Under the pieces are notes generated by a model. It was not told the DNA's origin and did not search any database. It saw only the letters and a list, made by a program, of their open reading frames with translations. A stretch of DNA of 64,000 nucleotides from assembly GCF_004342445.1 (NCBI RefSeq), contig NZ_SLWW01000011.1, positions 62,001 through 126,000 on the forward strand. Reading direction: 5' to 3'. The translations under genes and the position numbers were made by a program. Position 1 is the stretch's first letter, and every line of letters begins with the position of its first letter. The DNA comes from Rhodovulum euryhalinum (GTDB taxonomy: Bacteria; Pseudomonadota; Alphaproteobacteria; Rhodobacterales; Rhodobacteraceae). Below, piece by piece: positions 1 to 64,000 of this stretch.

Positions 1-607
1 TCAGCCGCCAGAGGAACAGCGCCATGTTGGGCAGGTTCGGACGGGCGTGGATGCCCCTGGTCGGCTTGAGGTCGGCAGTGCGCGCGAAGCCGTCGAAGGC
101 GCTGCCAAGGAAACTTAGCACGCCGGGATCGCGCAGGGTCACGGTGCCGTGGCGGACCGGGTCCGCGATGTGATGCGGAAGGGCAAGGGGCGGGATGCCG
201 CCCCGGTCGGGGCGCTGGTGGTTCAGATGCTGGGTCCAGACCAACCGTTCGCGCAGCTCGACCGCATGGGCCGCCCAGCCGGTCAGGTTGAAGGCGAGCG
301 ATTCCATCGCTCCCAGTGTCCCCCGGCGGCGGCGCAGCGCCACGGTGCGGGCGGTGTCCGCGCGGATCGTGAACGGGTCGCCCTTGAGCGGCGTGACGCC
401 CAGCAGGTCGCCGATATAGGGAACCATCCAGTCCGCGCAGGTCTCGATGAACTGGTCGTGGTAAAGCTGGTCGATATCCGCGTCGATGCCCTGCAGGATC
501 TCGTCCATCAGGCCGATGAACGCTTCGAACTGGCCCGCGCCGGCGGGGTCGGTATCGCGGGTCCGGTAGAGGGCGGGCAGTCGCTCGAACAGGGGTGTCC
601 AGGTCAT
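1..607 (-). CDS. eCIS/phage tail protein I-like baseplate protein (3' end beyond window)
   Basis: The frame opens with ATG at 607 and stays open to the window edge, giving about 202 residues that begin MTWTPLFERLPALYRTRD. The start overlaps the stop of the upstream baseplate gene as ATGA, the coupling used throughout this operon. The opening resembles the tail protein I (P2 gpI-like) proteins that sit next to baseplate J proteins in phage tails and in Afp/PVC-type injection systems. In those systems the protein forms part of the outer baseplate to which fibres attach. The family assignment rests on the N-terminus and on position after two J-type proteins. The C-terminus, and any fibre or effector genes after it, are not in this window. 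Confidence 0.7.
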   Translation of the reverse strand, partial: MTWTPLFERLPALYRTRDTDPAGAGQFEAFIGLMDEILQGIDADIDQLYHDQFIETCADWMVPYIGDLLGVTPLKGDPFTIRADTARTVALRRRRGTLGAMESLAFNLTGWAAHAVELRERLVWTQHLNHQRPDRGGIPPLALPHHIADPVRHGTVTLRDPGVLSFLGSAFDGFARTADLKPTRGIHARPNLPNMALFLWRL

Positions 608-3465
608 TCGGGGCACTCCGCATCAGAGGTGACGGTGCTGGCCGAAAGCGTCAGGTGCAGCGCGGAAAGAACCAGCACCTCGGCAGGCGCCGCCTGTAGC
701 CGCGGCAGCAGCGCGGCCTTGGGTGGCACCGACAGGTCTTCGGGATCGTCCGATGTGGCGGGCAGCTTGCCGAAGGCAACGGGCCTGACCCAGACGATGC
801 CGGGGACGGCCTGCGCCGCGCCGACCGCCTGCGAGATGTGGACGTCCTGCCCGAAGCGGCGAAGCGGCAGCGCGAAGAGGCCGGTTCCGGGGGCGCCCGT
901 GCCGTCGGAGGGGTCTGTGCCAAGCGCAGTCCTGACGGCGGCGTCCAGATCGGCGCTGCGATAGGTCGGGTCATAGCCCAGCAGAAGCGACAGGTGAACC
1001 CAGCGGCGCCGACCCGGGACGACCTGAAGCGGATGCCGGGCGGGGCCGCGGCACCGGTCGGCGTGGCGCAGCGCGGCCGCGGCGGCGGCGACCGACTCGG
1101 GGCTTTCGTCTTCGGTCAGAACGGTGAGCGAGATCGAGGGGCGTTCGGCCTCGGCGGCGAACACGGCGCCTGCCTTGATCACGCCCGGAACCATCAGGGC
1201 CTCGGCCTCGTAATCCGCAAGCCCGACCAGCCGCCCGAGGCTTTGCATCCGGCCCGGTGCCGCGGCGCGGGCGGTTTCAGGCCCTTCGGCGGCCGCCCCG
1301 CCGGTGACCGGCCCCGGCATCAGGACACCGGACAGCGGCTTGAGCCGGTCCTTGGCCTTCGGTTCCTCGCCGTCCGCCAGATCGCCCGCGGCCCCGGCGC
1401 CGACGCGCCATGCGGCAGTGACGTTGTTGCGCCCCGAGGTGAGCCGCGCGCCCGACAGCCCGTCACCGAACTGCACCACATGGCCGCCCTCGCCGTCGGA
1501 GCGGACCACGTAGACCTCGGCATCGGCCGCCTGACCGAAGAAGGTGGCCACGCGCGTCCACAGCCGCCCGTCCACCCGGACCTCGAGTTCCGGTGCATAG
1601 GGCGGCGTGCGGGCGCTGTCGGGCAGGAAGGTGAGCGGGGATTTCGGGATAGCGAAGGTCTGGAAGGCAAGCCGCGCATCGCCCGAGCCGATGACCGCCT
1701 CGGCCTGGCTTTCGCCCTGGGTCGCGGTGACGATGTTGCCGTGGGCCGTCACCACGGGATCGGTTTCCGAGAAACCGGCGGCGCCCGACTTGGGCACCGC
1801 GCCAAGCGCGATCGGCCAGATGCGCCTGTCGCCCTGCGGCCCCTTCGGCGTGGCGTCGAGCTCGGGCTGCTTTTCGGCCACCGTGATCTCCTCGGGGGTC
1901 TCGGTGAGCCCGGCGAGCAGGATCGTGCGGCCCGCCAGCGCCTCGGCCTCTTCGCGGGTGCCGAAGAAGTTCACCTTGCCGTCCGCGACCGATGATTTTT
2001 GCCTGGGAGGCGCGCGCAGGATCATCCGGGCGCCGGTCGTCTCGTGCAGGCGCAGGCGGCGGATGTCGTGGGTCTCGGCGATGGCGACGACCTGCGCCTG
2101 AACCTGCTGGATCATGCCCTGAACCATCACCTGCATGGCGCCGGGCCCGGTATCGGATTGCGTCTGTATTTCCGCCACGATGTCGGGCAGCGATCCGATC
2201 TTCGACATGGCGCCGGTCTTGCCCTTGGCGATGGCACCGCCCTTTGAGATCGCAAGCTCGAACATCTCGGCGTCGATGACCTGAAGCCCAGGCGTCGCCT
2301 TGGCCCCGAACGCGCCGATTTCACTGGCCGAGATGGCGGCCAGCGTATCGGTTCGCAGCGCGGCGCTGAGCTCGATCAGCGACACGGGGGCGGTGGCGTT
2401 GGCCCAGAGTATGTCTCGCGGGGTGACCCGCTCCACCCGCCGGACGAAGGCGAAGTCGCGCGCCGTGGGCAGGACGGTGCGGCCGGTGCAGACGATCGTG
2501 CTGCCGGTGGCCAGATCGTCCACCTCGCTGTCGAGCGGTATCTCGCGCGCCTTCAGCGCCGAGTGGTAGGTGTTGCCCGCATGGTTCGACCCGGTGGCGC
2601 GGAAATAGGTGGTGTCATGCGAAAAGGTCTTTGGCGGATCCTCGCGGAAGGTGAAGAACTGGCGCGGCGCATCGGCGCCGTAGTGGCGGAAGGTGCGGCC
2701 AAGCCTGTAGGCCGTCACCTCGGCGGGATGGCTCTCGCGCACCGCGCCCTCCAGATGCAGCGTCACCCGGTCGAGATGCTCCTCGGTTTCCCTCACCACC
2801 AGGATTTCGTATGGGTCGAACGGACCCGAGAGGATCAGGATGCGATCACCCGCCGCGATGCCGTGCCCGGCGCGGGTGGCCAGATCGGTGGCGGTGCCCA
2901 GCCGGATGATGTCGAGCGCCGTGGTGCCGGGTGCGATCGCCTGCGCATCCTGGCGGCGGCGATAGAGGTGGAAGCTGCCCAGACCCGGCCATGCGGTGAT
3001 CGCCGCGGTGCTCTCGAAGACGGCGGGCTTGTCCGCACCCTCAAGCTTCGCCTGGAAGCCAAAGCCCCTGGGCACGATGACCGGGTCCGCGCCCCGCAGG
3101 TCCAGCGCGAAGCGCGCGGTACCGCCCAGCCCCGGCGCGGGCCGGTAGCCGGTCAGCTGCACGAGGTCGAAGATGCTTTCCTGCCAGGCTGCGGTGCCGA
3201 GCCTGGTCTCGTTCGCGTAGAGTTCCTGATAGAAGGTGAGGATGTCGCCGAGGATCGCCGCGCCCTCCAGCAGCGCGATGCCGGGCTCGTCGGATTTCAG
3301 ATGCGTCCAGCCCGAAAGTGCAGGCTCCTTCACCAGCCGGTCAAGTATGTGGCCGCGCATCGAGCCATAGTCGCCGATGCGGTAGGCAAAGCGCGAAAGG
3401 CCGGGGCGGTTGGCGACCGTTGCGGGGAAACGGGGCGGGCGGGCGCAGTCGTGGTTGCAGCTCAC
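604..3465 (-). CDS. Baseplate assembly protein, J-like (large, 953 aa)
   Basis: A 953-residue protein starting at GTG 3465, with GGGAGG 9 bases upstream and a GTGA overlap with the preceding baseplate gene. It belongs by content and order to the large putative baseplate assembly proteins of contractile injection systems (Afp11-like, distantly related to phage baseplate J/gp6). The N-terminal part describes packing into the plate (GSMRGHILDRLVKEP, ILTFYQELYANETRLGTA). The C-terminal half has the J-type motif VVQFGDGLSGARLTSGRNNV near residue 670. The protein would form the wedge ring of the baseplate outside the hub. It is much longer than phage J proteins, as is usual in eCIS clusters. It has no signal peptide, as expected for a particle assembled in the cytoplasm. 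Confidence 0.85.
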   Translation of the reverse strand: MSCNHDCARPPRFPATVANRPGLSRFAYRIGDYGSMRGHILDRLVKEPALSGWTHLKSDEPGIALLEGAAILGDILTFYQELYANETRLGTAAWQESIFDLVQLTGYRPAPGLGGTARFALDLRGADPVIVPRGFGFQAKLEGADKPAVFESTAAITAWPGLGSFHLYRRRQDAQAIAPGTTALDIIRLGTATDLATRAGHGIAAGDRILILSGPFDPYEILVVRETEEHLDRVTLHLEGAVRESHPAEVTAYRLGRTFRHYGADAPRQFFTFREDPPKTFSHDTTYFRATGSNHAGNTYHSALKAREIPLDSEVDDLATGSTIVCTGRTVLPTARDFAFVRRVERVTPRDILWANATAPVSLIELSAALRTDTLAAISASEIGAFGAKATPGLQVIDAEMFELAISKGGAIAKGKTGAMSKIGSLPDIVAEIQTQSDTGPGAMQVMVQGMIQQVQAQVVAIAETHDIRRLRLHETTGARMILRAPPRQKSSVADGKVNFFGTREEAEALAGRTILLAGLTETPEEITVAEKQPELDATPKGPQGDRRIWPIALGAVPKSGAAGFSETDPVVTAHGNIVTATQGESQAEAVIGSGDARLAFQTFAIPKSPLTFLPDSARTPPYAPELEVRVDGRLWTRVATFFGQAADAEVYVVRSDGEGGHVVQFGDGLSGARLTSGRNNVTAAWRVGAGAAGDLADGEEPKAKDRLKPLSGVLMPGPVTGGAAAEGPETARAAAPGRMQSLGRLVGLADYEAEALMVPGVIKAGAVFAAEAERPSISLTVLTEDESPESVAAAAAALRHADRCRGPARHPLQVVPGRRRWVHLSLLLGYDPTYRSADLDAAVRTALGTDPSDGTGAPGTGLFALPLRRFGQDVHISQAVGAAQAVPGIVWVRPVAFGKLPATSDDPEDLSVPPKAALLPRLQAAPAEVLVLSALHLTLSASTVTSDAECPE

Positions 3466-5960
3466 TGTCGGCCTCCCTTCACCTCGATGGTCATGCGCCC
3501 GAACTCCAGGGCGTTGGGGTCGTTGGCGACACGGATGATCTGGTTGGCGCCGACGTCGATCCGCAGCGCCGTGGGCGGGGGCAGGTCGTCGGCTTCGAGC
3601 ACCAGCGTTTCGAGCGATGGCCCGCCGGCCTGGTCCCAGAGCCGCATGCCGACCTTGATCACCCGGTCCACGCCCTCGACGGCAAGCGCGCGGGCGATGA
3701 TCTGGCTGGCGTGCAGGCTCTGGCCGAAAACCCAGTTGTCGGGGTGGAAGAAGCCGCGCGCGCCGGTCGAGGTGTAGCCTTCCGAGAACGCCTCATCGAG
3801 GTCGGCCGCCAGATCTTCGGGCCAGAAGCGCGGCGCGGCACAGACGACAAGCCGGATGTCCAGCGGCACGAAGTCGGGCGCGCGAATCTCGATATCCTCG
3901 CCGATCAGGCGTACATGGTCGAGATGCCTTGCCGCGGTCTCGCGCTGCGCGGCGCTGAGTTCGGTCGTGCCCCTGGGATCGAGCGTCACACGAACCGTGC
4001 GCCAGCTTCCGGTCCAGCCATAGGCCGCGGCGGCCCGCTGGACGAAGGGCAGTTCCTCGGCGCGGCGCTTGTAGTCGTTCAGCGTCACCGCGCGCAACTG
4101 GCGGGCGCGGTAGGCCTCGGGCGCGCGGCGGCGGATGACCTCGGGGGTTTCGGGCAGGCGGCCATTGGTGACGTCGAACGGGTTCCACAGCCGGGTGATC
4201 TGGGGGAAGGCGCCGGTATCATGGCCAGAGATGCTGCCCGCCCCGACATTGCCGTCCGGCCCGCTGCCGGTTTGGTAGCGCGCGGCGACATAGCTTCCTG
4301 GCGGCGGTGCCTCGCCATTGGGCGCGCGCCCGAACCGGATGGTGCTGCGGCCGAGTTCGTCTGTCTCGACAATGAAATGGTTCGCGTCCGCGCGGCTTTG
4401 CACCAGGTCGATCTGCTCGCCCCAGTCCGGGATGCCCTCGACCGAGACGCCAAGCGTGCTTTCGGGAGGGGTCTCGCCGCCGGGCGGGGTGTCGCGGTAG
4501 GCAAGCGGCCCCTCGGGCAGCGGGCACAGCCGCCCCCAGCGCGATTCCCGATAGGCGGCCTCGGTGATGCGGCCGAACGGGTAGTCGGTCGTGAACGCGG
4601 TGCGCTCGGCGCTCAGCGCTGCGGCGAGCGCCGCGTCCAGCGGGCGGGCGGGATCGGTGAACAGCGTGAGGTTGGGCCGGCCGTGCGCAATCTGGATTAG
4701 GTTACCGTGAAAGAGGCTTACGCCATCTTCCGGATCGGCGCCCGGGCAGCGCGCGACAAAGCAGAAGCGGGTGCCAAGCGCATCGGCACTGTCCCATTCG
4801 ATGCGGACCATCCAGGCATCCGCGACGGGATCGTGCCGGGTCTCGGCGCCCGTCAGCCGCAGCAACTGGCGCTGCTTGGGATCGCGGCCGGCCGCCCGGC
4901 CGGTCTCGGGGTTCAGCGCCTCTTCGAGCAGCAGCGGGGTTTGCAGATCGCGCAGCAGGTCGCGCAGGTCGGTGGCCTGCGCCCCGGTCATGGACTGGCC
5001 GGGCAGCGTCACGTCCGCGGCCGTCGAGCCCTTTTCGAGCGCGCCGACCAGATTGCCCCAGGTGTAAAGCTCCAGCCGGTTCAGGTCCGGCTGCATCCGG
5101 CGCACCGCGCTCGTATCGTTGAGGAACACCTGGGATGCGGCAGTCAAGGTCCGGCCCGTCCAGCAGGCGAAGCTGGCGGGCAGTTCGAGATCGGTCGAGA
5201 CCTCCATCGCCGCCCAGGTCGTGGCCTGGTTGCCCTGGTGGATGTGGTAGTCCATCAGCCGCGCATGGCGGGCCAGCGACAGCCGCTTGCGGGCGCGCGG
5301 GAAGAAGGCCTCGGCCGCTACCCGGTCCTGCTTGTCCGCCAGTTCGTCTCCGGCCGCGGCAAGAAGCCCGATCACCACCTGGTCGAGATCGGCCTCGGAT
5401 GTTGGCTGCCAGCCGGGCACCCTTTCGGCCATCGCGGCGATCAGAAGGTGCCGGAACGAATGATAGTCGCGCGCCAGATAGTCAATGCGCGGCAGCGCGT
5501 CGGGCGCGTCGGGCGCTGTCCGGTCCGGGCGGCAGTTGAGGTTGAAGCAGCCGGGGCGGAACTTGAAGCCGATCCTGGCGAAGATCGGGTCGAAGAGCGG
5601 CGAGAGGGCCGTGAGCGTGTAGGTGGAATAGTCGCCGATCGGTTCGACGGTCAGCACGAGGCCCGGTGCGGGGCCGGGACCGGCGGCGATGGCGGTGACC
5701 TGGACCTGGCCCGGCAGCGGCCCGCCCGGTCGCCGCCGCCCGCCCGTGATCGCGAACAGCTGGTTGGCGGGCACGCCGCCGTCACCATGTGCGTTCAGGA
5801 TGCCGGCCAGGGCCACATCGTTGAGGAACTCGGCCGTCAGCAGCGCCCGGGGCGGGGTGGCGGCCTCGTCAAGCTCGACAAAGACCAGATCGAAGCCGTT
5901 CAGCCCGGTGAGGTCCCTTGCGCGGTCGCGGCGTTCCTCGTCGTTCAGGATCTCGGCCAT
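3462..5960 (-). CDS. Baseplate J/gp47 family protein (832 aa)
   Basis: An 832-residue second baseplate assembly protein. An in-frame GTG lies one codon upstream (5963), but ATG 5960 gives the TGATG overlap with the gp25 gene and has GGAG upstream, so 5960 was chosen. Around residues 540-600 it has the J-type segment STIRFGRAPNGEAPPPGSYV and GSGPDGNVGAGSI, then an ordered C-terminal domain (LNDYKRRAEELPFVQRAAAAY). These features are shared with baseplate J proteins. In Afp/PVC particles two such proteins, Afp11 and Afp12 types, build the wedge. Position between gp25 and the 953-residue paralogue supports the call. It is likely translated in fixed ratio with both neighbours through the overlapping codons. 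Confidence 0.85.
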   Translation of the reverse strand: MAEILNDEERRDRARDLTGLNGFDLVFVELDEAATPPRALLTAEFLNDVALAGILNAHGDGGVPANQLFAITGGRRRPGGPLPGQVQVTAIAAGPGPAPGLVLTVEPIGDYSTYTLTALSPLFDPIFARIGFKFRPGCFNLNCRPDRTAPDAPDALPRIDYLARDYHSFRHLLIAAMAERVPGWQPTSEADLDQVVIGLLAAAGDELADKQDRVAAEAFFPRARKRLSLARHARLMDYHIHQGNQATTWAAMEVSTDLELPASFACWTGRTLTAASQVFLNDTSAVRRMQPDLNRLELYTWGNLVGALEKGSTAADVTLPGQSMTGAQATDLRDLLRDLQTPLLLEEALNPETGRAAGRDPKQRQLLRLTGAETRHDPVADAWMVRIEWDSADALGTRFCFVARCPGADPEDGVSLFHGNLIQIAHGRPNLTLFTDPARPLDAALAAALSAERTAFTTDYPFGRITEAAYRESRWGRLCPLPEGPLAYRDTPPGGETPPESTLGVSVEGIPDWGEQIDLVQSRADANHFIVETDELGRSTIRFGRAPNGEAPPPGSYVAARYQTGSGPDGNVGAGSISGHDTGAFPQITRLWNPFDVTNGRLPETPEVIRRRAPEAYRARQLRAVTLNDYKRRAEELPFVQRAAAAYGWTGSWRTVRVTLDPRGTTELSAAQRETAARHLDHVRLIGEDIEIRAPDFVPLDIRLVVCAAPRFWPEDLAADLDEAFSEGYTSTGARGFFHPDNWVFGQSLHASQIIARALAVEGVDRVIKVGMRLWDQAGGPSLETLVLEADDLPPPTALRIDVGANQIIRVANDPNALEFGRMTIEVKGGRQ

Positions 5961-6346
5961 CACACGTCTCCGCTGCCCGATATCCCGTGCTCGAAGCGCA
6001 GCCGCCGCGTCTCGGACGTGTCGGCCAGTTCGTAGACCAGATCGACCGAAAGCGTGGTGTCAGTGGCGTCTGTCACAAGCTCCCGCACCACCAGCCGCTC
6101 GCCCAGATAGAAGCTGAGCGCCTTGCTCAGCCGCGCCCGCGCGAGCCCGGCGGTGACCTCGCTGTTGGCCTCGAACACCAGCCGTTTCAGCCCGCCGCCA
6201 AAGCGGGGCAGGAACGGCCGTTCGCCGGGATCGGTCAGCAGAAGCTGGATCACCTCGCCCCGCACGTGGTCGGACAGATCGGCGGGCGTTCGGGGGCGGC
6301 CGTCCTCGCCGATGGTGAAGGGGAAGCTCAGGTGCCGTCCGCTCAT
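5960..6346 (-). CDS. GPW/gp25-like baseplate wedge protein
   Basis: A 128-residue protein that starts MSGRHLSFPF at ATG 6346; a longer open frame upstream has no support. Residues 35-53 (LLLTDPGERPFLPRFGGGL) are the hallmark of the gp25/GPW lysozyme-like baseplate family. It is called Afp9 in antifeeding prophage and TssE in type VI secretion. The protein joins the sheath initiator to the wedge and starts sheath polymerisation. The stop overlaps the next gene start as TGATG. Length is normal for the family. Confidence is high because the motif and the position before the J proteins agree. Confidence 0.92.
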   Translation of the reverse strand: MSGRHLSFPFTIGEDGRPRTPADLSDHVRGEVIQLLLTDPGERPFLPRFGGGLKRLVFEANSEVTAGLARARLSKALSFYLGERLVVRELVTDATDTTLSVDLVYELADTSETRRLRFEHGISGSGDV

Positions 6347-6350
6347 GGTC

Positions 6351-6629
6351 TCACTCCCAGTCGAATTCGAGCTGGTGATCGTGGCTGGTGCCGCTGCCGC
6401 CGGCCTGTTCCTCGGTGGTCTCGATGTCGTCGCGGTGGTCGTGCAGGTAGCGCAGCATCCCCCGCGCAATGGCCACGAACATCAGCCGCCGGTCCTCGAC
6501 GCTGCGGGTGTCGGTGGGCAGGCCGGTGTCCTTCAGGCTGGCCCAGAGCGCCACGAATTCCGCGTCCATCGCCCCCGCGAGCGTGTCGGTCTGGAGGTTG
6601 CTGACGGTGCCGGCCCTGAGCTTCGCCAT
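6351..6629 (-). CDS. Small conserved-type eCIS protein of unknown function (92 aa)
   Basis: A 92-residue acidic protein beginning MAKLRAGTVSNLQTDTLAGA and ending in an acidic tail (DHQLEFDWE). It is encoded 6 bases after the spike gene and 4 bases before gp25. I do not recognise a domain. The central part (MDAEFVALWASLKDTGLP, RRLMFVAIARGMLRYLHDH) is predicted by eye to be helical. Its placement between spike and gp25 in a tightly packed operon makes a structural or assembly role in the baseplate likely, but that is inference. No cysteines, membrane segment or signal peptide are seen. Confidence 0.7.
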   Translation of the reverse strand: MAKLRAGTVSNLQTDTLAGAMDAEFVALWASLKDTGLPTDTRSVEDRRLMFVAIARGMLRYLHDHRDDIETTEEQAGGSGTSHDHQLEFDWE

Positions 6630-6635
6630 GGCATC

Positions 6636-7355
6636 TCATCCTGTCTTGACGCGCGTCGACAACAGCGCGGGCGTGGGCGGGATCTGGGGCGCGACCGGCG
6701 GGGCCGGGGTGACGGGAATCCCGATCACCGTCTCGCCGGGATGGGTGTGGGCGTTGAACGCGGTCACGAGCTGGTTTAGGTAGCTCAGCAGGTCGTCGCC
6801 AAAGACCAGCGGGTGGCGGGCGCCGTCCACCAGTTCGATCTGCGGGGCCTCGACCACCACCTTCGTCGCGGCCTTGACCTCGATCTTGCCGTCCTGCGCG
6901 GTGATCGTGATCTTGTTGCGCCCGTTGCCGTCCGAGATCACCAGCGTTTCGCTGTCGTCGTCGAGCGCCACCTGAAGGCCGCTTTCGGTCTTGAGCACCT
7001 TGGTCGGCTGCGCGCCCGCGCGGCCCTCTTCGGGGTCGGGCGCGTCCCCCTCGGGCCACCAGCCGCCCGACCAGATCGGGAGGTTCACGTCGCCCGCCTC
7101 GAACTCGATCCAGACGCCCGCATCCACGGGCGGCACCGCGAACAGGCCCGCATCCGGCCCGACATAGGGGGCACAGGGCAGCGCCCAGGCGGTCAGCTCG
7201 CCGCCGGGCAGGATCGCCGGAACGCGGGCGCGGATCCGGCCCATGCTGCGGGGATCGTCCACGTCGGCCACCAGGCCCTTGTACTTGCCGAAATGGCGGC
7301 CCTGTTGCTCCTCGATGAAGCCAGCCACCAGCCGCTCGAACGACAGACCGCGCAT
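6636..7355 (-). CDS. Baseplate assembly protein V / spike (gpV-like)
   Basis: A 239-residue protein starting MRGLSFERLVAGFIEEQQGR at ATG 7355, which overlaps the stop of the gpD-like gene by one base. The N-terminal OB-fold region (YKGLVADVDDPRSMGRIRAR, residues about 19-38) and the following acidic, repeat-like beta segment (ALDDDSETLVISDGNGRNKI, then KITITAQDGKIEVKAATKV) are typical of gpV/VgrG needle proteins. With the upstream gpD-like hub it would make the spike at the tip of the tube, equivalent to Afp8 split into two genes. The C-terminus is proline rich (PVTPAPPVAPQIPPTPA) and could carry or cap the spike. No separate PAAR gene was found nearby. Confidence 0.85.
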   Translation of the reverse strand: MRGLSFERLVAGFIEEQQGRHFGKYKGLVADVDDPRSMGRIRARVPAILPGGELTAWALPCAPYVGPDAGLFAVPPVDAGVWIEFEAGDVNLPIWSGGWWPEGDAPDPEEGRAGAQPTKVLKTESGLQVALDDDSETLVISDGNGRNKITITAQDGKIEVKAATKVVVEAPQIELVDGARHPLVFGDDLLSYLNQLVTAFNAHTHPGETVIGIPVTPAPPVAPQIPPTPALLSTRVKTG

Positions 7356-8458
7356 CACACGATCCCCCCGGGCAAACCGCCGCCCGCCGCCGAGGTTGCG
7401 TTGCGCCGCAGAGTGAAGGTCTGGGTGTAGCCCATGTCCTTGAGGCTGTGGCTGACTTCGCTGACCAGATAGCGCCCGCTCAGCCGTGTCCCCGCGCCCG
7501 CCACCGCCACGGTGCGATAGGGGCGCAGGACGCCCGGGTAAATCTCGGCCGAGACCTCGCCGTGGCCGGACCATGCGAAGGCGCCGCGATCCACGCTGGC
7601 CTGCACCGCCGCATCGAGCAGGGTCCGGTCGCCCCCCGGCGCGGTGGCGAAGACGATGCCGGGGCCGGTGTCTTCGGTGGCCGCCGTCTCGCCCAGAAGC
7701 GCATGGGCGGTGGCCTCGGCCTCGGCTTCCAGCAGGTCGAGACTGGCGGGGTCCACGTCATTGGCGCGGGCGGTGACGCCGGACAGCACGTCGAGTTCCA
7801 GCACCAGCCTGTTGACGTTGCGTTCCAACCCGGTGAGGACCAGTTCGGGAAGACCGTCGTCGTCGAGCGGCAGTCGGCGGAAATGGCCGGTGCTCTGGCC
7901 CGGCGCGCTGCCGGGCTCGACATGGACGACCATGTTGGCCTCGCGCGCAAGGCGCCTGAGCAGCCCGAAATCGGTGCCCCGCTGTGTGACGACCCGTTCA
8001 AGCGAGGGCGCGCCCACGCCGCTGGTCTCGGTCTCGGCCGCGATGCCGTACTCGCCGAAGACCTGCGCGGCGATGTCCTCGGGCGACATGTCCTCGAACA
8101 GCCGCGCCCGGTCGGTGCGGTTCATCATGGCACTTTCGTCGTTGACCACGATCACCGCCTGGCTTTCGTTCGGGCCGCCCGCCAGTTCGAACCGCTGCGC
8201 CACCACGCGCCCCTCGATCAGCGGTACGAAATCCCCCTCGCCCACCTGCACCTCGATGCGCACGCGGGTCAGCGGCCGGATCGCGTCGTCCAGCGCGCCC
8301 GGCCAGTCGCCGGTGTCGTCGCGGCCGAGCGGGATGGTGATCTGCGCCTCGGTCACCATGTCGATCGCCTGGTCGACGCGGATCTCCTCGATCAGCGCCA
8401 GCCGCGCCTCGTCGGCGGGGCTGTTGTCGAACCAGAGGCGGTACGCGGTGATCGCCAT
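7355..8458 (-). CDS. gpD-like hub protein (phage late control D / VgrG N-domain family)
   Basis: A 367-residue protein starting MAITAYRLWFDNSPADEARL. It has the layout of gpD-type hub proteins, with residues such as ELPELVLTGLERNVNRL in the middle and a C-terminal segment YLVSEVSHSLKDMGYTQTFT. That segment is a recurrent feature of the family just before its end. It would form the trimeric hub to which the spike and inner tube attach. It lies 2 bases after the LysM gene and overlaps the spike gene by one base. The hub/spike split into two cistrons is common in phage, whereas Afp8 and VgrG fuse them. Confidence 0.87.
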   Translation of the reverse strand: MAITAYRLWFDNSPADEARLALIEEIRVDQAIDMVTEAQITIPLGRDDTGDWPGALDDAIRPLTRVRIEVQVGEGDFVPLIEGRVVAQRFELAGGPNESQAVIVVNDESAMMNRTDRARLFEDMSPEDIAAQVFGEYGIAAETETSGVGAPSLERVVTQRGTDFGLLRRLAREANMVVHVEPGSAPGQSTGHFRRLPLDDDGLPELVLTGLERNVNRLVLELDVLSGVTARANDVDPASLDLLEAEAEATAHALLGETAATEDTGPGIVFATAPGGDRTLLDAAVQASVDRGAFAWSGHGEVSAEIYPGVLRPYRTVAVAGAGTRLSGRYLVSEVSHSLKDMGYTQTFTLRRNATSAAGGGLPGGIV

Positions 8459-8460
8459 CG

Positions 8461-8733
8461 CTATCGCTCCGGCACGGCGATGACCCGGCCCACGGGCACG
8501 AGCAGGTCGTTCGCCTCGAGTTCGGTATTGGCGTCCGCGATGTGCCAGAACCGGGCGCCGTCGCGGAAGCAGCGGTCGGCGATCACGTCGAGCTGGTCGG
8601 CGGCGGTGACGGTCAGCGGCTGGCCGGCGGTATCGGGCAGGCTGCGCAGCTTGACGGCGGTGACGTCGCGGCCCGCGGCATCCTTGACGGTGACGGTGGG
8701 TGTCTTGGCGTAGCGGCTGTCCTTGGTGAACAT
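8461..8733 (-). CDS. LysM-like / tail protein X-type baseplate protein
   Basis: A 90-residue protein with a LysM-like fold signature: LTVTAADQLDVIADRCFRDG (residues about 40-59) followed by FWHIADANTELEANDLLVPV (about 62-81). In eCIS and contractile phages a small LysM protein of this kind (Afp7 C-domain, gp53/tail X-like) sits between the tube adaptor and the hub and clamps the baseplate. It follows the CIS tube/adaptor gene by 10 bases and precedes the hub gene by 2. No signal peptide is present, so it is not an exported peptidoglycan-binding protein on its own. Confidence 0.82.
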   Translation of the reverse strand: MFTKDSRYAKTPTVTVKDAAGRDVTAVKLRSLPDTAGQPLTVTAADQLDVIADRCFRDGARFWHIADANTELEANDLLVPVGRVIAVPER

Positions 8734-8743
8734 TGGGGCCTCG

Positions 8744-9421
8744 TCAGAACGGGATGATGTCGGGGGCGTCGGTGATCGCCTTGCCGAGGTTCAGCACGGC
8801 CTGCGCGTCCTTAAGCGTCTTCATGTATTCGTTGGCGCCCTGGCCGATGATGTCGTCGCTGTCGGGCGTGAAGGTCACCACCTGAAGGCCCAGCGCGACT
8901 TCGGCGCGGATCGGCACCAGCCCGCGGCTGAACAGCGTCTCGCGCACCGAGAACGAGGTGATCTCGACCGGCAGCACCCGGGTCAGCCCGGCCACGAAGA
9001 TCAGCCGCGGCAGACGTTCGGGCGGGATCGCGCGCGTGGGCTGGCTGGCACCGCCGCCAAGGGCCGAGCCCACGGCATCGACGATGGCCCCCAGCAGCTC
9101 ACCGGTGCTTTCGGGGAAGACCATCTTTTCCAGCGCGGCCAGTTGCGGGCCGACGCCGAAGAGTTCCGCGCTGCCGTCGCCCTTGTCGAGGTCGTCGGCG
9201 GCGTCGAACTTGAGGTTCAGGGTGAAGCTTTCGACCGGGGCGGAATGGGCGCGGTGGGTTTCAAGCTGGCGGGCGGGCACGTTGTCGTCGGGCTGGCGGC
9301 GCTGGATGCTGAACTGCCGGTCAAGCTCCTCGACGTTGTACTGGAACACGACGATGTTCGGGATCGGACCGAGGAAGGTTTCGCCGTACTGGATAAGTGC
9401 GCCCTTGGTGAGACGGGTCAT
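8744..9421 (-). CDS. CIS tube/adaptor protein (Afp7-like N-domain)
   Basis: A 225-residue protein that opens MTRLTKGALIQYGETFLGPI and contains VFQYNVEELDRQFSIQRRQP (residues about 24-43), the hallmark N-terminus of the CIS tube protein family. It also has ESFTLNLKFDAADDLDKGD, typical of the same family. It would link the inner tube to the hub. The start overlaps the stop of the preceding 96-residue gene. Together with the separate LysM gene it corresponds to one fused Afp7 protein in Serratia. This is distinct from the main gp19-like tube protein encoded near the sheath. Confidence 0.87.
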   Translation of the reverse strand: MTRLTKGALIQYGETFLGPIPNIVVFQYNVEELDRQFSIQRRQPDDNVPARQLETHRAHSAPVESFTLNLKFDAADDLDKGDGSAELFGVGPQLAALEKMVFPESTGELLGAIVDAVGSALGGGASQPTRAIPPERLPRLIFVAGLTRVLPVEITSFSVRETLFSRGLVPIRAEVALGLQVVTFTPDSDDIIGQGANEYMKTLKDAQAVLNLGKAITDAPDIIPF

Positions 9422-9708
9422 TGCGGCGCCTCCGTGCTGGCCCGCGCGCGCGGACGTCCTTCGGACAGCGCCGCCGTCAGCCGCAGCGCGATGGCCTCGC
9501 GCAGCGCGGCCACGTCGCCGGGGTCGGAGACCTCCAGATCGGTCAGGTCGATCCGGAACACGTCAGCCGTAGGCAGCGCCGAGACCGGAAGCCGCGCCAG
9601 CCGTCGGCCCAGTTCCTGCCCAAGCCCGTCGAGTGCCGCTTCGGCCACCGGGCGGGCCACCCCGCGCAGCCGGATCGAGAGGCTTTCCAGATGCAGCCGG
9701 TAGGTCAT
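9418..9708 (-). CDS. Small eCIS protein of unknown function (96 aa)
   Basis: A 96-residue protein, MTYRLHLESLSIRLRGVARP to the C-terminus STEAPQ. It is encoded between the ATPase (ATGA overlap at 9705-9708) and the tube adaptor (ATGA overlap at 9418-9421). I recognise no domain. It is rich in Leu, Ala and Arg and contains RIDLTDLEVSDPGDVAALRE followed by a probable helix. Small proteins at this spot are common in eCIS operons, but their role is not established. The longer open frame extending upstream on this strand is out of frame with the real ATPase and was discarded. Confidence 0.7.
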   Translation of the reverse strand: MTYRLHLESLSIRLRGVARPVAEAALDGLGQELGRRLARLPVSALPTADVFRIDLTDLEVSDPGDVAALREAIALRLTAALSEGRPRARASTEAPQ

Positions 9709-11735
9709 GCGCGCAACTCCTCGATCTCGTGCCAGTAGCGGCCGAAGGCGTCGGCGCCGGACTTGCGACTGAGCTTGTCCAGTTCGCGGCGGGTGGCGAT
9801 CAGGACGTCGGCCATTCTGACCGAAGGCGTCTCGCCCCGCGCCGCCGCCTGAAGCGCCGCGTTCATCGCGATCGAGCGGATGTGGCCGCCGGTGATCTGG
9901 AACTGCCGGGCGAGGAAGGCGGTATCGAGGTCCGAGGCGTCGATCGCGGCGGGAAAGACGCTCTGCCAGATCGCCAGACGTTCCTCCGCGCCCGGCACCG
10001 GGAACTCGATGACGTAGCGCAGCCGCCGGGTGAAGGCCTCGTCCAGGTCCTTGCGGCGGTTGGTGGCAAGCACCGAGACGCCGGTGAAGCTGTCCATGCG
10101 TTGCAGCAGGTACCCGGTCTCGACATTGGCGAAGCGGTCGTTGGCGTCCCTGACCTCGGTGCGCTTGCCGAACAGCGCGTCGGCCTCGTCGAAGAACAGG
10201 ATGCAGCGCACTTTCTCGGCGGCGTCGAAAACGCGGGCGAGGTTCTTTTCGGTCTCGCCGATATACTTGTTCACCACCTGGCTGAGGTCGATCCGGAAAA
10301 GCGGGAGGCCGGTTTCGCGCGCGATCACCTCGGCGCCCATGGTCTTGCCGGTGCCGGGCACGCCCGCGAACAGAAGCGGGATGCCTCCTTCGCCCAGCCT
10401 GCGCGCGCCGTCCCAGTCGTGGCGCAGTCGCGGCGCGCCCGCGATGGCGGCGATGGCCTCGTCGAACTGGCGGGCGATGGCCGGGGGCAGCACGATGTCG
10501 GCGCGGCCGTAGCGCGGGACAAGCGGTTCTGCGAGACCGTGGAAATCGACGCTGCACTCGGCGCGGGTGGCGGTGGCGAGTTCCTCTGCGTCAAGCCCGT
10601 TTCCCGCGAGGGCCAGGACCAGGCGCGCGGTCTCGCCTGTTTCCAGCCGGAAATCGCGGGCGATCCGCGCGGCGTGCCGCGCCAGGTGCGGAAAGGCGGT
10701 CGCAAGGCGGGCGGCTCGGACGGCCTCGGATTGCGGCGGTATCGGTACGACCGGCCCCAGCAGCGCGGGTGGCAGTGCGGCCGCGTGATCGCGCGCAGTC
10801 AGATGCAGGAAGAGCCGCAGCCCCAGACCCTCTGCCGCCCCTAGCGCCTGCGCAAGCGCCTGTGCCGCGTCCCGGGTGGCAAGCGGGGCCTCGGTCACGA
10901 GATCGCCCTCAAGCACCCAGGCCAGAAGGACATGCCCGGACAAGGCCGCGGGGTCCGTGAGCGCGGAGGCGAAAACGGTGCGCTCGGCGGCAAGGCAGGC
11001 CGCAAGGCCCGGTGCATCCGCGGCGGCGGGCCCGGTGAGCACCACGATCTCGAGGCCATCGGGCGCCTGTGCGAACCGACGGGCGATCGCCGCGGATGCG
11101 CCGGTGCCGCGCGGCAGGGGCCTGAGGCCAAGCGCCTCGGGCGCGGGATCGGCGGCCAGCAGCCGGGCAAGCGCCGGGGCGGCGGCCATCGGCGCCGCAA
11201 GCGTCGGCGCGTCGATCAGGCCGAACCGGCGCAGCGGTCGCGCGGGGTCGGCCGCTGCGAGGATGTCGAGCGGCTCGTCCCAAAGCCGCTGCGCAAGCGC
11301 CAGCGACGGTGCGCTGCGGCCCGCATCGCCTTCCAGTAGCGCCACAACCGGGCCGAGTGCCCCGTCGATCATCGGCAAAAGGGCCAGCGCCAGAACGAAG
11401 CATTCGGCAGGCTCCAGCCCGGCGCGGTCGGCGAGGCGCGCGAACCGGCCCCCGGAGGCGGGCGCGCGGCCCAGCCGGTCGGACAGGAACCGTGCCGCGA
11501 CATCGTGTGCGAAGAAGTCGGCGCGCGCCTCGCGGTGCCGCAACAGGTCAAGCGACATTTGCGCCGGATCGCGCTCGTCTTCGCCCGTGCGGCGGCTCCA
11601 TGCCACTTCGCGCCGCAGCCTCAGCACCGCCTGCCCGGCCCACCAGGCAAGCCCCGGATCGGCGATGCGCAGCTCGGGGGTCAGCCGCTCCGGACCGAAC
11701 GGGTCGTGAGACAGGGGGGCGGAGATGCGGCTCAT
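9705..11735 (-). CDS. eCIS AAA+ ATPase (Afp15/Pvc15-like)
   Basis: A 676-residue protein starting MSRISAPLSHDPFGPERLTP at ATG 11735 (ATGA overlap with the cap gene). The C-terminal half is a classic AAA+ domain. Walker A is GVPGTGKT (residues 458-465) and Walker B is ILFFDEADALFG with D516-E517. Sensor region NRRKDLDEAFTRRLRY carries the arginine finger. The N-terminal 400 residues are Ala/Leu rich and have no recognised motif. The family (Afp15, Pvc15) is a hallmark of eCIS; it is thought to help load cargo or assemble particles and is absent from ordinary phage tails. This gene is therefore one of the strongest arguments against a prophage remnant. Confidence 0.93.
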   Translation of the reverse strand: MSRISAPLSHDPFGPERLTPELRIADPGLAWWAGQAVLRLRREVAWSRRTGEDERDPAQMSLDLLRHREARADFFAHDVAARFLSDRLGRAPASGGRFARLADRAGLEPAECFVLALALLPMIDGALGPVVALLEGDAGRSAPSLALAQRLWDEPLDILAAADPARPLRRFGLIDAPTLAAPMAAAPALARLLAADPAPEALGLRPLPRGTGASAAIARRFAQAPDGLEIVVLTGPAAADAPGLAACLAAERTVFASALTDPAALSGHVLLAWVLEGDLVTEAPLATRDAAQALAQALGAAEGLGLRLFLHLTARDHAAALPPALLGPVVPIPPQSEAVRAARLATAFPHLARHAARIARDFRLETGETARLVLALAGNGLDAEELATATRAECSVDFHGLAEPLVPRYGRADIVLPPAIARQFDEAIAAIAGAPRLRHDWDGARRLGEGGIPLLFAGVPGTGKTMGAEVIARETGLPLFRIDLSQVVNKYIGETEKNLARVFDAAEKVRCILFFDEADALFGKRTEVRDANDRFANVETGYLLQRMDSFTGVSVLATNRRKDLDEAFTRRLRYVIEFPVPGAEERLAIWQSVFPAAIDASDLDTAFLARQFQITGGHIRSIAMNAALQAAARGETPSVRMADVLIATRRELDKLSRKSGADAFGRYWHEIEELRA

Positions 11736-12865
11736 GTCCAGTTCACCTCCGGTGCATCCGCGGCCTGCTCGCCATTCACGCGGATCAGGATGCGGTAGGG
11801 ACCGGGTGGCAGCGCATCGACCTGGGGCACCGTGACGCTCAGTGCGGTCTGGGCAAGGCTGCCCGCCACCTCCACCAGAAGGCGCAGGTCGCCCGACCCG
11901 TAGAAGCCTGCGAAGATGCTGTCGCCGGGGCCGCCGAGGCGGCTGCCGTTCACGGTCAGGCTGCCGAAAAGCGTGCCGCCCGCGCCGGGGCTGAGCGCCC
12001 CCGCGGCCGCCCCGGTCACCACGGGGCGCAGGCGGCCCAGCACGGCGTTGGACGTTTGCCGCCGCCCGCCGGGCAGGAGGCGCACCAGCGTCACCGCGTG
12101 GCTGCCCGACGACAGCGTCGCCGGCACCGCGACACGAACGGCACGGTTCGTCACGTCCGCCGGGGGCACGGCAACGCAGGTCTCGCCGAAGCAGACCTCC
12201 ACCTGGTCCGCCCGCAGATCGCCGCCCTCCAGCATGACGGTGGCGCCCGCCTCGAAGCTTTCGGGCACGATCCGGTCCAGCCGCGGCCCCATCGACGGCA
12301 GCACCAGCACGCCGGGCGTTGCGGGCGGGCCGACAGTCCGGATCAGCGGCGCGCCGCCCGTGCCCGAGACGGTCGTCAGCATGACCGGTCGCACCTCGAA
12401 CGCCGCCGACAGGCGATAATGCTCGTCGGTGCCCTGCATGACCGAGGACAGCAACTCCACCTCGGACTGGTCGAAGCTGATCTTGATCGGCTCGGGATTG
12501 TCCAGCAGCGCAAGTTCCGAGGGGCGCTGCATTTCGATGGCCCTGAGCGCCAGCATCCCCTGGCCCAGAAGGTCGAGCGCATCCGAACTGTCGCTGTCGC
12601 GATTGGTGTCGACGGCTGTCATCAGGAACTTCAGGCACAGCCAGATCGGCACGTCCTGGCCCCGGTCGAGCGGCGTGTTGCGCATGTGCGCGTCGTGGCG
12701 GAAGGCGTAGAGGAAGAGGTTGAGCTTGGGGCCGGCATCGCCGAACAGCGCCGACTGTTCGGGGCGGCCGACATCGACGGTCGTGGCGTCGGTGCGTGCG
12801 GCAAGCTGGATGGCAAGCCGGCGCGTCACTTCCCCGATGGCGTTGCGGGTGGCGGTCAGAGGCAT
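11732..12865 (-). CDS. Pvc16-type tail cap (DUF4255) with IPT-like domains
   Basis: A 377-residue protein. Residues 1 to about 170 form the DUF4255/Pvc16 N-terminal domain, with PKLNLFLYAFRHDAHMRNTP and PIKISFDQSEVELLSSVM. This is the cap that terminates the tube and sheath at the end away from the baseplate. Residues about 190-270 look like an IPT/TIG immunoglobulin-like domain (GPRLDRIVPESFEAGATVML, then LEGGDLRADQVEVCFGE). A second, less certain beta domain follows. Many Pvc16 proteins are close to 300 residues, so the tail is an extension. The gene lies 3 bases after the proline-rich gene. Export is not indicated. Confidence 0.87.
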   Translation of the reverse strand: MPLTATRNAIGEVTRRLAIQLAARTDATTVDVGRPEQSALFGDAGPKLNLFLYAFRHDAHMRNTPLDRGQDVPIWLCLKFLMTAVDTNRDSDSSDALDLLGQGMLALRAIEMQRPSELALLDNPEPIKISFDQSEVELLSSVMQGTDEHYRLSAAFEVRPVMLTTVSGTGGAPLIRTVGPPATPGVLVLPSMGPRLDRIVPESFEAGATVMLEGGDLRADQVEVCFGETCVAVPPADVTNRAVRVAVPATLSSGSHAVTLVRLLPGGRRQTSNAVLGRLRPVVTGAAAGALSPGAGGTLFGSLTVNGSRLGGPGDSIFAGFYGSGDLRLLVEVAGSLAQTALSVTVPQVDALPPGPYRILIRVNGEQAADAPEVNWT

Positions 12866-12868
12866 CGC

Positions 12869-13801
12869 TCACGGCCTCCGCAGGTAGTTGCGCGCAAAGC
12901 CGCGGGTGCCGCTCCAGACCCCGGTCACGGCAGGTTTTGCCTGTGCCGTCCGGGGCCTTGGCGCCGCAGGGGGCGGCGGCGCAGGCGGTTCCATCGTCAG
13001 GATCACCGCGCCGATGGTGACCTCGACATCCGGACGAGGCCGCGGACCGGCAGGGGGTGACGCCGCGGGCATCGGGACGACTGGTTGCGAATACGGCGCG
13101 GGCCGCAGCGCGACGCCGTCGGGCATGTTCGGTGCCGTTGCGCGCTGCTCTGCGGTGGCAGGGGCGGCGGGCCGCGCCGTGGGCAAGGGGGGCTCCGCAG
13201 CCGGAGGCCTCGGCAGGGGGTCGGATCGCGTCGGCAGGGGCGCGGCCTGTTCGTCATCGTCCGCGCCTTTCGGGGGATTGGCGGTATTCCGGTTTGAAGG
13301 CTGTGCGGGATGGACGATGGTCCTGGCTGGCTCCGGGGCGATCGGCGGTTCTACCTCCGCCGCCGGTGACAAGGACGGGGGAGGAGCTGGCCCGACCGTG
13401 GCCGGGGGGTGCCGAGGGGGCGACTGGTCCGGCGGAGGGGGCTCCGGCCGGACGGGCGCCGTGAGGTCGAGATCGCGTCCCGGGGCCTCGGCGAACGAGG
13501 GCCGGGTTTCCGTTGCCGTGCCATCTGATCGCGGTCCGGACTGCGGGGATGCGCCGGGGCTTGGCGGGCCGGTCGCAGGTGCCACCGGCGGTGAAACGGT
13601 CGCCGATGTGGCCTGTGCCGGAACGGACGGCGCCGGGACGTCCGGTGCGGTGGATGCGCCGCCTGCCGCCTCGGTCGCGACGCCTGGCCCCGGGAGTGCC
13701 GCCGCGCCGGATGGCCTTGGCGGCGCGTACAGGGCGATGCCCCGCTTCGGCGGCGGTGGCGCCGGGCGGGCAAGGCTGACGAGGCGGCGGAAATAGCTCA
13801 T
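12869..13801 (-). CDS. Proline/alanine-rich, probably disordered eCIS-operon protein
   Basis: A 310-residue protein starting MSYFRRLVSLARPAPPPPKR at ATG 13801, chosen because it forms ATGA with the preceding stop; an in-frame ATG three codons upstream is less likely. From residue 12 almost to the end it is Pro, Ala, Gly, Ser and Thr rich, with no predicted core (for example PPPPKRGIALYAPPRPSGAA). Only the first 12 residues and a short C-terminal stretch, VEVTIGAVILTMEPP, look structured. I do not recognise it. The strict overlap with the gp26-like gene and 3-base gap to the cap gene indicate that it belongs to the particle, perhaps as a flexible linker or cargo adaptor; that is a guess. Confidence 0.6.
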   Translation of the reverse strand: MSYFRRLVSLARPAPPPPKRGIALYAPPRPSGAAALPGPGVATEAAGGASTAPDVPAPSVPAQATSATVSPPVAPATGPPSPGASPQSGPRSDGTATETRPSFAEAPGRDLDLTAPVRPEPPPPDQSPPRHPPATVGPAPPPSLSPAAEVEPPIAPEPARTIVHPAQPSNRNTANPPKGADDDEQAAPLPTRSDPLPRPPAAEPPLPTARPAAPATAEQRATAPNMPDGVALRPAPYSQPVVPMPAASPPAGPRPRPDVEVTIGAVILTMEPPAPPPPAAPRPRTAQAKPAVTGVWSGTRGFARNYLRRP

Positions 13802-14553
13802 GCCGCCCATGCCTCCCGTATTCGCGCGATGTAATGCCGGCGCCGCCCCGCCGGCAGCGCCATGATGTCGGGTTCGGTCCAGTTGTAGGCCAAGGCAAGA
13901 ACGTGGATTTCATCCATCAGCCGCCCCGCCTCGCGCGCCAGTTCGGTGACAAGAAAGGTCTCCAGAACCAGCGGCTCGGCGATGTCGCCACCGCACCCGG
14001 GACAGGCACCGCTGAGCTCCAGATCGCCAAGCGGGTCGGCCTCTGCCAGCGCGGCCTCGGCCTCGGCCTCCCAGCCGCCCCGTTTGGGAGGGGGACCCTC
14101 GAAAAGGATGTGCGCCAGCCGCTCGGGCGCCGAGTCCCCGAGGTCCGCAAGGTCCACGGGGCACGGCAGCCGCAGCCGCCCCGCCTCGAACGGAACCGCC
14201 TTGACGCGCCAGTCTTGCCGGAACGCGGTCAGGTCGATCTCCAGGTCCAGCCTCTCGTCGCAGGCCGGATTGCTGCATTGCGTCGTGATCGAGCGGACCG
14301 GGCCGTTGGTGGCCACCGCCACGGCCAGCAGCCCCTGCCGCCGCTTCGCCAGGGTCCAGGCCGCGATCTCGGCCCCGGCGATGCCTTCGCCCTGGGGCGT
14401 GGACAGGCACAGTTGCAGGATCGCCCCGATGACGCTGCCCGTCGGCCGTTCGAAATCGACCATCAGATCCGCCATGCCCGTGCCGAACGGACGGGCGACG
14501 AGGCCTTCGGCCTCGGTTCTCTCGCCTGCCGGTGGCCACAGCACGAAGGTCAT
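13798..14553 (-). CDS. T4 gp26-like baseplate protein with Cys pairs
   Basis: A 251-residue protein starting MTFVLWPPAGERTEAEGLVA at ATG 14553, behind GGAAGG. The longer open frame has no ribosome site. It carries two cysteine pairs, CSNPAC near residue 85 and CPGCGG near residue 195, which suggest a small metal-binding fold. The C-terminal segment LMDEIHVLALAYNWTEPDIM followed by LPAGRRRHYI matches the T4 gp26-like baseplate proteins of eCIS clusters, where WxEPdIL-type ends are usual. Position right after the tube gene fits. Function in the baseplate is inferred from the family. Confidence 0.75.
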   Translation of the reverse strand: MTFVLWPPAGERTEAEGLVARPFGTGMADLMVDFERPTGSVIGAILQLCLSTPQGEGIAGAEIAAWTLAKRRQGLLAVAVATNGPVRSITTQCSNPACDERLDLEIDLTAFRQDWRVKAVPFEAGRLRLPCPVDLADLGDSAPERLAHILFEGPPPKRGGWEAEAEAALAEADPLGDLELSGACPGCGGDIAEPLVLETFLVTELAREAGRLMDEIHVLALAYNWTEPDIMALPAGRRRHYIARIREAWAA

Positions 14554-14560
14554 GGCCCGC

Positions 14561-15064
14561 TCACCCTTCCGTCGGTTCGGTGACCGACTCGTCACGTTCC
14601 CAACGCTCCACTTCCAGCGTGAGGGATTCCACCGCCACAGCGTTCTGCCCCGCGTCGAGATCGGGAAGGGCGGTATAGGACGAGGGCCAGCAGCGGAACA
14701 GGCGGTAGCTGATCGCCACCTGGCCTTGCAGGTTCAGCAGGTTCACGATCAGGTCGCGCTTGTATTCCCGAAGCTCGGCGTTGGACGACCCGTCATGGGG
14801 GTGCACCCGGGCGGCCCAGCGTTCGAATTCGGGGTCGTGCGTGATCCCGCGCTCCAGCGTCACCGCCTCGTACTTGGTGCGGCCGGGCGACTTGAAATCG
14901 TAGGTGTTCCCGCCGCCCGAACGATAGTTCACGACTTCAGTGGTCCGCTTCAGCGCGCCCATCTTCGAGACGCCCATCACCATGCGGCCGTCCAGCATGA
15001 CCTGGAAGCGGAAGTTCTTGTACGGGTCGAAACGGTGAACGTTTACGGTGAATCCCTGTGGCAT
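14561..15064 (-). CDS. Phage tail tube protein (gp19-like; Afp1/Pvc1)
   Basis: A 167-residue tube protein beginning MPQGFTVNVHRFDPYKNFRF. The family's pattern FRFQVMLDGRMVMGVSKMGA is followed by KRTTEVVNYRSGGGNTYDFK and then LERGITHDPEFERWA. This is the normal arrangement in Afp1/Pvc1 and T4 gp19. The product polymerises into the inner tube that is driven into the target and may hold cargo in its lumen. The gene is 22 bases after the sheath gene and is preceded by an AGGAG-type site. One tube gene only is present here, against two or more in Afp and PVC. Confidence 0.93.
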   Translation of the reverse strand: MPQGFTVNVHRFDPYKNFRFQVMLDGRMVMGVSKMGALKRTTEVVNYRSGGGNTYDFKSPGRTKYEAVTLERGITHDPEFERWAARVHPHDGSSNAELREYKRDLIVNLLNLQGQVAISYRLFRCWPSSYTALPDLDAGQNAVAVESLTLEVERWERDESVTEPTEG

Positions 15065-15086
15065 GTCAGACTCCTTGGCAGCGGGA

Positions 15087-17000
15087 TCAGGTCTCGACCT
15101 GGCCGACGATCTGGCGGAACCGGATCACGACGAACTCGGCGGGCTTCAGCGGCGCAAAGCCGACCTCGATGTTGACGATGCCCTGATCGATATCGTTCTG
15201 GGTCGTGGTCTCGCGGTCGCACTTGACGTAATACGCCTCGCGCGGGGTGGCCCCCTGGAACGCCCCCTGCTGGAAGAGCCCGTTCATGAAGGCGCCGATA
15301 TTCATGCGGATATTGGCCCAGGTCGGCTCGTCGTTGGGCTCGAACACGACCCACTGGGTACCGCGGAACAGACTTTCCTCCAGCATGAGCGCCAGCCTGC
15401 GGACCGGGATGTAGGCCCATTCCGAGGCGAGCGCGTCGGCGCCGACCATGGTGCGCGAGCCCCAGGCGATGGTGCCGTAGACCGGGAAGGTGCGCAGCGC
15501 GTTCACGCCGAGCGGGTTCAGCACGCCGTTCTGGCCGTCATTGACCTGCGCGTCGAGCTGGCTCACGCCGTCGAGGTTGGTCTCGATCCCGGCGGGGGCC
15601 TTCCAGACGCCGCGGGCCGTGTCCGTGCGCGCCCAGACGCCCGCCATGGTGCCGCTCGCGCCGACGTCGCGCAGGCGGAAGTCGTCGGTCGGGTCGGGGA
15701 TCTGGACGCGGGGATAGAAGATCGCCGAGTTCGCCGATCGCAGCCCGGCCGCTTCGAGATCGGCAATCAGGTCGGTCATCTCGGTCAGCGTGTTGGTGCC
15801 GGACGGGATGTCCAGGACGCACATGGCCCGCCGCTGTTCGCAGTAGTTGATGGCGTTGGCATAGACGGCGTTGCGGTTGGTCTCGGTCAGGTCTGCCGCG
15901 GCGGGCAGGCACAGGATGTTGAACAGGTCGACATTGTCGAGGGCGAACATTCCAGTGGGCGGTTCCAGCGCGTTGGAACCGATGATCTCGGTGGGGCCGG
16001 GCAGGGCGCCATCGGCCCCAGCCTCGAGTTCGTATTGCTGGGCGCTGACAGTCTCGTTGCCCGCATTGAAGTCGAGCGCGGCCGCGGTGCTGGTGCCCGC
16101 GACGGTGATCGTCTCGTCGGGATCGTAGCCGGTGCCGCTGCGTCCGGTCAGAAGCCGCAGCCGGGTATTCTCAAGTGTCACGCGGGCGCCGGCGAAGGTC
16201 GGGTTGCCGGGATCGGCGGCGCGGATCGCCGCCTCGACGCGGCCGCGCAACTGGCTGAGCGTGGTCACGTCGCCCGCATCCCATGTCAGCGTGGCCGTCG
16301 CCGTCGCCGCGCCGACCACGAGATCCAGGGTCTGGTCGCCGCCAAGCCCGTTGAGCGCCGCCTGGCTGAGACTGAGCGGACCGCTGACGGTGCCATTCGC
16401 GGCCGGGCGCACCGTCCCGTCGGGGCTGCCGATGACCGCCACCTGCACAAGCTGCGACTCGTCGTTGACGATGGTCTCGACGAAGCGCGCGCTTGCCGCG
16501 TCCATCGAGAGGTTCAGGAAGGTCTCGGACAGAAGCCCCCGCGCGTTGCCCGCGGTCGAGGCAAAGCGGATCACGCGCATGTTGAAGCGCAGGTCGGTGG
16601 CGTTCGCGTCCACCACGTTGTGGTCGATCTCGACCCGCAGCGTGTCGCCCCAGACGCCCGGGTTCGCCGCGGTCACGGTAAGGATGTCGGTCGGCGTCGC
16701 GTCGGCGATGTCAATGGTCGAAGCCGCGAAGGCCCCCGAGGCAACGCGAACCACCCAGGCTTCGGGGCCGCCATTCAGGAAGAACTGCGGGATGGCAAAG
16801 CTTGCCTCGGACCGCGTGTCGTAGCCGCCGAAGACCCGCTGGAAATCGCCGGTGCCGAAGATGCGCACGGGCGTGTTCATCGGCCCTTCGCGGAAGAAGT
16901 CGACGAACGCGCCGACGCTGGTGGCGACTGACCGGATCACGCGCCGCCCGCTGGGAATTTCCTCGATGTAGACGCCCGGTGCGCCAAGTCTCTGTGGCAT
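15087..17000 (-). CDS. Contractile tail sheath protein (Afp2-4 type)
   Basis: A 637-residue sheath protein starting MPQRLGAPGVYIEEIPSGRR at ATG 17000, preceded by GGAGG 8 bases upstream; the upstream open extension was rejected. The N-terminal GVYIEEIPSG motif and the C-terminal segment EWAYIPVRRLALMLEESLF, then RGTQWVVFEPNDEPTW and FAPLKPAEFVVIRFRQ, are diagnostic of contractile sheaths. The middle third carries variable surface domains. It is the first gene of the operon and the only sheath gene in view, whereas Serratia Afp has three. No clear promoter was identified in the 250 bases upstream. Confidence 0.95.
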   Translation of the reverse strand: MPQRLGAPGVYIEEIPSGRRVIRSVATSVGAFVDFFREGPMNTPVRIFGTGDFQRVFGGYDTRSEASFAIPQFFLNGGPEAWVVRVASGAFAASTIDIADATPTDILTVTAANPGVWGDTLRVEIDHNVVDANATDLRFNMRVIRFASTAGNARGLLSETFLNLSMDAASARFVETIVNDESQLVQVAVIGSPDGTVRPAANGTVSGPLSLSQAALNGLGGDQTLDLVVGAATATATLTWDAGDVTTLSQLRGRVEAAIRAADPGNPTFAGARVTLENTRLRLLTGRSGTGYDPDETITVAGTSTAAALDFNAGNETVSAQQYELEAGADGALPGPTEIIGSNALEPPTGMFALDNVDLFNILCLPAAADLTETNRNAVYANAINYCEQRRAMCVLDIPSGTNTLTEMTDLIADLEAAGLRSANSAIFYPRVQIPDPTDDFRLRDVGASGTMAGVWARTDTARGVWKAPAGIETNLDGVSQLDAQVNDGQNGVLNPLGVNALRTFPVYGTIAWGSRTMVGADALASEWAYIPVRRLALMLEESLFRGTQWVVFEPNDEPTWANIRMNIGAFMNGLFQQGAFQGATPREAYYVKCDRETTTQNDIDQGIVNIEVGFAPLKPAEFVVIRFRQIVGQVET

Positions 17001-17250
17001 CTCTCTCACCTCCGTGGCCGATGTTCCGGGGGCCACCGGCGAGACGTCCGCACTGTGCCCGCGCAGGCTGCAGCAAGCCGCGTGCCAGGGTTCGGTGCGG
17101 AGATGCCGTTGAATATTCGTGAAAAACTGGGATCGAGTCGGTCGGTCTGGGACCATTTTGACCCGGTTCGGGTTCCCGGCGTCCCGGCTTGGCGCAGGCC
17201 GGCCGGACACCCGATCGGATGCGCGGCTGACCCCAGGCCAGCGGCGCGGA

Positions 17251-18471
17251 TCAGAAGAAGGCCTGCACTCCGGTCTGGGCCCGGCCAAGGATCAGCGCAT
17301 GCACGTCATGCGTGCCCTCGTAGGTGTTCACCGTCTCGAGGTTCTGCGCGTGGCGCATCACCGCATAGCCGATCTGGATGCCGTTGCCGCCATGCATGTC
17401 GCGGGCCATCCGCGCGATGTCCAGCGCCTTGCCGCAGTTGTTGCGCTTGATCAGGCTGATCATCTCGGGCGCGGCCCGGCCCTCGTCCATCAGACGCCCG
17501 ACGCGCAGTGCGGCCTGAAGCCCCAGCGCGATCTCGGTCTGCATGTCGGCCAGCTTCTTCTGGTAAAGCTGCGTGCCGGCCAGCGGGCGGCCGAACTGCT
17601 TGCGGTCAAGCCCGTAGCCGCGCGCCCTGAGCCAGCAATCCTCGGCCGCACCCAGCACCCCCCAGGCGATTCCATAGCGGGCGCGGTTCAGACAGCCGAA
17701 CGGCCCCTTCAGCCCCTCGACATCGGGCAACAGCGCCTCGTCGCTGACCTCGACGCCATCCATGACGATTTCGCCCGTGACCGAAGCGCGCAAGGACAGC
17801 TTGCCGTCGATCTTGGGGGCCGAGAGGCCCTTTTGCCCCTTGTCCAGCACGAAGCCGCGGATCGCACCGCCGTGGGCGTCGGATTTGGCCCAGACCACGA
17901 AGACGTCTGCGACGGGGCTGTTGGAAATCCACATCTTCGACCCGCGAAGGCGATAGCCGCCGTCGATCCGCTCGGCCCGTGTCTTCATCGCGCCCGGGTC
18001 GGACCCCGCCTCGGGTTCGGTAAGGCCAAAGCAGCCGATCCACTCGCCCGAGGCGAGTTTCGGCAGATATTTGCGCCGCTGCGCCTCGGAGCCATAGGCG
18101 TAGATCGGGTACATCACCAGCGACGATTGCACCGACATCATCGAGCGATAGCCCGAATCCACCCGCTCGATCTCGCGCGCGATCAGGCCATAGCTGACAT
18201 AGCCCGCGCCGATCCCGCCGTAGTCCTCGGGGACGGTGACGCCCAACAGGCCAAGCGACCCCATTTCGGCAAAGATCGCCGGGTCGGTCCGTTCCTGTGT
18301 ATAGGCATCGACGATGCGGGGGGCCAGCCGGTCCGCGGCGAAGGCCCGGGCGGTGTCGCGGATCATCCGCTCGTCCTCGTCCAGTTGCGCATCGACCAGC
18401 AGCGGGTCGTCCCAGCAGAACGATGCCATCTGCGGCGCGTCCTTGGGCTTGAGCGGCGATTTGTCCAGCAT
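17251..18471 (-). CDS. gcdH: Glutaryl-CoA dehydrogenase (decarboxylating)
   Basis: A 406-residue acyl-CoA dehydrogenase that fits glutaryl-CoA to crotonyl-CoA + CO2, the last committed step of anaerobic benzoate breakdown. [14 protein letters not shown] holds the Arg (R109) that binds the substrate carboxylate in known GCDHs. [16 protein letters not shown] holds the catalytic Glu (E385). Length and both motifs match the family, which separates it from other acyl-CoA dehydrogenases. Start ATG 18471 follows AGGAAGG; the longer frame upstream is not supported. It is divergent from a LysR gene and 1.3 kb from the ferredoxin and ligase genes of the same pathway. The product is cytoplasmic and FAD dependent, and passes electrons to an ETF. 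Confidence 0.95.
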
Positions 18472-18612
18472 GCTGCGTCCTTCCTGTCGCGGGCCGTTCC
18501 GGCCAATGGCGGCGATCCTAGAGACGCCCCGGTCTGGCCGCCAACGAATAGATTTGCAAAGATTATGAGTTTGGCGCATGAACTCTGTTGGCGCCGCAGA
18601 CCCGGGATCCCG
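18472..18612. promoter_or_regulatory. Divergent gcdH / LysR control region
   Basis: The 141-base gap between divergent gcdH and its LysR gene must contain both promoters. At 18548-18566 the sequence ATAGATTTGCAAAGATTAT, centred on the palindrome TTTGCAAA (18553-18560), is AT rich in an otherwise GC-rich region. It contains T-N11-A spacings typical of LysR sites. No strong -35/-10 pair is obvious. The operator found at the other island promoters is absent here, so gcdH is probably controlled separately by the LysR protein. Confidence 0.4.
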
Positions 18613-19503
18613 ATGCGCAAGACCTATCTTCCCACGGTGAACGAACTCGAGGCCTTCGTGGCCTGCGCCCGGCTGGGCACCACGACGATGGCCGCTCAGG
18701 CGTTGAACCTGACGCAGAGCGCGGTCTCGCGTTCGCTCTCCACGCTGGAGGCCCGGATGGGCGTCGCGCTGTTCGACCGGGTGCGGCAAAGGCTGGTGCT
18801 TTCGGCTGCGGGGCGGGCGTTCCTCGACCGGGCCGAGCGGTTGCTGCACGATCTCAACGAGGCGTCGGTGGGGGTCATGGCCTTTGGCGGCAGCAGCGAG
18901 GTGTTGCGCATGGCGGTGTTGCCCAGCTTTGCCCGAAGCTGGCTGATTCCGCGCCTTGCCGGGTTTGCCCGCACCGCGCCCGAGATCGGTCTGGACATCT
19001 CGGCCCGCCTGTCGCCGGTGGATTTCCAGGCCGAGGCCGTCGATCTGGCAATCATGCGCACCCAGCATGAACCACCGGGGACGCGGCGTGAGGATATCCT
19101 GGCCGAGGAATTGGTGATCGTCGCGGCCCCCCACCTGCTCGGCCAGCGCACGATTCTATCGGAAACGGAACTGCTCGACCTGCCGCTGCTGCAGCAATCC
19201 ACCCGCCCGACGCTCTGGCTCGACTGGTTTCGCGACAGTGGAATCGACCCGCGTCAGGCGCTGCGGGGCGCCCGACTCGACCATTTCGACATGATCCTCG
19301 ACGCAGTCGCGGCCGGCATGGGGGTCGGTCTCGTGCCCGAGATTGTCGCCCGCGGGGCGATGGAGCGGGGTCACGTCCGGCAGGCGACGGTGCGGCGCAT
19401 GGTCACGGGCGAGCACTATGCCCTGATCCTGCCCGAACGCTCGCTCGAGAGCCCTGCGGCGCAGGCCTTCCGCGCGTGGCTGCTGCGGGAAATCGCCGGT
19501 TGA
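18613..19503 (+). CDS. LysR-family regulator (GcvA-like), probable gcdH regulator
   Basis: A 296-residue LysR protein starting [20 protein letters not shown]. The winged-helix region carries [20 protein letters not shown] (helix-turn-helix, residues about 22-41). A periplasmic-binding-protein-like effector domain follows. An in-frame ATG 16 codons upstream (18565) would add a basic extension outside the normal LysR start, so 18613 was preferred; neither has a strong ribosome site. It is divergent from gcdH with a shared 141-base control region, the usual arrangement of a LysR activator and its target. The effector would plausibly be a glutaryl-CoA pathway intermediate; this is inferred from position only. 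Confidence 0.85.
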
Positions 19504-19755
19504 GGGCGCCCCCGCTGGCGGCCCGCCAAGCCCGCTGCGGCAGCACATTCCGGCGTGGTTATGCTTTCGGCGCATGACGCCGCCCTTGGCTTTGCGTGGC
19601 TAGTTCGTCGATACTGCCTCCGCCGCGCCGCCCCCGGGAAGGGCGCCGGCACCGGGTTTCGCCATGCCGGGGCCCGGAATTCCTTCAATGGGACCCCGGA
19701 AACGAGCGGCGGTTCGCGCCGGATCGGACGGGGTCGACAACCCCAGGAGACGACC

Positions 19756-19950
19756 ATGGTTCTCAAGATCATAGCCTCGCAATGCACCGTCTGCGGGGCC
19801 TGCGAACTCGAATGTCCCAACGAGGCGATCAGTTTCACGAACGATATCTACGTCATCGACCCCGCGACCTGCACGGAATGCGAGGGGCTGTTCGACAGCC
19901 CGCAATGTGCCTCGGTCTGCCCGGTGCCCGATACCTGCGTGCCCGCCTGA
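19756..19950 (+). CDS. 2[4Fe-4S] ferredoxin, Alvin type (likely benzoyl-CoA reductase donor)
   Basis: A 64-residue ferredoxin starting at ATG 19756 behind AGGAGA. Cluster I is C10-X2-C13-X2-C16-X3-C20. Cluster II has the enlarged pattern C39-X2-C42-X8-C51-X3-C55-X5-C61. This insertion defines the Allochromatium vinosum (YfhL/FdxN-related) ferredoxins, which include the ferredoxin feeding benzoyl-CoA reductase in Thauera aromatica and the BadB type in Rhodopseudomonas. Such proteins have very low redox potentials. The gene stands alone between the LysR gene and the ligase, so the assignment as BCR donor comes from family and neighbourhood. FixABCX encoded downstream is the likely reductant. 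Confidence 0.9.
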
Positions 19951-20072
19951 AACACTGAAAACGACCTGGCCGCCTTCGCGTTCGGCGCACCGGGCGATGG
20001 ATCGGGTCCATCCGCCAGCCATCCGGGACCCCTCGTGGCAGATTGGCGCTGGTCAAGGGGCCCCTGAAACGC

Positions 20073-20122
20073 TTGACACGGGGGCGGCCTGCCGCAAAAT
20101 AGGTAAAGCGGTACCATAATGC
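20073..20122 (+). promoter_or_regulatory. Ligase-thiolase promoter with operator copy 2
   Basis: TTGACA (20073-20078) is followed after 17 bases by AAAATA (20096-20101), a weak -10. The operator copy AAAGCGGTACCATAATGC (20105-20122) lies directly after it, and its CATAAT could also serve as a -10. Within it GGTA (20102-20105)-N6-TACC (20112-20115) is a perfect dyad. The start of the ligase gene is about 100 bases further on. Which -10 is used cannot be decided from sequence. Confidence 0.6.
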
Positions 20123-20218
20123 ATGCCAGCGGAACGAACCGGCGCGCTCCTCTCGGGGGCGAAGATGGACCGGGCGTCCCGGAAAGCGCAGCCAGCGAGG
20201 CCGCGAAAGGGAGGACGG

Positions 20219-21817
20219 ATGAGCTTTCTGAACCTGGAGGATCGCGCGGCCGCCGCATGGCCCATAGCTCCTGATGGCGCATTGGCGTTTCCGCATGGTT
20301 TCAACGTGGCGCGCGTGTTCATCGACCGCCACCTGGCCGAGGGCCGGGCGGCAAAGATCGCCGTCCGGACCGCGCAGGGCGACACCAGCTATGCCGAGCT
20401 GGTGGCGGGCGTGAACCGGGCCGCCAATCTTCTGACCTGCCTTGGGATCGCGCAGGGCGAACGGCTGCTGATGATCGTCAAGGACTCGGTCGCGTTTCTT
20501 CAGCTGTTCTGGGGGGCGATCAAGGCGGGTGTCGTTCCGGTGCCGCTGAACACGATGCTGAGGGCCAAGGACTATGCCTTCATGATTGCCGACTCGGGCT
20601 GTGCGGCGCTGGTCTATTCGCCCGAGTTCGCCACCGAGGTCGAACCGGGGCTGGCAGGGGCCGCGCATCGACCCGGCGTCGTCATGCGGGCCGAGGGCGC
20701 GGAGGACGGTTTCGCCGCCCGTCTGACCGGGCAGTCCGACCGGTTCGAGGCGATACCGGCGTCGGCCGAGGACGATTGTTTCTGGCTCTATTCGTCGGGG
20801 TCCACCGGAAATCCCAAGGGCGCGGTCCATCGCCACCGCGACATGGTCGTGACCTCGGAATTCTACGGGGTGCGGACGCTTGGGGCCCGCGAGGATGACG
20901 TGTTCTTCTCGGCGGCAAAGCTGTTCTTCGCCTACGGTCTGGGCAACGGCATGACCTTTCCACTTTGGGTCGGGGGCACGTCGGTGCTTCTGGATGCGAG
21001 GCCGACGCCGCAAAGCACCTTTGCCATGGTCGAGCGGTTTCGGCCGACGCTCTATTTTGGTGTTCCGACGCTCTACGCGGCCCAGATCCACGCGCTGGAC
21101 GAGGTGCGGCCGGATTTCTCGTCTGTGCGTCTTTGCGTTTCGGCGGGCGAAGCCCTGCCGGCAGAGACCTTGCGGCGCTGGAAGGATCGTACCGGTCTGG
21201 ACATCCTTGATGGCATCGGCTCGACGGAACTGCTGCACATCTTCATCTCGAACCGCCCGGACGACATTCGCCCGGGCACCAGCGGCCGCATGGTCGAAGG
21301 CTATGATGGCGCGGTCTTCGACGACGAAGGCAATCGCCTGCCCCCGGGGGAATCGGGGCGGCTGATGATCCGCGGCCTGTCGGCGGCGCGGTGCTATTGG
21401 AACAACCCGGAAAGGACCGCCAGCACCATGCTGGGCGAGTGGCTGAACACCGGCGACACCTATATCTGCGACGCGGACGGATACTTCACGTATTGCGGCC
21501 GGTCCGACGACATGCTGAAGGTCGGCGGCATCTGGTGTTCGCCCTTCGAGATCGAGGCAGCGCTGATCGAGCACCCGGACGTGCTGGAGGCCGCGGTCGT
21601 CGGCAATCCCGACGCCGAGGGCCTGATCAAGCCCGAAGCCTATGTGGTGCTGGCAGATGGCGTTCGGGGAACCTCGTCACTGCAGCACACGCTTGCGCAG
21701 CACTGCAAGGCGCGGCTTGCGCCCTACAAGTTTCCGCGCCGGTTCCACTTCGTCGACGACCTGCCCAAAACCGCCACCGGAAAGATCCAGCGGTTCCGCC
21801 TGCGGACGCAGGTCTAG
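20219..21817 (+). CDS. badA: Benzoate-CoA ligase family protein (AMP-forming)
   Basis: A 532-residue acyl-adenylate enzyme starting MSFLNLEDRAAAAWPIAPDG. The P-loop-like motif YSSGSTGNPKG is at 191-201 and the C-terminal catalytic lysine lies in P516-KTAT-G521-K522. Length and the FWGAIKAGVVPVPLNTML segment match benzoate/hydroxybenzoate-CoA ligases (BadA, BclA). It would convert benzoate, ATP and CoA to benzoyl-CoA, the substrate of the reductase encoded downstream. P-X4-G-K is the acetylation motif described for BadA, HbaA and AliA in R. palustris; a Pat-type acyltransferase gene lies 1.2 kb away. Substrate (benzoate or a substituted benzoate) is not settled by sequence. The thiolase gene follows after 3 bases. 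Confidence 0.88.
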   Translation: MSFLNLEDRAAAAWPIAPDGALAFPHGFNVARVFIDRHLAEGRAAKIAVRTAQGDTSYAELVAGVNRAANLLTCLGIAQGERLLMIVKDSVAFLQLFWGAIKAGVVPVPLNTMLRAKDYAFMIADSGCAALVYSPEFATEVEPGLAGAAHRPGVVMRAEGAEDGFAARLTGQSDRFEAIPASAEDDCFWLYSSGSTGNPKGAVHRHRDMVVTSEFYGVRTLGAREDDVFFSAAKLFFAYGLGNGMTFPLWVGGTSVLLDARPTPQSTFAMVERFRPTLYFGVPTLYAAQIHALDEVRPDFSSVRLCVSAGEALPAETLRRWKDRTGLDILDGIGSTELLHIFISNRPDDIRPGTSGRMVEGYDGAVFDDEGNRLPPGESGRLMIRGLSAARCYWNNPERTASTMLGEWLNTGDTYICDADGYFTYCGRSDDMLKVGGIWCSPFEIEAALIEHPDVLEAAVVGNPDAEGLIKPEAYVVLADGVRGTSSLQHTLAQHCKARLAPYKFPRRFHFVDDLPKTATGKIQRFRLRTQV

Positions 21818-21820
21818 ACC

Positions 21821-23017
21821 GTGCTCGATGGCTGCATCTACGCGGGGGCTCGCACGCCGTTCGGCCGGCATGGGGGGGTGCTGGCCGCGGTGCGGCCCGA
21901 CGATCTGGCCGCAGGCGTGATCGCTGCCGCGCTGGCGCGAACGCCCTTTGCGGCCGAGACGGTCGAGGAGGTGATCCTCGGCTGTGCCTGCCAGTCGGGC
22001 GAGGATGCGCGCAATATCGCCCGCCACGCCGCGTTGCTGGCGGGACTGCCGGTCGAGGTGGCCGGGGTCACGGTCAACCGGCTGTGCGGGTCCGGCTTGT
22101 CGGCGGCGGTGGATGCGGCGCGGGCGGTCACGCTGGGCGAGGCGGACATCGTGGTGGCGGGCGGCGTCGAGTCGATGACCCGCGCGCCGTTCGTGATGGG
22201 CAAGTCGGCCTCGCCCTTTGCGCGCAGCATGGAGGTCTACGACTCCACCATCGGTGCGCGGTTTCCGAACCCGCGCTTCATGGCGGCGTGGGGCAACGAC
22301 ACGATGCCCGAGACCGCCGACAACATCGCCCGTGAGATGGCGATCACCCGGGACGAGTCCGACCGCATTGCTGCCGCCTCGCAGGACCGTGCGGCACGGG
22401 CGCAGGCGGCCGGAATCTTCGCCGAAGAGATCGCCCCGGTCGAGGTGACCGGGCGGCGCGGTGCCACGCGGGTGGACGAGGACGAACATCCCAGGCCCGA
22501 AACGACGCTGGACAGCCTCGCCGCGATGCGCCCGCTGACCGGGGGCGGCGTGGTGACGGCGGGCAATGCCTCGGGCATCAACGACGGGGCGGCGGCGCTG
22601 GTGATCGGTGCGCGCGCGCTGGGCGATCGGTCTGGGATCGCGCCCCTGGCCACGATCCGGGCCGCCGCCGTGGCGGGCGTGGCCCCGCGGGTGATGGGGC
22701 TGGGCCCTGCGCCCGCCTCGGCCAAGGCGCTGGCGCGGGCGGGCCTGACGCTCGCCGACATGGACCTGATCGAGGTCAACGAGGCCTTCGCGGTTCAGGT
22801 GCTCGGCGCCTGCCGGCTGATGGGGCTCGACCCGTGGGACACGCGGCTCAACCCGAATGGCGGGGCCATCGCGCTGGGCCATCCGCTGGGCGCGACCGGG
22901 GCACGGCTGCTGCTGACCGCGGCGCTGGAACTGAACCGGCGGGGCGGGCGCTATGCGCTGGTGACGATGTGCATCGGCGTGGGCCAGGGGATCGCGGCGG
23001 TCATCGAGCGGGGGTGA
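21821..23017 (+). CDS. Acetyl-CoA acyltransferase (thiolase), probable 3-oxopimeloyl-CoA thiolase
   Basis: A 398-residue thiolase with a GTG start 3 bases after the ligase stop. Active-site residues are visible: C89 in NRLCGSG, the [19 protein letters not shown] histidine motif, and the second Cys in [10 protein letters not shown]. It closely follows the degradative thiolase pattern (PcaF-like), including [10 protein letters not shown]-type residues ([11 protein letters not shown]). In the benzoyl-CoA pathway it would split 3-oxopimeloyl-CoA into glutaryl-CoA and acetyl-CoA, feeding GcdH. The specific substrate is inferred from location. It runs toward, and ends 6 bases from, the convergent Pat gene. 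Confidence 0.88.
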
Positions 23018-23023
23018 ACCCGC

Positions 23024-25678
23024 TCAACCCAGGGCAAGGCGGCACTCCATGATCCCGTGTTCCGCTGCGGGGTGCACGTCGAATCCGCCGCGCCGGGCAA
23101 GCCGCAGCATCGGCTCGTTGTCGGTCAGAACCTGCGCGCCGATCTCAGCGGTGCCACGCGCGCGGTGATAACGCACGATCTTTTCCAGCAGGATCCGGCC
23201 AAGCCCCGTTCCCTTGAGATCGCTGCGCACCAGGATGGCGAGTTCCGCGCGAAGGTTGTCGGAATCGGTCGATGTGCGCACCACGCCCAGTGTCTCGGGC
23301 CGGCCGTCGGTGCCGGTCCGGGTGGCGATGAAGGCCATCTCGCGGTCGAAGTCGATCTGGGTCAGGCGGGCAAGCTGATGGTGGCGCAGCTTCTGCGTCG
23401 CGCCGAAAAACCGATAGCGCAGATCCTCGGGGCTCATCCGGCCGATCAGATCGGCATGGGCGGGCTCGTCCTCGGGGCGGATGGGCCTCAGCAGGACCGC
23501 GCTGCCGTCGTAGAGCGTCGCGGTCTCTTCCAGGCCCGCCGGATAGGGCAGGATCGAAAAGCGGCGCAGCGGGCTGTCGTCCACCGCCGCCACCCGGATG
23601 CGCGCGTCGACCGCGATTACCCCGTTCTCGTCGCAGAACAAGGGGTTGATGTCGCAGGCCACGATCTCGGGATTGTCCACCAGCATTGCCGAGAGCCGCA
23701 CCAGCGCTTCGGCGATGGCGTCGCGGTCGGCGGCGGGCCGCAACCCGTGGGAGTCCAGCCGGGCCGAAAGGCGGGTGCGGGCGATCATCTGCCGGGCCAG
23801 CGCCATGTTCAGGGGCGGCAGTGTCACGATGTGGTCGCGCACCAGTTCCACCGCCCGGCCGCCTTCTCCAAACACCAGAACCGGGCCGAACAGCGGATCG
23901 CAGGCGATGCCCATCATCAGTTGTCGCGCGTTGGGGCGCAGCACCATCGGCTGGATCGCAAAACCCTCGATCCGGGCCTTTGGGGCGGTGCGGCCGACCC
24001 GGGTCAGGATGCCTTCGGCGGCCGAGCGCACCGCCTCGGGCGTCTCGATGTTCAGCGCGACGCCGCCCACGTCCCATTCCCGCGGCAGATCGGGCGAGGA
24101 GATGGTCAGCGCCACCGGAAAGCCGACGCGCGCGGCCGCCTCGGCGGCCTCTTCGACGGTGGCGGCAAGCGTGCTGCCGACCGTCGGGATGCCGTAGGCG
24201 GCGATCAGTGCGCGCGTGTCGGGGTCGCCCAGGGTGCCGCCTTGCCGGTCGAGACCCCGGGCGATGATCGCGCGCGCGGTCTTGCGCCCCTGCTGCACGT
24301 CGGCGGGATCCGCGGGCGGGGTCTCCAGCAGCATCGCCTGGTTGCGGCGGTACTGCACGAGGTGGCCAAAGCCGTGGATCGCCGCGCCGATCGAGTTAAA
24401 ATTGGGCAGCCCCGCCTCGGCGAACAGCCGCAGCGCCGGATCGGCCGACTTTCCGCCCAGCCAGCAGGCGAGAAGCGGGCCGTCCATCCGCCTTTGGGCG
24501 TCGATCACGCGAAGCGCGACCTCGCGGGCGTCGACGATGGGGTTGGGCGAGTGGACAACCAGCACGCCATCGACCTCTCCCGCATCGAACAGCACCGCGA
24601 GCGCAGCTTCATAAAGCTCCGCGGGCGCTGTGACCCCCAGATCGACCGGGTTCTGCGGCACCCAGCCCGCGGGCATCAGCCGGGCGAGGCGTTCCAGCGT
24701 GTCCGGCGCAAGGTCGGTCGCCCGGCCAGCCGTGGTCGAGTTGATTTCGTCCAGGGCGATCTTGGCCGCGCCGCCCCCGTTCGACAGGATCGCCAGCCGC
24801 TCGCCCCTAATCTGCTTGGACCTTGCCAGCGTCTCGACCGCTCCGAACAATTCGTCCACGGTGTCCACCCTCAGCGCGCCGGCCCGGCCGACCGCGGCGG
24901 TGAAGGTCTCGTCGGGCGAGGCCAGCGCCTCGGCAAGAAACGGGCCGATGGCGCCGCTCGGGCGGTGGATGCGTCCGCCGCGGGTCAGAAGCACCGGCTT
25001 GTTGCGTGCGGCGGCCCGGGCGGCCGACATGAACTCGCGCCCGGCCACCATCTCGTCGATATGCAACAGGATCGCCTTGGTCTCGTCGTCGTTCGACAGG
25101 TGGTCGAGTACGTCGGAAAATCCGACGCCGACCGAATCGCCCAGCGACAGGACGCAGGAAAAGCCGATGTCGCGCGGCTCGGCCCAGTCGAGCACCGCAG
25201 CGCACAGTGCCGCGGATTGCGAGACGAAGGCGACGCGGCCGGGTTTCGCCGAGAGATGCGCAAAGCTCGCGTTCAGATGCGCGCGGGGTACCACCACGCC
25301 GAAGCTCGCCCCCCCGAGGATGCGTAGCCCGTGCGGTTTGGCCGCGGCCAGCATCGCGGCCGGGTCGGCGTCATCGGCGGCGACGATCGCGGCGCGGGTG
25401 CCCCGGCGTCCAAGCGCGTCGATCAGGGCGGGCACGGCGGTCCCTTGGGTGCAGATCACCGCCAGATCGGGGCAGAGCGGCAGCTCCTCGATGGTCGGAT
25501 AGGCCAGAACCCCGGTGACCGACCGCCAGCGGGGGTGCACCGGCATGATCGGCCCTTCGAACCGCCCCGCCAGCAGGTTGCGCATGACGATGTTGCCCAG
25601 CGAAAGCGGCCGTTCCGAGGCGCCGATCACGGCCACCGAACTTGGCGCGAACAGGCCGGACAGGTTCAGGATCGACAT
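23024..25678 (-). CDS. pat: Pat-type protein acyltransferase (CoA-ligase-like domain + GNAT)
   Basis: An 884-residue fusion. Residues 1 to about 470 resemble the alpha part of ADP-forming acyl-CoA synthetases (PSSVAVIGASERPLSLGNIV), then an ATP-grasp-like part, and from about 730 a GNAT domain (LLRPIRPEDEPAHADLIGRM, and P-loop LKGTGLGRIL). This is the type I Pat architecture of Salmonella Pat and R. palustris RpPat, which acetylate the catalytic lysine of AMP-forming ligases. The SHTGSLAG-type segment that carries the phospho-histidine of active ADP-forming enzymes is changed here (SGAIGPFLAEALASPDETF, 241-259), so synthetase activity looks lost. It is divergent from had and shares its operator region. 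Target and function are inferred. Confidence 0.85.
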   Translation of the reverse strand: MSILNLSGLFAPSSVAVIGASERPLSLGNIVMRNLLAGRFEGPIMPVHPRWRSVTGVLAYPTIEELPLCPDLAVICTQGTAVPALIDALGRRGTRAAIVAADDADPAAMLAAAKPHGLRILGGASFGVVVPRAHLNASFAHLSAKPGRVAFVSQSAALCAAVLDWAEPRDIGFSCVLSLGDSVGVGFSDVLDHLSNDDETKAILLHIDEMVAGREFMSAARAAARNKPVLLTRGGRIHRPSGAIGPFLAEALASPDETFTAAVGRAGALRVDTVDELFGAVETLARSKQIRGERLAILSNGGGAAKIALDEINSTTAGRATDLAPDTLERLARLMPAGWVPQNPVDLGVTAPAELYEAALAVLFDAGEVDGVLVVHSPNPIVDAREVALRVIDAQRRMDGPLLACWLGGKSADPALRLFAEAGLPNFNSIGAAIHGFGHLVQYRRNQAMLLETPPADPADVQQGRKTARAIIARGLDRQGGTLGDPDTRALIAAYGIPTVGSTLAATVEEAAEAAARVGFPVALTISSPDLPREWDVGGVALNIETPEAVRSAAEGILTRVGRTAPKARIEGFAIQPMVLRPNARQLMMGIACDPLFGPVLVFGEGGRAVELVRDHIVTLPPLNMALARQMIARTRLSARLDSHGLRPAADRDAIAEALVRLSAMLVDNPEIVACDINPLFCDENGVIAVDARIRVAAVDDSPLRRFSILPYPAGLEETATLYDGSAVLLRPIRPEDEPAHADLIGRMSPEDLRYRFFGATQKLRHHQLARLTQIDFDREMAFIATRTGTDGRPETLGVVRTSTDSDNLRAELAILVRSDLKGTGLGRILLEKIVRYHRARGTAEIGAQVLTDNEPMLRLARRGGFDVHPAAEHGIMECRLALG

Positions 25679-25731
25679 CGTTCCTCCTTGTTCACCGGAC
25701 CGGGATTGGCCGCGCCCGGACCCGTGGCGGG

Positions 25732-25760
25732 ACTATGGCGCAGGATTGGGCGCTTGACAA
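25732..25760 (-). promoter_or_regulatory. pat promoter, overlapping the had promoter
   Basis: On the minus strand TTGTCA (25760-25755), 17 bases, then CATAGT (25737-25732). Its -35 overlaps the TTGACA of the divergent had promoter, so the two promoters are back to back around operator copy 1. The pat ATG lies 54 bases downstream of the -10. Confidence 0.5.
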
Positions 25761-25784
25761 ACAGGTAAATAGGTACTACTATGC
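25754..25784 (+). promoter_or_regulatory. had-oah-dch-bcr-fix promoter with operator copy 1
   Basis: A near-consensus sigma-70 promoter: TTGACA (25754-25759), 17-base spacer, TACTAT (25777-25782). The spacer and -10 are filled by operator copy AAATAGGTACTACTATGC (25767-25784). The dyad version is GGTA (25764-25767)-N6-TACT. A bound repressor would block RNA polymerase directly. It is placed 65 bases before the had start. Confidence 0.75.
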
Positions 25785-25846
25785 GTAAATACAGAGGGCC
25801 CATCGCCACCGCTGGCGCTTGGCCAATTACGCGAGGGGGAGGAGCC

Positions 25847-26914
25847 ATGCTGAAAGCGCCATACCGGTGGACCATGACGGCTGCGGGGGATCCGTTGTCC
25901 CGCCAGCCGTTGCAGTTGGATGCGCCCGCCCCCGGCCAGGTGGTCGTCGAGATCGCCGGGTGCGGCGTCTGCCACACCGACCTCGGATATTACTATGACG
26001 GCGTGCGCACCAACCGTCCCCTGCCGCTGACGCTGGGCCATGAAATCTCGGGCCGCGTGGTCGAGGTAGGTGCGGGCGCCGACGTCTGGCTCGGCCGCGC
26101 GGTGATCGTGCCTGCGGTGATGCCCTGTGGCGAATGTGATGCCTGCAAACGCGGCAAGGGCACGATCTGCCCGAACCAGGCGATGCCCGGCAACGACATC
26201 GAGGGCGGCTTTGCCTCGCATATCGTTGTGCCGGCCCGCGGGCTTTGCCCCGTGGATGAGGAAAGGCTGGCCAAGGCGGGCCTGACGCTGGCCGATGTCT
26301 CGGTGGTGGCCGATGCGGTGACCACGCCCTATCAGGCGGTGGTTCAGGCCGGTGTCGAGCCCGGCAGCCTGTGCATCGTCATCGGCACTGGCGGGGTGGG
26401 CGGCTATTGCGTGCAGATCGCCGCGGCGTTTGGCGGAACCGTTGTCGCCATCGATGTGGACCCCGCCAAGCTGGAGGCGATCGCCCGCCACGGCGCCTCG
26501 GCCACGTTCAACGCCCGCGACCACGACGCCCGCGCGCTGAAAAAGGCGATCCTGGCCTTTGCGGCCGAGAAGGGCCTGCCGACGCGGGAATGGACCATCT
26601 TCGAATGCTCGGGTTCGGCGGCGGGGCAGACAACGGCGTGGAACCTGCTGGTCCATGGCGCGACGCTGGCCGTCGTGGGCTTTACCATGGACAAGCCCGA
26701 CATCCGGCTGTCGAATCTGATGGCCTTCCACGCCCGAGCGCTGGGCAACTGGGGCTGCCCGCCCGAGCTTTACCCCGGCGCGCTGGATCTGGTGCTGGAC
26801 GGCAGGATCGAGCTTGGCGCCTTTGTCGAGCAGCATCCGCTGGACGAGATCAACCAGGTCTTCGCCGCCGCCCATGACCACAAGCTGACGCGCCGCGCGA
26901 TCCTCGTACCCTGA
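25847..26914 (+). CDS. had: 6-hydroxycyclohex-1-ene-1-carbonyl-CoA dehydrogenase
   Basis: A 355-residue zinc-type alcohol dehydrogenase starting at ATG 25847 behind GGGGGAGGAG. A longer frame starting inside the promoter was rejected. Catalytic zinc ligands C42, H65 and E66 and structural ligands C94, C97, C100 and C108 ([15 protein letters not shown]) are all present. The Rossmann motif is [11 protein letters not shown]. Had oxidises the 6-hydroxy ring CoA ester to the 6-oxo form with NAD+. Its place as first gene of an operon with Oah, Dch and BCR identifies it; the same gene set is known from Thauera and Azoarcus. The next gene starts 32 bases later. Confidence 0.93.
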
Positions 26915-26946
26915 ACCCCATTCCGACAGCCAGAGAGGAAGACAGC

Positions 26947-28086
26947 ATGTCTGCCCATCCCGCCCCCGCCCTTTCCGAACCGGCCCGCGACCTGAAGGAT
27001 CACAACATCGTTCCCGAAACGGTGGTTCCCGGCATCCTGTATGAAAAGCGCCCTGCCCGCACGCCGGACGGCGCCGTGGTGCCGGGTCTGTTCAACGCCT
27101 GGATCACGCTGGACAACCCGGCGCAGTTCAACTCGTACACGACAGAGATGGTGAAGGGCACGATCTTGGCCTTTCGCGCCGCCTCGAACGCACGCGACGT
27201 GGTGGCGGTGGTGTTCACCGGCGCGGGCGACAAGGCCTTCTGCACCGGCGGCAACACGAAGGAATACGCCGAGTACTACGCGGGCAACCCGCAGGAGTAT
27301 CGGCAATACATGCGGCTTTTCAACGATATGGTGTCCGCCATCCTGGGCTGCGACAAGCCGGTGATCTGCCGGGTGAACGGCATGCGCATCGGCGGCGGGC
27401 AGGAAATCGGCATGGCCTGCGATTTCTCGGTGGCGCAGGATCTGGCGCGATTCGGGCAGGCGGGGCCCAAGCACGGCTCGGCCCCCATCGGCGGCGCGAC
27501 CGACTTTCTGCCGGTGATGCTGGGCTGCGAGATGGCGATGGTCTCGGGCTCGCTGTGCGAACCGTGGTCGGCGCACAAGGCGTACCGTCTGGGCATGATC
27601 ACCGACATCGTGCCCGCGCTGAAACTGGACGGGCGGTTCGTGCCGAACCCCACCGTGGTCACCGACCGCTGGCTGGACGAGTTCGGCAAGATCGTCCACG
27701 GCGAGCCGCGCACCGGCGAAGAGGCTGCCGCGGGCCGCGAGGCGCTGAAGCGCGGCACGGTGGACCTTTCGCTGCTGGATGCCAGGGTCGAGGAGTTGTG
27801 CGCGAAGATCCTGCTGACCTTCCCCGACTGCTTTACCAAGACCATCGAGGAACTGCGCAAGCCCAAGATCGAAGCCTGGAACGCCAACAAGGAAAACAGC
27901 CGGGCGTGGCTGGCGCTGAACATGATGACCGAGGCGCGGGCGGGTTTCCGTGCCTTCAACGAGGGCTCCAGGGACGACCGCGAGATCGACTTTGTCGGCT
28001 TGCGCCAGGCGCTGGCCGCGGGCACGCCCTGGACCGATGACCTGACCGAAAGCCTGATGCCGAAAGCGCGCGGGGCGGCGAAATGA
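26947..28086 (+). CDS. oah: 6-oxocyclohex-1-ene-1-carbonyl-CoA hydrolase (ring opening)
   Basis: A 379-residue crotonase-superfamily enzyme starting MSAHPAPALSEPARDLKDHN. Residues such as AFCTGGNTKEYAEYYAGNPQ and CRVNGMRIGGGQEIGMACDF form the crotonase oxyanion hole. The long C-terminal part (FNEGSRDDREIDFVGLRQAL) is characteristic of Oah/BzdY. The enzyme adds two water molecules to the 6-oxo ring ester and opens the ring to 3-hydroxypimeloyl-CoA. Length fits the 375-380 residues of the family. The stop overlaps the dch start (ATGA), so the two are translationally coupled. Confidence 0.94.
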   Translation: MSAHPAPALSEPARDLKDHNIVPETVVPGILYEKRPARTPDGAVVPGLFNAWITLDNPAQFNSYTTEMVKGTILAFRAASNARDVVAVVFTGAGDKAFCTGGNTKEYAEYYAGNPQEYRQYMRLFNDMVSAILGCDKPVICRVNGMRIGGGQEIGMACDFSVAQDLARFGQAGPKHGSAPIGGATDFLPVMLGCEMAMVSGSLCEPWSAHKAYRLGMITDIVPALKLDGRFVPNPTVVTDRWLDEFGKIVHGEPRTGEEAAAGREALKRGTVDLSLLDARVEELCAKILLTFPDCFTKTIEELRKPKIEAWNANKENSRAWLALNMMTEARAGFRAFNEGSRDDREIDFVGLRQALAAGTPWTDDLTESLMPKARGAAK

Positions 28087-28853
28087 CCGCGAAGCCCCTG
28101 AAGGTCTGGCATGACCGGGACGGGCGCCTGCTGCGGCTGCGGCTGGCGCGCCCCAAGGCCAACATCGTCGATGCGCCGATGATTGCGGCCATCGACGCGG
28201 CGCTGGCCGAACACCTGGATGACCCGCGCCTGCTGGGCGTGCTGATCGACGCCGAGGGGCCGCATTTCAGTTTCGGCGCCAGCGTCGAGGAACACCTGCC
28301 CGGCCAGTACGAGGCGATGCTGAAGGGCTTTCACGCCCTCATCCTGCGGATCGTCGCCGCGCCGGTGCCTGTGCTGGTCGCGGTGCGCGGCCAGTGCCTG
28401 GGCGGCGGGATGGAGGTTGCCATTGCCGGAAACCTGATCTTCGCCGACCCCGACGCCCGCTTTGGCCAGCCGGAAATCGTGCTGGGGGTGTTCGCGCCGC
28501 CCGCCTCGGTCATCCTGCCCGAACGGATTGCGCGCTGCGCGGCCGAGGGGATGCTGTTCACTGGGCAATCCATCTCGGGCGCCGAGGCGCACCGGCTGGG
28601 CCTTGTCCATACCGTGACCGAGGACCCCGAGCGCGCCGCGCTGGACTGGTTCGACACCGGCATCGCCCCGCACAGCCCGTCGTCGCTGCGGCTGGCGGTG
28701 CGCGCGGCGCGGGGCGACTACGTTTGCCGTGTCCGCGACCGGCTGGCCCAGGCCGAAGACCTGTACCTGACCCACCTGATGCAGACCCCGGACGCCGTGG
28801 AGGGCCTGACCGCCTTTCTGGAAAAGCGCCCGGCCCAATGGGAGGCCCGCTGA
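28083..28853 (+). CDS. dch: Cyclohexa-1,5-diene-1-carbonyl-CoA hydratase
   Basis: A 256-residue crotonase-fold hydratase, MTAKPLKVWHDRDGRLLRLR at the N-terminus. It has FSFGASVEEHLPGQYEAMLK, the segment that follows the first oxyanion-hole residue in Dch/BadK-like enzymes, and AVRGQCLGGGMEVAIAGNLI. It hydrates the dienoyl-CoA made by benzoyl-CoA reductase to 6-hydroxycyclohex-1-ene-1-carbonyl-CoA, the substrate of Had. Its stop overlaps the bcrC start as TGATG. With Had and Oah it defines the Thauera-type route. The R. palustris-type cyclohexene route lacks this Had/Oah pair. Confidence 0.93.
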   Translation: MTAKPLKVWHDRDGRLLRLRLARPKANIVDAPMIAAIDAALAEHLDDPRLLGVLIDAEGPHFSFGASVEEHLPGQYEAMLKGFHALILRIVAAPVPVLVAVRGQCLGGGMEVAIAGNLIFADPDARFGQPEIVLGVFAPPASVILPERIARCAAEGMLFTGQSISGAEAHRLGLVHTVTEDPERAALDWFDTGIAPHSPSSLRLAVRAARGDYVCRVRDRLAQAEDLYLTHLMQTPDAVEGLTAFLEKRPAQWEAR

Positions 28854-30019
28854 TGCCCGCCACCACCGCAGAGACCGTCGCCCGCTGCCAGACGCTGTTC
28901 GACGACCTGGATTTCACCGCCGCCCGCGCCTGGAAAGAGGCCGCACCGGGCCGCAAGGTGGTGGGCTTCCTGCCGGTCTATGCGCCGCTGGAACTGATCC
29001 ACGCCGCGGGCTGCCTGCCCTTGGGCATCTTCGGCGGCGGCGACCGGATGGAGGTGATCCACGGCGACGCCTTCTATCAAAGCTATATCTGCCGCATCCC
29101 GCGGTCCACCGTCGAACTGGGCGTGACCGGGCGGCTGGATTTCGTGGACGGGATGATCTTTCCCTTCGTCTGCGACGTGATCCGCAACCTGTCAGGCATG
29201 TGGAAGATCATGTTCCCGCAGGTCTGGACCAAGTTCTTCGACACGCCGCAGAACTTCGACCCCGAGGTGGGCGGAGCCTATTACATCGAGGAACTGAAGG
29301 AACTGCGCGAGGGGCTGGAGCGGCTGACCGGCCGTCCGATCACTGACGCAGCCCTGCGCGCCTCGATCCTGCATTACAACGAGAACCGGCGGCTGGTCCG
29401 GGCAGTCTATGACTTCCGCGCCAACGCGCCGTGGAAGGCGCCGGCCTCGGAGGTCTATTTGCTGATGCGGGCCGGGCTGATGATGCCGGTCGAGGACCAT
29501 AACGGCATGCTCGCCGACTACCTTGACGCCGCCGAGGCCGAGGATCGGCCGCGCCGGGACAACGTGCGGATCGCGATCTACGGCTCGTTCTGCGAACAGC
29601 CCCCCCTGAACCTGATCAAGTCGGTCGAGATGGCCGGCTGCTACGTGGTCGAGGACGATTACGCGCTGGTGAACCGCTTCCTGACCGAGGACGTGCCGGT
29701 CGATGGCGACCCGATCGAGGCGCTGGCCACGGCCTACCTGACGAAGTCGGTCGAGACCTCGTGCAAATACGTGCCCAGGGAAGAGGACAAGGGCCGGTTC
29801 CACATCGCCCAGATCCGCAAGGCGCGGGCCGAGGGGGTGATCTACGCAAGCCCGTCATTCTGCGATCCCGCGCTGCTGGATCGTCCGATGATCGCGCGGC
29901 GCCTGACCGAGGCGGGGATCCCCCACATCTCGTTCAAGTACGCCGAGAATTCCGGCCAGATGCAGCCCATCCGGGAACAGGCCGGCACCTTTGCCGATTC
30001 CATCAAGCTCTGGAGCTAG
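28853..30019 (+). CDS. bcrC: Benzoyl-CoA reductase subunit C
   Basis: A 388-residue subunit of the ATP-dependent class I benzoyl-CoA reductase, of the 2-hydroxyglutaryl-CoA dehydratase D family. Cysteines 54, 80 and 107 (HAAGCLPLGIFGGGD, SYICRIPRSTVE, FPFVCDVIRNLSGMW) are the set expected to hold a [4Fe-4S] cluster. With BcrB it forms the ring-reducing half of the enzyme. Start ATG 28853 overlaps the dch stop. The gene order C-B-A-D is that of Thauera. The oxygen-sensitive enzyme works in the cytoplasm and hydrolyses two ATP per two electrons transferred. Confidence 0.95.
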   Translation: MPATTAETVARCQTLFDDLDFTAARAWKEAAPGRKVVGFLPVYAPLELIHAAGCLPLGIFGGGDRMEVIHGDAFYQSYICRIPRSTVELGVTGRLDFVDGMIFPFVCDVIRNLSGMWKIMFPQVWTKFFDTPQNFDPEVGGAYYIEELKELREGLERLTGRPITDAALRASILHYNENRRLVRAVYDFRANAPWKAPASEVYLLMRAGLMMPVEDHNGMLADYLDAAEAEDRPRRDNVRIAIYGSFCEQPPLNLIKSVEMAGCYVVEDDYALVNRFLTEDVPVDGDPIEALATAYLTKSVETSCKYVPREEDKGRFHIAQIRKARAEGVIYASPSFCDPALLDRPMIARRLTEAGIPHISFKYAENSGQMQPIREQAGTFADSIKLWS

Positions 30020-30022
30020 GCC

Positions 30023-31306
30023 ATGTCCGATGCCGTCAAGGAACCCTCGATGCTCCTGCAGAAGGAGCTGATCGCCCGCAATTACGACGCCATCACCTCG
30101 GCACGCGAGACGGGGCGCAAGGTGTCCTCGACCTTCGTGCCCGGCAACCTGAACGAGCTGCTGCTGTGCTTTGGCATCGTCAACAACCTGCCCGAGATCA
30201 ACGCCATCCAGAACGGGATGCGCAAGCTGTCGGGCGACTACATCATGACGGCCGAGAAATCGGGCCATTCCGAGGACGTGTGCACCTACGTCAAGGCCGA
30301 CATCGGCATGATGGGCAAGGGCAACATCGCGCCGAACGGCAAGCCGTTCCCGAACCCCGACGTGCTGCTGCTGTCCTACACGGGCTGCTACACCTTCATG
30401 AAGTGGTTCGAACTGCTGCGCGAAGAGTACAAGTGCCCGACGCTGATGCTGCATGTCCCCTACGAGGGCGACGGGCAGTCGACCAAGAACATGCGCGACT
30501 ACATCGTCAAGCAGTTGAAAGAGGTCATCATTCCCGGCCTCGAAGAGGTCTCGGGCGTCAAGTTCGACATCGACCGGCTGCGCGAGGCGCTGCGCAATTC
30601 CGCCCGGGCCGAGGATGACCTGGTCTGGGTGCTGGAACAGGGCAAGCGCACGCCGTCGCCGATCGACGCCTATTTCGGCGGCGTCTATTACATCGGGCCG
30701 ATCTTCACCGCCTTCCGCGGCACGACCGACGCCATCGACTATTACCGGACGCTGCGGGCCGAGGTGCAGGCCCGCGCCGATGCCGGGCTCGGGCCGCTGA
30801 TGCCCGACGGGACCACGCTGAGCGAGCAGAAATACCGGCTGGTGGTCGAGGGCCCGCCCAACTGGACCCATTTCCGCGAGTTCTGGAAGATGTTCTCGGA
30901 CGAGGGCGCGGTCGTGGTGGCCTCGACCTATACCAAGGTCGGCGGAATGTATGATTTCGGCTTCCGCCACGATCCGGACAACCCGTTGGAGTCGCTCGCG
31001 GATTACTGCCTGGGCTGCTACACCAACCGCAATCTGCCCAGCCGCGTCGAGATCCTGACGAAGTATATCGAGGAGTATCAGGCGGACGGTTTGCTGACCA
31101 ATTCCATCAAGTCGTGCAACAGCTTTTCGGCCGGTCAGCTGATGATGATGCGCGAGGTCGAGAAACGCACCGGAAAGCCCGGCGCCTTCATCGAGACCGA
31201 TCTTGTGGACCCGCGCTACTTCTCGGCCGCGAACGTCAAGAACCGGCTCGAAAGCTATTTCCAGATGATCGAACAGAAGCGCCGCGGCGGATCGCGGGCC
31301 GCCTGA
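30023..31306 (+). CDS. bcrB: Benzoyl-CoA reductase subunit B
   Basis: A 427-residue partner of BcrC, starting 3 bases after its stop. Conserved cysteines lie in LLLSYTGCYTFMKWFELL, LADYCLGCYTNRNLPSR and NSIKSCNSFSAGQ, consistent with a [4Fe-4S] cluster at the substrate site. GKVSSTFVPGNLNELL-like and YYIGPIFTAFRGT segments are typical of BcrB/BadE/BzdO. Together the two subunits bind benzoyl-CoA and pass electrons to the aromatic ring. No truncation or frameshift is seen. Confidence 0.95.
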   Translation: MSDAVKEPSMLLQKELIARNYDAITSARETGRKVSSTFVPGNLNELLLCFGIVNNLPEINAIQNGMRKLSGDYIMTAEKSGHSEDVCTYVKADIGMMGKGNIAPNGKPFPNPDVLLLSYTGCYTFMKWFELLREEYKCPTLMLHVPYEGDGQSTKNMRDYIVKQLKEVIIPGLEEVSGVKFDIDRLREALRNSARAEDDLVWVLEQGKRTPSPIDAYFGGVYYIGPIFTAFRGTTDAIDYYRTLRAEVQARADAGLGPLMPDGTTLSEQKYRLVVEGPPNWTHFREFWKMFSDEGAVVVASTYTKVGGMYDFGFRHDPDNPLESLADYCLGCYTNRNLPSRVEILTKYIEEYQADGLLTNSIKSCNSFSAGQLMMMREVEKRTGKPGAFIETDLVDPRYFSAANVKNRLESYFQMIEQKRRGGSRAA

Positions 31307-31318
31307 GGGAGACCATAC

Positions 31319-32611
31319 ATGCAGTGCTTCATCGGAATCGACCTCGGCTCGACCACCACCAAGGCGGTGGTCATGGACGAAAACCTGCAGGTGCTGGGCC
31401 GCGGCATCACCAATTCGCGGTCGAACTACGACACGGCGGCCAAGGTGTCGAAGCAGGAGGCGATGATCGACACCCGCCTGACGCTGTTCCGCCGGGCACT
31501 GGCGGACGTGCCGGGGGCGGCCGGGCATGTCGACGAGATCCTCGCCGATCTGGAACGCAACTTCCGCCGCATCCAGTTCCTGGAACAACTGGAGGACCTG
31601 GAGGCCACCGCGATCGGCAACATCCGCGGCCCCCGCTTCGAAGGCAGGGAGGCCGCCGTCCGCGAGGTGCTGGAAGAGACCTTCCGCCGGTTGCGCGACA
31701 AGTCGGCCGCACTCTTCGCGCCCGGCGCCCGGCGCAAGTCCGACTTCTTCCGCGATCTGGCCGGGGCCGATTTCATGCAGGTCGGCGAGGCGGTCAGCAA
31801 GGCGGCGGGCCTGCCGTTCGACCTGATCCTGAACCTCTACGACAAATCCATCATCGAGGTGGAAAACCGCCCCCCCGCCGGCGAAATGGAGGCCAAGTTC
31901 CTGCGCGCGCTCGAGTCCGGGACGATGGAGGCGGGCACCATCGCAGCCCCCGTCCAGGCGGCCCTGGCGATCCCGCTGGAAGAAACCTATGTGGTCGGCA
32001 CCGGCTATGGCCGGGTGCGCCTGCCCTTCCCGAAAGAGCATATCCGCTCAGAAATCCTGTGCCACGGGCTGGGCGCGCACATGATGTATCCGGGCACCCG
32101 CACGGTGCTGGACATCGGCGGGCAGGATACCAAGGGCATTCAGGTCGATCCCGCGGGCATCGTCGAGAATTTCCAGATGAACGACCGCTGCGCCGCGGGC
32201 TGTGGCCGCTACCTGGGCTATATCGCCGACGAGATGAACATGGGGCTCCATGAGCTTGGCCCGCTGGCCATGGCCTCGACCAAGCAGGTGCGCATCAACT
32301 CGACCTGCACGGTCTTTGCGGGCGCGGAATTGCGCGACCGTCTGGCGCTGGGCGAAAAGCGCGAGGATATCCTGGCCGGTCTGCACCGGGCGATCATCCT
32401 GCGCGCGATGTCGATCCTGTCGCGCGCGGGCGGGGTCAAGGACCAGTTCACCTTCACCGGGGGCGTGGCCAAGAACGAGGCCGCGGTGCGCGAATTGCGC
32501 AAGCTGATCAAGGAAAACTACGGCGACGTCCAGATCAACATCGACCCGGACTCGATCTACACCGGCGCGCTGGGCGGGGCGACCTTCGCCGCCCGCGCCG
32601 TCCTGAACTGA
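31319..32611 (+). CDS. bcrA: Benzoyl-CoA reductase subunit A (ATPase/electron activator)
   Basis: A 430-residue ASKHA-fold protein of the BadF/BadG/BcrA/BcrD family. Phosphate-binding loops are [14 protein letters not shown] near the N-terminus and [14 protein letters not shown]. Cysteines in [14 protein letters not shown] (near residue 291) and [11 protein letters not shown] provide ligands for the [4Fe-4S] cluster shared between subunits A and D. It hydrolyses ATP to drive electrons from reduced ferredoxin to the BC half. It is about 150 residues longer than subunit D because of an insertion after the first loop, as in other BcrA/BadF proteins. Confidence 0.95.
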
Positions 32612-32623
32612 GGGAGGACCCCC

Positions 32624-33466
32624 ATGACCGCCATCATCACCGCAGGCATCGACATCGGCTCGGGTTGCATCAAGACCGTGCTGTTCCGCGTCGACGGCGA
32701 AACCGTCGAATGGCTGGACAAGGACGTGGCCCGCATCCGCAACCGCGATCCGTTTCTTCTGACCGACGAAACCTATGACGCGATGCTGGCCCGGCAGGGC
32801 CTTTGCCGCGAGGATGTCGCCTATGTCGCCTCGACCGGCGACGCCGAGGCGCTGCGGTTTGCCACGGGGCATTTCTACTCGATGACGACGCATGGCCGCG
32901 GCGCGGTCTACCTGAACGACCGGGCGCGCTCGGTGCTGGATATCGGCGCGCTGAACGGGCGGGCGATCCGGATCGACGACAGCGGCAAGGTGCTGGGCTA
33001 CCGGATGACCAGCCAGTGTGCCTCGGGGTCTGGGCAGTTCCTCGAAAACATCGCCCGCTACCTCGGCATCGCCCAGGATGAGATCGGCCAGCTTTCGAAA
33101 TCGGCCGACGCGCCGGAAAAGGTGTCCTCGATCTGTGCCGTGCTGGCCGAGACCGACGTGATCAACATGGTTTCGCGCGGCATTTCGGCTGCGAACATTC
33201 TCAAGGGGATCCATGTCTCGATGGCGACGCGGCTGGCCAAACTGCTGAAGGCCATCGGCGCGACCGAGGGTGTCGTGCAGATGACCGGGGGGCTTGCGCT
33301 GGACGAGGGCCTGGTCGCGGCGCTGAACGAGGCGCTGGCGGCCGAGAACATGGCGCTGACGGCCCAGAGCCACGCAGACGCGATCCATGCGGGTGCGATC
33401 GGCGCTGCCCTGTGGGGCGCGTTCCGCCACCAGAAGCTTGCCCTTCTGGACGAGATGGCCGCCTGA
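32624..33466 (+). CDS. bcrD: Benzoyl-CoA reductase subunit D (ATPase/electron activator)
   Basis: A 280-residue second ASKHA subunit. GIDIGSGCIKTVLF and SVLDIGALNGRAIRI are the nucleotide-binding loops. TSQCASGSGQFLENIARYL and VSSICAVLAETDVI hold the cysteines that complete the bridging [4Fe-4S] cluster with subunit A. It forms the AD half of the complex. It is the last reductase gene; a 67-base GC-rich gap with possible hairpins separates it from fixA, but no terminator with a T tract is present. Read-through into fix is therefore likely. Confidence 0.95.
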   Translation: MTAIITAGIDIGSGCIKTVLFRVDGETVEWLDKDVARIRNRDPFLLTDETYDAMLARQGLCREDVAYVASTGDAEALRFATGHFYSMTTHGRGAVYLNDRARSVLDIGALNGRAIRIDDSGKVLGYRMTSQCASGSGQFLENIARYLGIAQDEIGQLSKSADAPEKVSSICAVLAETDVINMVSRGISAANILKGIHVSMATRLAKLLKAIGATEGVVQMTGGLALDEGLVAALNEALAAENMALTAQSHADAIHAGAIGAALWGAFRHQKLALLDEMAA

Positions 33467-33533
33467 CACGGCCTTGGCGGCGCGCCGGGGCGCGGCGCCC
33501 TTTCCCGTCTCCGAGCTTTGACGAGGTCCCACC

Positions 33534-34403
33534 ATGACGCGGCTGGCCCGTGAGTTCCATTCGGTCGTCTGCATCAAGCAGGTGCCCGACAGCGCGCAGA
33601 TCCGCGTTCACCCGGTGACCAACACGATCATGCGCCAGGGCGTGCCCACGATCATCAACCCCTACGACCTCTTCGCGCTGGAAGAGGCGATGCGGCTGAG
33701 GGACGAATACGGCGGCACCGTCACCGTGCTGACGATGGGTCCGCCGATGGCAGAGGACGCACTGAGGCGTGCGCTGGGGCTGGGTGCGAACAGGGCTGTT
33801 CTGATCACCGACCGGCGTTTCGCGGGCTCGGACACGCTGGCAACCTCCTTCGCGCTGTCGAAGGCCCTGACCAGGATCGGCGAAGAGCACCCGATCGACA
33901 TCGTCTTCACCGGCAAGCAGACGATCGACGGCGACACCGCGCAGGTCGGCCCCGGCATCGCGCGCCGGCTGGGGCTGAACCAGTTGACCTATGTTGCCGC
34001 CATCGACGCGCTCGACCGAGACGGGGCCACGATCACGCTGCGCCGCCGGTCGGAAGGGGGTGTGCAGGTGCTGCGCTCCAGGCTTCCCTGCCTGATCACC
34101 ATGCTGGAAGACACCAACACCCTGCGCCGGGGCACGATTCAGGACATGCTGCGCGCCGCGCGTGCGCCGGTCACCACCTGGTCGGCCGAGGAGGCCGGGA
34201 TCGCGGATCCGATGCAATGCGGGCTGCGCGGTTCGCCCACCGTGGTCAAGCGGGTTTTTGCGCCGCGGCCGCGTGCGGACAAGGCCGAGATGGTGGTGGT
34301 CGAGGGCAAGACACCCGCGCAGACCGCCGACGCGGTTCTGGACCTGCTGTTCGCGCAGAGCCCGAACCTCGAAGCGGCGCTGTCCGCCCGATTCAAGTCC
34401 TGA
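33534..34403 (+). CDS. fixA: Electron transfer flavoprotein beta subunit FixA
   Basis: A 289-residue ETF-beta/FixA protein starting MTRLAREFHSVVCIKQVPDS. VVCIKQVPD, the DLFALEEAMRLRDEYGG segment and VFTGKQTIDGDTAQVGPGIA are family signatures. In diazotrophs FixAB binds FAD and bifurcates NADH electrons between ubiquinone (via FixC) and ferredoxin (via FixX). Here it stands directly behind bcrD on the same strand, with fixB 12 bases downstream, so a role in supplying ferredoxin for benzoyl-CoA reduction is more likely than nitrogen fixation. No nif genes are in the window. Confidence 0.92.
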   Translation: MTRLAREFHSVVCIKQVPDSAQIRVHPVTNTIMRQGVPTIINPYDLFALEEAMRLRDEYGGTVTVLTMGPPMAEDALRRALGLGANRAVLITDRRFAGSDTLATSFALSKALTRIGEEHPIDIVFTGKQTIDGDTAQVGPGIARRLGLNQLTYVAAIDALDRDGATITLRRRSEGGVQVLRSRLPCLITMLEDTNTLRRGTIQDMLRAARAPVTTWSAEEAGIADPMQCGLRGSPTVVKRVFAPRPRADKAEMVVVEGKTPAQTADAVLDLLFAQSPNLEAALSARFKS

Positions 34404-34415
34404 GGAGATCGTGCC

Positions 34416-35507
34416 ATGGCTGACGCCCCCCAGCAACCCGCCGGCGGCCGCGCCGCGATGCAGATGCAGCTTGCCGCGAAGTTCAAGGATTACAGGCACG
34501 TCTGGGTGTTCGTCGAGATCGAGCGGGGGTGCGTCCATCCCGTCTCGTGGGAGTTGATGGGCGAAGGCCGCAAGCTGGCCGACGACTTGGGCGTGGATCT
34601 CTGCGCCGTGGTTCTGGGCCCCCGCACCGACGACACCAAGGCGGCCATCAGCCAGACGTATCACTACGGCGCGGATATCTGCTACATCTGCGAGGATCCG
34701 CTGCTGGCCGATTACCGCAACGAGCCCTATACCCGGGCGCTGACCGGCCTGGTCGACAAGTACCAGCCGGAAATCCTGCTGCTGGGCGCGACGCCTCTGG
34801 GCCGTGATCTTGCGGGGTCGGTGGCGACCATGCTTCAGACGGGCCTGACGGCGGATTCGACCGAGCTGAGGATCGCCGACGACAAGTCGCTGGCCGCCAC
34901 CCGGCCCACCTTCGGCGGCACGCTTCTGTGCACGATCCACACGCTGAACCACCGCCCGCAGATGGCGACCGTTCGCCCCCGCGTGATGGCCATGCCCGAG
35001 CCCGACCGGTCGCGTACGGGCCGGATGGTCTGGCACTCGCTCGGGATGGCCGAGGGCGACATCGTCACCAAGGTGCTGGAATTCGTCTCGGACGCCCGGA
35101 TCGAGAAGGCGAACTTGGCCTATGCCGATATCGTCGTGGCGGGGGGCATGGGGTTGCGGCAACCCGGCAACCTGGCGCTGGTGCAGCGGCTGGCCGAGGT
35201 GGTGGGCGGCGAATGGGGCGTCTCGCGGCCCCTGGTGCAGAAGGGCTGGGCGCCCGCCGAGCGCCAGATCGGCCAGACCGGCACCACGATCCGGCCTAGG
35301 CTCTACATCGCGGCCGGCATCTCGGGGGCGATCCAGCACCGGGTCGGGGTCGAGGGCTCGGACCTGATCGTCGCGATCAATACCGACCCCGATGCCAGGA
35401 TCTTCGACGTCGCCCATCTGGGCGTGGTGGCCGATGCGCTGACGATACTTCCGGCGCTGGCCGATGCCTTCGCCCGCCGGCTCCCGGGCCGCGCGCTGGC
35501 AAGCTGA
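34416..35507 (+). CDS. fixB: Electron transfer flavoprotein alpha subunit FixB
   Basis: A 363-residue ETF-alpha/FixB. The N-terminal domain ([20 protein letters not shown]) is followed by the C-terminal FAD-binding domain, with [39 protein letters not shown] and [17 protein letters not shown]. These place it in the FixB rather than the beta-oxidation EtfA branch, since it has an N-terminal extension of about 30 residues. It pairs with FixA to hold the bifurcating FAD. fixC follows after 13 bases. Confidence 0.92.
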
Positions 35508-35520
35508 GGAGGACCTACCG

Positions 35521-36831
35521 ATGCCTGTGGAACATTTCGATGCGATCGTCGTGGGGGCCGGGCCTTCGGGCAACGCGGCCGCCTACACGATGGGCAAGGC
35601 GGGGATGAACGTGCTGCAGATCGACCGGGGTGAATATCCCGGATCGAAGAACGTGCAGGGCGCGATCCTTTATTCCGACGCGCTGGAACGGATGATCCCC
35701 GACTTCCGCGAGACCGCACCGCTTGAACGTCATGTGGTCGAACAACGGTTCTGGATGCTGGACGAAAAGTCCCATACCGGCACCCATCACCGGTCCGACA
35801 GCTTCAACGAGGAGCGGCCCAACCGCTATACCATCCTGCGGGCCCAGTTCGACAAGTGGTTCGCGAAACAGGTGCGCGCGGCGGGTGTCACGCTGATCAC
35901 CGAGACCACGGTGATCGAGCTGGTCCGCAATGCCGAGGGCAGGGTGATCGGCGTGCTGACCGACCGCGAGGGTGGCCCGGTCCATGCCGACGTGGTGGTG
36001 CTGGGCGAGGGCGTGAACGGGCTGGTGGCGCAGCGGTCGGGGTTGCGCCCGGAACTGCGGCCCCAGCATGTCGCATTGGCGGTGAAGGAGACCCACTTCC
36101 TGCCCGAAGAGACGATCCGCGAACGGTTCAACCTGTCGGACGAGAACGAGGGCGTGGTGATCGAGGTTCTGGGCTCGGTCAGTTCGGGCATGGTCGGTAC
36201 AGGGTTCCTGTACACCAACAGGGAGTCGATCTCGATCGGGGTCGGCTGCCTCGTGTCGGACTTTGCCGAGAAGCAGATCCCGCCCTACGCATTGCTCGAC
36301 AGGTTCAAGAACCACCCCTCGGTCCGGCCGCTGCTGAAGGGGGCCGAGATGAAGGAATACGTCGCCCACCTGATCCCCGAGGGTGGCTATGACGCGATCC
36401 CGAAACTGACCGGCGATGGCTGGCTGATCGTGGGCGATGCCGGGCAGTTCGTGAACGCGGTGCACCGCGAGGGGTCGAACCTGGCGATGACCACCGGCCG
36501 GATCGCGGGTGAGTGCCTGGCGCGGCTCAAGGCCGAAGGCCGGCCTGCGACCGAGGCGAACCTCAAGGTCTACCGCGACGCGCTGGAACAGAGCTTCGTC
36601 CTGAAGGACCTGAGGAAATACCGGAAGATTCCGAAGCTGTTGAAGCAGAACCGCCAGCTCTTCACCACCTGGCCCGCGGTCATCAATCGTTCGATGCAGG
36701 CGTTCCTGCGTGTGGACGGGCGCGACAAGCGGGCGAAGGAGGCAGAGATCCTGCGGGGCCTGAAGACGGCCCGCGGCAACTGGCTGAACGTGGCGGCCGA
36801 CATGGTCAAGGTGGCGAGGGCATGGCGATGA
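35521..36831 (+). CDS. fixC: FixC flavoprotein (ETF:quinone oxidoreductase-like)
   Basis: A 436-residue flavoprotein starting [20 protein letters not shown] at ATG 35521, preceded by GAGGAGG. The dinucleotide motif G12-X-G14-X2-G17 is at the N-terminus, and the second FAD region [20 protein letters not shown] is near residue 300. FixC lacks the C-terminal iron-sulfur domain of mitochondrial ETF-QO; that part is supplied by the separate FixX. In bifurcation it passes the higher-potential electron to quinone. Its stop overlaps the fixX start as ATGA. Confidence 0.92.
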
Positions 36832-37139
36832 CGAACAAGGCTGCGGAAACGACGGTGCCGCGGATGGAGGAGCGGCTTTACCAGAACCGCTACATGGTGG
36901 ACGAGGGCAACCCCCATGTGCGCATCCTCCCACGGCAGGGGGGCGACAGCCCCGAGTTGCGCGCGCTGGTGAACATCTGTCCGGCGGGATGCTACAGCCT
37001 GAACGAGGCGGGCCGGGTCGAGGTCGCCGCCGATGGCTGCATGGAATGTGGCACCTGCCGGATCGTCTGCCAGGGCACAGGCGAGTTGGACTGGTCCTGG
37101 CCGCGCGGAGGCTATGGGGTGCTGTTCAAGTTCGGCTGA
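36828..37139 (+). CDS. fixX: FixX ferredoxin-like protein
   Basis: A 103-residue protein with cysteines C51 and C55 ([10 protein letters not shown]) and C71, C74, C77 and C81 ([11 protein letters not shown]), and the typical end [13 protein letters not shown]. These are the landmarks of FixX/ETF-QO iron-sulfur domains. ATG 36828 was chosen because it gives the ATGA overlap and lies 7 bases after GAGGG; an ATG two codons upstream is an alternative. It would be the immediate ferredoxin-type partner passing low-potential electrons on. It closes the operon, just ahead of a strong hairpin. Confidence 0.9.
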
Positions 37140-37147
37140 CGGGGAGA

Positions 37148-37182
37148 ACCGAAGCTCCGGGCATCGAGCCCGGAGCTTCGGT
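37148..37182 (+). terminator. Perfect 15-bp hairpin after fixX (terminator-like)
   Basis: A 15-base arm (37148-37162) and its exact complement (37168-37182) are separated by the 5-base loop ATCGA, starting 8 bases after the fixX stop. The stem is perfect and GC rich. No T run follows, so it may work as a weak intrinsic terminator, a Rho-linked end or a 3' stabiliser. It also separates fixX from the convergent GNAT gene. Confidence 0.7.
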
Positions 37183-37215
37183 GTCGGAGCCGCCCGGGGC
37201 GGCCCTCCGGCCCGG

Positions 37216-37722
37216 TCATAGCGGACGGCAGAAGCTCAGGCGTTGCGAGGGCGTGAACCCGGCCGTCTCGAAGAAGGCCATCAGGCCGTGGGCGTTCCAG
37301 TCGACGCGGGTGTGCAGCGTTTCGACATTGAGCGAGGCGAGGTTCGCCAGAAGCTGGCGCAGCAGCGCCGCGGCCACGCCCCGGCCCTGGAAGGCGGGCT
37401 CGACCCCGATCGTGTCCAGCACGGCCGAGGGCGCGGTGCGGCCGTACTCGCCGTAATCGACCCGCGCCATCACGAAACCGGCGAACTCGCCCTCGATCTC
37501 GGCCACGAGCGAAACGCGAACCCCGCTTTCGCCCAGCATCTCGGTCAGCTTGGCCTCGTAGTACCGGGTGCGGGGCTCGCCGCTTCCGTTCAGCTTGCGG
37601 TCAATCGCGACGACCGCGGGCAAGTCGGTCTCGAGCATCGAGCGAACAGGCAAAGGGTCGCGGCTGAACGCTTCGGCGGAATCGCTCGACGGATCGCTGA
37701 AGTCCTTTTCGCAGGTGTTCAT
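37216..37722 (-). CDS. GNAT family N-acetyltransferase (island copy 1)
   Basis: A 168-residue single-domain GNAT. The acetyl-CoA P-loop is in PAFQGRGVAAALLRQ, and the motif FETAGFTPSQRLSFCRPL ends the protein. It is visibly paralogous to the next gene (shared AGFVMARVDYGEYGRTA-type segment, similar ends), as after a tandem duplication. It is 9 bases downstream of that gene and probably co-transcribed from operator copy 4. The substrate is unknown. Context suggests acetylation of a pathway enzyme or small molecule in benzoate metabolism; this is inference. Confidence 0.85.
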   Translation of the reverse strand: MNTCEKDFSDPSSDSAEAFSRDPLPVRSMLETDLPAVVAIDRKLNGSGEPRTRYYEAKLTEMLGESGVRVSLVAEIEGEFAGFVMARVDYGEYGRTAPSAVLDTIGVEPAFQGRGVAAALLRQLLANLASLNVETLHTRVDWNAHGLMAFFETAGFTPSQRLSFCRPL

Positions 37723-37731
37723 GGACCTTCC

Positions 37732-38184
37732 TCAGTTGGCAACAGGGCGGTGCAGGACAAGGTGCGGGGCAAGGGCAAAGCCCGACGCAGCGAAGAACCG
37801 GACCATCTCGCGGTCGCTCCAGTCCGCCTCCGAGCGGATCTCGGTCACGCCCTGGGCGCGCAGGTCGGCCTCGAGCGCCGCCATGAGCGCCCGGCCGATG
37901 CCGCTGCCGCGCTGGGCGGGGTCGGTGGCGATTGCATCGATGACCGCGGCGCGCGCGGTGCCGCCGAATTCCCCCTCTTGCAGATGGGCGGAGACAAAGC
38001 CCGCCAGGGCGCCGCCGCGCTCTGCGACAAGCCAGGCAAACCGGCCGGCATTGGTCGCAAGCCTTGCATGGCGTTTTTCGAAGAAACCGCGGCGGGAACG
38101 GCCGGTCAGTTGGCGGTCAAGCGCGATGGCCGCCTCGATATCGGCGGCGACGACGGGCCGGACCGTGATGGACGCATCGGACAA
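37732..38184 (-). CDS. GNAT family N-acetyltransferase (island copy 2)
   Basis: A 150-residue GNAT starting MSDASITVRPVVAADIEAAI. The P-loop QRGSGIGRALMAAL is complete. Residues DWSDREMVRFFAASGFALAP form the usual C-terminal part. It is the first gene after the minus-strand promoter at operator copy 4, which it shares with the divergent SDR gene, so it appears to be part of the same regulon as the benzoyl-CoA operon. It may act on proteins (RimI-like) or on a metabolite; the sequence does not decide this. Confidence 0.85.
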   Translation of the reverse strand: MSDASITVRPVVAADIEAAIALDRQLTGRSRRGFFEKRHARLATNAGRFAWLVAERGGALAGFVSAHLQEGEFGGTARAAVIDAIATDPAQRGSGIGRALMAALEADLRAQGVTEIRSEADWSDREMVRFFAASGFALAPHLVLHRPVAN

Positions 38185-38202
38185 TTCTCACCCCCTGACG
38201 GC

Positions 38203-38250
38203 TTGTTTTCGCTAAATGGGTACGTTAATACCTATTTTGAGCGGCGTCAA
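38203..38250. promoter_or_regulatory. Divergent GNAT / SDR promoters around operator copy 4
   Basis: Plus strand: TTGTTT (38203-38208), 17 bases, TAATAC (38226-38231), toward the SDR gene. Minus strand: TTGACG (38250-38245), 17 bases, TAACGT (38227-38222), toward the GNAT pair. Operator copy AAATGGGTACGTTAATAC (38214-38231) overlaps both -10 boxes and contains the perfect dyad GGTA (38219-38222)-N6-TACC (38229-38232). A repressor here would shut both directions. Confidence 0.65.
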
Positions 38251-38267
38251 GCTTTCGAGGGGCACAG

Positions 38268-38984
38268 ATGGCAGCCACAGCGGGATGGGACTGGGCCGGG
38301 CGGCGGGCTATCGTGACCGGCGGCGGGCGCGGAATCGGACGGGCCATTGCCGAGGGGCTGGTGGCAGGCGGGGCCGAGGTTCACGTCTTCGACCCCGCCG
38401 GAGCAGAGGGACCGGAGGGCGCCAGCATGCACGCGGTCGACGTGACACAGCCGGCCTCGGTGGCGCAGGCGGTCGGCGGGCTTGGGCCTGTCGAGCTTCT
38501 GGTGAACAATGCCGGGATCACCCGGGACCGTTCCATCCTCAGGATGACGGACGACGAGTGGCGGCAGGTGATCGACGTGAACCTGTCCGGCGCCTTCCAC
38601 ATGATCCGCGCGGTGGCGCCCGGAATGACCGGAGCCGGAGTCGGCCGGATCGTGAACCTCGTCTCGATCAACGGGCTCAGGGGCAAGTTCGGGCAGGCCA
38701 ACTATGCCGCGTCCAAGGGTGGCCTCGTGGCCCTGACCAAGACCGCGGCGCGGGAATTCGGGCGCAAGGGCGTGACGGTGAACGCGGTCGCGCCCGGCAT
38801 GGTGCTGACCGAGATGACGATGGCCCTGGCCCCCGAACTGCGGCAGCGGGCGCTGGACGAAAGCCTGCTGGGCCGCCTGCCGGGGGTGGAGGACGTGGCG
38901 GCGGCGGTGCTGTTCCTGCTGTCGGACCGGGCGGCCTTCATCACCGGGCAGGTGTTGCAGGTCGATGCGGGGCAGTATGTCTGA
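38268..38984 (+). CDS. SDR-family dehydrogenase, candidate 3-hydroxypimeloyl-CoA dehydrogenase
   Basis: A 238-residue short-chain dehydrogenase with TGGGRGIG (17-24), NNAG (80-83), and catalytic S133, Y146 and K150 in the normal spacing. It resembles FabG/PhaB-type 3-oxoacyl reductases. Start ATG 38268 follows GAGGGG. No other beta-hydroxyacyl-CoA dehydrogenase gene is in the island, and the product of Oah is 3-hydroxypimeloyl-CoA, so this enzyme is the best candidate to oxidise it to 3-oxopimeloyl-CoA before the thiolase. A general FabG-like role cannot be excluded. Confidence 0.85.
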   Translation: MAATAGWDWAGRRAIVTGGGRGIGRAIAEGLVAGGAEVHVFDPAGAEGPEGASMHAVDVTQPASVAQAVGGLGPVELLVNNAGITRDRSILRMTDDEWRQVIDVNLSGAFHMIRAVAPGMTGAGVGRIVNLVSINGLRGKFGQANYAASKGGLVALTKTAAREFGRKGVTVNAVAPGMVLTEMTMALAPELRQRALDESLLGRLPGVEDVAAAVLFLLSDRAAFITGQVLQVDAGQYV

Positions 38985-38989
38985 TCGGG

Positions 38990-39445
38990 CTAGAGCCCGA
39001 CCGCGGCTCTTCGGACGGCATCTTCGGCGGGTGCGTCCTGCGTCCGGCGGCTGATCTTGAGCATCGTGTCCACCGTGATCGACGAAAGCGTGGCGCGCGT
39101 GGCCTCCTCGATCTCGCCCAGCACCCGCCGCAGGGCCTGCCCGTTGCGGGTGTGGTCGCCCGGCTCTGGCGCGCCCTGTCCGATCGGCCAGATCGGTTCG
39201 AAGAGTTGCACGATGTCCAGCAGGTTCAGCCGCTTGGCGTTGCCGCAAAACCGGTACCCGCCGCCCACGCCGCGCGAGGCCTCGACCAGTCCGGCGCGGC
39301 CCAGCGTGCGCAGGACCTTGGCAAGGTGGTTGGTGGACAGGTCGTACTTGTCCGCGATCTCGGCGGCCGAAAGCTGGCGGTCTGGCCGGGAGGCCAGTTC
39401 GAGAATGGCGAAAAGCGCGTGGCGGGTGGCAAGCTGGAGCTTCAT
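38990..39445 (-). CDS. Rrf2-family regulator, BadM-like candidate repressor
   Basis: A 151-residue Rrf2 protein starting MKLQLATRHALFAILELASR. The helix-turn-helix and wing are AAEIADKYDLSTNHLAKVLR and EASRGVGGGYRFCGNAKRL. Unlike IscR or NsrR, it has only one cysteine (C67), so it lacks the three-Cys set that holds an Fe-S cluster. It is coupled to a GNAT gene by ATGA and convergent with the SDR gene. BadM of R. palustris is an Rrf2 repressor of the benzoyl-CoA reductase genes. By family and location this protein is the best candidate to bind the recurrent island operator; its signal (for example benzoyl-CoA) is unknown. Confidence 0.85.
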   Translation of the reverse strand: MKLQLATRHALFAILELASRPDRQLSAAEIADKYDLSTNHLAKVLRTLGRAGLVEASRGVGGGYRFCGNAKRLNLLDIVQLFEPIWPIGQGAPEPGDHTRNGQALRRVLGEIEEATRATLSSITVDTMLKISRRTQDAPAEDAVRRAAVGL

Positions 39446-39912
39446 TCGTCGAGATCCTTCTCCAGTTCCACGAAGGGGCCGGCCATCATCCCATGCGCCC
39501 GGAAGAACGACATGATAAGCTGCGCCTCGCGGGCGATCATGGTGCGCACCTTGGTGACCCCCGCCTGCCGGAAGCCCGCGCAGATGGCGTCGAACAGTTG
39601 TGTGCCCACCGCCCGCAGCCGCCAGTCGGGTTCGACCCCGATGGCGAAGATCCAGCCGCAGGGGGCCGAGCCGAACTCCCACGCCCGGATCTCGCCCGCG
39701 ATGAAGCCAAGCCGCGTTCCCTGGCTGCGCGCGACCAGAAAGAAGCTGCGGTGCGGTTCGGTCCGGGCGCCGTCGAGCAGCCGCCGCCAGTAGTCGGGCT
39801 TGGGCATGCCGGTATTCTGGGTATCGAGGGCCACGATCCAGGAAAGGTCGCTTTCCTCGACCGGGCCGATGGCGACCTCGGCGGTGTCGGGTTGGGTCTT
39901 GCGCTCTGCCAT
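39442..39912 (-). CDS. GNAT family N-acetyltransferase (island copy 3), coupled to the Rrf2 gene
   Basis: A 156-residue GNAT-fold protein starting MAERKTQPDTAEVAIGPVEE. It shares the WEFGSAPCGWIFAIGVEPDW region layout with the other two island GNATs. Its acetyl-CoA loop (DWRLRAVGTQLFD) departs from the R/Q-X2-G-X-G/A pattern, with Ala at the first Gly, so activity may be altered. The stop overlaps the Rrf2 start as ATGA, which makes the two a regulatory-looking pair. It lies downstream of operator copy 5. It could be an acetyltransferase or a CoA-ester sensor acting with the regulator; both are speculation. Confidence 0.8.
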   Translation of the reverse strand: MAERKTQPDTAEVAIGPVEESDLSWIVALDTQNTGMPKPDYWRRLLDGARTEPHRSFFLVARSQGTRLGFIAGEIRAWEFGSAPCGWIFAIGVEPDWRLRAVGTQLFDAICAGFRQAGVTKVRTMIAREAQLIMSFFRAHGMMAGPFVELEKDLDE

Positions 39913-39964
39913 GTCCTGCACAAATTGCAGCGCGGTCAGGGCCGCGCCTTCTTGGAGTTGTCCT

Positions 39965-39993
39965 AAACTAGTACCGGTATGCGGAAATGGCAA
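39965..39993 (-). promoter_or_regulatory. GNAT-Rrf2 promoter with operator copy 5
   Basis: On the minus strand TTGCCA (39993-39988), 17 bases, TAGTTT (39970-39965), about 50 bases before the GNAT start. Read on the plus strand, AAACTAGTACCGGTATGC (39965-39982) matches operator copy 1 at 12 of 18 positions and contains the palindrome TACCGGTA (39972-39979). This is the most degenerate copy. If real, it would let the Rrf2 protein control its own gene. Confidence 0.5.
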
Positions 39994-40010
39994 CCGTACC
40001 CGCCGGAACG

Positions 40011-40703
40011 TCAGACCCCCAGCCAGCGGTGCTGCAGATCGGCATCGGCGCGAATCTCGGCCGGGCTGCCCGACCAGACGACACGGCCGCGGCTGACCAC
40101 CGCCACGTCGTCGGCCAGCGAGGTGGCGAAGCCGAAATTCTGCTCGACCAGGACCATCGACATCCCGGCCGAGCGCAACTCGGCCAGCTTGTCGTGGATC
40201 AGCTTGACGATGATCGGGGCCAGACCTTCGGTTGGTTCGTCGAGGATCAGCAGGCGCGGGTTCATCATCAGCGCCCGGGCGATGGCCAGCATCTGCTGTT
40301 CGCCGCCCGAAAGCTGTGTGCCGCCGTTTTCCAGCCGCTCTCCCAGCCGCGGGAACAGGTCGATCACCCGCTCCAGTGTCCACGTGCCCTTGCGCGCCAC
40401 GCGGGCGGCCAGCATCAGGTTCTCGTGCACGCTGAGCGAGGGGAAGATGTCGCGCGTTTCGGGCACGTAGCCGATGCCGAACCGGGCGATGTGATAGGGC
40501 CGCCGGTCAAGTGGCGCGCCGGCAAAGCGGATCGCGCCACGGCGCAGCGGCAGCAGGCCCATGACCGTCTTGAGCGTGGTGGTCTTGCCCGCGCCGTTGC
40601 GCCCCAGGATCGCCAGCACCCGGCCGGGCTGCGCGGTCAGGGTCATGCCGTGCAGCACCTGCGTTTCGCCATAGCCGGAATCGACGTCAGAGAGTTCAAG
40701 CAT
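40011..40703 (-). CDS. Branched-chain/aromatic acid ABC transporter ATPase, LivF-like
   Basis: A 230-residue ABC ATPase with Walker A GRNGAGKTT (residues about 34-42), signature LSGGEQQM and Walker B LLILDEPTEGLAP. The LAPIIV segment after Walker B is typical of LivF. Its start overlaps the end of the LivG-like gene by 8 bases. Transporters of this class next to benzoate pathways (for example in R. palustris) import aromatic acids. Uptake of benzoate or a related acid is inferred from genomic context. Confidence 0.9.
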   Translation of the reverse strand: MLELSDVDSGYGETQVLHGMTLTAQPGRVLAILGRNGAGKTTTLKTVMGLLPLRRGAIRFAGAPLDRRPYHIARFGIGYVPETRDIFPSLSVHENLMLAARVARKGTWTLERVIDLFPRLGERLENGGTQLSGGEQQMLAIARALMMNPRLLILDEPTEGLAPIIVKLIHDKLAELRSAGMSMVLVEQNFGFATSLADDVAVVSRGRVVWSGSPAEIRADADLQHRWLGV

Positions 40704-41439
40704 TCTCCCACGACCCCAGATAGATGTCCTTCAACATCGCCGAGTTCCGCGCCTCTTCGGGTGCGCCGTCAAAGACCACCTCGCCATAGTTCAGAACGGT
40801 GATCCGGTCGGCCACGTCAAAGGCCAGATCCATGTCGTGCTCGACGATCAGCAGCGTCAACTCGCGCGGCAGCGAGGCCAGCATGTGGTGAAAGCCATGC
40901 GCCATTTCCGGGCCGATGCCCGAGGTGGGTTCGTCCAGCAGGATCACCCGCGGGCGGGTGGCCAGCGCCAGCCCCACCTCCAACTGGCGGCGCACCCCGT
41001 AGGAAACGGCCGAGACCGTCGCATCCAGATGCGGGCTCAGGTGCAGCCGTGCGGCCACCTCGCGCACCGTCTCGCGCACCTCGGGCATGGCAAGGCAGTC
41101 GCGCAGGATCGACCGCGCGGCACCGGTCGCCACCGCGGCGGCAAGGCCGAGGTTCTCGGCCACGCTCAGCGCGTCGAACAGCGTGTTCTTCTGATAGCTG
41201 CGGGCCAGCCCCTGACGCGCACGTTCTGCCACGGGGGCGGCGGTGATGTCGCGCCCGCCCAGCAGAATCGCGCCCGCATCGGGCGCAAGCTCACCCGCCA
41301 GCAGGTTGAAAAGCGTCGTCTTGCCCGCGCCGTTGGGGCCAAGGATCACGCGGCGCTCGCCCGGCTCCAGCCGCAGCGAGACGTCGCGGGTGACGTGGAT
41401 CGGGCCGAAGCGCTTGTCGAGATGGCGCACCTCAAGCAT
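40696..41439 (-). CDS. Branched-chain/aromatic acid ABC transporter ATPase, LivG-like
   Basis: A 247-residue ABC ATPase starting MLEVRHLDKRFGPIHVTRDV at ATG 41439, 8 bases inside the permease gene; a longer frame was rejected for lack of a ribosome site. Walker A GPNGAGKTT, signature SYGVRRQLEVGLAL (a Ser-Tyr-Gly form usual in LivG) and Walker B VILLDEPTSGIG are visible. It forms the heterodimeric motor with the LivF-like protein. Confidence 0.9.
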   Translation of the reverse strand: MLEVRHLDKRFGPIHVTRDVSLRLEPGERRVILGPNGAGKTTLFNLLAGELAPDAGAILLGGRDITAAPVAERARQGLARSYQKNTLFDALSVAENLGLAAAVATGAARSILRDCLAMPEVRETVREVAARLHLSPHLDATVSAVSYGVRRQLEVGLALATRPRVILLDEPTSGIGPEMAHGFHHMLASLPRELTLLIVEHDMDLAFDVADRITVLNYGEVVFDGAPEEARNSAMLKDIYLGSWENA

Positions 41440-42427
41440 CGTGAGGCTCTCCCCGAGGGGCGGCGGCCCTTGCGGCGCGGCGGGCGGACATCCGGGAAAG
41501 CCGGTCTTCGACAAAGCCGAAGATGCCGTTCGCGCGGCTCATCACGACCGCAATCAGGATCAGGCCCACGACGAGGTGCCAGTAGGGGGTGATCGCGCTG
41601 ACCTCGTGGCGCAACACCACGAAGGCCACCGCCCCGACGATGGGCCCGACAAAGGTGCCAAGCCCGCCAAGGATCACCACGACCAGGGCCTCGCCCGACA
41701 CTGTCCAGGCCAGAAGCCCAGGCGAGATGTACATCACATGCTGGGCGGCCAGCACGCCCGCAACCCCCGCGATCATCCCCGACAGGCCGAAGAGATGCGC
41801 CTTGGTCCGCCACACGGTCAGACCCAGCGCGCGCATCCGCCGTTCGTTGTCGCGGATGCCCACCAGCGCGCGCCCCAGCCCCGACCGCAGGATCTGCGCG
41901 GCTGCCAGCACCACCAGCACCAGCGCGGCCAGGCAATAGAGTGCAAAGGCGCGGGACGTGTTCAGGTCGATCCCCAGCGCCGAAAGGTCCGGCCGCGCCA
42001 GTCCCGCCAACCCGTCGTCGCCGCCGAAGATCGGGCTTTCGAACACGAAGGAATAGCCCATCTGCCCGAAGGCCAGCGTGACCATGATGAAATAGATCCC
42101 TTGGCTGCCGGCGCAGATCGCGCCGACGATCCAGCCCACCGCGCCGGTGAACAGCACGGCGAACAGCATCGCCGCCCAGACCGGCAGGCCAAGCGACAGG
42201 CCCGCCATGGCGAAGGCATAGGCCCCCGCCCCCATCAGCGCGCCATGGCACAGCGAGACCATGCCACCGAACCCCGCCACCATGTCCAGCGCGATCACCA
42301 GAATGGCGAGGATCAGGATCTCGGTCAGCATTTCGAGCCCGGCAAAGCCGCTGGCGAAGGCCGCGCCCGTGGCCGCCGCCAGAAGCAGCGCCAGAGTTCC
42401 GAGGCGGAGGGGCGAGAGGCGGAACAT
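41432..42427 (-). CDS. ABC transporter permease, LivM-like
   Basis: A 331-residue inner-membrane permease with about nine hydrophobic segments, such as ILILAILVIALDMVAGFGGM near the N-terminus and FGLSGMIAGVAGVLAAQHVM. VGIRDNERRMRALGLTVWRT is the cytoplasmic loop that contacts the ATPases in LivM proteins. It lies 3 bases after the LivH-like gene and overlaps the LivG-like gene. It translocates substrate together with LivH. Confidence 0.92.
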   Translation of the reverse strand: MFRLSPLRLGTLALLLAAATGAAFASGFAGLEMLTEILILAILVIALDMVAGFGGMVSLCHGALMGAGAYAFAMAGLSLGLPVWAAMLFAVLFTGAVGWIVGAICAGSQGIYFIMVTLAFGQMGYSFVFESPIFGGDDGLAGLARPDLSALGIDLNTSRAFALYCLAALVLVVLAAAQILRSGLGRALVGIRDNERRMRALGLTVWRTKAHLFGLSGMIAGVAGVLAAQHVMYISPGLLAWTVSGEALVVVILGGLGTFVGPIVGAVAFVVLRHEVSAITPYWHLVVGLILIAVVMSRANGIFGFVEDRLSRMSARRAARAAAPRGEPHDA

Positions 42428-42430
42428 GCC

Positions 42431-43294
42431 CTATCCCCGCGCCGGAAACATGCCCGCGGGCCTGAGGATCAGCACAGCGGCCAGAAGCGCATAGATCAGC
42501 ACCGAGGCCAGCCCCGGCAGCAGGACCGCGCCAAAGGTCTGCACGAACCCGAAGATCAGCGAGCCCGCCATCGCGCCCCACAGGCTGCCGAGGCCACCGA
42601 TCACCACCACGATCAGCGTGGGGATCAGGATTTGCAGCCCCATGTCGGGCGTCACCGACAGGATCGGTGCCGCGACCGCTCCGGCCAGCCCGGCCAGCCC
42701 GCATCCGACGCAGAACACCGCAAGGAACAGCCGCTCGACATTGATGCCCAGGCAGGCGGCCATCTTGTCGTTGTCGACGCCCGCCCGGATCATCGCACCG
42801 ATCTGGGTGCGTGCCAGCACCAGCGCCAGCGCGGCGAAGATCGCCGCCCCCAGCGCAATGATGAACAATCGGTAGACCGGATAGGTCACGCCGCCGATCT
42901 CGATCCGGCCCGCCAGGGCTTGCGGCACCTCGATACCCAGGGCGATGTCGCCCCAGACGATCCGCGTCAGGTCGAGCAGTACGAAGATCAGCCCGAAGGT
43001 GACGAGAACCTGCGCCATCGGCCCGCTCTGGCGCATCCGGCGGATCAGCAGCCAGTAGAGCAGCAGCCCCAGTTCCGCCACGACCAGCGGCGCCGTGATC
43101 AGCCCTGCCCAGTACCCCACCGTTCCCGCGACCGTCGCCGCCACATAGGCGCCCACGGCGTAAAGCGCGCCATGGGCCAGGTTGACGAAATGCATCAGGC
43201 CGAAGATCACCGTCAGCCCGACCGAGAGCAGGAACAAGAGCATCGACAGTTGCAACGCGTTCAGCGTCTGGAACAGCCAGAATCCGAAATCCAT
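42431..43294 (-). CDS. ABC transporter permease, LivH-like
   Basis: A 287-residue permease with eight or so hydrophobic segments. LSVGLTVIFGLMHFVNLAHG near the N-terminus is the hallmark of LivH. GAMIRAGVDNDKMAACLGIN is the coupling loop. It starts MDFGFWLFQTLNALQLSMLL and is preceded by GGAGG. It is paired with LivM. The 107 bases upstream, between it and the substrate-binding gene, contain inverted repeats that may reduce permease expression relative to the binding protein. Confidence 0.92.
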   Translation of the reverse strand: MDFGFWLFQTLNALQLSMLLFLLSVGLTVIFGLMHFVNLAHGALYAVGAYVAATVAGTVGYWAGLITAPLVVAELGLLLYWLLIRRMRQSGPMAQVLVTFGLIFVLLDLTRIVWGDIALGIEVPQALAGRIEIGGVTYPVYRLFIIALGAAIFAALALVLARTQIGAMIRAGVDNDKMAACLGINVERLFLAVFCVGCGLAGLAGAVAAPILSVTPDMGLQILIPTLIVVVIGGLGSLWGAMAGSLIFGFVQTFGAVLLPGLASVLIYALLAAVLILRPAGMFPARG

Positions 43295-43326
43295 CCGGTC
43301 CTCCGTCGCGGGCGGGCGGGGGCCGC

Positions 43327-43340
43327 CCCCCGATCGGGGG
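43327..43340. repeat. Perfect 14-base palindrome in the transporter operon
   Basis: CCCCCGATCGGGGG, a perfect palindrome between the substrate-binding gene and the LivH-like gene. A second GC-rich inverted stretch follows at about 43360-43395. No T tract is present. Such structures after binding-protein genes often stabilise the upstream transcript or attenuate read-through; that role is inferred here. Confidence 0.5.
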
Positions 43341-43401
43341 ACGGATGCGCAGGCGAAGGGGCCGGCCCCGGCATGTGCGCCGCGGGGCCGGCCGGGTCGG
43401 T

Positions 43402-44577
43402 TCAGTTGGTCGTCGACAGGGTGCAGCCGTTGGCCGGATCGGCCTCGGCGGGCAGTTCCGCAACAACCTTCTGGGTCAGTCCGCCGTCGCCCGCCACGGT
43501 CTCGTAGACATAGATCGGCTGGACGATGTTGTTGGTCGCGGGGTCGATGGCCGTCGTTCCGCGCGGCCCGTCGAACGAGACCTGGGCAAGCGCCCTTGCA
43601 AGGCCTTCGCGGTCGGCCGCGCCTGTGGCGCTGGCCACCACCAGGGCGCGGGCCGCGTCATAGCCCTGTACCGCATATTCCGACGGCATCCGCCCGGTTT
43701 CGGCCTTGTACGCCGCGACGAAGGCGGCGTTGGCCGGGTTGTCGATGGTCGGCACGTAATGCAGCGCCGCGATCACGCCCTCGGCGGCCGGCCCCTCGGC
43801 CTCGACATAGAGTGGCGAGGTCAGGAAGCCCGCGCCGTACAGCGGCATCGCCGCCTTCAGCCCGAAGCTGTCGTATTGCTTGACGAACGAGATCGCCTCG
43901 CCCCCGGCATAAAAGGCATAGACGGCGTCCGCGCCGCTGGCCTTTGCCTTGGCCAGGTAGGGGCCGAAATCCTGGGTCTTCTGGAACGGCGTGTACTCCT
44001 GCCCGACCACGTCGCCACCGGCCGCGGCAAAGCCTTCGACGAAGCCGCCGATCATCTGCCGGCCCGCGGCATAATCGGGCGCGATGGTAAAGACCTTCTG
44101 CACCCCTTGCGCATGCAGCCAGTCTCCCATCGGCCGGTTCACCTGCCGGTTCGAGAACGACATCCGGGTGATGTAGGGGCTGCACTGCTCGCCGGTGGCC
44201 TCGTCGTTGCCGGCATTGGCCACGATCAGCGGCACGCCGCTGCCATGCACGAAGTCACGGATCGCCCCCAGAACGCCGGAACTGACCACCCCGGCGATCA
44301 CGTCCACCTGGTCGTCCAGAACCAGCTTGCGCGCCTTGGCCAGGCCCACGGGCGGCTTGACCTCGGTATCTTCGGTGACGATGGCGAAACTGGCCTGCGT
44401 TTCGGGCGCGAAGGTCTGCAACCCAAGCCGGAACCCCGCCTCGATGTCATTGCCGAGCGCGGCGTAGACACCGGAATAGGGCAGCAGAAGTCCCACCTTT
44501 ATCTCTTCGGCTGCGGCCTGCACCGCCAGGCCGCCTGCGCAGAGTCCGGCGAGGACCCCGATCAGCTTGTCTTTCAT
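43402..44577 (-). CDS. ABC transporter substrate-binding protein (aromatic acid type)
   Basis: A 391-residue periplasmic binding protein of the Leu/Ile/Val type. Residues 1 to about 23 are a Sec signal peptide (MKDKLIGVLAGLCAGGLAVQ, then AAA before EEIKVG). EIKVGLLLPYSGVYAALGND is the start of the mature fold. The start follows GGGAGG. It is the first gene of the transporter operon, under the promoter with operator copy 3. Relatives next to benzoate clusters bind aromatic acids; a benzoate-type ligand is inferred from regulation and location, not from visible contact residues. Confidence 0.88.
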   Translation of the reverse strand: MKDKLIGVLAGLCAGGLAVQAAAEEIKVGLLLPYSGVYAALGNDIEAGFRLGLQTFAPETQASFAIVTEDTEVKPPVGLAKARKLVLDDQVDVIAGVVSSGVLGAIRDFVHGSGVPLIVANAGNDEATGEQCSPYITRMSFSNRQVNRPMGDWLHAQGVQKVFTIAPDYAAGRQMIGGFVEGFAAAGGDVVGQEYTPFQKTQDFGPYLAKAKASGADAVYAFYAGGEAISFVKQYDSFGLKAAMPLYGAGFLTSPLYVEAEGPAAEGVIAALHYVPTIDNPANAAFVAAYKAETGRMPSEYAVQGYDAARALVVASATGAADREGLARALAQVSFDGPRGTTAIDPATNNIVQPIYVYETVAGDGGLTQKVVAELPAEADPANGCTLSTTN

Positions 44578-45068
44578 TGTTGTTCCTCCCTGGGTCGTTT
44601 TCTGGGGTGACGTCTTCCTTCTGCCCCGGGTTTCCGCACCGGACCGTCAGGGAAGGCGCCGTCCGAAGGTCTGTCTCTCTCGCGATGTTTCGGGGGCAGG
44701 GCATCGGTCCGTTCGCCGCGCGTCCTGTGCCCGCAGATTCGGACACCCGCGGCGCCTGATCCCCGAAGCCCAAGCCGGACCCGTGTCGAACAGTCAGTGG
44801 CGGTATTAATGTGGCATTAGAGTACCTATTTACTATTTGTCAAGATGCCGATATCTCCGGAGCCTTGGCTGGACACCCCCGGGCGACCTTTCGTCGCGGG
44901 GCGGCCTTGAGAAGTCGCACTGGGTTCAGAAGGGATCGACCGGAAGTCCGGCCCGATCCCCAGCGATGAAAGGGCGCGGCGGGGACGCTTCACATCGCGT
45001 GCAATCGTGATGTAACAAGGGTTTGCACGTTCATTTTACGCCGCGCAGCCTGTACTGGACCCGCCAGA
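44578..45068. other. 491-base divergent gap: transporter leader and helicase upstream region
   Basis: The minus-strand promoter of the transporter operon lies at 44814-44843, leaving a 5' leader of about 230 bases before the binding-protein start. I saw no conserved small ORF, tRNA or recognised riboswitch in it. Positions 44850-45068, before the GTG of the helicase fusion, are GC rich except for an AT-richer patch at 45005-45045 that could hold a promoter; no clear boxes were found. Confidence 0.5.
44814..44843 (-). promoter_or_regulatory. Transporter promoter with operator copy 3
   Basis: On the minus strand a perfect TTGACA (44843-44838) is followed after 17-18 bases by CTAATG/TAATGC (44820-44814). 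The spacer and -10 are filled by operator copy AAATAGGTACTCTAATGC (44831-44814), 15 of 18 identical to copy 1 in front of had. This ties uptake to the same control as the catabolic operon. Confidence 0.72.
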
Positions 45069-48000
45069 GTGATCGAAGACCCCTCTGCCTTTCTGGCGCG
45101 CTGCCTGTCCATTGATCTCGAGGTCGATCCGGCCGCCGCCCGCATCTTTGCCCTTGCGGCGGTTTGCCATGATGCGCCCGGCGCCCTGGTGGCCCGAAAG
45201 GGCGTTTCCGCCGAGGTGCTGGACCGGCTGGAAGAGATGGCCGCGGGCCACGATCACCTTCTGGGCCACAACATCCTGCGGTTCGACCTGCCGCACCTGG
45301 CTGCGGCGCGGCCCCGGCTGGCTGCGCTGGGCCCGGCGGCGATCGACACGCTGTGGCTGAACCCGCTGGCCTTTCCGCGCAACCCCTACCATCACCTTGT
45401 CAAGCATTACCACGACGGCCGGCTTCAGGCTGGCCATGTCAACGACCCCGAACTTGACGCCCGGCTGGTGTTCGAGGTTCTGGCCAACCAGATCGAGGCG
45501 CTGGGCAGACTGGCGGCCGAAGCGCCCGACGCCCTGGCCGCCTATCACTTCCTGACCACGCGGGCCGAGGGCAGCGCCGGGTTCGACGCGGTGTTCCGCC
45601 TTGTCCGGGGTCGCCCCGCCCCCGCTGCGCCCGAGGCAGAGGCGGCGATCCGGCGAATGCTGTCGGGGCGGGCCTGCGAGCGGCGGACCGGGCAGACGCT
45701 CGGGCGGCTGTCCAGCCCGCAACTCGGCTGGCCGATGGCCTATGCGCTGGCCTGGATTTCGGTCGCGGGCGGGGATTCGGTGATGCCCCCCTGGGTCCGC
45801 GCGCAGTTCCGCGAGGCCGCGCTGATCGTGCGCCACCTGCGCGACACAGCCTGCGACGATCCCGGATGTGCCTGGTGCCGCGAGCAGGCGGACCCGAGGC
45901 GCGCGCTGAACCGCTGGTTCGGCTTCGACGCCTTCCGGCCCGAGCCGATGGACGAGATGGGAAACTCGCTTCAGGAACGCATCGTGGCCGGGGCGATGGC
46001 GGGCGATAGCCTGCTGGGGATCCTGCCCACTGGGACGGGCAAGTCGGTCTGCTACCAGATCCCGGCGTTGTCGAAATTCGACCGGACCGGGGCGCTGAGT
46101 GTCGTGATCTCGCCGCTGGTGGCGCTGATGGCCGACCAGGTGCAGGGGCTGGCGCGGCAGGGCATTTCCGCGGCCGTCACCATCAACGGCCAGATGTCGA
46201 TGCCGGAACGCCAGCAAGCGCTCGACCGGGTGCGGATGGGTGATGCGGCGATCCTGCTGATATCGCCCGAACAATTGCGCAGCGTCGCGATCCGGTCGGT
46301 GCTGCAACAGCGCGAGGTGGGGCTTTGGGTGCTGGACGAGGCGCATTGCGTCTCGAAATGGGGCCACGATTTCCGGCCGGATTATCGCTATGTCGGCCGC
46401 TTCATCCGCGAATTCTCGGGTGACGAACCGCCCGCGCCGATCCTGTGCCTGACCGCCACCGCCAAGCCCGAGGTGGTGCGCGACATCCGCGAGCATTTCG
46501 AAGCGCGGCTGGGGGTGGCGCTTGCGGTCCATGATGGCGGCGCGGTGCGCCGGAACCTGTCCTTTGCGGTGCTGCCCACCCGGAAGAACCGCAAGCTTGC
46601 CGATATCCTCGACGCGATCGAGGCCCACCTGCCGCCTGAGGGCGCTTCGGGCGCCATCGTCTATTGTGCGACGCGCAGCGCGACCGAGCGGGTGGCGGCA
46701 TTCCTGCAAGGGCAGGGACTTGCGGCCGAGCGGTTCCACGCAGGCCTCGGGACCGAGGACAAGCGCGACATCCAGGAACGCTTCCGCATTGGCGAATTGC
46801 GGGTGATCGCGGCCACCAACGCCTTCGGCATGGGCATCGACAAACCCGATATCCGCGTGGTCGTGCATGGCGACATTCCCGGATCGCTGGAAAACTACCT
46901 GCAAGAGGCGGGGCGCGCGGGCCGCGACCGCGACCCGGCCGCCTGCGTCCTGCTGTTCAGCGCGGACGACGTGGAGCGGCAGTTCTCGCTTTCCGCGCGC
47001 TCGCGGCTGGCCCGGCACGAGATCGGCGCGATCCTCAAGGCTCTGCGCCGGATCGACACCCGCACCAGGAAGACCGGCGAGGTCGTCGCCACCCCCGGCG
47101 AGATCGTCCGTGAAGAGACCGAACAGGAATTCGAACGCGACCGCGCCACCGACGACACCCGCGTGAAGACCGCCGTCGCCTGGCTGGAAGAGGCAACTCT
47201 GCTGTCGCGCGAGGAAAACCGGGTGCAGGTCTTTCCCTCGTCGCTTCGGGTCCGCACGATCCCCGAGGCCGAAGAGATCCTGTCGAACGCGCGGATCACC
47301 GGCACGCGGCGGCGCCAGTTGCTGGACATCGCGCGCCATCTGATGAACGCGCCCGGGGATGTCGGCATCTCGACCGACGAGTTGACGGGCATCAGCGGCC
47401 TGTCGCCCGGCGGCCTGCGCAAGGCGCTGGCGGATCTCGAAACCCTTGGTATCGCCGTCGACGACACCGCGATCACCGTCTTCGTCCATGTCGGCGGCGA
47501 GGGGGCTTCCTTGCCGCGGTTCCAACAGGCGGCGCGGATGGAAACCGACCTGATCGCGCTCATGCGCGAGGCCCTGCCCGACGCCGAGGGCGCGGGGCCG
47601 CAGCCGCTGCACCTGGCCGAAACCTGCCAGGCCCTGCGCGAGGCGGGCCATGCCGGGGTGCGCCCCGACATCGTCGAAACCCTGCTGCGCGGCATCGCCG
47701 AGGATGGCCGCGACCGGGACGGCGGGCGCGGAAACATCCACCTGCGCAAGGCGTCGCGGAACACCGCGATGGTGCGGCTGCAACGGTCCTGGTCGGTGCT
47801 GGACCAGACTGCCGCCCTGCGCCGGCAGGGGGCCGAACGGCTATTGGGCCACCTGATCGGGCGGGTGCCCAAAGGGGTCCGGGGCAAGGACATCGCCGTC
47901 GAGACGACCCTTGGTCACCTGCTGGCGGAACTCAACGGCGACGCCTTCCTGCGGGGGGCGGTGCAGGACGCGACGCGGCTGATGGACCGGGCGCTGTTGT

Positions 48001-50174
48001 GGCTGCACGAACAATCGGTGGTGACGCTGGGCAAGGGACTGACGGTGTTTCGCCCCGCGATCACCGTGCATCTGCGCCCCGGCGGCGGGGCGTTCACGCA
48101 AAAGGACTTCGTCCCCCTCGAACAGCACTACACCGAACAGACGATCCAGACCCATGTGATGGCCGCCTATGCCGAGAAGGGCCTTGACTCGATCGCCGAG
48201 GCCGAGCGGCTGGCCGAGGATTATTTCGTGCTGGACCGCGATGCTTTCCTGCGGCGCTGGCTGCCCGGCAAGGGCACGGAAATCCGCCGCCAGACCACCC
48301 CCGCCTCGTGGAAGGCCATTGTCGAGAACCTGGGCAACCCGGTGCAGGAAAGGATCGTCGCCGACGATCGCGAACAGACCAACGTGCTGGTGCTGGCCGG
48401 GCCCGGCTCGGGCAAGACGCGGGTTCTGGTGCACAGGATCGCCTGGCTGATCCGCGTCCGGCGCGAGGACCCGCGTGGTATCCTCGTGCTCAGCTACAAC
48501 CGCCATGCCGCTGCCGAGATCCGCGAGCGGCTCAAGATCCTGATCGGCGACGAGGCGGGGCTGGTCACGGTCTCGACCTGCCACGCGCTGGCGATGCGGC
48601 TGGTGGGGGCAAGCTTCGCAGGCCGGGCCGAAACCGACACCCCGCGCGATTTCGACGGCATCGTGCTCGAAGCGGTGCGGCTGTTGACCGGCGAGGGTCT
48701 TGCCAAGGCCGAGGCCGAGGCGCTGCGCGACACGCTGATCCAGGGCTATCGCTGGATCCTGGTGGACGAATACCAGGACATCGGCCCCGAGGAATACGCA
48801 CTGATCGCCGCCGTCGCGGGCCGGTCTCTTGAGGATCCCGACCTGCGGCTCAGCCTGTTCGCGGTGGGCGACGACGACCAGAACATCTATGCCTTCGCGG
48901 GCGCCTCGGTCACGTTCATCCGCCGGTTCGAAGAGGACTACGCCGCCCGGCCGGTATTCCTGACCGAGAACTACCGCTCGACCCGCCATATCGTCGAGGC
49001 GGCGAACCGGGTGATCTCTCCGGCGGACGGGCGGATGAAGGCGGGCCACGACATCACCGTGGACCGCGCCCGCGACAAGGCGCCCCCGGGCGGCGATCTG
49101 GCCGACCTCGACCCGGTGGCGCAGGGGCGGGTGCAGCTTCTGGCCTGCGGACCGGGCGAGGCGGCGCAGGCCGTCGCGGCCGTCGACGAGATGGTACGCC
49201 TCTCACGCCTGATCCCTGACTGGACCTGGACGCGGGCGGCGATCATCGCGCGGGAATGGCGGCTGCTGCAGCCCGTGCGCAGCTATGCCGAGGCGCTGGG
49301 GCTGCCGGTCGAGATGGCGAACGAGGCGCTGCCCAGCCTCTGGCGGCTGCGCGAGATGCAGGAATTCGTCGCCGCGCTGCGCCGCGATCCGGGCCGCATG
49401 CTGGACGTGGCCGCCCTTGTCGACACGCTGAACAGCCTGCGGCAGGACCGCTGGACCGACCTGATCGCAGAAGGGATCGCCGCGCTCAACCGCGAGCTTG
49501 CGGGCCGGCCCGCGCCGGTGCCGGATCTTGTCGAATGGTTCGCGGAATGGGCGCGCGATACGCGGGGCGAACAGCGCGGGCTGCTGCTGCTGACCGCGCA
49601 CCGGGCCAAGGGGCTTGAATTCGACGACGTGGTGATCCTGGAGGGCGGCTGGGACCGGACATCGCGCGGCGAGGACGCGGATGCGCCCCGCCGTCTGTTC
49701 TATGTCGCCATGACCCGCGCCCGCCGCAGCCTTGCCGCGGTTGCGCGGAATACGCATCCGTTCCTGAGGCCCGGCGACAACCCCGAACTGCTGCTGCGGC
49801 GCGTGGCCCTCGATCCCGGTGCCCTGTCGCGCTGCGGCCTGCGCTATCTTTCGGCCGATCCGAAGATGGTGGACCTGTCCTATGCGGGCCGTCTGCCCGC
49901 GGGCCATCCGTCGCTCAAGGCCATCGAAGCGGCCATGGTCGGCGATCCGGTGACGCTTGGCGAGGACAACGGCCGGTGGACCATCCGCAACGCCGACGGA
50001 ATCCCCTTGGGACGCATGGCCCGCGCCTTTGTTGCGCCGGTCGGGGGAACCTTCCTGCGCGGCGAGATCGGCGCCATCTTCCGCTGGCGCAAGGCCGACA
50101 GCGCCGAAGACTACCACGCCAGCCTCAGGCGTGATCAATGGGAAGTGGTTCTGCCGGAGCTTGTCTTCGCCTGA
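45069..50174 (+). CDS. Exonuclease-like / RecQ helicase / UvrD helicase triple fusion (1701 aa)
   Basis: GTG start at 45069. Residues 1-150 resemble a DnaQ-type exonuclease domain, with SIDLEV (D16, E18), GHNILRFDLPHL (D73) and HVNDPELDARLVFEVL (D130). Residues about 300-680 are a RecQ helicase: Walker A TGTGKS 321-326, DEAH 423-426, the RecQ loop WGHDFRPDY, and the QEAGRAGRD motif VI. From about 1090 to 1580 there is a UvrD/PcrA-type helicase: Walker A AGPGSGKT, ILVDEYQDIGPEEY, VGDDDQNIYAFAGA, TAHRAKGLEFDDVV and VAMTRARRSL. C262, C267 and C270 may bind metal. Two helicases of opposite usual polarity joined to a nuclease suggest end processing, repair or defence; the role is not known. Confidence 0.88.
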   Translation: MIEDPSAFLARCLSIDLEVDPAAARIFALAAVCHDAPGALVARKGVSAEVLDRLEEMAAGHDHLLGHNILRFDLPHLAAARPRLAALGPAAIDTLWLNPLAFPRNPYHHLVKHYHDGRLQAGHVNDPELDARLVFEVLANQIEALGRLAAEAPDALAAYHFLTTRAEGSAGFDAVFRLVRGRPAPAAPEAEAAIRRMLSGRACERRTGQTLGRLSSPQLGWPMAYALAWISVAGGDSVMPPWVRAQFREAALIVRHLRDTACDDPGCAWCREQADPRRALNRWFGFDAFRPEPMDEMGNSLQERIVAGAMAGDSLLGILPTGTGKSVCYQIPALSKFDRTGALSVVISPLVALMADQVQGLARQGISAAVTINGQMSMPERQQALDRVRMGDAAILLISPEQLRSVAIRSVLQQREVGLWVLDEAHCVSKWGHDFRPDYRYVGRFIREFSGDEPPAPILCLTATAKPEVVRDIREHFEARLGVALAVHDGGAVRRNLSFAVLPTRKNRKLADILDAIEAHLPPEGASGAIVYCATRSATERVAAFLQGQGLAAERFHAGLGTEDKRDIQERFRIGELRVIAATNAFGMGIDKPDIRVVVHGDIPGSLENYLQEAGRAGRDRDPAACVLLFSADDVERQFSLSARSRLARHEIGAILKALRRIDTRTRKTGEVVATPGEIVREETEQEFERDRATDDTRVKTAVAWLEEATLLSREENRVQVFPSSLRVRTIPEAEEILSNARITGTRRRQLLDIARHLMNAPGDVGISTDELTGISGLSPGGLRKALADLETLGIAVDDTAITVFVHVGGEGASLPRFQQAARMETDLIALMREALPDAEGAGPQPLHLAETCQALREAGHAGVRPDIVETLLRGIAEDGRDRDGGRGNIHLRKASRNTAMVRLQRSWSVLDQTAALRRQGAERLLGHLIGRVPKGVRGKDIAVETTLGHLLAELNGDAFLRGAVQDATRLMDRALLWLHEQSVVTLGKGLTVFRPAITVHLRPGGGAFTQKDFVPLEQHYTEQTIQTHVMAAYAEKGLDSIAEAERLAEDYFVLDRDAFLRRWLPGKGTEIRRQTTPASWKAIVENLGNPVQERIVADDREQTNVLVLAGPGSGKTRVLVHRIAWLIRVRREDPRGILVLSYNRHAAAEIRERLKILIGDEAGLVTVSTCHALAMRLVGASFAGRAETDTPRDFDGIVLEAVRLLTGEGLAKAEAEALRDTLIQGYRWILVDEYQDIGPEEYALIAAVAGRSLEDPDLRLSLFAVGDDDQNIYAFAGASVTFIRRFEEDYAARPVFLTENYRSTRHIVEAANRVISPADGRMKAGHDITVDRARDKAPPGGDLADLDPVAQGRVQLLACGPGEAAQAVAAVDEMVRLSRLIPDWTWTRAAIIAREWRLLQPVRSYAEALGLPVEMANEALPSLWRLREMQEFVAALRRDPGRMLDVAALVDTLNSLRQDRWTDLIAEGIAALNRELAGRPAPVPDLVEWFAEWARDTRGEQRGLLLLTAHRAKGLEFDDVVILEGGWDRTSRGEDADAPRRLFYVAMTRARRSLAAVARNTHPFLRPGDNPELLLRRVALDPGALSRCGLRYLSADPKMVDLSYAGRLPAGHPSLKAIEAAMVGDPVTLGEDNGRWTIRNADGIPLGRMARAFVAPVGGTFLRGEIGAIFRWRKADSAEDYHASLRRDQWEVVLPELVFA

Positions 50175-50438
50175 CCGGCAGGGACAGCTTCGCCGCTTGC
50201 ACCGCCGTTGGAGATGACACCCCGGACCCCGTCCGCGCCGGTGCCTTGCTAGAGGAAATACCGGGCGCCGTGCCGAGTGCCCCGGCATCGTCCTCTCCGG
50301 GAAAGCCGCGCGCCGGGGGCCGGACCAGATCGCCCTTGTCGAAACCTTTAGCAAGGGTCCGCCCCGGCCCGTTCGCCCTTCGTCGTCCTGCGGGACACCT
50401 GCCTGTCCCCGGTCGCGATGCGAAAGGCTGGCTGCGGA

Positions 50439-51896
50439 TCAGGCGGGTCGCGTCCTTTCCTTCGGCACCGCGTCCGCCGCGGCATCGCTCCAGGCCTTGT
50501 GGTCGAGGTCGAGGTCGGGGAAGTCGGCCGGGTTGAACACCGGCACCTTGCCGGCCGCCTGCTGGTCGCGGAAATCGTTCAGTACCCGCAGGGCCGTGGG
50601 AAACAGCATCGCCAGCGCCAGAAGGTTGACCAGTGCCAGGATTCCCATAAGCGGGTCCGAGAAGAAGAACACCGCCGTTGCCCCCGGTGCGATCGCCCCA
50701 AGGAAGACGACGCCGACGATGGCGATCCGCAGCAGATGCAACGCCACGGGCTTGTTGCCGGTCAGGAAGGTCAGCGCGTTCTCGCCCAGATAGTAGTTGT
50801 AGATGATCGAGCTGAACGCAAACAGCAGGATCGCCCCGGTCAGGAAATAGCTCGCCCACTCGCCGACATGCGAGACCAGCGATTGCTGGGTCAGCACCAC
50901 ACCGTCGATATCGGCCCCTGGCTGGTAGACATCGCCCAGAAGGATCACGAAGGCTGTGCAGGAACAGATGATGATCGTGTCGATGAACACCGAGAACGCC
51001 TGCACGATGCCCTGGTTCACGGGATGCGGCACATAGGCGACGGCGGCCACGTTGGGCGCCGAGCCCAGCCCCGCCTCGTTCGAGAACAGCCCCCGCCGCA
51101 GCCCCTGCGAGATCGCGGCACCCATGCCGCCGCCCACGGCCTCCTGCCAGCCGAAAGCGTTGGACACGATCTGCCAGATCATGCCGGGCACCTCGAACAG
51201 GTTGATCAGGATGACGAAAAGCGCCATGGCCAGATAGCCGATCGCCATGATCGGGATGATCACGTCAGCCACCTTGGCGATACGCTTGATCCCGCCATAG
51301 ACCACCAGCCCGGTGATCGTGGCGAGGCCGATCCCCGTCCACAGCCGGTCAAGGCCCAGGCTTTCCTGCGCCGCGCCCGCGACGGTGTTGCCCTGGAACG
51401 CGTTGAAGCCGAAGGCGAAGGCCGCGATCAGGCAGACGGCGTAGATCACCGCCAGCCAGCGGTAGTCCGCCCCGAGCCCGTGGGTGATATAGCGCGCCGG
51501 ACCGCCGCGATAGGTGCCGTCGCCCTGGTCCTCCTTGAAGGCCTGGGCAAGGGTACATTCGAACAGGCTGGTGGCCATGCCGACCAGGGCGATGGCCCAC
51601 ATCCAGAACACCGCACCCGGCCCGCCCAGCGTGATCGCCACGGCGACACCCGCGATATTGCCGCCGCCCACGCGCCCGCCGACCGACACCAGCAGCGCCT
51701 CGCGCGAACTGACATGGCCACGCCTGCCGGCCTCGGGGTCGGGGCGCAGCACGCGGAACATCGTCGTGAAATACTGGAACTGGACGAATTTCGAGACCAG
51801 CGTGAAGAAGACCCCCAGCACGACCAGGAAGGGGATCAGCGCCCACCCCCAGGTCAGGTCGGAAATCAGGTTGAAGAAATCCTCGATCGGCGCCAT
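50439..51896 (-). CDS. AGCS-family Na+:alanine/glycine symporter
   Basis: A 485-residue membrane protein with about ten hydrophobic segments. It starts MAPIEDFFNLISDLTWGWAL at ATG 51896, behind AGGAGG; the longer frame was rejected. SVGGRVGGGNIAGVAVAITLG, then GPGAVFWMWAIALVGMATSL and FSNEAGLGSAPNVAAVAYV are AGCS signatures. It imports small neutral amino acids with sodium. It is monocistronic by spacing (264 bases to the convergent helicase fusion) and shows no link to its neighbours. Confidence 0.93.
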   Translation of the reverse strand: MAPIEDFFNLISDLTWGWALIPFLVVLGVFFTLVSKFVQFQYFTTMFRVLRPDPEAGRRGHVSSREALLVSVGGRVGGGNIAGVAVAITLGGPGAVFWMWAIALVGMATSLFECTLAQAFKEDQGDGTYRGGPARYITHGLGADYRWLAVIYAVCLIAAFAFGFNAFQGNTVAGAAQESLGLDRLWTGIGLATITGLVVYGGIKRIAKVADVIIPIMAIGYLAMALFVILINLFEVPGMIWQIVSNAFGWQEAVGGGMGAAISQGLRRGLFSNEAGLGSAPNVAAVAYVPHPVNQGIVQAFSVFIDTIIICSCTAFVILLGDVYQPGADIDGVVLTQQSLVSHVGEWASYFLTGAILLFAFSSIIYNYYLGENALTFLTGNKPVALHLLRIAIVGVVFLGAIAPGATAVFFFSDPLMGILALVNLLALAMLFPTALRVLNDFRDQQAAGKVPVFNPADFPDLDLDHKAWSDAAADAVPKERTRPA

Positions 51897-52209
51897 GGCG
51901 ATGCCCTCCTGTCGCTGTTCGCTGGTCCGAATTCCCTTGGCACGGTCCCGGCCCGTGCCCGGACCATCGTCACGCACCACCGCCGGCGCGTGGAGCCCTT
52001 TGGAAAGCGCCGCGCTTTCAATGGGCGTGATGATCACTATTCAGGCGATGTCCACGAAGGGCGAGCGTTTTTTTTGCGGTGCGCGGGCGGCATTTCCCTG
52101 ATGTCGCCGGGGCGCCGGGGTCTGCAATGCAGGATGTCCGGCACGCGCGGCTATCCATCCCGCGCCTTGGCGGCCCTGGCGGCACGCCCATGGGCATGAT
52201 CCGTATTCT
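51897..52209. other. 313-base gap upstream of the AGCS gene
   Basis: This stretch lies between the end of the minus-strand helicase gene and the AGCS start. It should contain the AGCS promoter. An A/T-rich patch with a T8 run near 52069-52076 (plus strand) and GTGATGATCACTATTCA at 52025-52041 is the likeliest spot, but no convincing -35/-10 pair was found. No gene is seen. Confidence 0.35.
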
Positions 52210-54738
52210 TCAATGCCAGAAAGAGCTTTGGTGGGTATGGCGGTACTCGGCCAGGGCGGTCAGGCGGGCCCGCAAGAGCGCGCGCCGGCCTTCGACGGTG
52301 CGGGTGAAAACCAGCCGCGCCGGGCCCACGTGCCGGTTCCAGGAGTCGAGGAATTGCGTCGCCCGCTCCTTGTGCGTCCCGAAGGGCGTGGGAACGGCAT
52401 AGGGCGCCGCGCGCAGGACACGGCCGAGATAGCTCTCGGCGATCAGCAGGTAGCGCGGGTTGCCGATCGGCGAGAGCAGCTCGTCCAGCAGTGCGAGAAA
52501 GCGCATTTCTTCGGGCAGCGTTACGCCGGTCGGGCTGCACCAGGCAAGGCCCGCCGCGTCCCGGCCCGTGGCGATGCCGACCGCGTCCAGCGGCGTTTTC
52601 AACAGCCCGGTGCTGGCCATCGCATGTAGCAGCGCGAGACCGGTTTCGCGCAGGCTTCCCGTCAGTGTGCCATGCCGGATCAACCGCCAAGCCTGGCGCG
52701 AGGCCGGCGCCAGAGCCAGCCCCGAGGCGATGGCCACGCCAAGACCGGGCAGCGCCTGACCGGACAGCACGGCCCAGCCCCCGGCCAGACCCGCGGCCAG
52801 CCCGACCCCCGGCAGCCCGCGCGCCAGCGCACCCCGAACCACGAGGGCGCGCGGGGTCCGCCGCGTGGCCAGCCGGTGGTGGACGCGCGGCGCCGCACTG
52901 CCGGTTTCCAGCGCATCCTGCCAGGCGCCCGCCATGTCGGCCCGGCACCGGGCCAGCGCCGCGGACCGGGCGTTCACCGCCGCGGGATCGCCCAGTGCGG
53001 GGGCGCCAGAGCGAATCTGCTTGCCGTCGGGGCTGAGGCGCAGGAACGCGCCAAAGCGATCCTCCAGCGCGGCGATTTCGGGGCCGCCGCCGGGCAGGCC
53101 GGGGGCGCGGGTCGCGATGTGCCAGATATGGGCGGCCTTGACGGGATCGGCCGGATCGCGCCGGATCACCCGCCCCCGCGCCTGGTTCGCACCGACGAAG
53201 GATTTCACGTTGCCCGCCAGGACCAGCGTGTTCAGCGCCGGAAGATCCCAGCCCTGTCCCAGAAGCGCGCGGGTGCCGATCAGCAGATGCACCGCGCCTC
53301 GGGCCAGAAGGCCCGAGACGAGATGCACCCTTTGCTCGGATGCCCGTCCGGACAACGCGACCAGATCGAAGCGCGGATCCTGCGGCAGCGGACGCGGGGC
53401 GACACCATCGCCCGACAAAAGGCCCCGGGGCACGATGACGACCGATCCCGTGGCCAGCGCGATCCGGTCGGGGGTGCCCGGCTCCTGCCGCAGCCGCTCG
53501 AACAGGGTGACGGCGTCGATCCGGCCCAGCAGCGGGTTTCCGGCAAGCGCCGCCAGAAAGCGGTCGGGACCGAACAGGCCCGGATCGCGCGCCGCAAGCG
53601 CGAGGCCGCCATGGCCGATATGCTCGGTCAGGATCGCCATGCGCAGCCGGTCGCCCAAATCGTCGCGTTCCAGCCGGACGATGGCGCGGATGCTGTCGAA
53701 CTTCTCGGGCGCGTTGCGCAGCACCTGCTCGGTGCTCTCGGGATCGACCAAGGGCAGGGAGACCCGGCCGCGGTACAGCGCGCCGGTCTCGGTCAGCAGC
53801 GCCGTGACGCGGGCCGGAAGCCGGTCGAGGCAGCCCTGGCAGAGCACCCGCAGCGTCTCGGGATCGAGCCGGGGCAGGTCGCGGGCCCGCAGGCCGAGGA
53901 TGTGAAGGGCATCGGGCGGCACGGGCGCCCCGGCATCGGCCAGGTAGACCAGCATCGCCGCAAAGAGGTCGGGCGCATCCAGCAGCGCCGTCAGGTGATC
54001 GCGGGGCGCGGTCAGCCAGGGATGCGCTGCGACCATGGCCACAAGGTCCGGGTCGCACCGCAGCTCGGTCCAGAGCCGGGCGTTCGTCCGGGCCATCGCG
54101 TCGAGGTCGGGCCGGTCGCGTGCCTCGGACAGGTGGACCAGATCGCGGTGCGGCGCCAGATCGCCCGAGCGGACCAGTTCGGGGATGCTGATCTCGGCGT
54201 CGATCGGCCCGCACAGCGCGGCGTAGCGGCGCCATTCCTCCGAGGTCACGTCGTAGGGCGGCGTCGCGGTCAACGCGACTGTCCGGGCCTCCAGCCGTTT
54301 CAGCAGGGCGGTCAGCGTTTCCCACCAGGACTTGCGCAGGTGGTGGGCCTCGTCCAGCACCACCAGCCCGAAGCCGTGGGCCAAGAGCGGCGCGGGGTCG
54401 CGCAACTGGTGCAGCGCCTGGTAGGTGGCGATCGTGACGGGCGCGGGCCGGGCCAGGTCGCACGAGATCCCGTCGGCGGGCGCGCCCTCGGGCAGGAACA
54501 GCTGCACCAGCCTGTCGGCCCACTGGGTGCGGATCGCCAGCGAGGGTGCCAGAACCAGCGTCGGCCGCCCGATCCGGCGGATCACCTCGAGCCCCAGCAC
54601 CGTCTTGCCGGCCCCGGGCGCGGCCACGACATGCAGGCGCTCGTCGTCGAAATGGCGGTCCAGTTCGGCCAGCACGCGCGCCTGGTAGTCCCGCCAGGGA
54701 TAGCGGAAGGCCATGCGGTCGAATGGGGCGGTCGTCAT
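52210..54738 (-). CDS. SF2 DEAD/DEAH-type helicase with a C-terminal hydrophobic stretch
   Basis: An 842-residue SF2 protein starting MTTAPFDRMAFRYPWRDYQA at ATG 54738 (ATGA overlap with the XpaC-like gene). FRYPWRDYQ serves as the Q motif. Walker A is APGAGKT (40-46), DEAH 129-132 and LTATPP 156-161. In the second helicase domain LIGTRALLGQGWDLPALNTL and NQARGRVIRRDP (motif VI) are seen. Residues about 633-680 (GLPGVGLAAGLAGGWAVLSG and onward) are hydrophobic enough for two membrane helices, unusual in a helicase. The remaining C-terminal 160 residues are unrecognised. No nuclease or methylase motifs are seen, so a restriction role is not supported. Confidence 0.82.
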   Translation of the reverse strand: MTTAPFDRMAFRYPWRDYQARVLAELDRHFDDERLHVVAAPGAGKTVLGLEVIRRIGRPTLVLAPSLAIRTQWADRLVQLFLPEGAPADGISCDLARPAPVTIATYQALHQLRDPAPLLAHGFGLVVLDEAHHLRKSWWETLTALLKRLEARTVALTATPPYDVTSEEWRRYAALCGPIDAEISIPELVRSGDLAPHRDLVHLSEARDRPDLDAMARTNARLWTELRCDPDLVAMVAAHPWLTAPRDHLTALLDAPDLFAAMLVYLADAGAPVPPDALHILGLRARDLPRLDPETLRVLCQGCLDRLPARVTALLTETGALYRGRVSLPLVDPESTEQVLRNAPEKFDSIRAIVRLERDDLGDRLRMAILTEHIGHGGLALAARDPGLFGPDRFLAALAGNPLLGRIDAVTLFERLRQEPGTPDRIALATGSVVIVPRGLLSGDGVAPRPLPQDPRFDLVALSGRASEQRVHLVSGLLARGAVHLLIGTRALLGQGWDLPALNTLVLAGNVKSFVGANQARGRVIRRDPADPVKAAHIWHIATRAPGLPGGGPEIAALEDRFGAFLRLSPDGKQIRSGAPALGDPAAVNARSAALARCRADMAGAWQDALETGSAAPRVHHRLATRRTPRALVVRGALARGLPGVGLAAGLAGGWAVLSGQALPGLGVAIASGLALAPASRQAWRLIRHGTLTGSLRETGLALLHAMASTGLLKTPLDAVGIATGRDAAGLAWCSPTGVTLPEEMRFLALLDELLSPIGNPRYLLIAESYLGRVLRAAPYAVPTPFGTHKERATQFLDSWNRHVGPARLVFTRTVEGRRALLRARLTALAEYRHTHQSSFWH

Positions 54739-55181
54739 CCGGGCAGCCGCGCCAGCTGCACGTCGAGCGCGGCGATCGCCGCCTCCAGATCGTCGAAATC
54801 GTTGTCGATGCAGGCGCACTCGATGCGGGCGAAAAGCGCGCGGTAGTCCAGCATCGCCCGGCCCAGCGCATCGACGCGCGGCTGCTGCTCGGGCCGGCTT
54901 TTCGCGGCGAGGGTCACGAAACCCTCGACCATCTCGACGATCCGCCCCGCGTGGTAGGAGGTGAACTGCCGCGTCAGCGCCAGGTCGCGGGGATCGGACA
55001 GAACCTCGCGCCGGACCCGCTCCAACGTGCCCGCCATGTCCCAGAAGGCCGCGGCATAGGGCGGGCCGATGCGGTCCGCGGACCTGCGCAGCCGTTCCGC
55101 ATGGCCGGACAGCCGCCGCGCGGCCGCCTCAGCCCGCGCGGGACGGTCGCGGCGTCCGAAGGGATTCCAGGAAAAGGCCAT
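54735..55181 (-). CDS. XpaC-like helical protein, coupled to the helicase
   Basis: A 148-residue protein starting MAFSWNPFGRRDRPARAEAA at ATG 55181 behind AAGGAGG. It is basic at the N-terminus, then all helical by eye. DPRDLALTRQFTSYHAGRIV and, at the end, DFDDLEAAIAALDVQL fit the pattern of the XpaC/5-bromo-4-chloroindolyl phosphate hydrolysis family, which in other bacteria is linked to TelA-type stress proteins. Its stop overlaps the helicase start as ATGA, implying stoichiometric synthesis. No membrane segment is present. The functional link with the helicase is unknown. Confidence 0.65.
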   Translation of the reverse strand: MAFSWNPFGRRDRPARAEAAARRLSGHAERLRRSADRIGPPYAAAFWDMAGTLERVRREVLSDPRDLALTRQFTSYHAGRIVEMVEGFVTLAAKSRPEQQPRVDALGRAMLDYRALFARIECACIDNDFDDLEAAIAALDVQLARLPG

Positions 55182-55445
55182 TGCGGGCCTCCTTGGTGGC
55201 GTCCGGGGCAGGGGCGCCGGCGGCGCCCGCGAAAGCTTCGGCACAAGAGCGCGGGAACGTCAACGCAGCCCCATGACCGGAAAGGTAGAATTGCGACGAA
55301 ATGAACCGCCCCCAGGCCTCGGCCCGGCGCTATCCTGCCCGCGACTTCATCGGGGGACTCAGGCCATGGCACCGGTCCCGATCGGCCCGGCGGCCCGTCG
55401 GAGGACGCCGCCAACCCTGGACACGACAATCAAGAAGGATCGCCG

Positions 55446-56834
55446 ATGACCAGACATCGCAGGACCCGACGGTTCCTGGCTCCGCTGCTTGCCCTGGCCG
55501 CGATCTCGTTCGCCGCGGTCTGCCCCGCGAACGAACTGATGGACCAGCGCAACCGGGTCCGCGAGGGCCTGCGCGATCTGCGCCAGCAGGGCTATGTCAT
55601 GCCCGAGATCGGCGACATGGAAACCTATGACCCCAAGACCATCGCGGCCGCCGACGCGATCATGGCGGGGCAGGGCGATCCTTGCCTCAAGGCGATCTCG
55701 ACCTCGCTCTACCTCGATGCGCACATGAACGAGACCAGCCTTGAGGCACGGGTGACCGATTTCCTCAAGCCCGGGGCCGGCGGGCTGGGCAAGCAGATGT
55801 TCGACATCTGGATCTGGCCCGACGAATACGCCAAGTCCGGCACCGTGCTCGACATGCTGTCGTTCCGCAAGTCGGCGAATGTGGTCGGCCTGATCGGCGA
55901 CATGGCCAACCTCGCCAGCACCTACGACGCCTTCGTGGAGCAGGGCCGGCGCGCCGCGGCGATGCGTGAGGAGGCCTGGGTCCAGGAAGTCGTCCAGCAG
56001 AGCATTGACAACAAGTGGGACGAGGCGACCGTCGATCTCGCCCGCAGCCGCACCATGGACCGCATGAAGCGCGTCATCGACACGATTCCCGGCATCGAGG
56101 CCGACGCGGAAAGTGCGCTGGCGACCTCGGAAGATGCCTATCGCGTCAGGCTGTCGATGGCCGAAAGCAACTACGAGGTCGCCGTCCGGCAGGTCGAGAC
56201 AAGCGGCGCAAGCGGGCCCACCCTGCAGATCAAGCTGGCCAACGCCAGGAACGCCTTCGTCGCCGAAAAGCAGGAGATCCTCGAACAGCGCGCCGCCCGG
56301 TTCGCCGAGATCATGGGCCAGCACGACCGGCGGCTGTCGGACGCGCTGCTGGCCATCGCCAAGGCCCGCGTCCAGATCAATTCCATCGAGCGCTATTCCC
56401 GCCCGATCGCGCTGGGCCGGTGTGACAAGATCAAGAAGACCGGTCCGCTCGACAAGGGCCGGCCCTGCGCACCCGGCGACGTGATCTGCCAGATCGCCGA
56501 CCTGCCGCACGACCAGATGCTGGCCACGCTCAAGGCGCTGAACGTCCCGGTGTCCGAGGAATTCCTCGGCTGCGTCTGCCACCGTGCCGGTTATGGCTCT
56601 CCCGGCACGGCGCAATACTATCACCCGGACACGATCGGCGAGTATGACAGGCGGTATTCCTGCAACCATCCCGGGCCGCCCTGCATCGTGTCGGGCTACG
56701 GCTGCACCCGCCACGACATGCCCAATTCCTCGAAGATCTGGAAAGGCTGCGCGCTCGAGGCGGCAAAGGATGGCAGCGTGCCCGTGACCGACCGGATCGT
56801 CGAGGCGCTCCGCGCGCGGGCCGGTGTCAAGTGA
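55446..56834 (+). CDS. Exported coiled-coil and Cys-rich protein of unknown function
   Basis: A 462-residue protein with an N-terminal signal peptide (basic MTRHRRTRRF then LAPLLALAAISFAAV). The cleavage site is unclear and there is no lipobox. Residues about 180-320 are long helical, Ala/Glu/Arg-rich stretches likely to form a coiled coil. After residue 320 there are about ten cysteines (GRCDKIKKTGPLDKGRPC, FLGCVCHRAGYG, SCNHPGPPCIVSGYGC), consistent with disulfides in the periplasm. No family is recognised. The gene is 34 bases before the next large exported protein on the same strand and is likely in an operon with it; the helicase pair is divergent. Confidence 0.7.
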   Translation: MTRHRRTRRFLAPLLALAAISFAAVCPANELMDQRNRVREGLRDLRQQGYVMPEIGDMETYDPKTIAAADAIMAGQGDPCLKAISTSLYLDAHMNETSLEARVTDFLKPGAGGLGKQMFDIWIWPDEYAKSGTVLDMLSFRKSANVVGLIGDMANLASTYDAFVEQGRRAAAMREEAWVQEVVQQSIDNKWDEATVDLARSRTMDRMKRVIDTIPGIEADAESALATSEDAYRVRLSMAESNYEVAVRQVETSGASGPTLQIKLANARNAFVAEKQEILEQRAARFAEIMGQHDRRLSDALLAIAKARVQINSIERYSRPIALGRCDKIKKTGPLDKGRPCAPGDVICQIADLPHDQMLATLKALNVPVSEEFLGCVCHRAGYGSPGTAQYYHPDTIGEYDRRYSCNHPGPPCIVSGYGCTRHDMPNSSKIWKGCALEAAKDGSVPVTDRIVEALRARAGVK

Positions 56835-56868
56835 GCGGGATCAAGCCGCCGTGGAACAGGAGAAACGG

Positions 56869-59800
56869 ATGATGCGGGCAATGCGGACCCTGGGCTCGGG
56901 GCTGGTCGTGATCCTGGTGCTGGCGTTCGGGATGCTGGCGTTCGGGCCGGGGGCAGCTCGTGCGCAGGACTGGGCGGTCCATACCCTGCGCAACGTGACC
57001 TTCGCGGTGCCGACCGACTGGCAGGAAACCCTGCGACAGCGCGACCAGGAAGTCGACTTCCAGAGCCCCGATGGCAGGTTCGAGCTGTGGGCGCGCTGGT
57101 GGTTCCCGGACGAACCGCTTCTGGGATTTCCCGACATCGTCTCGCACAAGGCCCTGACGCTGGCGGGCAACGAGGCGCTTTTCATCTATTCCGGCCCCGA
57201 GGAGGACCGGATGCTCTACCTCGCCTTCCTGAAAAAGGATGCCGAGGGCGAGCAGTTCCTGTTCCAGCTCATCGCCCATGGCGTGGCGCTGAAGGATCAC
57301 GAACAGATGTTCAACGCGCTCGTCGCGCATCTGTCGATCGATGGCGTGCCGCTGCTGGGGAAGGCCCCCGCCTCCGTCCCGGGCCAGCAGACCGCCGCAG
57401 AACAGGCCGTGCCCCCGCCTCCGCCCGCTGCGGGCGGGATCGGGCTGCCGCTGCCCCCGGGTTGGACCGCCAGCCCCCTGGACGGAACCGGCGTCCGGCG
57501 GATTCTGGCGGTTGCGCCCGGGCGTGACGCGCTGGTGCTGGCCGCGGTTGCGACCGGCCAGGGCGGGCAGGACGCCCGCGCGCTGGTCGACGCCTATCTG
57601 GGACTGCTCCACCGCGACACTATCGTGGTCAAGGAGATCCGGGGCGAAACCTATCCGCAGATCGCCGGCAATGCCGTCCACGCGCTGGACGTCGAGGCAA
57701 AGATCTTTCCCGTCGACGGCGTTGCGCTGCCCTACCAACGGGGGCGGGTGGGGATCTACCAGGGGGGCGATGCCGCGCGCGCCTTCCTCGTTGTGACGAT
57801 GCGCCCGGCGGACGAGGATGGCGCGCTGGCGAACGCGTTGGACACCATCGCGCGCGGACTCGACCTCGATGCGGCGACCCGCGCCGCGCCTGCGGCACCG
57901 CCGGTTCCGGTTGCGCAGAGTCCGGTCGACCCCGAGACGCAAGGCTCTTTGGACAGCCTGTCGGCGGCGATCCCGCCGACGCCCCACCCTTCGGCGCCGG
58001 GTGATGACGCCGCAGGGTCCGAGTGGCTGCCAGAGCTGACGCGCCGGTTCGGCGACTGCCGCCTTGTTCCGCTGGCCAACTGGTCCGACCCCGTGCGGCC
58101 CGAACTGGAAAAGGCCAAGGTCGATCTGCGGTTTGTCGCGCTTTGCCAGGGCGGCGCCTATCCGGTCTACGGCGTCCATTTCCCGTACGACCCGCGCGGT
58201 CCGACCGAAGACTATTTTCACCCGCTCTATGCCGGGGTTTTCGTGGCGGGCGGCAACCGCGCCTGTTCCTTCCTGGAGGTCGAGGATCGCGTTTTGTCCT
58301 CGATCGGCCTGAAGGACGCCACCACGCTGAGGCTGGATCTCGAAGACCTGCCGGCGGCCGGTGCGCCCGGGGACGGAGTCGCTGTTGCGGCACCCGGCAC
58401 ACCGGCGGCGCCACCCTTGCCCACCGCCACGGCCGCCGCCGGCCCGCAAGTCCTGTTCGACGGAAAGGGCCTTGGCCGGCTCGTTCCGTTCGGTTTTGCC
58501 GGCGGCGATTTCGCCACCCAGGCACAGTTGACCGGCAAGGCGCTGCGGATCGAGATCCCCAAGGACAGCGGCTGGGCCCGGATTGGCCTCGCCACACCCG
58601 ATGCGCTGATCCGCATGCCCGACCGGGGCGCTGCCCGAGCCGTCGAGATCGCCGCGACGATTGATGGCGGGGTGTCGAACGGCCTGAGCTTTGCGTTGAC
58701 GCCCCCCGACAAGGCCGCGCTCGATCCCGATGAGGGCCATGACATCGCGCTGCACCTGGTCCGCGGCGATGACGGCATCGCCCGCGCCACGATGACCCGG
58801 CGCGATCTCAGGCCCGACCTGCAAGCGCGCTTCCCCTGGCCCGGGAACGAGACTGACCTTGCGCTGGTGCTGCGCCCCGACCAGGTCGCCGAACTGCGCC
58901 GCGGCGACGGAACCCGGCTGGCCTGGTTCGACATCGGCGGCGATTTCGCCGGGCGCGACTGGGTGCTGCAAACCTATCTGCAGGTTCCCGGCAAGCACCG
59001 CGCCGCAAGCCTGAAGCTGACCGGCCTCGCTGTCGGTCCCGTGCCCGAGGCCGCCCTGCCGGACATCGACGCGCCGGCCGAGGGGCCGCGCAGCCTGGTC
59101 CTGTTCGACGGGACGGCGATCGTGCCGGTCTGGGCCGCGATCCAGCCCAACGACCTGGCGCTTGACCGCCTTGGCGCGCTTGACGACGGGGCGCTCCGGA
59201 TCGCCTGGCCCGAGATCGACCGGACCAGCTATCTGGGCCTTTACACGCCCGAGGCGGCGCTGTGGCTGGACGATTTCCGCGCCGATGCCCGCGCGCGCAT
59301 CGGTGTCGAGTTCGACGGCGAGGCGACGGGCGATGTCGAGATCAGCTTTCAGCAGGCCTATGGTCTTCCGAACAACCTGACCGGCAACGGTGCCTATGCG
59401 CTGGGTTTCCGGCGCCAGGAGGACGGCACCTACACCGCGCTCTCCGCGGTCAAGGCGCGCGAGAAAGAGGGCCTGCGCGCCGAGGGACTGGCCCGGGTTC
59501 CCGACCATGTCGACCTGATCGTGACCCCGCGCGGCGTGGCGGTCGAGGCCGAGGGCCTGTCGCTCGATCCGGTCCCGGTGCCCGATCTTGCAGACGGGGT
59601 GGGGCTGCGGTTCTGGGTCGTCGCCCAGAAACCGGCCTCGGGCACGCCGAGGCTGACGCTTCGCCGGGTCGAGGCCGACTACCGGCCCGGACCGGCCGCA
59701 AAGCCGCCCGAACCGGCGGCGGGCGTCGCGCCGCTGGAGGAAACCGTGATCTTCGACGGCAGCCCGGGCACCGGCTGGACGCCGGTCTCCGCCGGTGACG

Positions 59801-60459
59801 CGGTGTTCGAGGAGTTGGCGGCACAAACGGCGGACGGCCTGACGCTGGCACGGCGCGAGGCGCCGCCGAACAGCAACCGGATCGCCCTGGCCAGCGCAGC
59901 GGCGGTGATCGACATCGACAAGCGGATCGAGACGACCCCGCTGGAGGTGCGGTTCCAGTTCGATCCGGCGGAACCCGACATCGGCACGCGGGTCTTCTTC
60001 ACCACGAACCCCGGGGCCTATGCCGACAAGGCCGGTTTCGTGGTCAGCTTGCGCCGGTTGCCCGAGGGGCGGAATGAGGGGCGGGTGCAGGTGACGCTTC
60101 ACGCAGGCCATTTCAGCTATGGCCACTGGACCCGGACCCTGCCGGCCGGCTGGCAGGAAACCTGGGACGGCCGCATGACCCTCGTTCTGGGCGCGGGCCG
60201 GGTCGCCGTGATGCTGGGCGATCGCGAGGTGCTGGCGGCCAACACCGACCGCAGCGGGCGGTTTCGCAGCTACCACATCGCCATCGTCCCCGGCGGGCTT
60301 GAGAACCGGGGCTCTGGCCGCGTCACCTTGCGCCGGATCGCAACCGCATGGCGGATGCCCGACGGCATGACCGAGATGGACCGGCTGCGGCTGGTCGATG
60401 CCGATGCGTTCGACGCCGAGGCCTTTGCCGACCTGCTGGCCGCGCAACTGACCGACTAG
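56869..60459 (+). CDS. Large exported protein with three similar beta domains (1196 aa)
   Basis: Starts at ATG 56869 behind AGGAG; a GTG 15 codons upstream is in frame but has no ribosome site. Residues 1 to about 33 form a Sec signal ending AARA before QDW. Residues 35-140 resemble DcrB-type domains (NVTFAVPTDWQETLRQRDQE). From about residue 520 three segments each begin with an LFDG or IFDG motif (QVLFDGKGLG, SLVLFDGTAI, ETVIFDGSPG) and continue as beta-rich, LamG/3-keto-disaccharide-hydrolase-like modules, looking like an internal triplication. Pro/Ala linkers separate the parts. No catalytic residues are recognised. A surface or periplasmic binding role is plausible. Confidence 0.72.
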   Translation: MMRAMRTLGSGLVVILVLAFGMLAFGPGAARAQDWAVHTLRNVTFAVPTDWQETLRQRDQEVDFQSPDGRFELWARWWFPDEPLLGFPDIVSHKALTLAGNEALFIYSGPEEDRMLYLAFLKKDAEGEQFLFQLIAHGVALKDHEQMFNALVAHLSIDGVPLLGKAPASVPGQQTAAEQAVPPPPPAAGGIGLPLPPGWTASPLDGTGVRRILAVAPGRDALVLAAVATGQGGQDARALVDAYLGLLHRDTIVVKEIRGETYPQIAGNAVHALDVEAKIFPVDGVALPYQRGRVGIYQGGDAARAFLVVTMRPADEDGALANALDTIARGLDLDAATRAAPAAPPVPVAQSPVDPETQGSLDSLSAAIPPTPHPSAPGDDAAGSEWLPELTRRFGDCRLVPLANWSDPVRPELEKAKVDLRFVALCQGGAYPVYGVHFPYDPRGPTEDYFHPLYAGVFVAGGNRACSFLEVEDRVLSSIGLKDATTLRLDLEDLPAAGAPGDGVAVAAPGTPAAPPLPTATAAAGPQVLFDGKGLGRLVPFGFAGGDFATQAQLTGKALRIEIPKDSGWARIGLATPDALIRMPDRGAARAVEIAATIDGGVSNGLSFALTPPDKAALDPDEGHDIALHLVRGDDGIARATMTRRDLRPDLQARFPWPGNETDLALVLRPDQVAELRRGDGTRLAWFDIGGDFAGRDWVLQTYLQVPGKHRAASLKLTGLAVGPVPEAALPDIDAPAEGPRSLVLFDGTAIVPVWAAIQPNDLALDRLGALDDGALRIAWPEIDRTSYLGLYTPEAALWLDDFRADARARIGVEFDGEATGDVEISFQQAYGLPNNLTGNGAYALGFRRQEDGTYTALSAVKAREKEGLRAEGLARVPDHVDLIVTPRGVAVEAEGLSLDPVPVPDLADGVGLRFWVVAQKPASGTPRLTLRRVEADYRPGPAAKPPEPAAGVAPLEETVIFDGSPGTGWTPVSAGDAVFEELAAQTADGLTLARREAPPNSNRIALASAAAVIDIDKRIETTPLEVRFQFDPAEPDIGTRVFFTTNPGAYADKAGFVVSLRRLPEGRNEGRVQVTLHAGHFSYGHWTRTLPAGWQETWDGRMTLVLGAGRVAVMLGDREVLAANTDRSGRFRSYHIAIVPGGLENRGSGRVTLRRIATAWRMPDGMTEMDRLRLVDADAFDAEAFADLLAAQLTD

Positions 60460-60683
60460 CGCGACCATCCCCGGTTCGACGACGCGCAGCCGCTCGGCCG
60501 TGACGGCCGGCATGCCCCGCCGCGAACAGAACCGGGCCGCACGCGGATCTGTTCGGGAACCCAGGCGCCGTCCGCGCCCGCGCCCTTGACTCGTGCCTCA
60601 TTGTGGTCGGTTGAAGGGATTTGGGCTTGACCGAGGCGGTGGGGCGCTGGCTAGCTCCCGCGGTGAACCGTCGCGGACAGGCC

Positions 60684-61091
60684 ATGATCGGAAACCCGGA
60701 CTCCAGCTTTGCCGACAGGGCAATCCGTTCCGCGCCGGGCAGTCCCCCGGCGGGCCGCCCGGATCGCCGGCGCGCCCTGATCCAGGAGGATCTGCGGATC
60801 ACCGGCAACGTCGCCGCCGAGGGCATCGTCGATGTCGCCGGAGAGATCACCGGCGACGTGACCGCGGACTCCGTCGTCCTGAGCCGGGTGGGGCGGGTCA
60901 CCGGCACAATCCGGGCGCGCAACGTGACCATAGATGGAACCCATCGCGGCACGATCGTCGCGACCAATGTCGCCCTGCTTGGCGCAGCGCGCATCGAGGC
61001 GAGCATCATCTGCGAAAGGCTGTCGGTCGAGACCGGCGTCGACCTTCAGGGCGATGTCCGCTGCACGACCGAGGCGTTGCCCGCCCCGTGA
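60684..61091 (+). CDS. Bactofilin (polymer-forming cytoskeletal protein)
   Basis: A 135-residue bactofilin: short disordered N-terminus, then the right-handed beta-helix repeat EEDLRITGNVAAEGIVDV-like, GEITGDVTADSVVLSRVGR, VTGTIRARNVTIDGTHRGTI, with hydrophobic residues every two positions. ATG 60684 was chosen over an upstream TTG (60621) and GTG (60663) in the same frame. None has a strong ribosome site, so the start is uncertain. Bactofilins polymerise without nucleotide and organise the cell envelope, for example stalks or peptidoglycan enzymes. No partner M23 peptidase gene is adjacent. Confidence 0.85.
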   Translation: MIGNPDSSFADRAIRSAPGSPPAGRPDRRRALIQEDLRITGNVAAEGIVDVAGEITGDVTADSVVLSRVGRVTGTIRARNVTIDGTHRGTIVATNVALLGAARIEASIICERLSVETGVDLQGDVRCTTEALPAP

Positions 61092-61223
61092 CGGGGGCGC
61101 GCGAAATGCGCTCGACGTGCCCGGCCGGGCAGTGAAAGTGTCACCTCCGGCGCCGCCGTTCCGCAGGGCCACGCCGCGCGGTCAGCATGGCGAGGCGGGT
61201 TTCGCAGAGTCAGGTTTTTTGAC

Positions 61224-61252
61224 TTGCCGCGCGGTCGCATCTCCCCTATACA
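61224..61252 (+). promoter_or_regulatory. Promoter of the rpmC ribosomal operon
   Basis: TTGCCG (61224-61229), 17 bases, TATACA (61247-61252), about 80 bases before rpmC. A TTGACT starts at 61219, but its 22-base spacing to the same -10 is too long. The presence of a dedicated strong-looking promoter fits the absence of the S10 genes upstream. Confidence 0.65.
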
Positions 61253-61331
61253 CGCCACTTCTACACGAACTCCACCGAATCCCGGGTGACCCGTGCGGGG
61301 CCCTTCGGTGATGTTGAAAGGAAAGAAGGCG

Positions 61332-61532
61332 ATGAACGCCAAGGAACTTCGGGAAAAGACCCCCGACCAGCTGCGCGACCAGATCCTGAGCCTCAAGAAA
61401 GAGGCGTTCAACCTGCGCTTCCAGCAAGCCACCGGCGCGATGGAAAACACCGCCCGCATCCGGCAGGTCCGCCGGGACGTGGCGCGCGTGAAGACCATCC
61501 TGAACCAAAAAGCCCGTGCGGCGGCCGAGTAA
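61332..61532 (+). CDS. rpmC: 50S ribosomal protein L29
   Basis: A 66-residue protein beginning [20 protein letters not shown]. The family's [20 protein letters not shown] follows. In-frame upstream ATG and GTG codons are ignored because L29 normally starts at this MNA/MKA site and AAGG lies before it. It is the first gene of the operon here. In most bacteria L16 (rplP) immediately precedes L29, and that gene is absent from the window. Confidence 0.96.
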
Positions 61533-61547
61533 GGGGAGCCCGGAACC

Positions 61548-61781
61548 ATGCCCAAACGTATCCTGCAAGGCACCGTGACCTCGGACAAGAACGACCAGAC
61601 GGTCACCGTCCTGGTCGAGCGTCGCTTCAAGCACCCCGTGCTGCAGAAGACCATTCGCAAGTCCAAGAAGTACCGGGCTCACGACGAAAGCAACCAGTTC
61701 AAGGTTGGCGACAGCGTGCGCATCCAGGAATGTGCGCCCAAATCCAAGACGAAACGCTGGGAGGTGGTGGCGCAGGCCTGA
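61548..61781 (+). CDS. rpsQ: 30S ribosomal protein S17
   Basis: A 77-residue OB-fold protein, [20 protein letters not shown], with [20 protein letters not shown] and KTKRWEVV as in S17. It starts 15 bases after rpmC behind GGGGAG. It is one of the first proteins to bind 16S rRNA. Confidence 0.97.
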
Positions 61782-61864
61782 GCCTCACGCCGTCACATTC
61801 CGGTTTGATCGAAACCCTGGGGCCCGCTTGATCGGATAAGTCCCCAAAGGTCGGGAGAAACCAC

Positions 61865-62233
61865 ATGATCCAGATGCAGACCAATCTGGATGTTGCTGAC
61901 AACTCCGGCGCTCGCCGGGTTCAGTGCATCAAGGTCCTGGGTGGTTCCAAGCGTAAATACGCCTCCGTTGGCGACATCATTGTCGTCTCGGTGAAGGAAG
62001 CCATCCCGCGCGGCCGCGTCAAGAAGGGCGACGTGCGCAAGGCGGTCGTCGTGCGCACAGCCAAGGAAGTGCGCCGCGAGGACGGCACCGCCATCCGCTT
62101 TGACCGCAACGCCGCCGTCATCATCAACAACAACAACGAGCCCGTTGGCACCCGGATCTTCGGGCCGGTCGTGCGCGAGCTGCGGGCGAAGAACTTCATG
62201 AAGATCATCTCGCTCGCTCCGGAGGTGCTGTGA
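61865..62233 (+). CDS. rplN: 50S ribosomal protein L14
   Basis: A 122-residue L14, [20 protein letters not shown], with the signature region [20 protein letters not shown] and [19 protein letters not shown]. The start follows GGGAG. The 83-base gap after rpsQ is longer than others in the operon and shows no obvious promoter. L14 lies at the subunit interface. Confidence 0.98.
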
Positions 62234-62539
62234 TGGCCGCAAAGCTCAAGAAGGGCGACAAGGTCGTCGTGCTCACCGGCAAGGACAAGGGCCGCGAAGG
62301 CACCATCCTGTCGGTCGATCCCAAGGCCGGCAAGGCCGTGGTCGATGGTCTTAACATCGCCATCCGCCACCAGAAGCAGAGCCAGGCCAGCCAGGGTGGC
62401 CGCATTGCCAAGGCGATGCCGATCGACCTGTCCAACCTCGCCTTCGTCGATCCGAAAGAGGGCGGTCCGACCCGTGTCGGTTTCCGCGTCGAGGACGGCA
62501 AGAAGGTCCGTTATGCCAAGAAATCGGGGGAAGTGATCG

Positions 62540-62547
<8 letters not shown>
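62233..62547 (+). CDS. rplX: 50S ribosomal protein L24
   Basis: A 104-residue L24, [20 protein letters not shown], with the KOW motif [22 protein letters not shown] 62233 overlaps the rplN stop (TGATG) and lies behind GGAGG; an in-frame GTG one codon earlier (62230) is rejected. It helps start 23S rRNA folding. Confidence 0.97.
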
Positions 62548-63103
<556 letters not shown>

Positions 63104-63122
63104 TCGCGGGAGGAAGAGAGAT

Positions 63123-63428
63123 ATGGCTAAGAAATCCATGGTCGAACGCGAACTCAAGCGCCAGCGCCTGGTGCAGCAATACGCTGCCAAGCGTGCCAAG
63201 CTGAAAGAGATCGCCAGGAACGATGATCTGCCGATGGAAGAGCGGTTCAAGGCGCGGCTGAAACTGGCCAAGCTGCCCCGCAATTCGTCGGCGACGCGGT
63301 TGCACAACCGCTGCCAGCTCACCGGGCGTCCTCACGCCTATTACCGCAAGCTCAAGGTCTCGCGGATCATGCTCAGGGAACTCGGCTCGATGGGCCAGAT
63401 CCCCGGCATGGTCAAGTCGAGCTGGTAA
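63123..63428 (+). CDS. rpsN: 30S ribosomal protein S14 (zinc-free form)
   Basis: A 101-residue S14, [20 protein letters not shown], ending [13 protein letters not shown]. The C-X2-C pairs of the short zinc form are absent (the region reads [20 protein letters not shown]), so this is the long zinc-independent type usual in alphaproteobacteria. The start follows GGGAGG. Confidence 0.97.
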
Positions 63429-63440
63429 GGAGGGGAAGAG

Positions 63441-63839
63441 ATGTCCGTGAACGATCCTCTCGGCGACATGCTGACCCGCATCCGCAACGCGCAGATGCGT
63501 GGCAAGTCGACCGTACGCACCCCCGCCTCCAAGCTTCGCGCCTGGGTTCTGGATGTGCTGACCGACGAAGGCTACATCCGTGGCTATGAAAAGGTGGACG
63601 GAAAGACCGGCCTGCCCGAACTCGAGGTCAGCCTGAAATACTACGAAGGCCGTCCCGTGATCCGCGAGCTCAAGCGCGTCTCGACGCCCGGCCGCCGCGT
63701 CTATCTGGGCGTGGGCGAGCTGCCGCAGGTGCGCCAGGGCCTGGGCGTTTCCATCGTCTCGACCTCCAAGGGCGTGATGTCGGATGCGTCCGCGCGCTCG
63801 GCGAATGTCGGCGGCGAAGTGCTCTGCACCGTGTTCTAA
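63441..63839 (+). CDS. rpsH: 30S ribosomal protein S8
   Basis: A 132-residue S8, [20 protein letters not shown], with the C-terminal signature [16 protein letters not shown]. It starts behind AGGAGG-like sequence 12 bases after rpsN. S8 also represses its own operon in E. coli by binding mRNA; no such structure was checked here. Confidence 0.98.
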
Positions 63840-63850
63840 GGAGGAAGGCA

Positions 63851-64000
63851 ATGTCTCGTATTGGCAAAAGACCGGTCGAGCTGCCGTCGGGTGTGACCGC
63901 ATCCGTCTCCGGCCAGACCGTCGAAGTGAAGGGGCCCAAGGGCACCCGAAGCTTCACCGCGACCGACGACGTGACCATCGCCGTCGGCGAAGGTTCCGTC
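63851..64000 (+). CDS. rplF: 50S ribosomal protein L6 (5' part, cut by window edge)
   Basis: The first 50 residues, [20 protein letters not shown] and [20 protein letters not shown], match L6. The start follows AGGAGG, 11 bases after rpsH. The gene continues past 64000. Confidence 0.97.

Follow-up and report, generated by a model that had tools for sequence, protein, structure and literature searches.

Genes and predicted operators of the island

The window analyzed here, a 64,000-nucleotide stretch of the genome of the purple bacterium Rhodovulum euryhalinum, carries a benzoate island (Table 1). For the ligase, we shifted the start from ATG 20123 to ATG 20219, which follows GGGAGGA; the TIGR02262 match begins only at residue 60 of the longer ORF. 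The start codon of the badL-like gene (39912) is likewise our choice, and we propose its GNAT product as the inducer-making enzyme. The ABC transporter has a probable role in aromatic acid uptake, its substrate and other subunits being read from sequence and context. The motifs HLAKV and RG.GGGY are invariant among 15 aligned orthologues of the BadM-like regulator. Its name, taken from the BadM/BadL pair of Rhodopseudomonas palustris, is based on gene order and family.

Table 1. Predicted operators and genes of the benzoate island (window coordinates)
Feature	Position	Strand	Remarks
LysR/GcvA-like regulator gene	about 18.6-19.5 kb		adjoins island; PRK11139 model 211 bits, below cut-off 288
Predicted operator, benzoate-CoA ligase operon	20097..20128	+	AAATAGGT AAAGCGGT ACCATAAT GCATGCCA; matrix and core pattern; earlier 18-mer at 20105-20122, left dyad GGTA-N6-TACC at 20102-20115; kept in R. 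strictum at G008:C66:20282
Benzoate-CoA ligase	20219..21817	+	TIGR02262 633 bits, cut-off 375
Predicted operator, had-oah-dch-bcrCBAD	25759..25790	+	AAACAGGT AAATAGGT ACTACTAT GCGTAAAT; a pair of overlapping dyads, 8 bp offset; spans -10 of TTGACA-N17-TACTAT (25754-25782); kept in R. strictum
had, oah, dch, bcrC, bcrB, bcrA, bcrD, benzoyl-CoA dearomatising operon	25847..33466	+	all seven above NCBIfam equivalog cut-offs
GNAT, second of tandem pair	37219..37722	-	30% identity over 125 residues to badL-like protein
GNAT, first of tandem pair	37735..38184	-	divergent from SDR
Predicted operator, SDR (+)/divergent tandem GNAT pair (-)	38206..38237	+	matrix and core pattern; best 24-bp dyad AAATGGGTA-N6-TACCTATTT at 38214-38237
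SDR family reductase	38268..38984	+	
badM-like Rrf2 regulator, proposed repressor	38990..39445	-	TIGR00738 97.4 bits, cut-off 73.3; Pfam Rrf2 1.5e-25
badL-like GNAT acetyltransferase	39442..39912	-	Pfam GNAT 4.5e-9; stop codon overlaps badM start
Weak predicted operator, badL-badM	39957..39988	-	predicted autoregulatory site; core 39964-39982; overlaps TTGCCA-N17-TAGTTT; core identical in R. strictum G008:C11:137489
Branched-chain/urea-type ABC transporter operon	40011..44577	-	two subunits scanned, related models below cut-offs
Predicted operator, liv-type transporter operon	44808..44839	-	two overlapping dyads; covers -10 of TTGACA-N16-TCTAAT; kept in R. strictum at livJ

Architecture and specificity of the predicted operator

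The original prediction was an 18-base operator-like motif repeated at five promoters of the island. All five copies lie exactly where, and on the strand on which, they had been placed. The copies at 25767 and 44831-44814 differ at three of 18 positions, as had been reported (15 of 18 in agreement), and 100 shuffles gave no such match. Both GGTA-N6-TACC dyads described at that time are also exact (the left dyad of the ligase operator and 38219-38232); the window holds two such dyads versus 0.06 expected, and only one of 100 shuffles gave two. Relative to the 18-mer, however, these two dyads are mutually 8 bp out of register, because the operator appears to consist of two dyads that overlap at an offset of 8 bp. 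When the sites are aligned, the pattern GTA-N5-GTAC-N5-TRC emerges near the -10, with conservation reaching the AAAT/ATTT arms and the second dyad at -8. The predicted operator is an element of about 32 bp with three blocks, longer than the earlier 18-mer. In 34 sites the second dyad at -8/+8 gave z values of 6.5 and 4.5 against flank shuffles (five of 39 sites, direction unknown, were left out), and offsets +5 (z 3.9) and -9 (z 2.9) stood out too, all these values being inflated by related sites. For 58 sites, hand-picked from matrix hits and with the side of the second dyad chosen by score, pair statistics at the centre were near the column-composition expectation. Therefore, we claim two overlapping dyads and not a single, proven 32-bp palindrome about GTAC.

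To derive a matrix, we applied de novo palindromic EM to the 350 nt preceding badL at 18 loci from outside Rhodovulum, four of them near-identical (Thalassospira-type). The resulting motif, AAATAGGTACTATAGTACCTATTT, is present in 14 of these training loci. Even though free of Rhodovulum sequences, the matrix ranks the five promoters at the top of the window: SDR (30.3 bits), had (29.7), livJ (27.5), ligase (26.8) and badL (16.8). The next place scores 8.9 bits, if these sites read in a shifted register (up to 10.4) are set aside. Over 420 kb of other sequence from the same genome the maximum was 20.0 bits, with two places at or above 16.8 and four at or above 15 bits. By the matrix alone, therefore, four sites stand far above background, but the badL copy does not. 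The core pattern TAWWNNNGTACNNNWWTRC, written after the sites had been seen and aligned, has exactly five matches in the 3.79-Mb genome, all at the five island promoters, while the reversed control has none; within the window it likewise gives five matches, and 100 shuffles gave none. In the 14 Rhodovulum genomes without a close orthologue of the regulator, the core was matched three times in total, compared to eight for the reversed pattern.

A covariance model of the 24-mer, from 11 relative sites, gave matches up to E 10 in only two of 16 Rhodovulum genomes, those with the orthologue, and recovered just one of the five window sites (E 0.17). It was dropped as too short for sensitivity, and matrix scans and IUPAC patterns were used instead. 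Among the latter, a loose pattern allowing three mismatches was discarded as unspecific (107 rows in the own genome versus 74 for the control). The FNR/AadR-type site TTGAYNNNNRTCAA has no exact match in the window and seven one-mismatch places; one of these (38237-38250), overlapping the -35 of the GNAT promoter, was not accepted as a site.

All copies had been thought to overlap a -10 or its spacer. This is the case at the ligase (N16), had (N17) and livJ (N16) promoters, where TTGACA is combined with a fair -10 (none of 500 shuffles was as good). The match is moderate at badL (0.06 of shuffles as good) and GNAT (0.12), whereas on the + strand at SDR there is nothing convincing (0.45 of shuffles as good).

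Distribution in related genomes

A badL relative adjoins badM in 39 of 40 badM-bearing rows, two of which (L033 and L040) represent the same locus; in the remaining row (L070) the contig ends. Sites of at least 15 bits occur at 13 of 21 BadM-orthologue loci, compared to only two of 26 loci of Rrf2 paralogues; one of the 21 (G037) was a training locus in which no motif had been found. At the other eight orthologue loci, the 1.5 kb around badM contains no strong site, but the four of these followed further have one upstream of bcr, had or oah. All 29 loci examined from one family carry the site. In orthologue-bearing genomes the motif precedes badLM, had/bcr, ligase, transporter or box genes.

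We also checked promoters gene by gene, using a hand-made list that excluded the promoters of bcrC in L072, L074 and L075 (part of the training region) and L041, in which the had promoter is cut off. The site is present upstream of all 13 had/bcr operons checked, 11 of them outside Rhodovulum and including other genera, and of all three boxC genes. It is missing at three of seven ligases, two of five livJ genes and one of eight SDR/gnat2 promoters. Upstream of SDR it is also found in R. strictum, Blastochloris, Rhodoplanes and G404. A search for bcrB in the family of G102 (E at most 1e-100) gave zero of 75, a result of little weight since the set had no positive control. The sites, their specificity within the genome, their conservation and their linkage to badLM are direct observations. 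The motif tracks the orthologue-bearing genomes, and the comparative evidence favors the original proposal that a shared operator near the -10 probably serves the island's Rrf2 protein.

A candidate BadM-type regulon and its relation to known systems

We consider the five copies to be operators of an island-encoded, autoregulated BadM-type Rrf2 repressor controlling uptake, activation and ring reduction, and assign this reading a probability of about 0.87. Binding by the island Rrf2 protein, repression and the nature of the ligand are inferred. The three GTA/GTAC/TRC blocks, 8 bp apart, would make up two overlapping 24-bp dyads, with room for one repressor dimer or two. Because the operator covers or touches the -10 at had, livJ and ligase, bound repressor would block RNA polymerase there. 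The regulon would then comprise the ligase operon, had-oah-dch-bcrCBAD, SDR with the divergent GNAT pair, the transporter and badL-badM itself.

It might be argued that the motif is bound by some other regulator, such as the LysR-type product of the gene at about 18.6-19.5 kb or a factor that is not linked to the island, and that its linkage to badLM reflects shared membership of aromatic clusters. Indeed, a LysR/GcvA-like gene adjoins the island, linkage by itself does not prove which protein binds, and a comparable half-site, spaced by N7, goes with an Rrf2 paralogue of the same genome. We find this quite unlikely, because the motif persists before badLM amid differing neighbors (bcr genes or boxC; the Thalassospira stretch examined has no bcr gene) and because the conserved DNA-binding region and the dyad length suit an Rrf2 dimer. 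That the motif is a mere conserved promoter (extended -10 plus TTGACA -35) is highly improbable. The AAAT/ATTT arms and the second dyad at -8 are conserved as well, the core pattern is confined to the island in a genome that must hold many vegetative promoters, and the SDR copy, the best dyad, lacks a good + strand promoter match; all this outweighs the -10-like hexamer after GTAC at had and livJ and the perfect TTGACA at three copies. Rrf2 proteins are capable of activation, IscR being an example, and site placement relative to promoter elements differs at ligase and SDR, so the protein might activate, or do both depending on site position. This is nevertheless unlikely, as the sites at had and livJ cover the -10 and the studied BadM of R. 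palustris is a repressor: when it is deleted, a badL mutant regains transcription (PMC6191541).

The proposed repressor shares the Rrf2 family with IscR, NsrR, RirA and CymR. The Fe-S members (IscR, NsrR and RirA) use three cysteines to hold the cluster, whereas the window protein has one, and each of 18 proteins, the window protein included, has one or two. The operators and target genes of these four regulators also differ from those of a BadM-type regulon. The ligand of another group, BzdR/BoxR, is benzoyl-CoA. Two papers on BzdR/BoxR (bzd/box, Betaproteobacteria) describe, similarly to what is predicted for the island, palindromic promoter units and repression of both anaerobic and aerobic benzoyl-CoA pathways; however, those proteins combine XRE and shikimate-kinase-like domains and recognize TGCA repeats (PMC6449761, PMC6678401), while here the linked regulator is Rrf2 and the motif, GTA-N5-GTAC-N5-TRC, has a GTAC core. 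In one of these papers, a BzdR/BoxR site was not found before the had-oah-dch-bcrCBAD-type operon in Thauera sp. MZ1T (PMC6449761). This is the operon type that bears the predicted BadM-type sites here, and the present results offer a candidate regulator for it.

The closest known system is BadM/BadL of R. palustris (badDEFGAB), in which an Rrf2 regulator also adjoins a GNAT gene inside a benzoyl-CoA pathway island; there, BadL makes acetamidobenzoates that relieve repression by BadM, its DNA binding being reported to be relieved at 10 mM 2-acetamidobenzoate (PMC6191541). Because of this, benzoyl-CoA, which had been suggested as the signal, finds no support. By analogy, the BadL-like GNAT would acetylate an aminobenzoate, and the acetamidobenzoate would release the repressor. 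The two systems are also alike in the predicted control of ring-reducing reductase and ligase. In the island, by comparison with R. palustris, had-oah-dch-bcrCBAD, the ligase, the liv-type transporter, the SDR/GNAT pair and badLM each carry a predicted site. In the literature searched we recognized no statement of the consensus GTA-N5-GTAC-N5-TRC, though the operator of R. palustris may already have been published.

More tentatively, BadLM and the three-block 32-bp operator may form an aromatic-acid switch widespread in Alphaproteobacteria and some other Proteobacteria, acting on both anaerobic reductase and aerobic box pathways through two dimers on overlapping dyads at an 8 bp offset; extra GNATs under this operator may broaden or amplify the signal carried by the acetylated inducer. 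The repressor known in R. palustris is extended here to a predicted regulon of several promoters. Its operator is defined precisely enough to be recognized in other genomes and might be used as a sensor part, and the aminobenzoate-acetylation signal is linked to aerobic box genes too. The kind of system is already known; the operator architecture, the link to aerobic box genes and the regulon are new.

Operator-like sites in the island

All five 18-mers claimed in the original prediction are exactly where they had been placed. To avoid circularity, we confined the motif search to loci outside Rhodovulum. A palindromic EM search covered the 350 nt that precede the badL-like gene in 18 such loci, four of which are near-identical (Thalassospira-type), so that the effective number is below 18. 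It returned AAATAGGTACTATAGTACCTATTT in 14 of the 18 (absent from loci L036, L069, L073 and L076). When the 64-kb window was scanned with the resulting weight matrix, the top seven matches (30.3 to 16.8 bits) all fell at the five promoters; apart from register-shifted matches to these sites, the best remaining place scored 8.9 bits. In 6 Mb of order-2 Markov simulation, no place matched the top-four promoter scores and one matched that of the badL copy. The own-genome background (21 stretches of 20 kb, 420 kb) reached a maximum of 20.0 bits, with two places at 16.8 bits or more. The ligase, had, SDR and livJ copies are far above background. The badL copy does not exceed the own-genome background by the matrix; what supports it is an exact match to the core, together with where it lies and the fact that R. 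strictum conserves it.

The pattern TAWWNNNGTACNNNWWTRC occurs five times in the 3.79-Mb genome, only at the five promoters, and its reverse not at all; as it was written after inspection of the aligned sites, it is a summary rather than an independent test. It matches 32 of 49 non-Rhodovulum and seven of nine Rhodovulum sites. In R. strictum, whose Rrf2 regulator is 92% identical to that of the window, the pattern is found four times, at three places that precede badL, SDR and had; the ligase and livJ sites of this species are detected by the matrix but missed by the pattern. The remaining 14 Rhodovulum genomes, with only distant Rrf2 matches, contain three pattern matches in total versus eight for the control. 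In the R. strictum draft the island is split over two contigs (G008:C66 and G008:C11), one carrying bcr, ligase and SDR and the other badLM and liv; the operator is found on both.

In many sites the main dyad is accompanied by a second, weaker one, offset from it by exactly 8 bp. Of 34 oriented sites, 20 give this second dyad a positive score at -8 and 12 do so at +8; relative to flank shuffles, the mean scores have z values of 6.5 and 4.5, respectively (next largest 3.9, at +5). Alignment of 58 hand-picked sites yields GTA-N5-GTAC-N5-TRC, about 32 bp with A/T-rich arms, the central GTAC being 95-97% conserved in this set. The two perfect GGTA-N6-TACC dyads reported earlier do exist, but they share no common register. 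Their 8-bp offset is understandable from the second dyad: numbering the blocks along the element, the perfect dyad spans blocks 1 and 2 in the ligase copy and blocks 2 and 3 in the SDR copy, and the had copy uses both placements. An overlap with a -10 is seen at had, livJ and ligase; SDR has no convincing promoter on the + strand. At had and livJ the hexamer 3' of GTAC is the -10, with TTGACA 17 and 16 bp upstream, respectively; the ligase promoter is TTGACA-N16-CAAAAT, and its -10 overlaps block 1.

Genes of the island

Among the genes of the island are those for benzoate-CoA ligase, had, oah, dch and bcrCBAD, each of which exceeds its NCBIfam cut-off. Further genes code for a branched-chain/urea-type ABC transporter, an SDR and the GNAT-overlapped Rrf2 regulator.

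Features of the island and related loci
Feature	Position	Strand	Remark
Ligase ORF start, mechanical	20123		inside or beside operator
Ligase start, likely true	20219
Acyl-CoA synthetase/GNAT fusion (Pat-like)	23024-25678	-	divergent from had
had ORF start, mechanical	25781		inside or beside operator
had start, likely true	25847
EtfB-, EtfA- and FixC-like genes	33534-36831	+	immediately 3' of bcrD
Tandem GNAT pair	37219-38184	-	divergent from SDR; shared operator region
Second Rrf2 gene (locus L173)	G000:C25:4965-5390		same genome, outside window
Two-dyad sites, locus L069	252-283, 2898-2929		beside further genes
Two-dyad sites, locus L037	5377, 14364		beside further genes

One GNAT of the tandem pair is 30% identical to the BadL-like protein. 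The pair also occurs in R. strictum, Blastochloris, Rhodoplanes and others, and its relatives adjoin bcr genes in several genera. As the fusion gene diverges from had, both genes have the had operator on their upstream side; Pat-type acetylation is known for the R. palustris benzoate-CoA ligase. The EtfB/EtfA/FixC-like genes are a possible electron-supply module for benzoyl-CoA reductase.

Distribution of regulator and operator

With an orthologue profile built from 15 BadM-like sequences, matches were obtained in 22 of 385 alphaproteobacterial genomes (E <= 1e-25) and, across the phylum, in seven of 398 sampled genomes (E <= 1e-30); the regulator is therefore scattered rather than universal. 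Excluding the window, 13 of 21 alphaproteobacterial orthologue loci have a site scoring 15 bits or more within 1.5 kb of badM, compared with two of 26 loci that contain other Rrf2 genes; one of the 21, in genome G037, was already a miss in the training set. Four of the eight loci lacking a nearby site were examined over a longer stretch, and all four have one upstream of the bcr/had/oah operon. Outside the training set, every had/bcr operon with a readable promoter has a site within 400 nt (13/13, two from Rhodovulum). Among other genes checked, sites precede SDR or gnat2 in seven of eight cases (none in one), ligase in four of seven (none in three), livJ in three of five (none in two) and boxC in three of three.

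One family has the regulator in 68 of 75 genomes and the operator at all 29 loci examined; bcrB was sought in the same 75 genomes at E <= 1e-100 and matched none. At an annotated locus of this family (G102), the operator lies between badL and boxC, whose product is a BoxC equivalog (898.7 bits; cut-off 712.3). On an Agrobacterium plasmid, a GNAT-Rrf2 pair has genes for a liv-type transporter and a benzoate-CoA ligase as neighbours; candidate places lie upstream of the GNAT (17.0 bits) and the transporter (16.4 bits; both raw matrix scores). The strong two-dyad sites at L069 and L037 (see the table) possibly mark further regulon members.

The candidate repressor and known systems

The IscR/NsrR Fe-S cluster is held by three cysteines. 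The island Rrf2 protein has one, so a site of this kind is not possible in it. The second Rrf2 regulator of the genome is 35% identical; near its gene, and beside its relatives in genomes G004 and G005, the half-site of the operator recurs as AATAGGTATTTACAATACCTATT, spaced by N7 rather than N6. Rrf2 paralogues might be told apart by such a spacing code.

In R. palustris, as described in PMC6191541, the Rrf2 protein BadM represses badDEFGAB, the adjacently encoded BadL acetylates aminobenzoates to acetamidobenzoates, and these weaken BadM binding in vitro at 10 mM. Since the island Rrf2/GNAT pair has the same gene arrangement, we read the five copies as predicted operators of the island-encoded BadM-type repressor (probability roughly 0.87); binding, repression and inducer identity are what we infer from this likeness. 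The less uniform promoter overlap at ligase and SDR makes us slightly less confident in this explanation.

In the proposed mechanism, each operator would hold one or two BadM dimers while substrate is absent, keeping the promoter blocked. With aminobenzoate present, BadL would produce acetamidobenzoate and BadM would be released, so that the genes for uptake, CoA activation and ring reduction would be expressed jointly with badLM. Speculatively, the tandem GNAT pair under the SDR operator may add to the acetylated-inducer signal.

The literature searched, which did not extend to the original BadM papers, yielded no description of the three-block operator or of box-gene sites. The operator-like element is real, and the regulon is of a known kind; badL/badM-type gene pairs are also noted in Magnetospirillum and Geobacter in PMC6191541.
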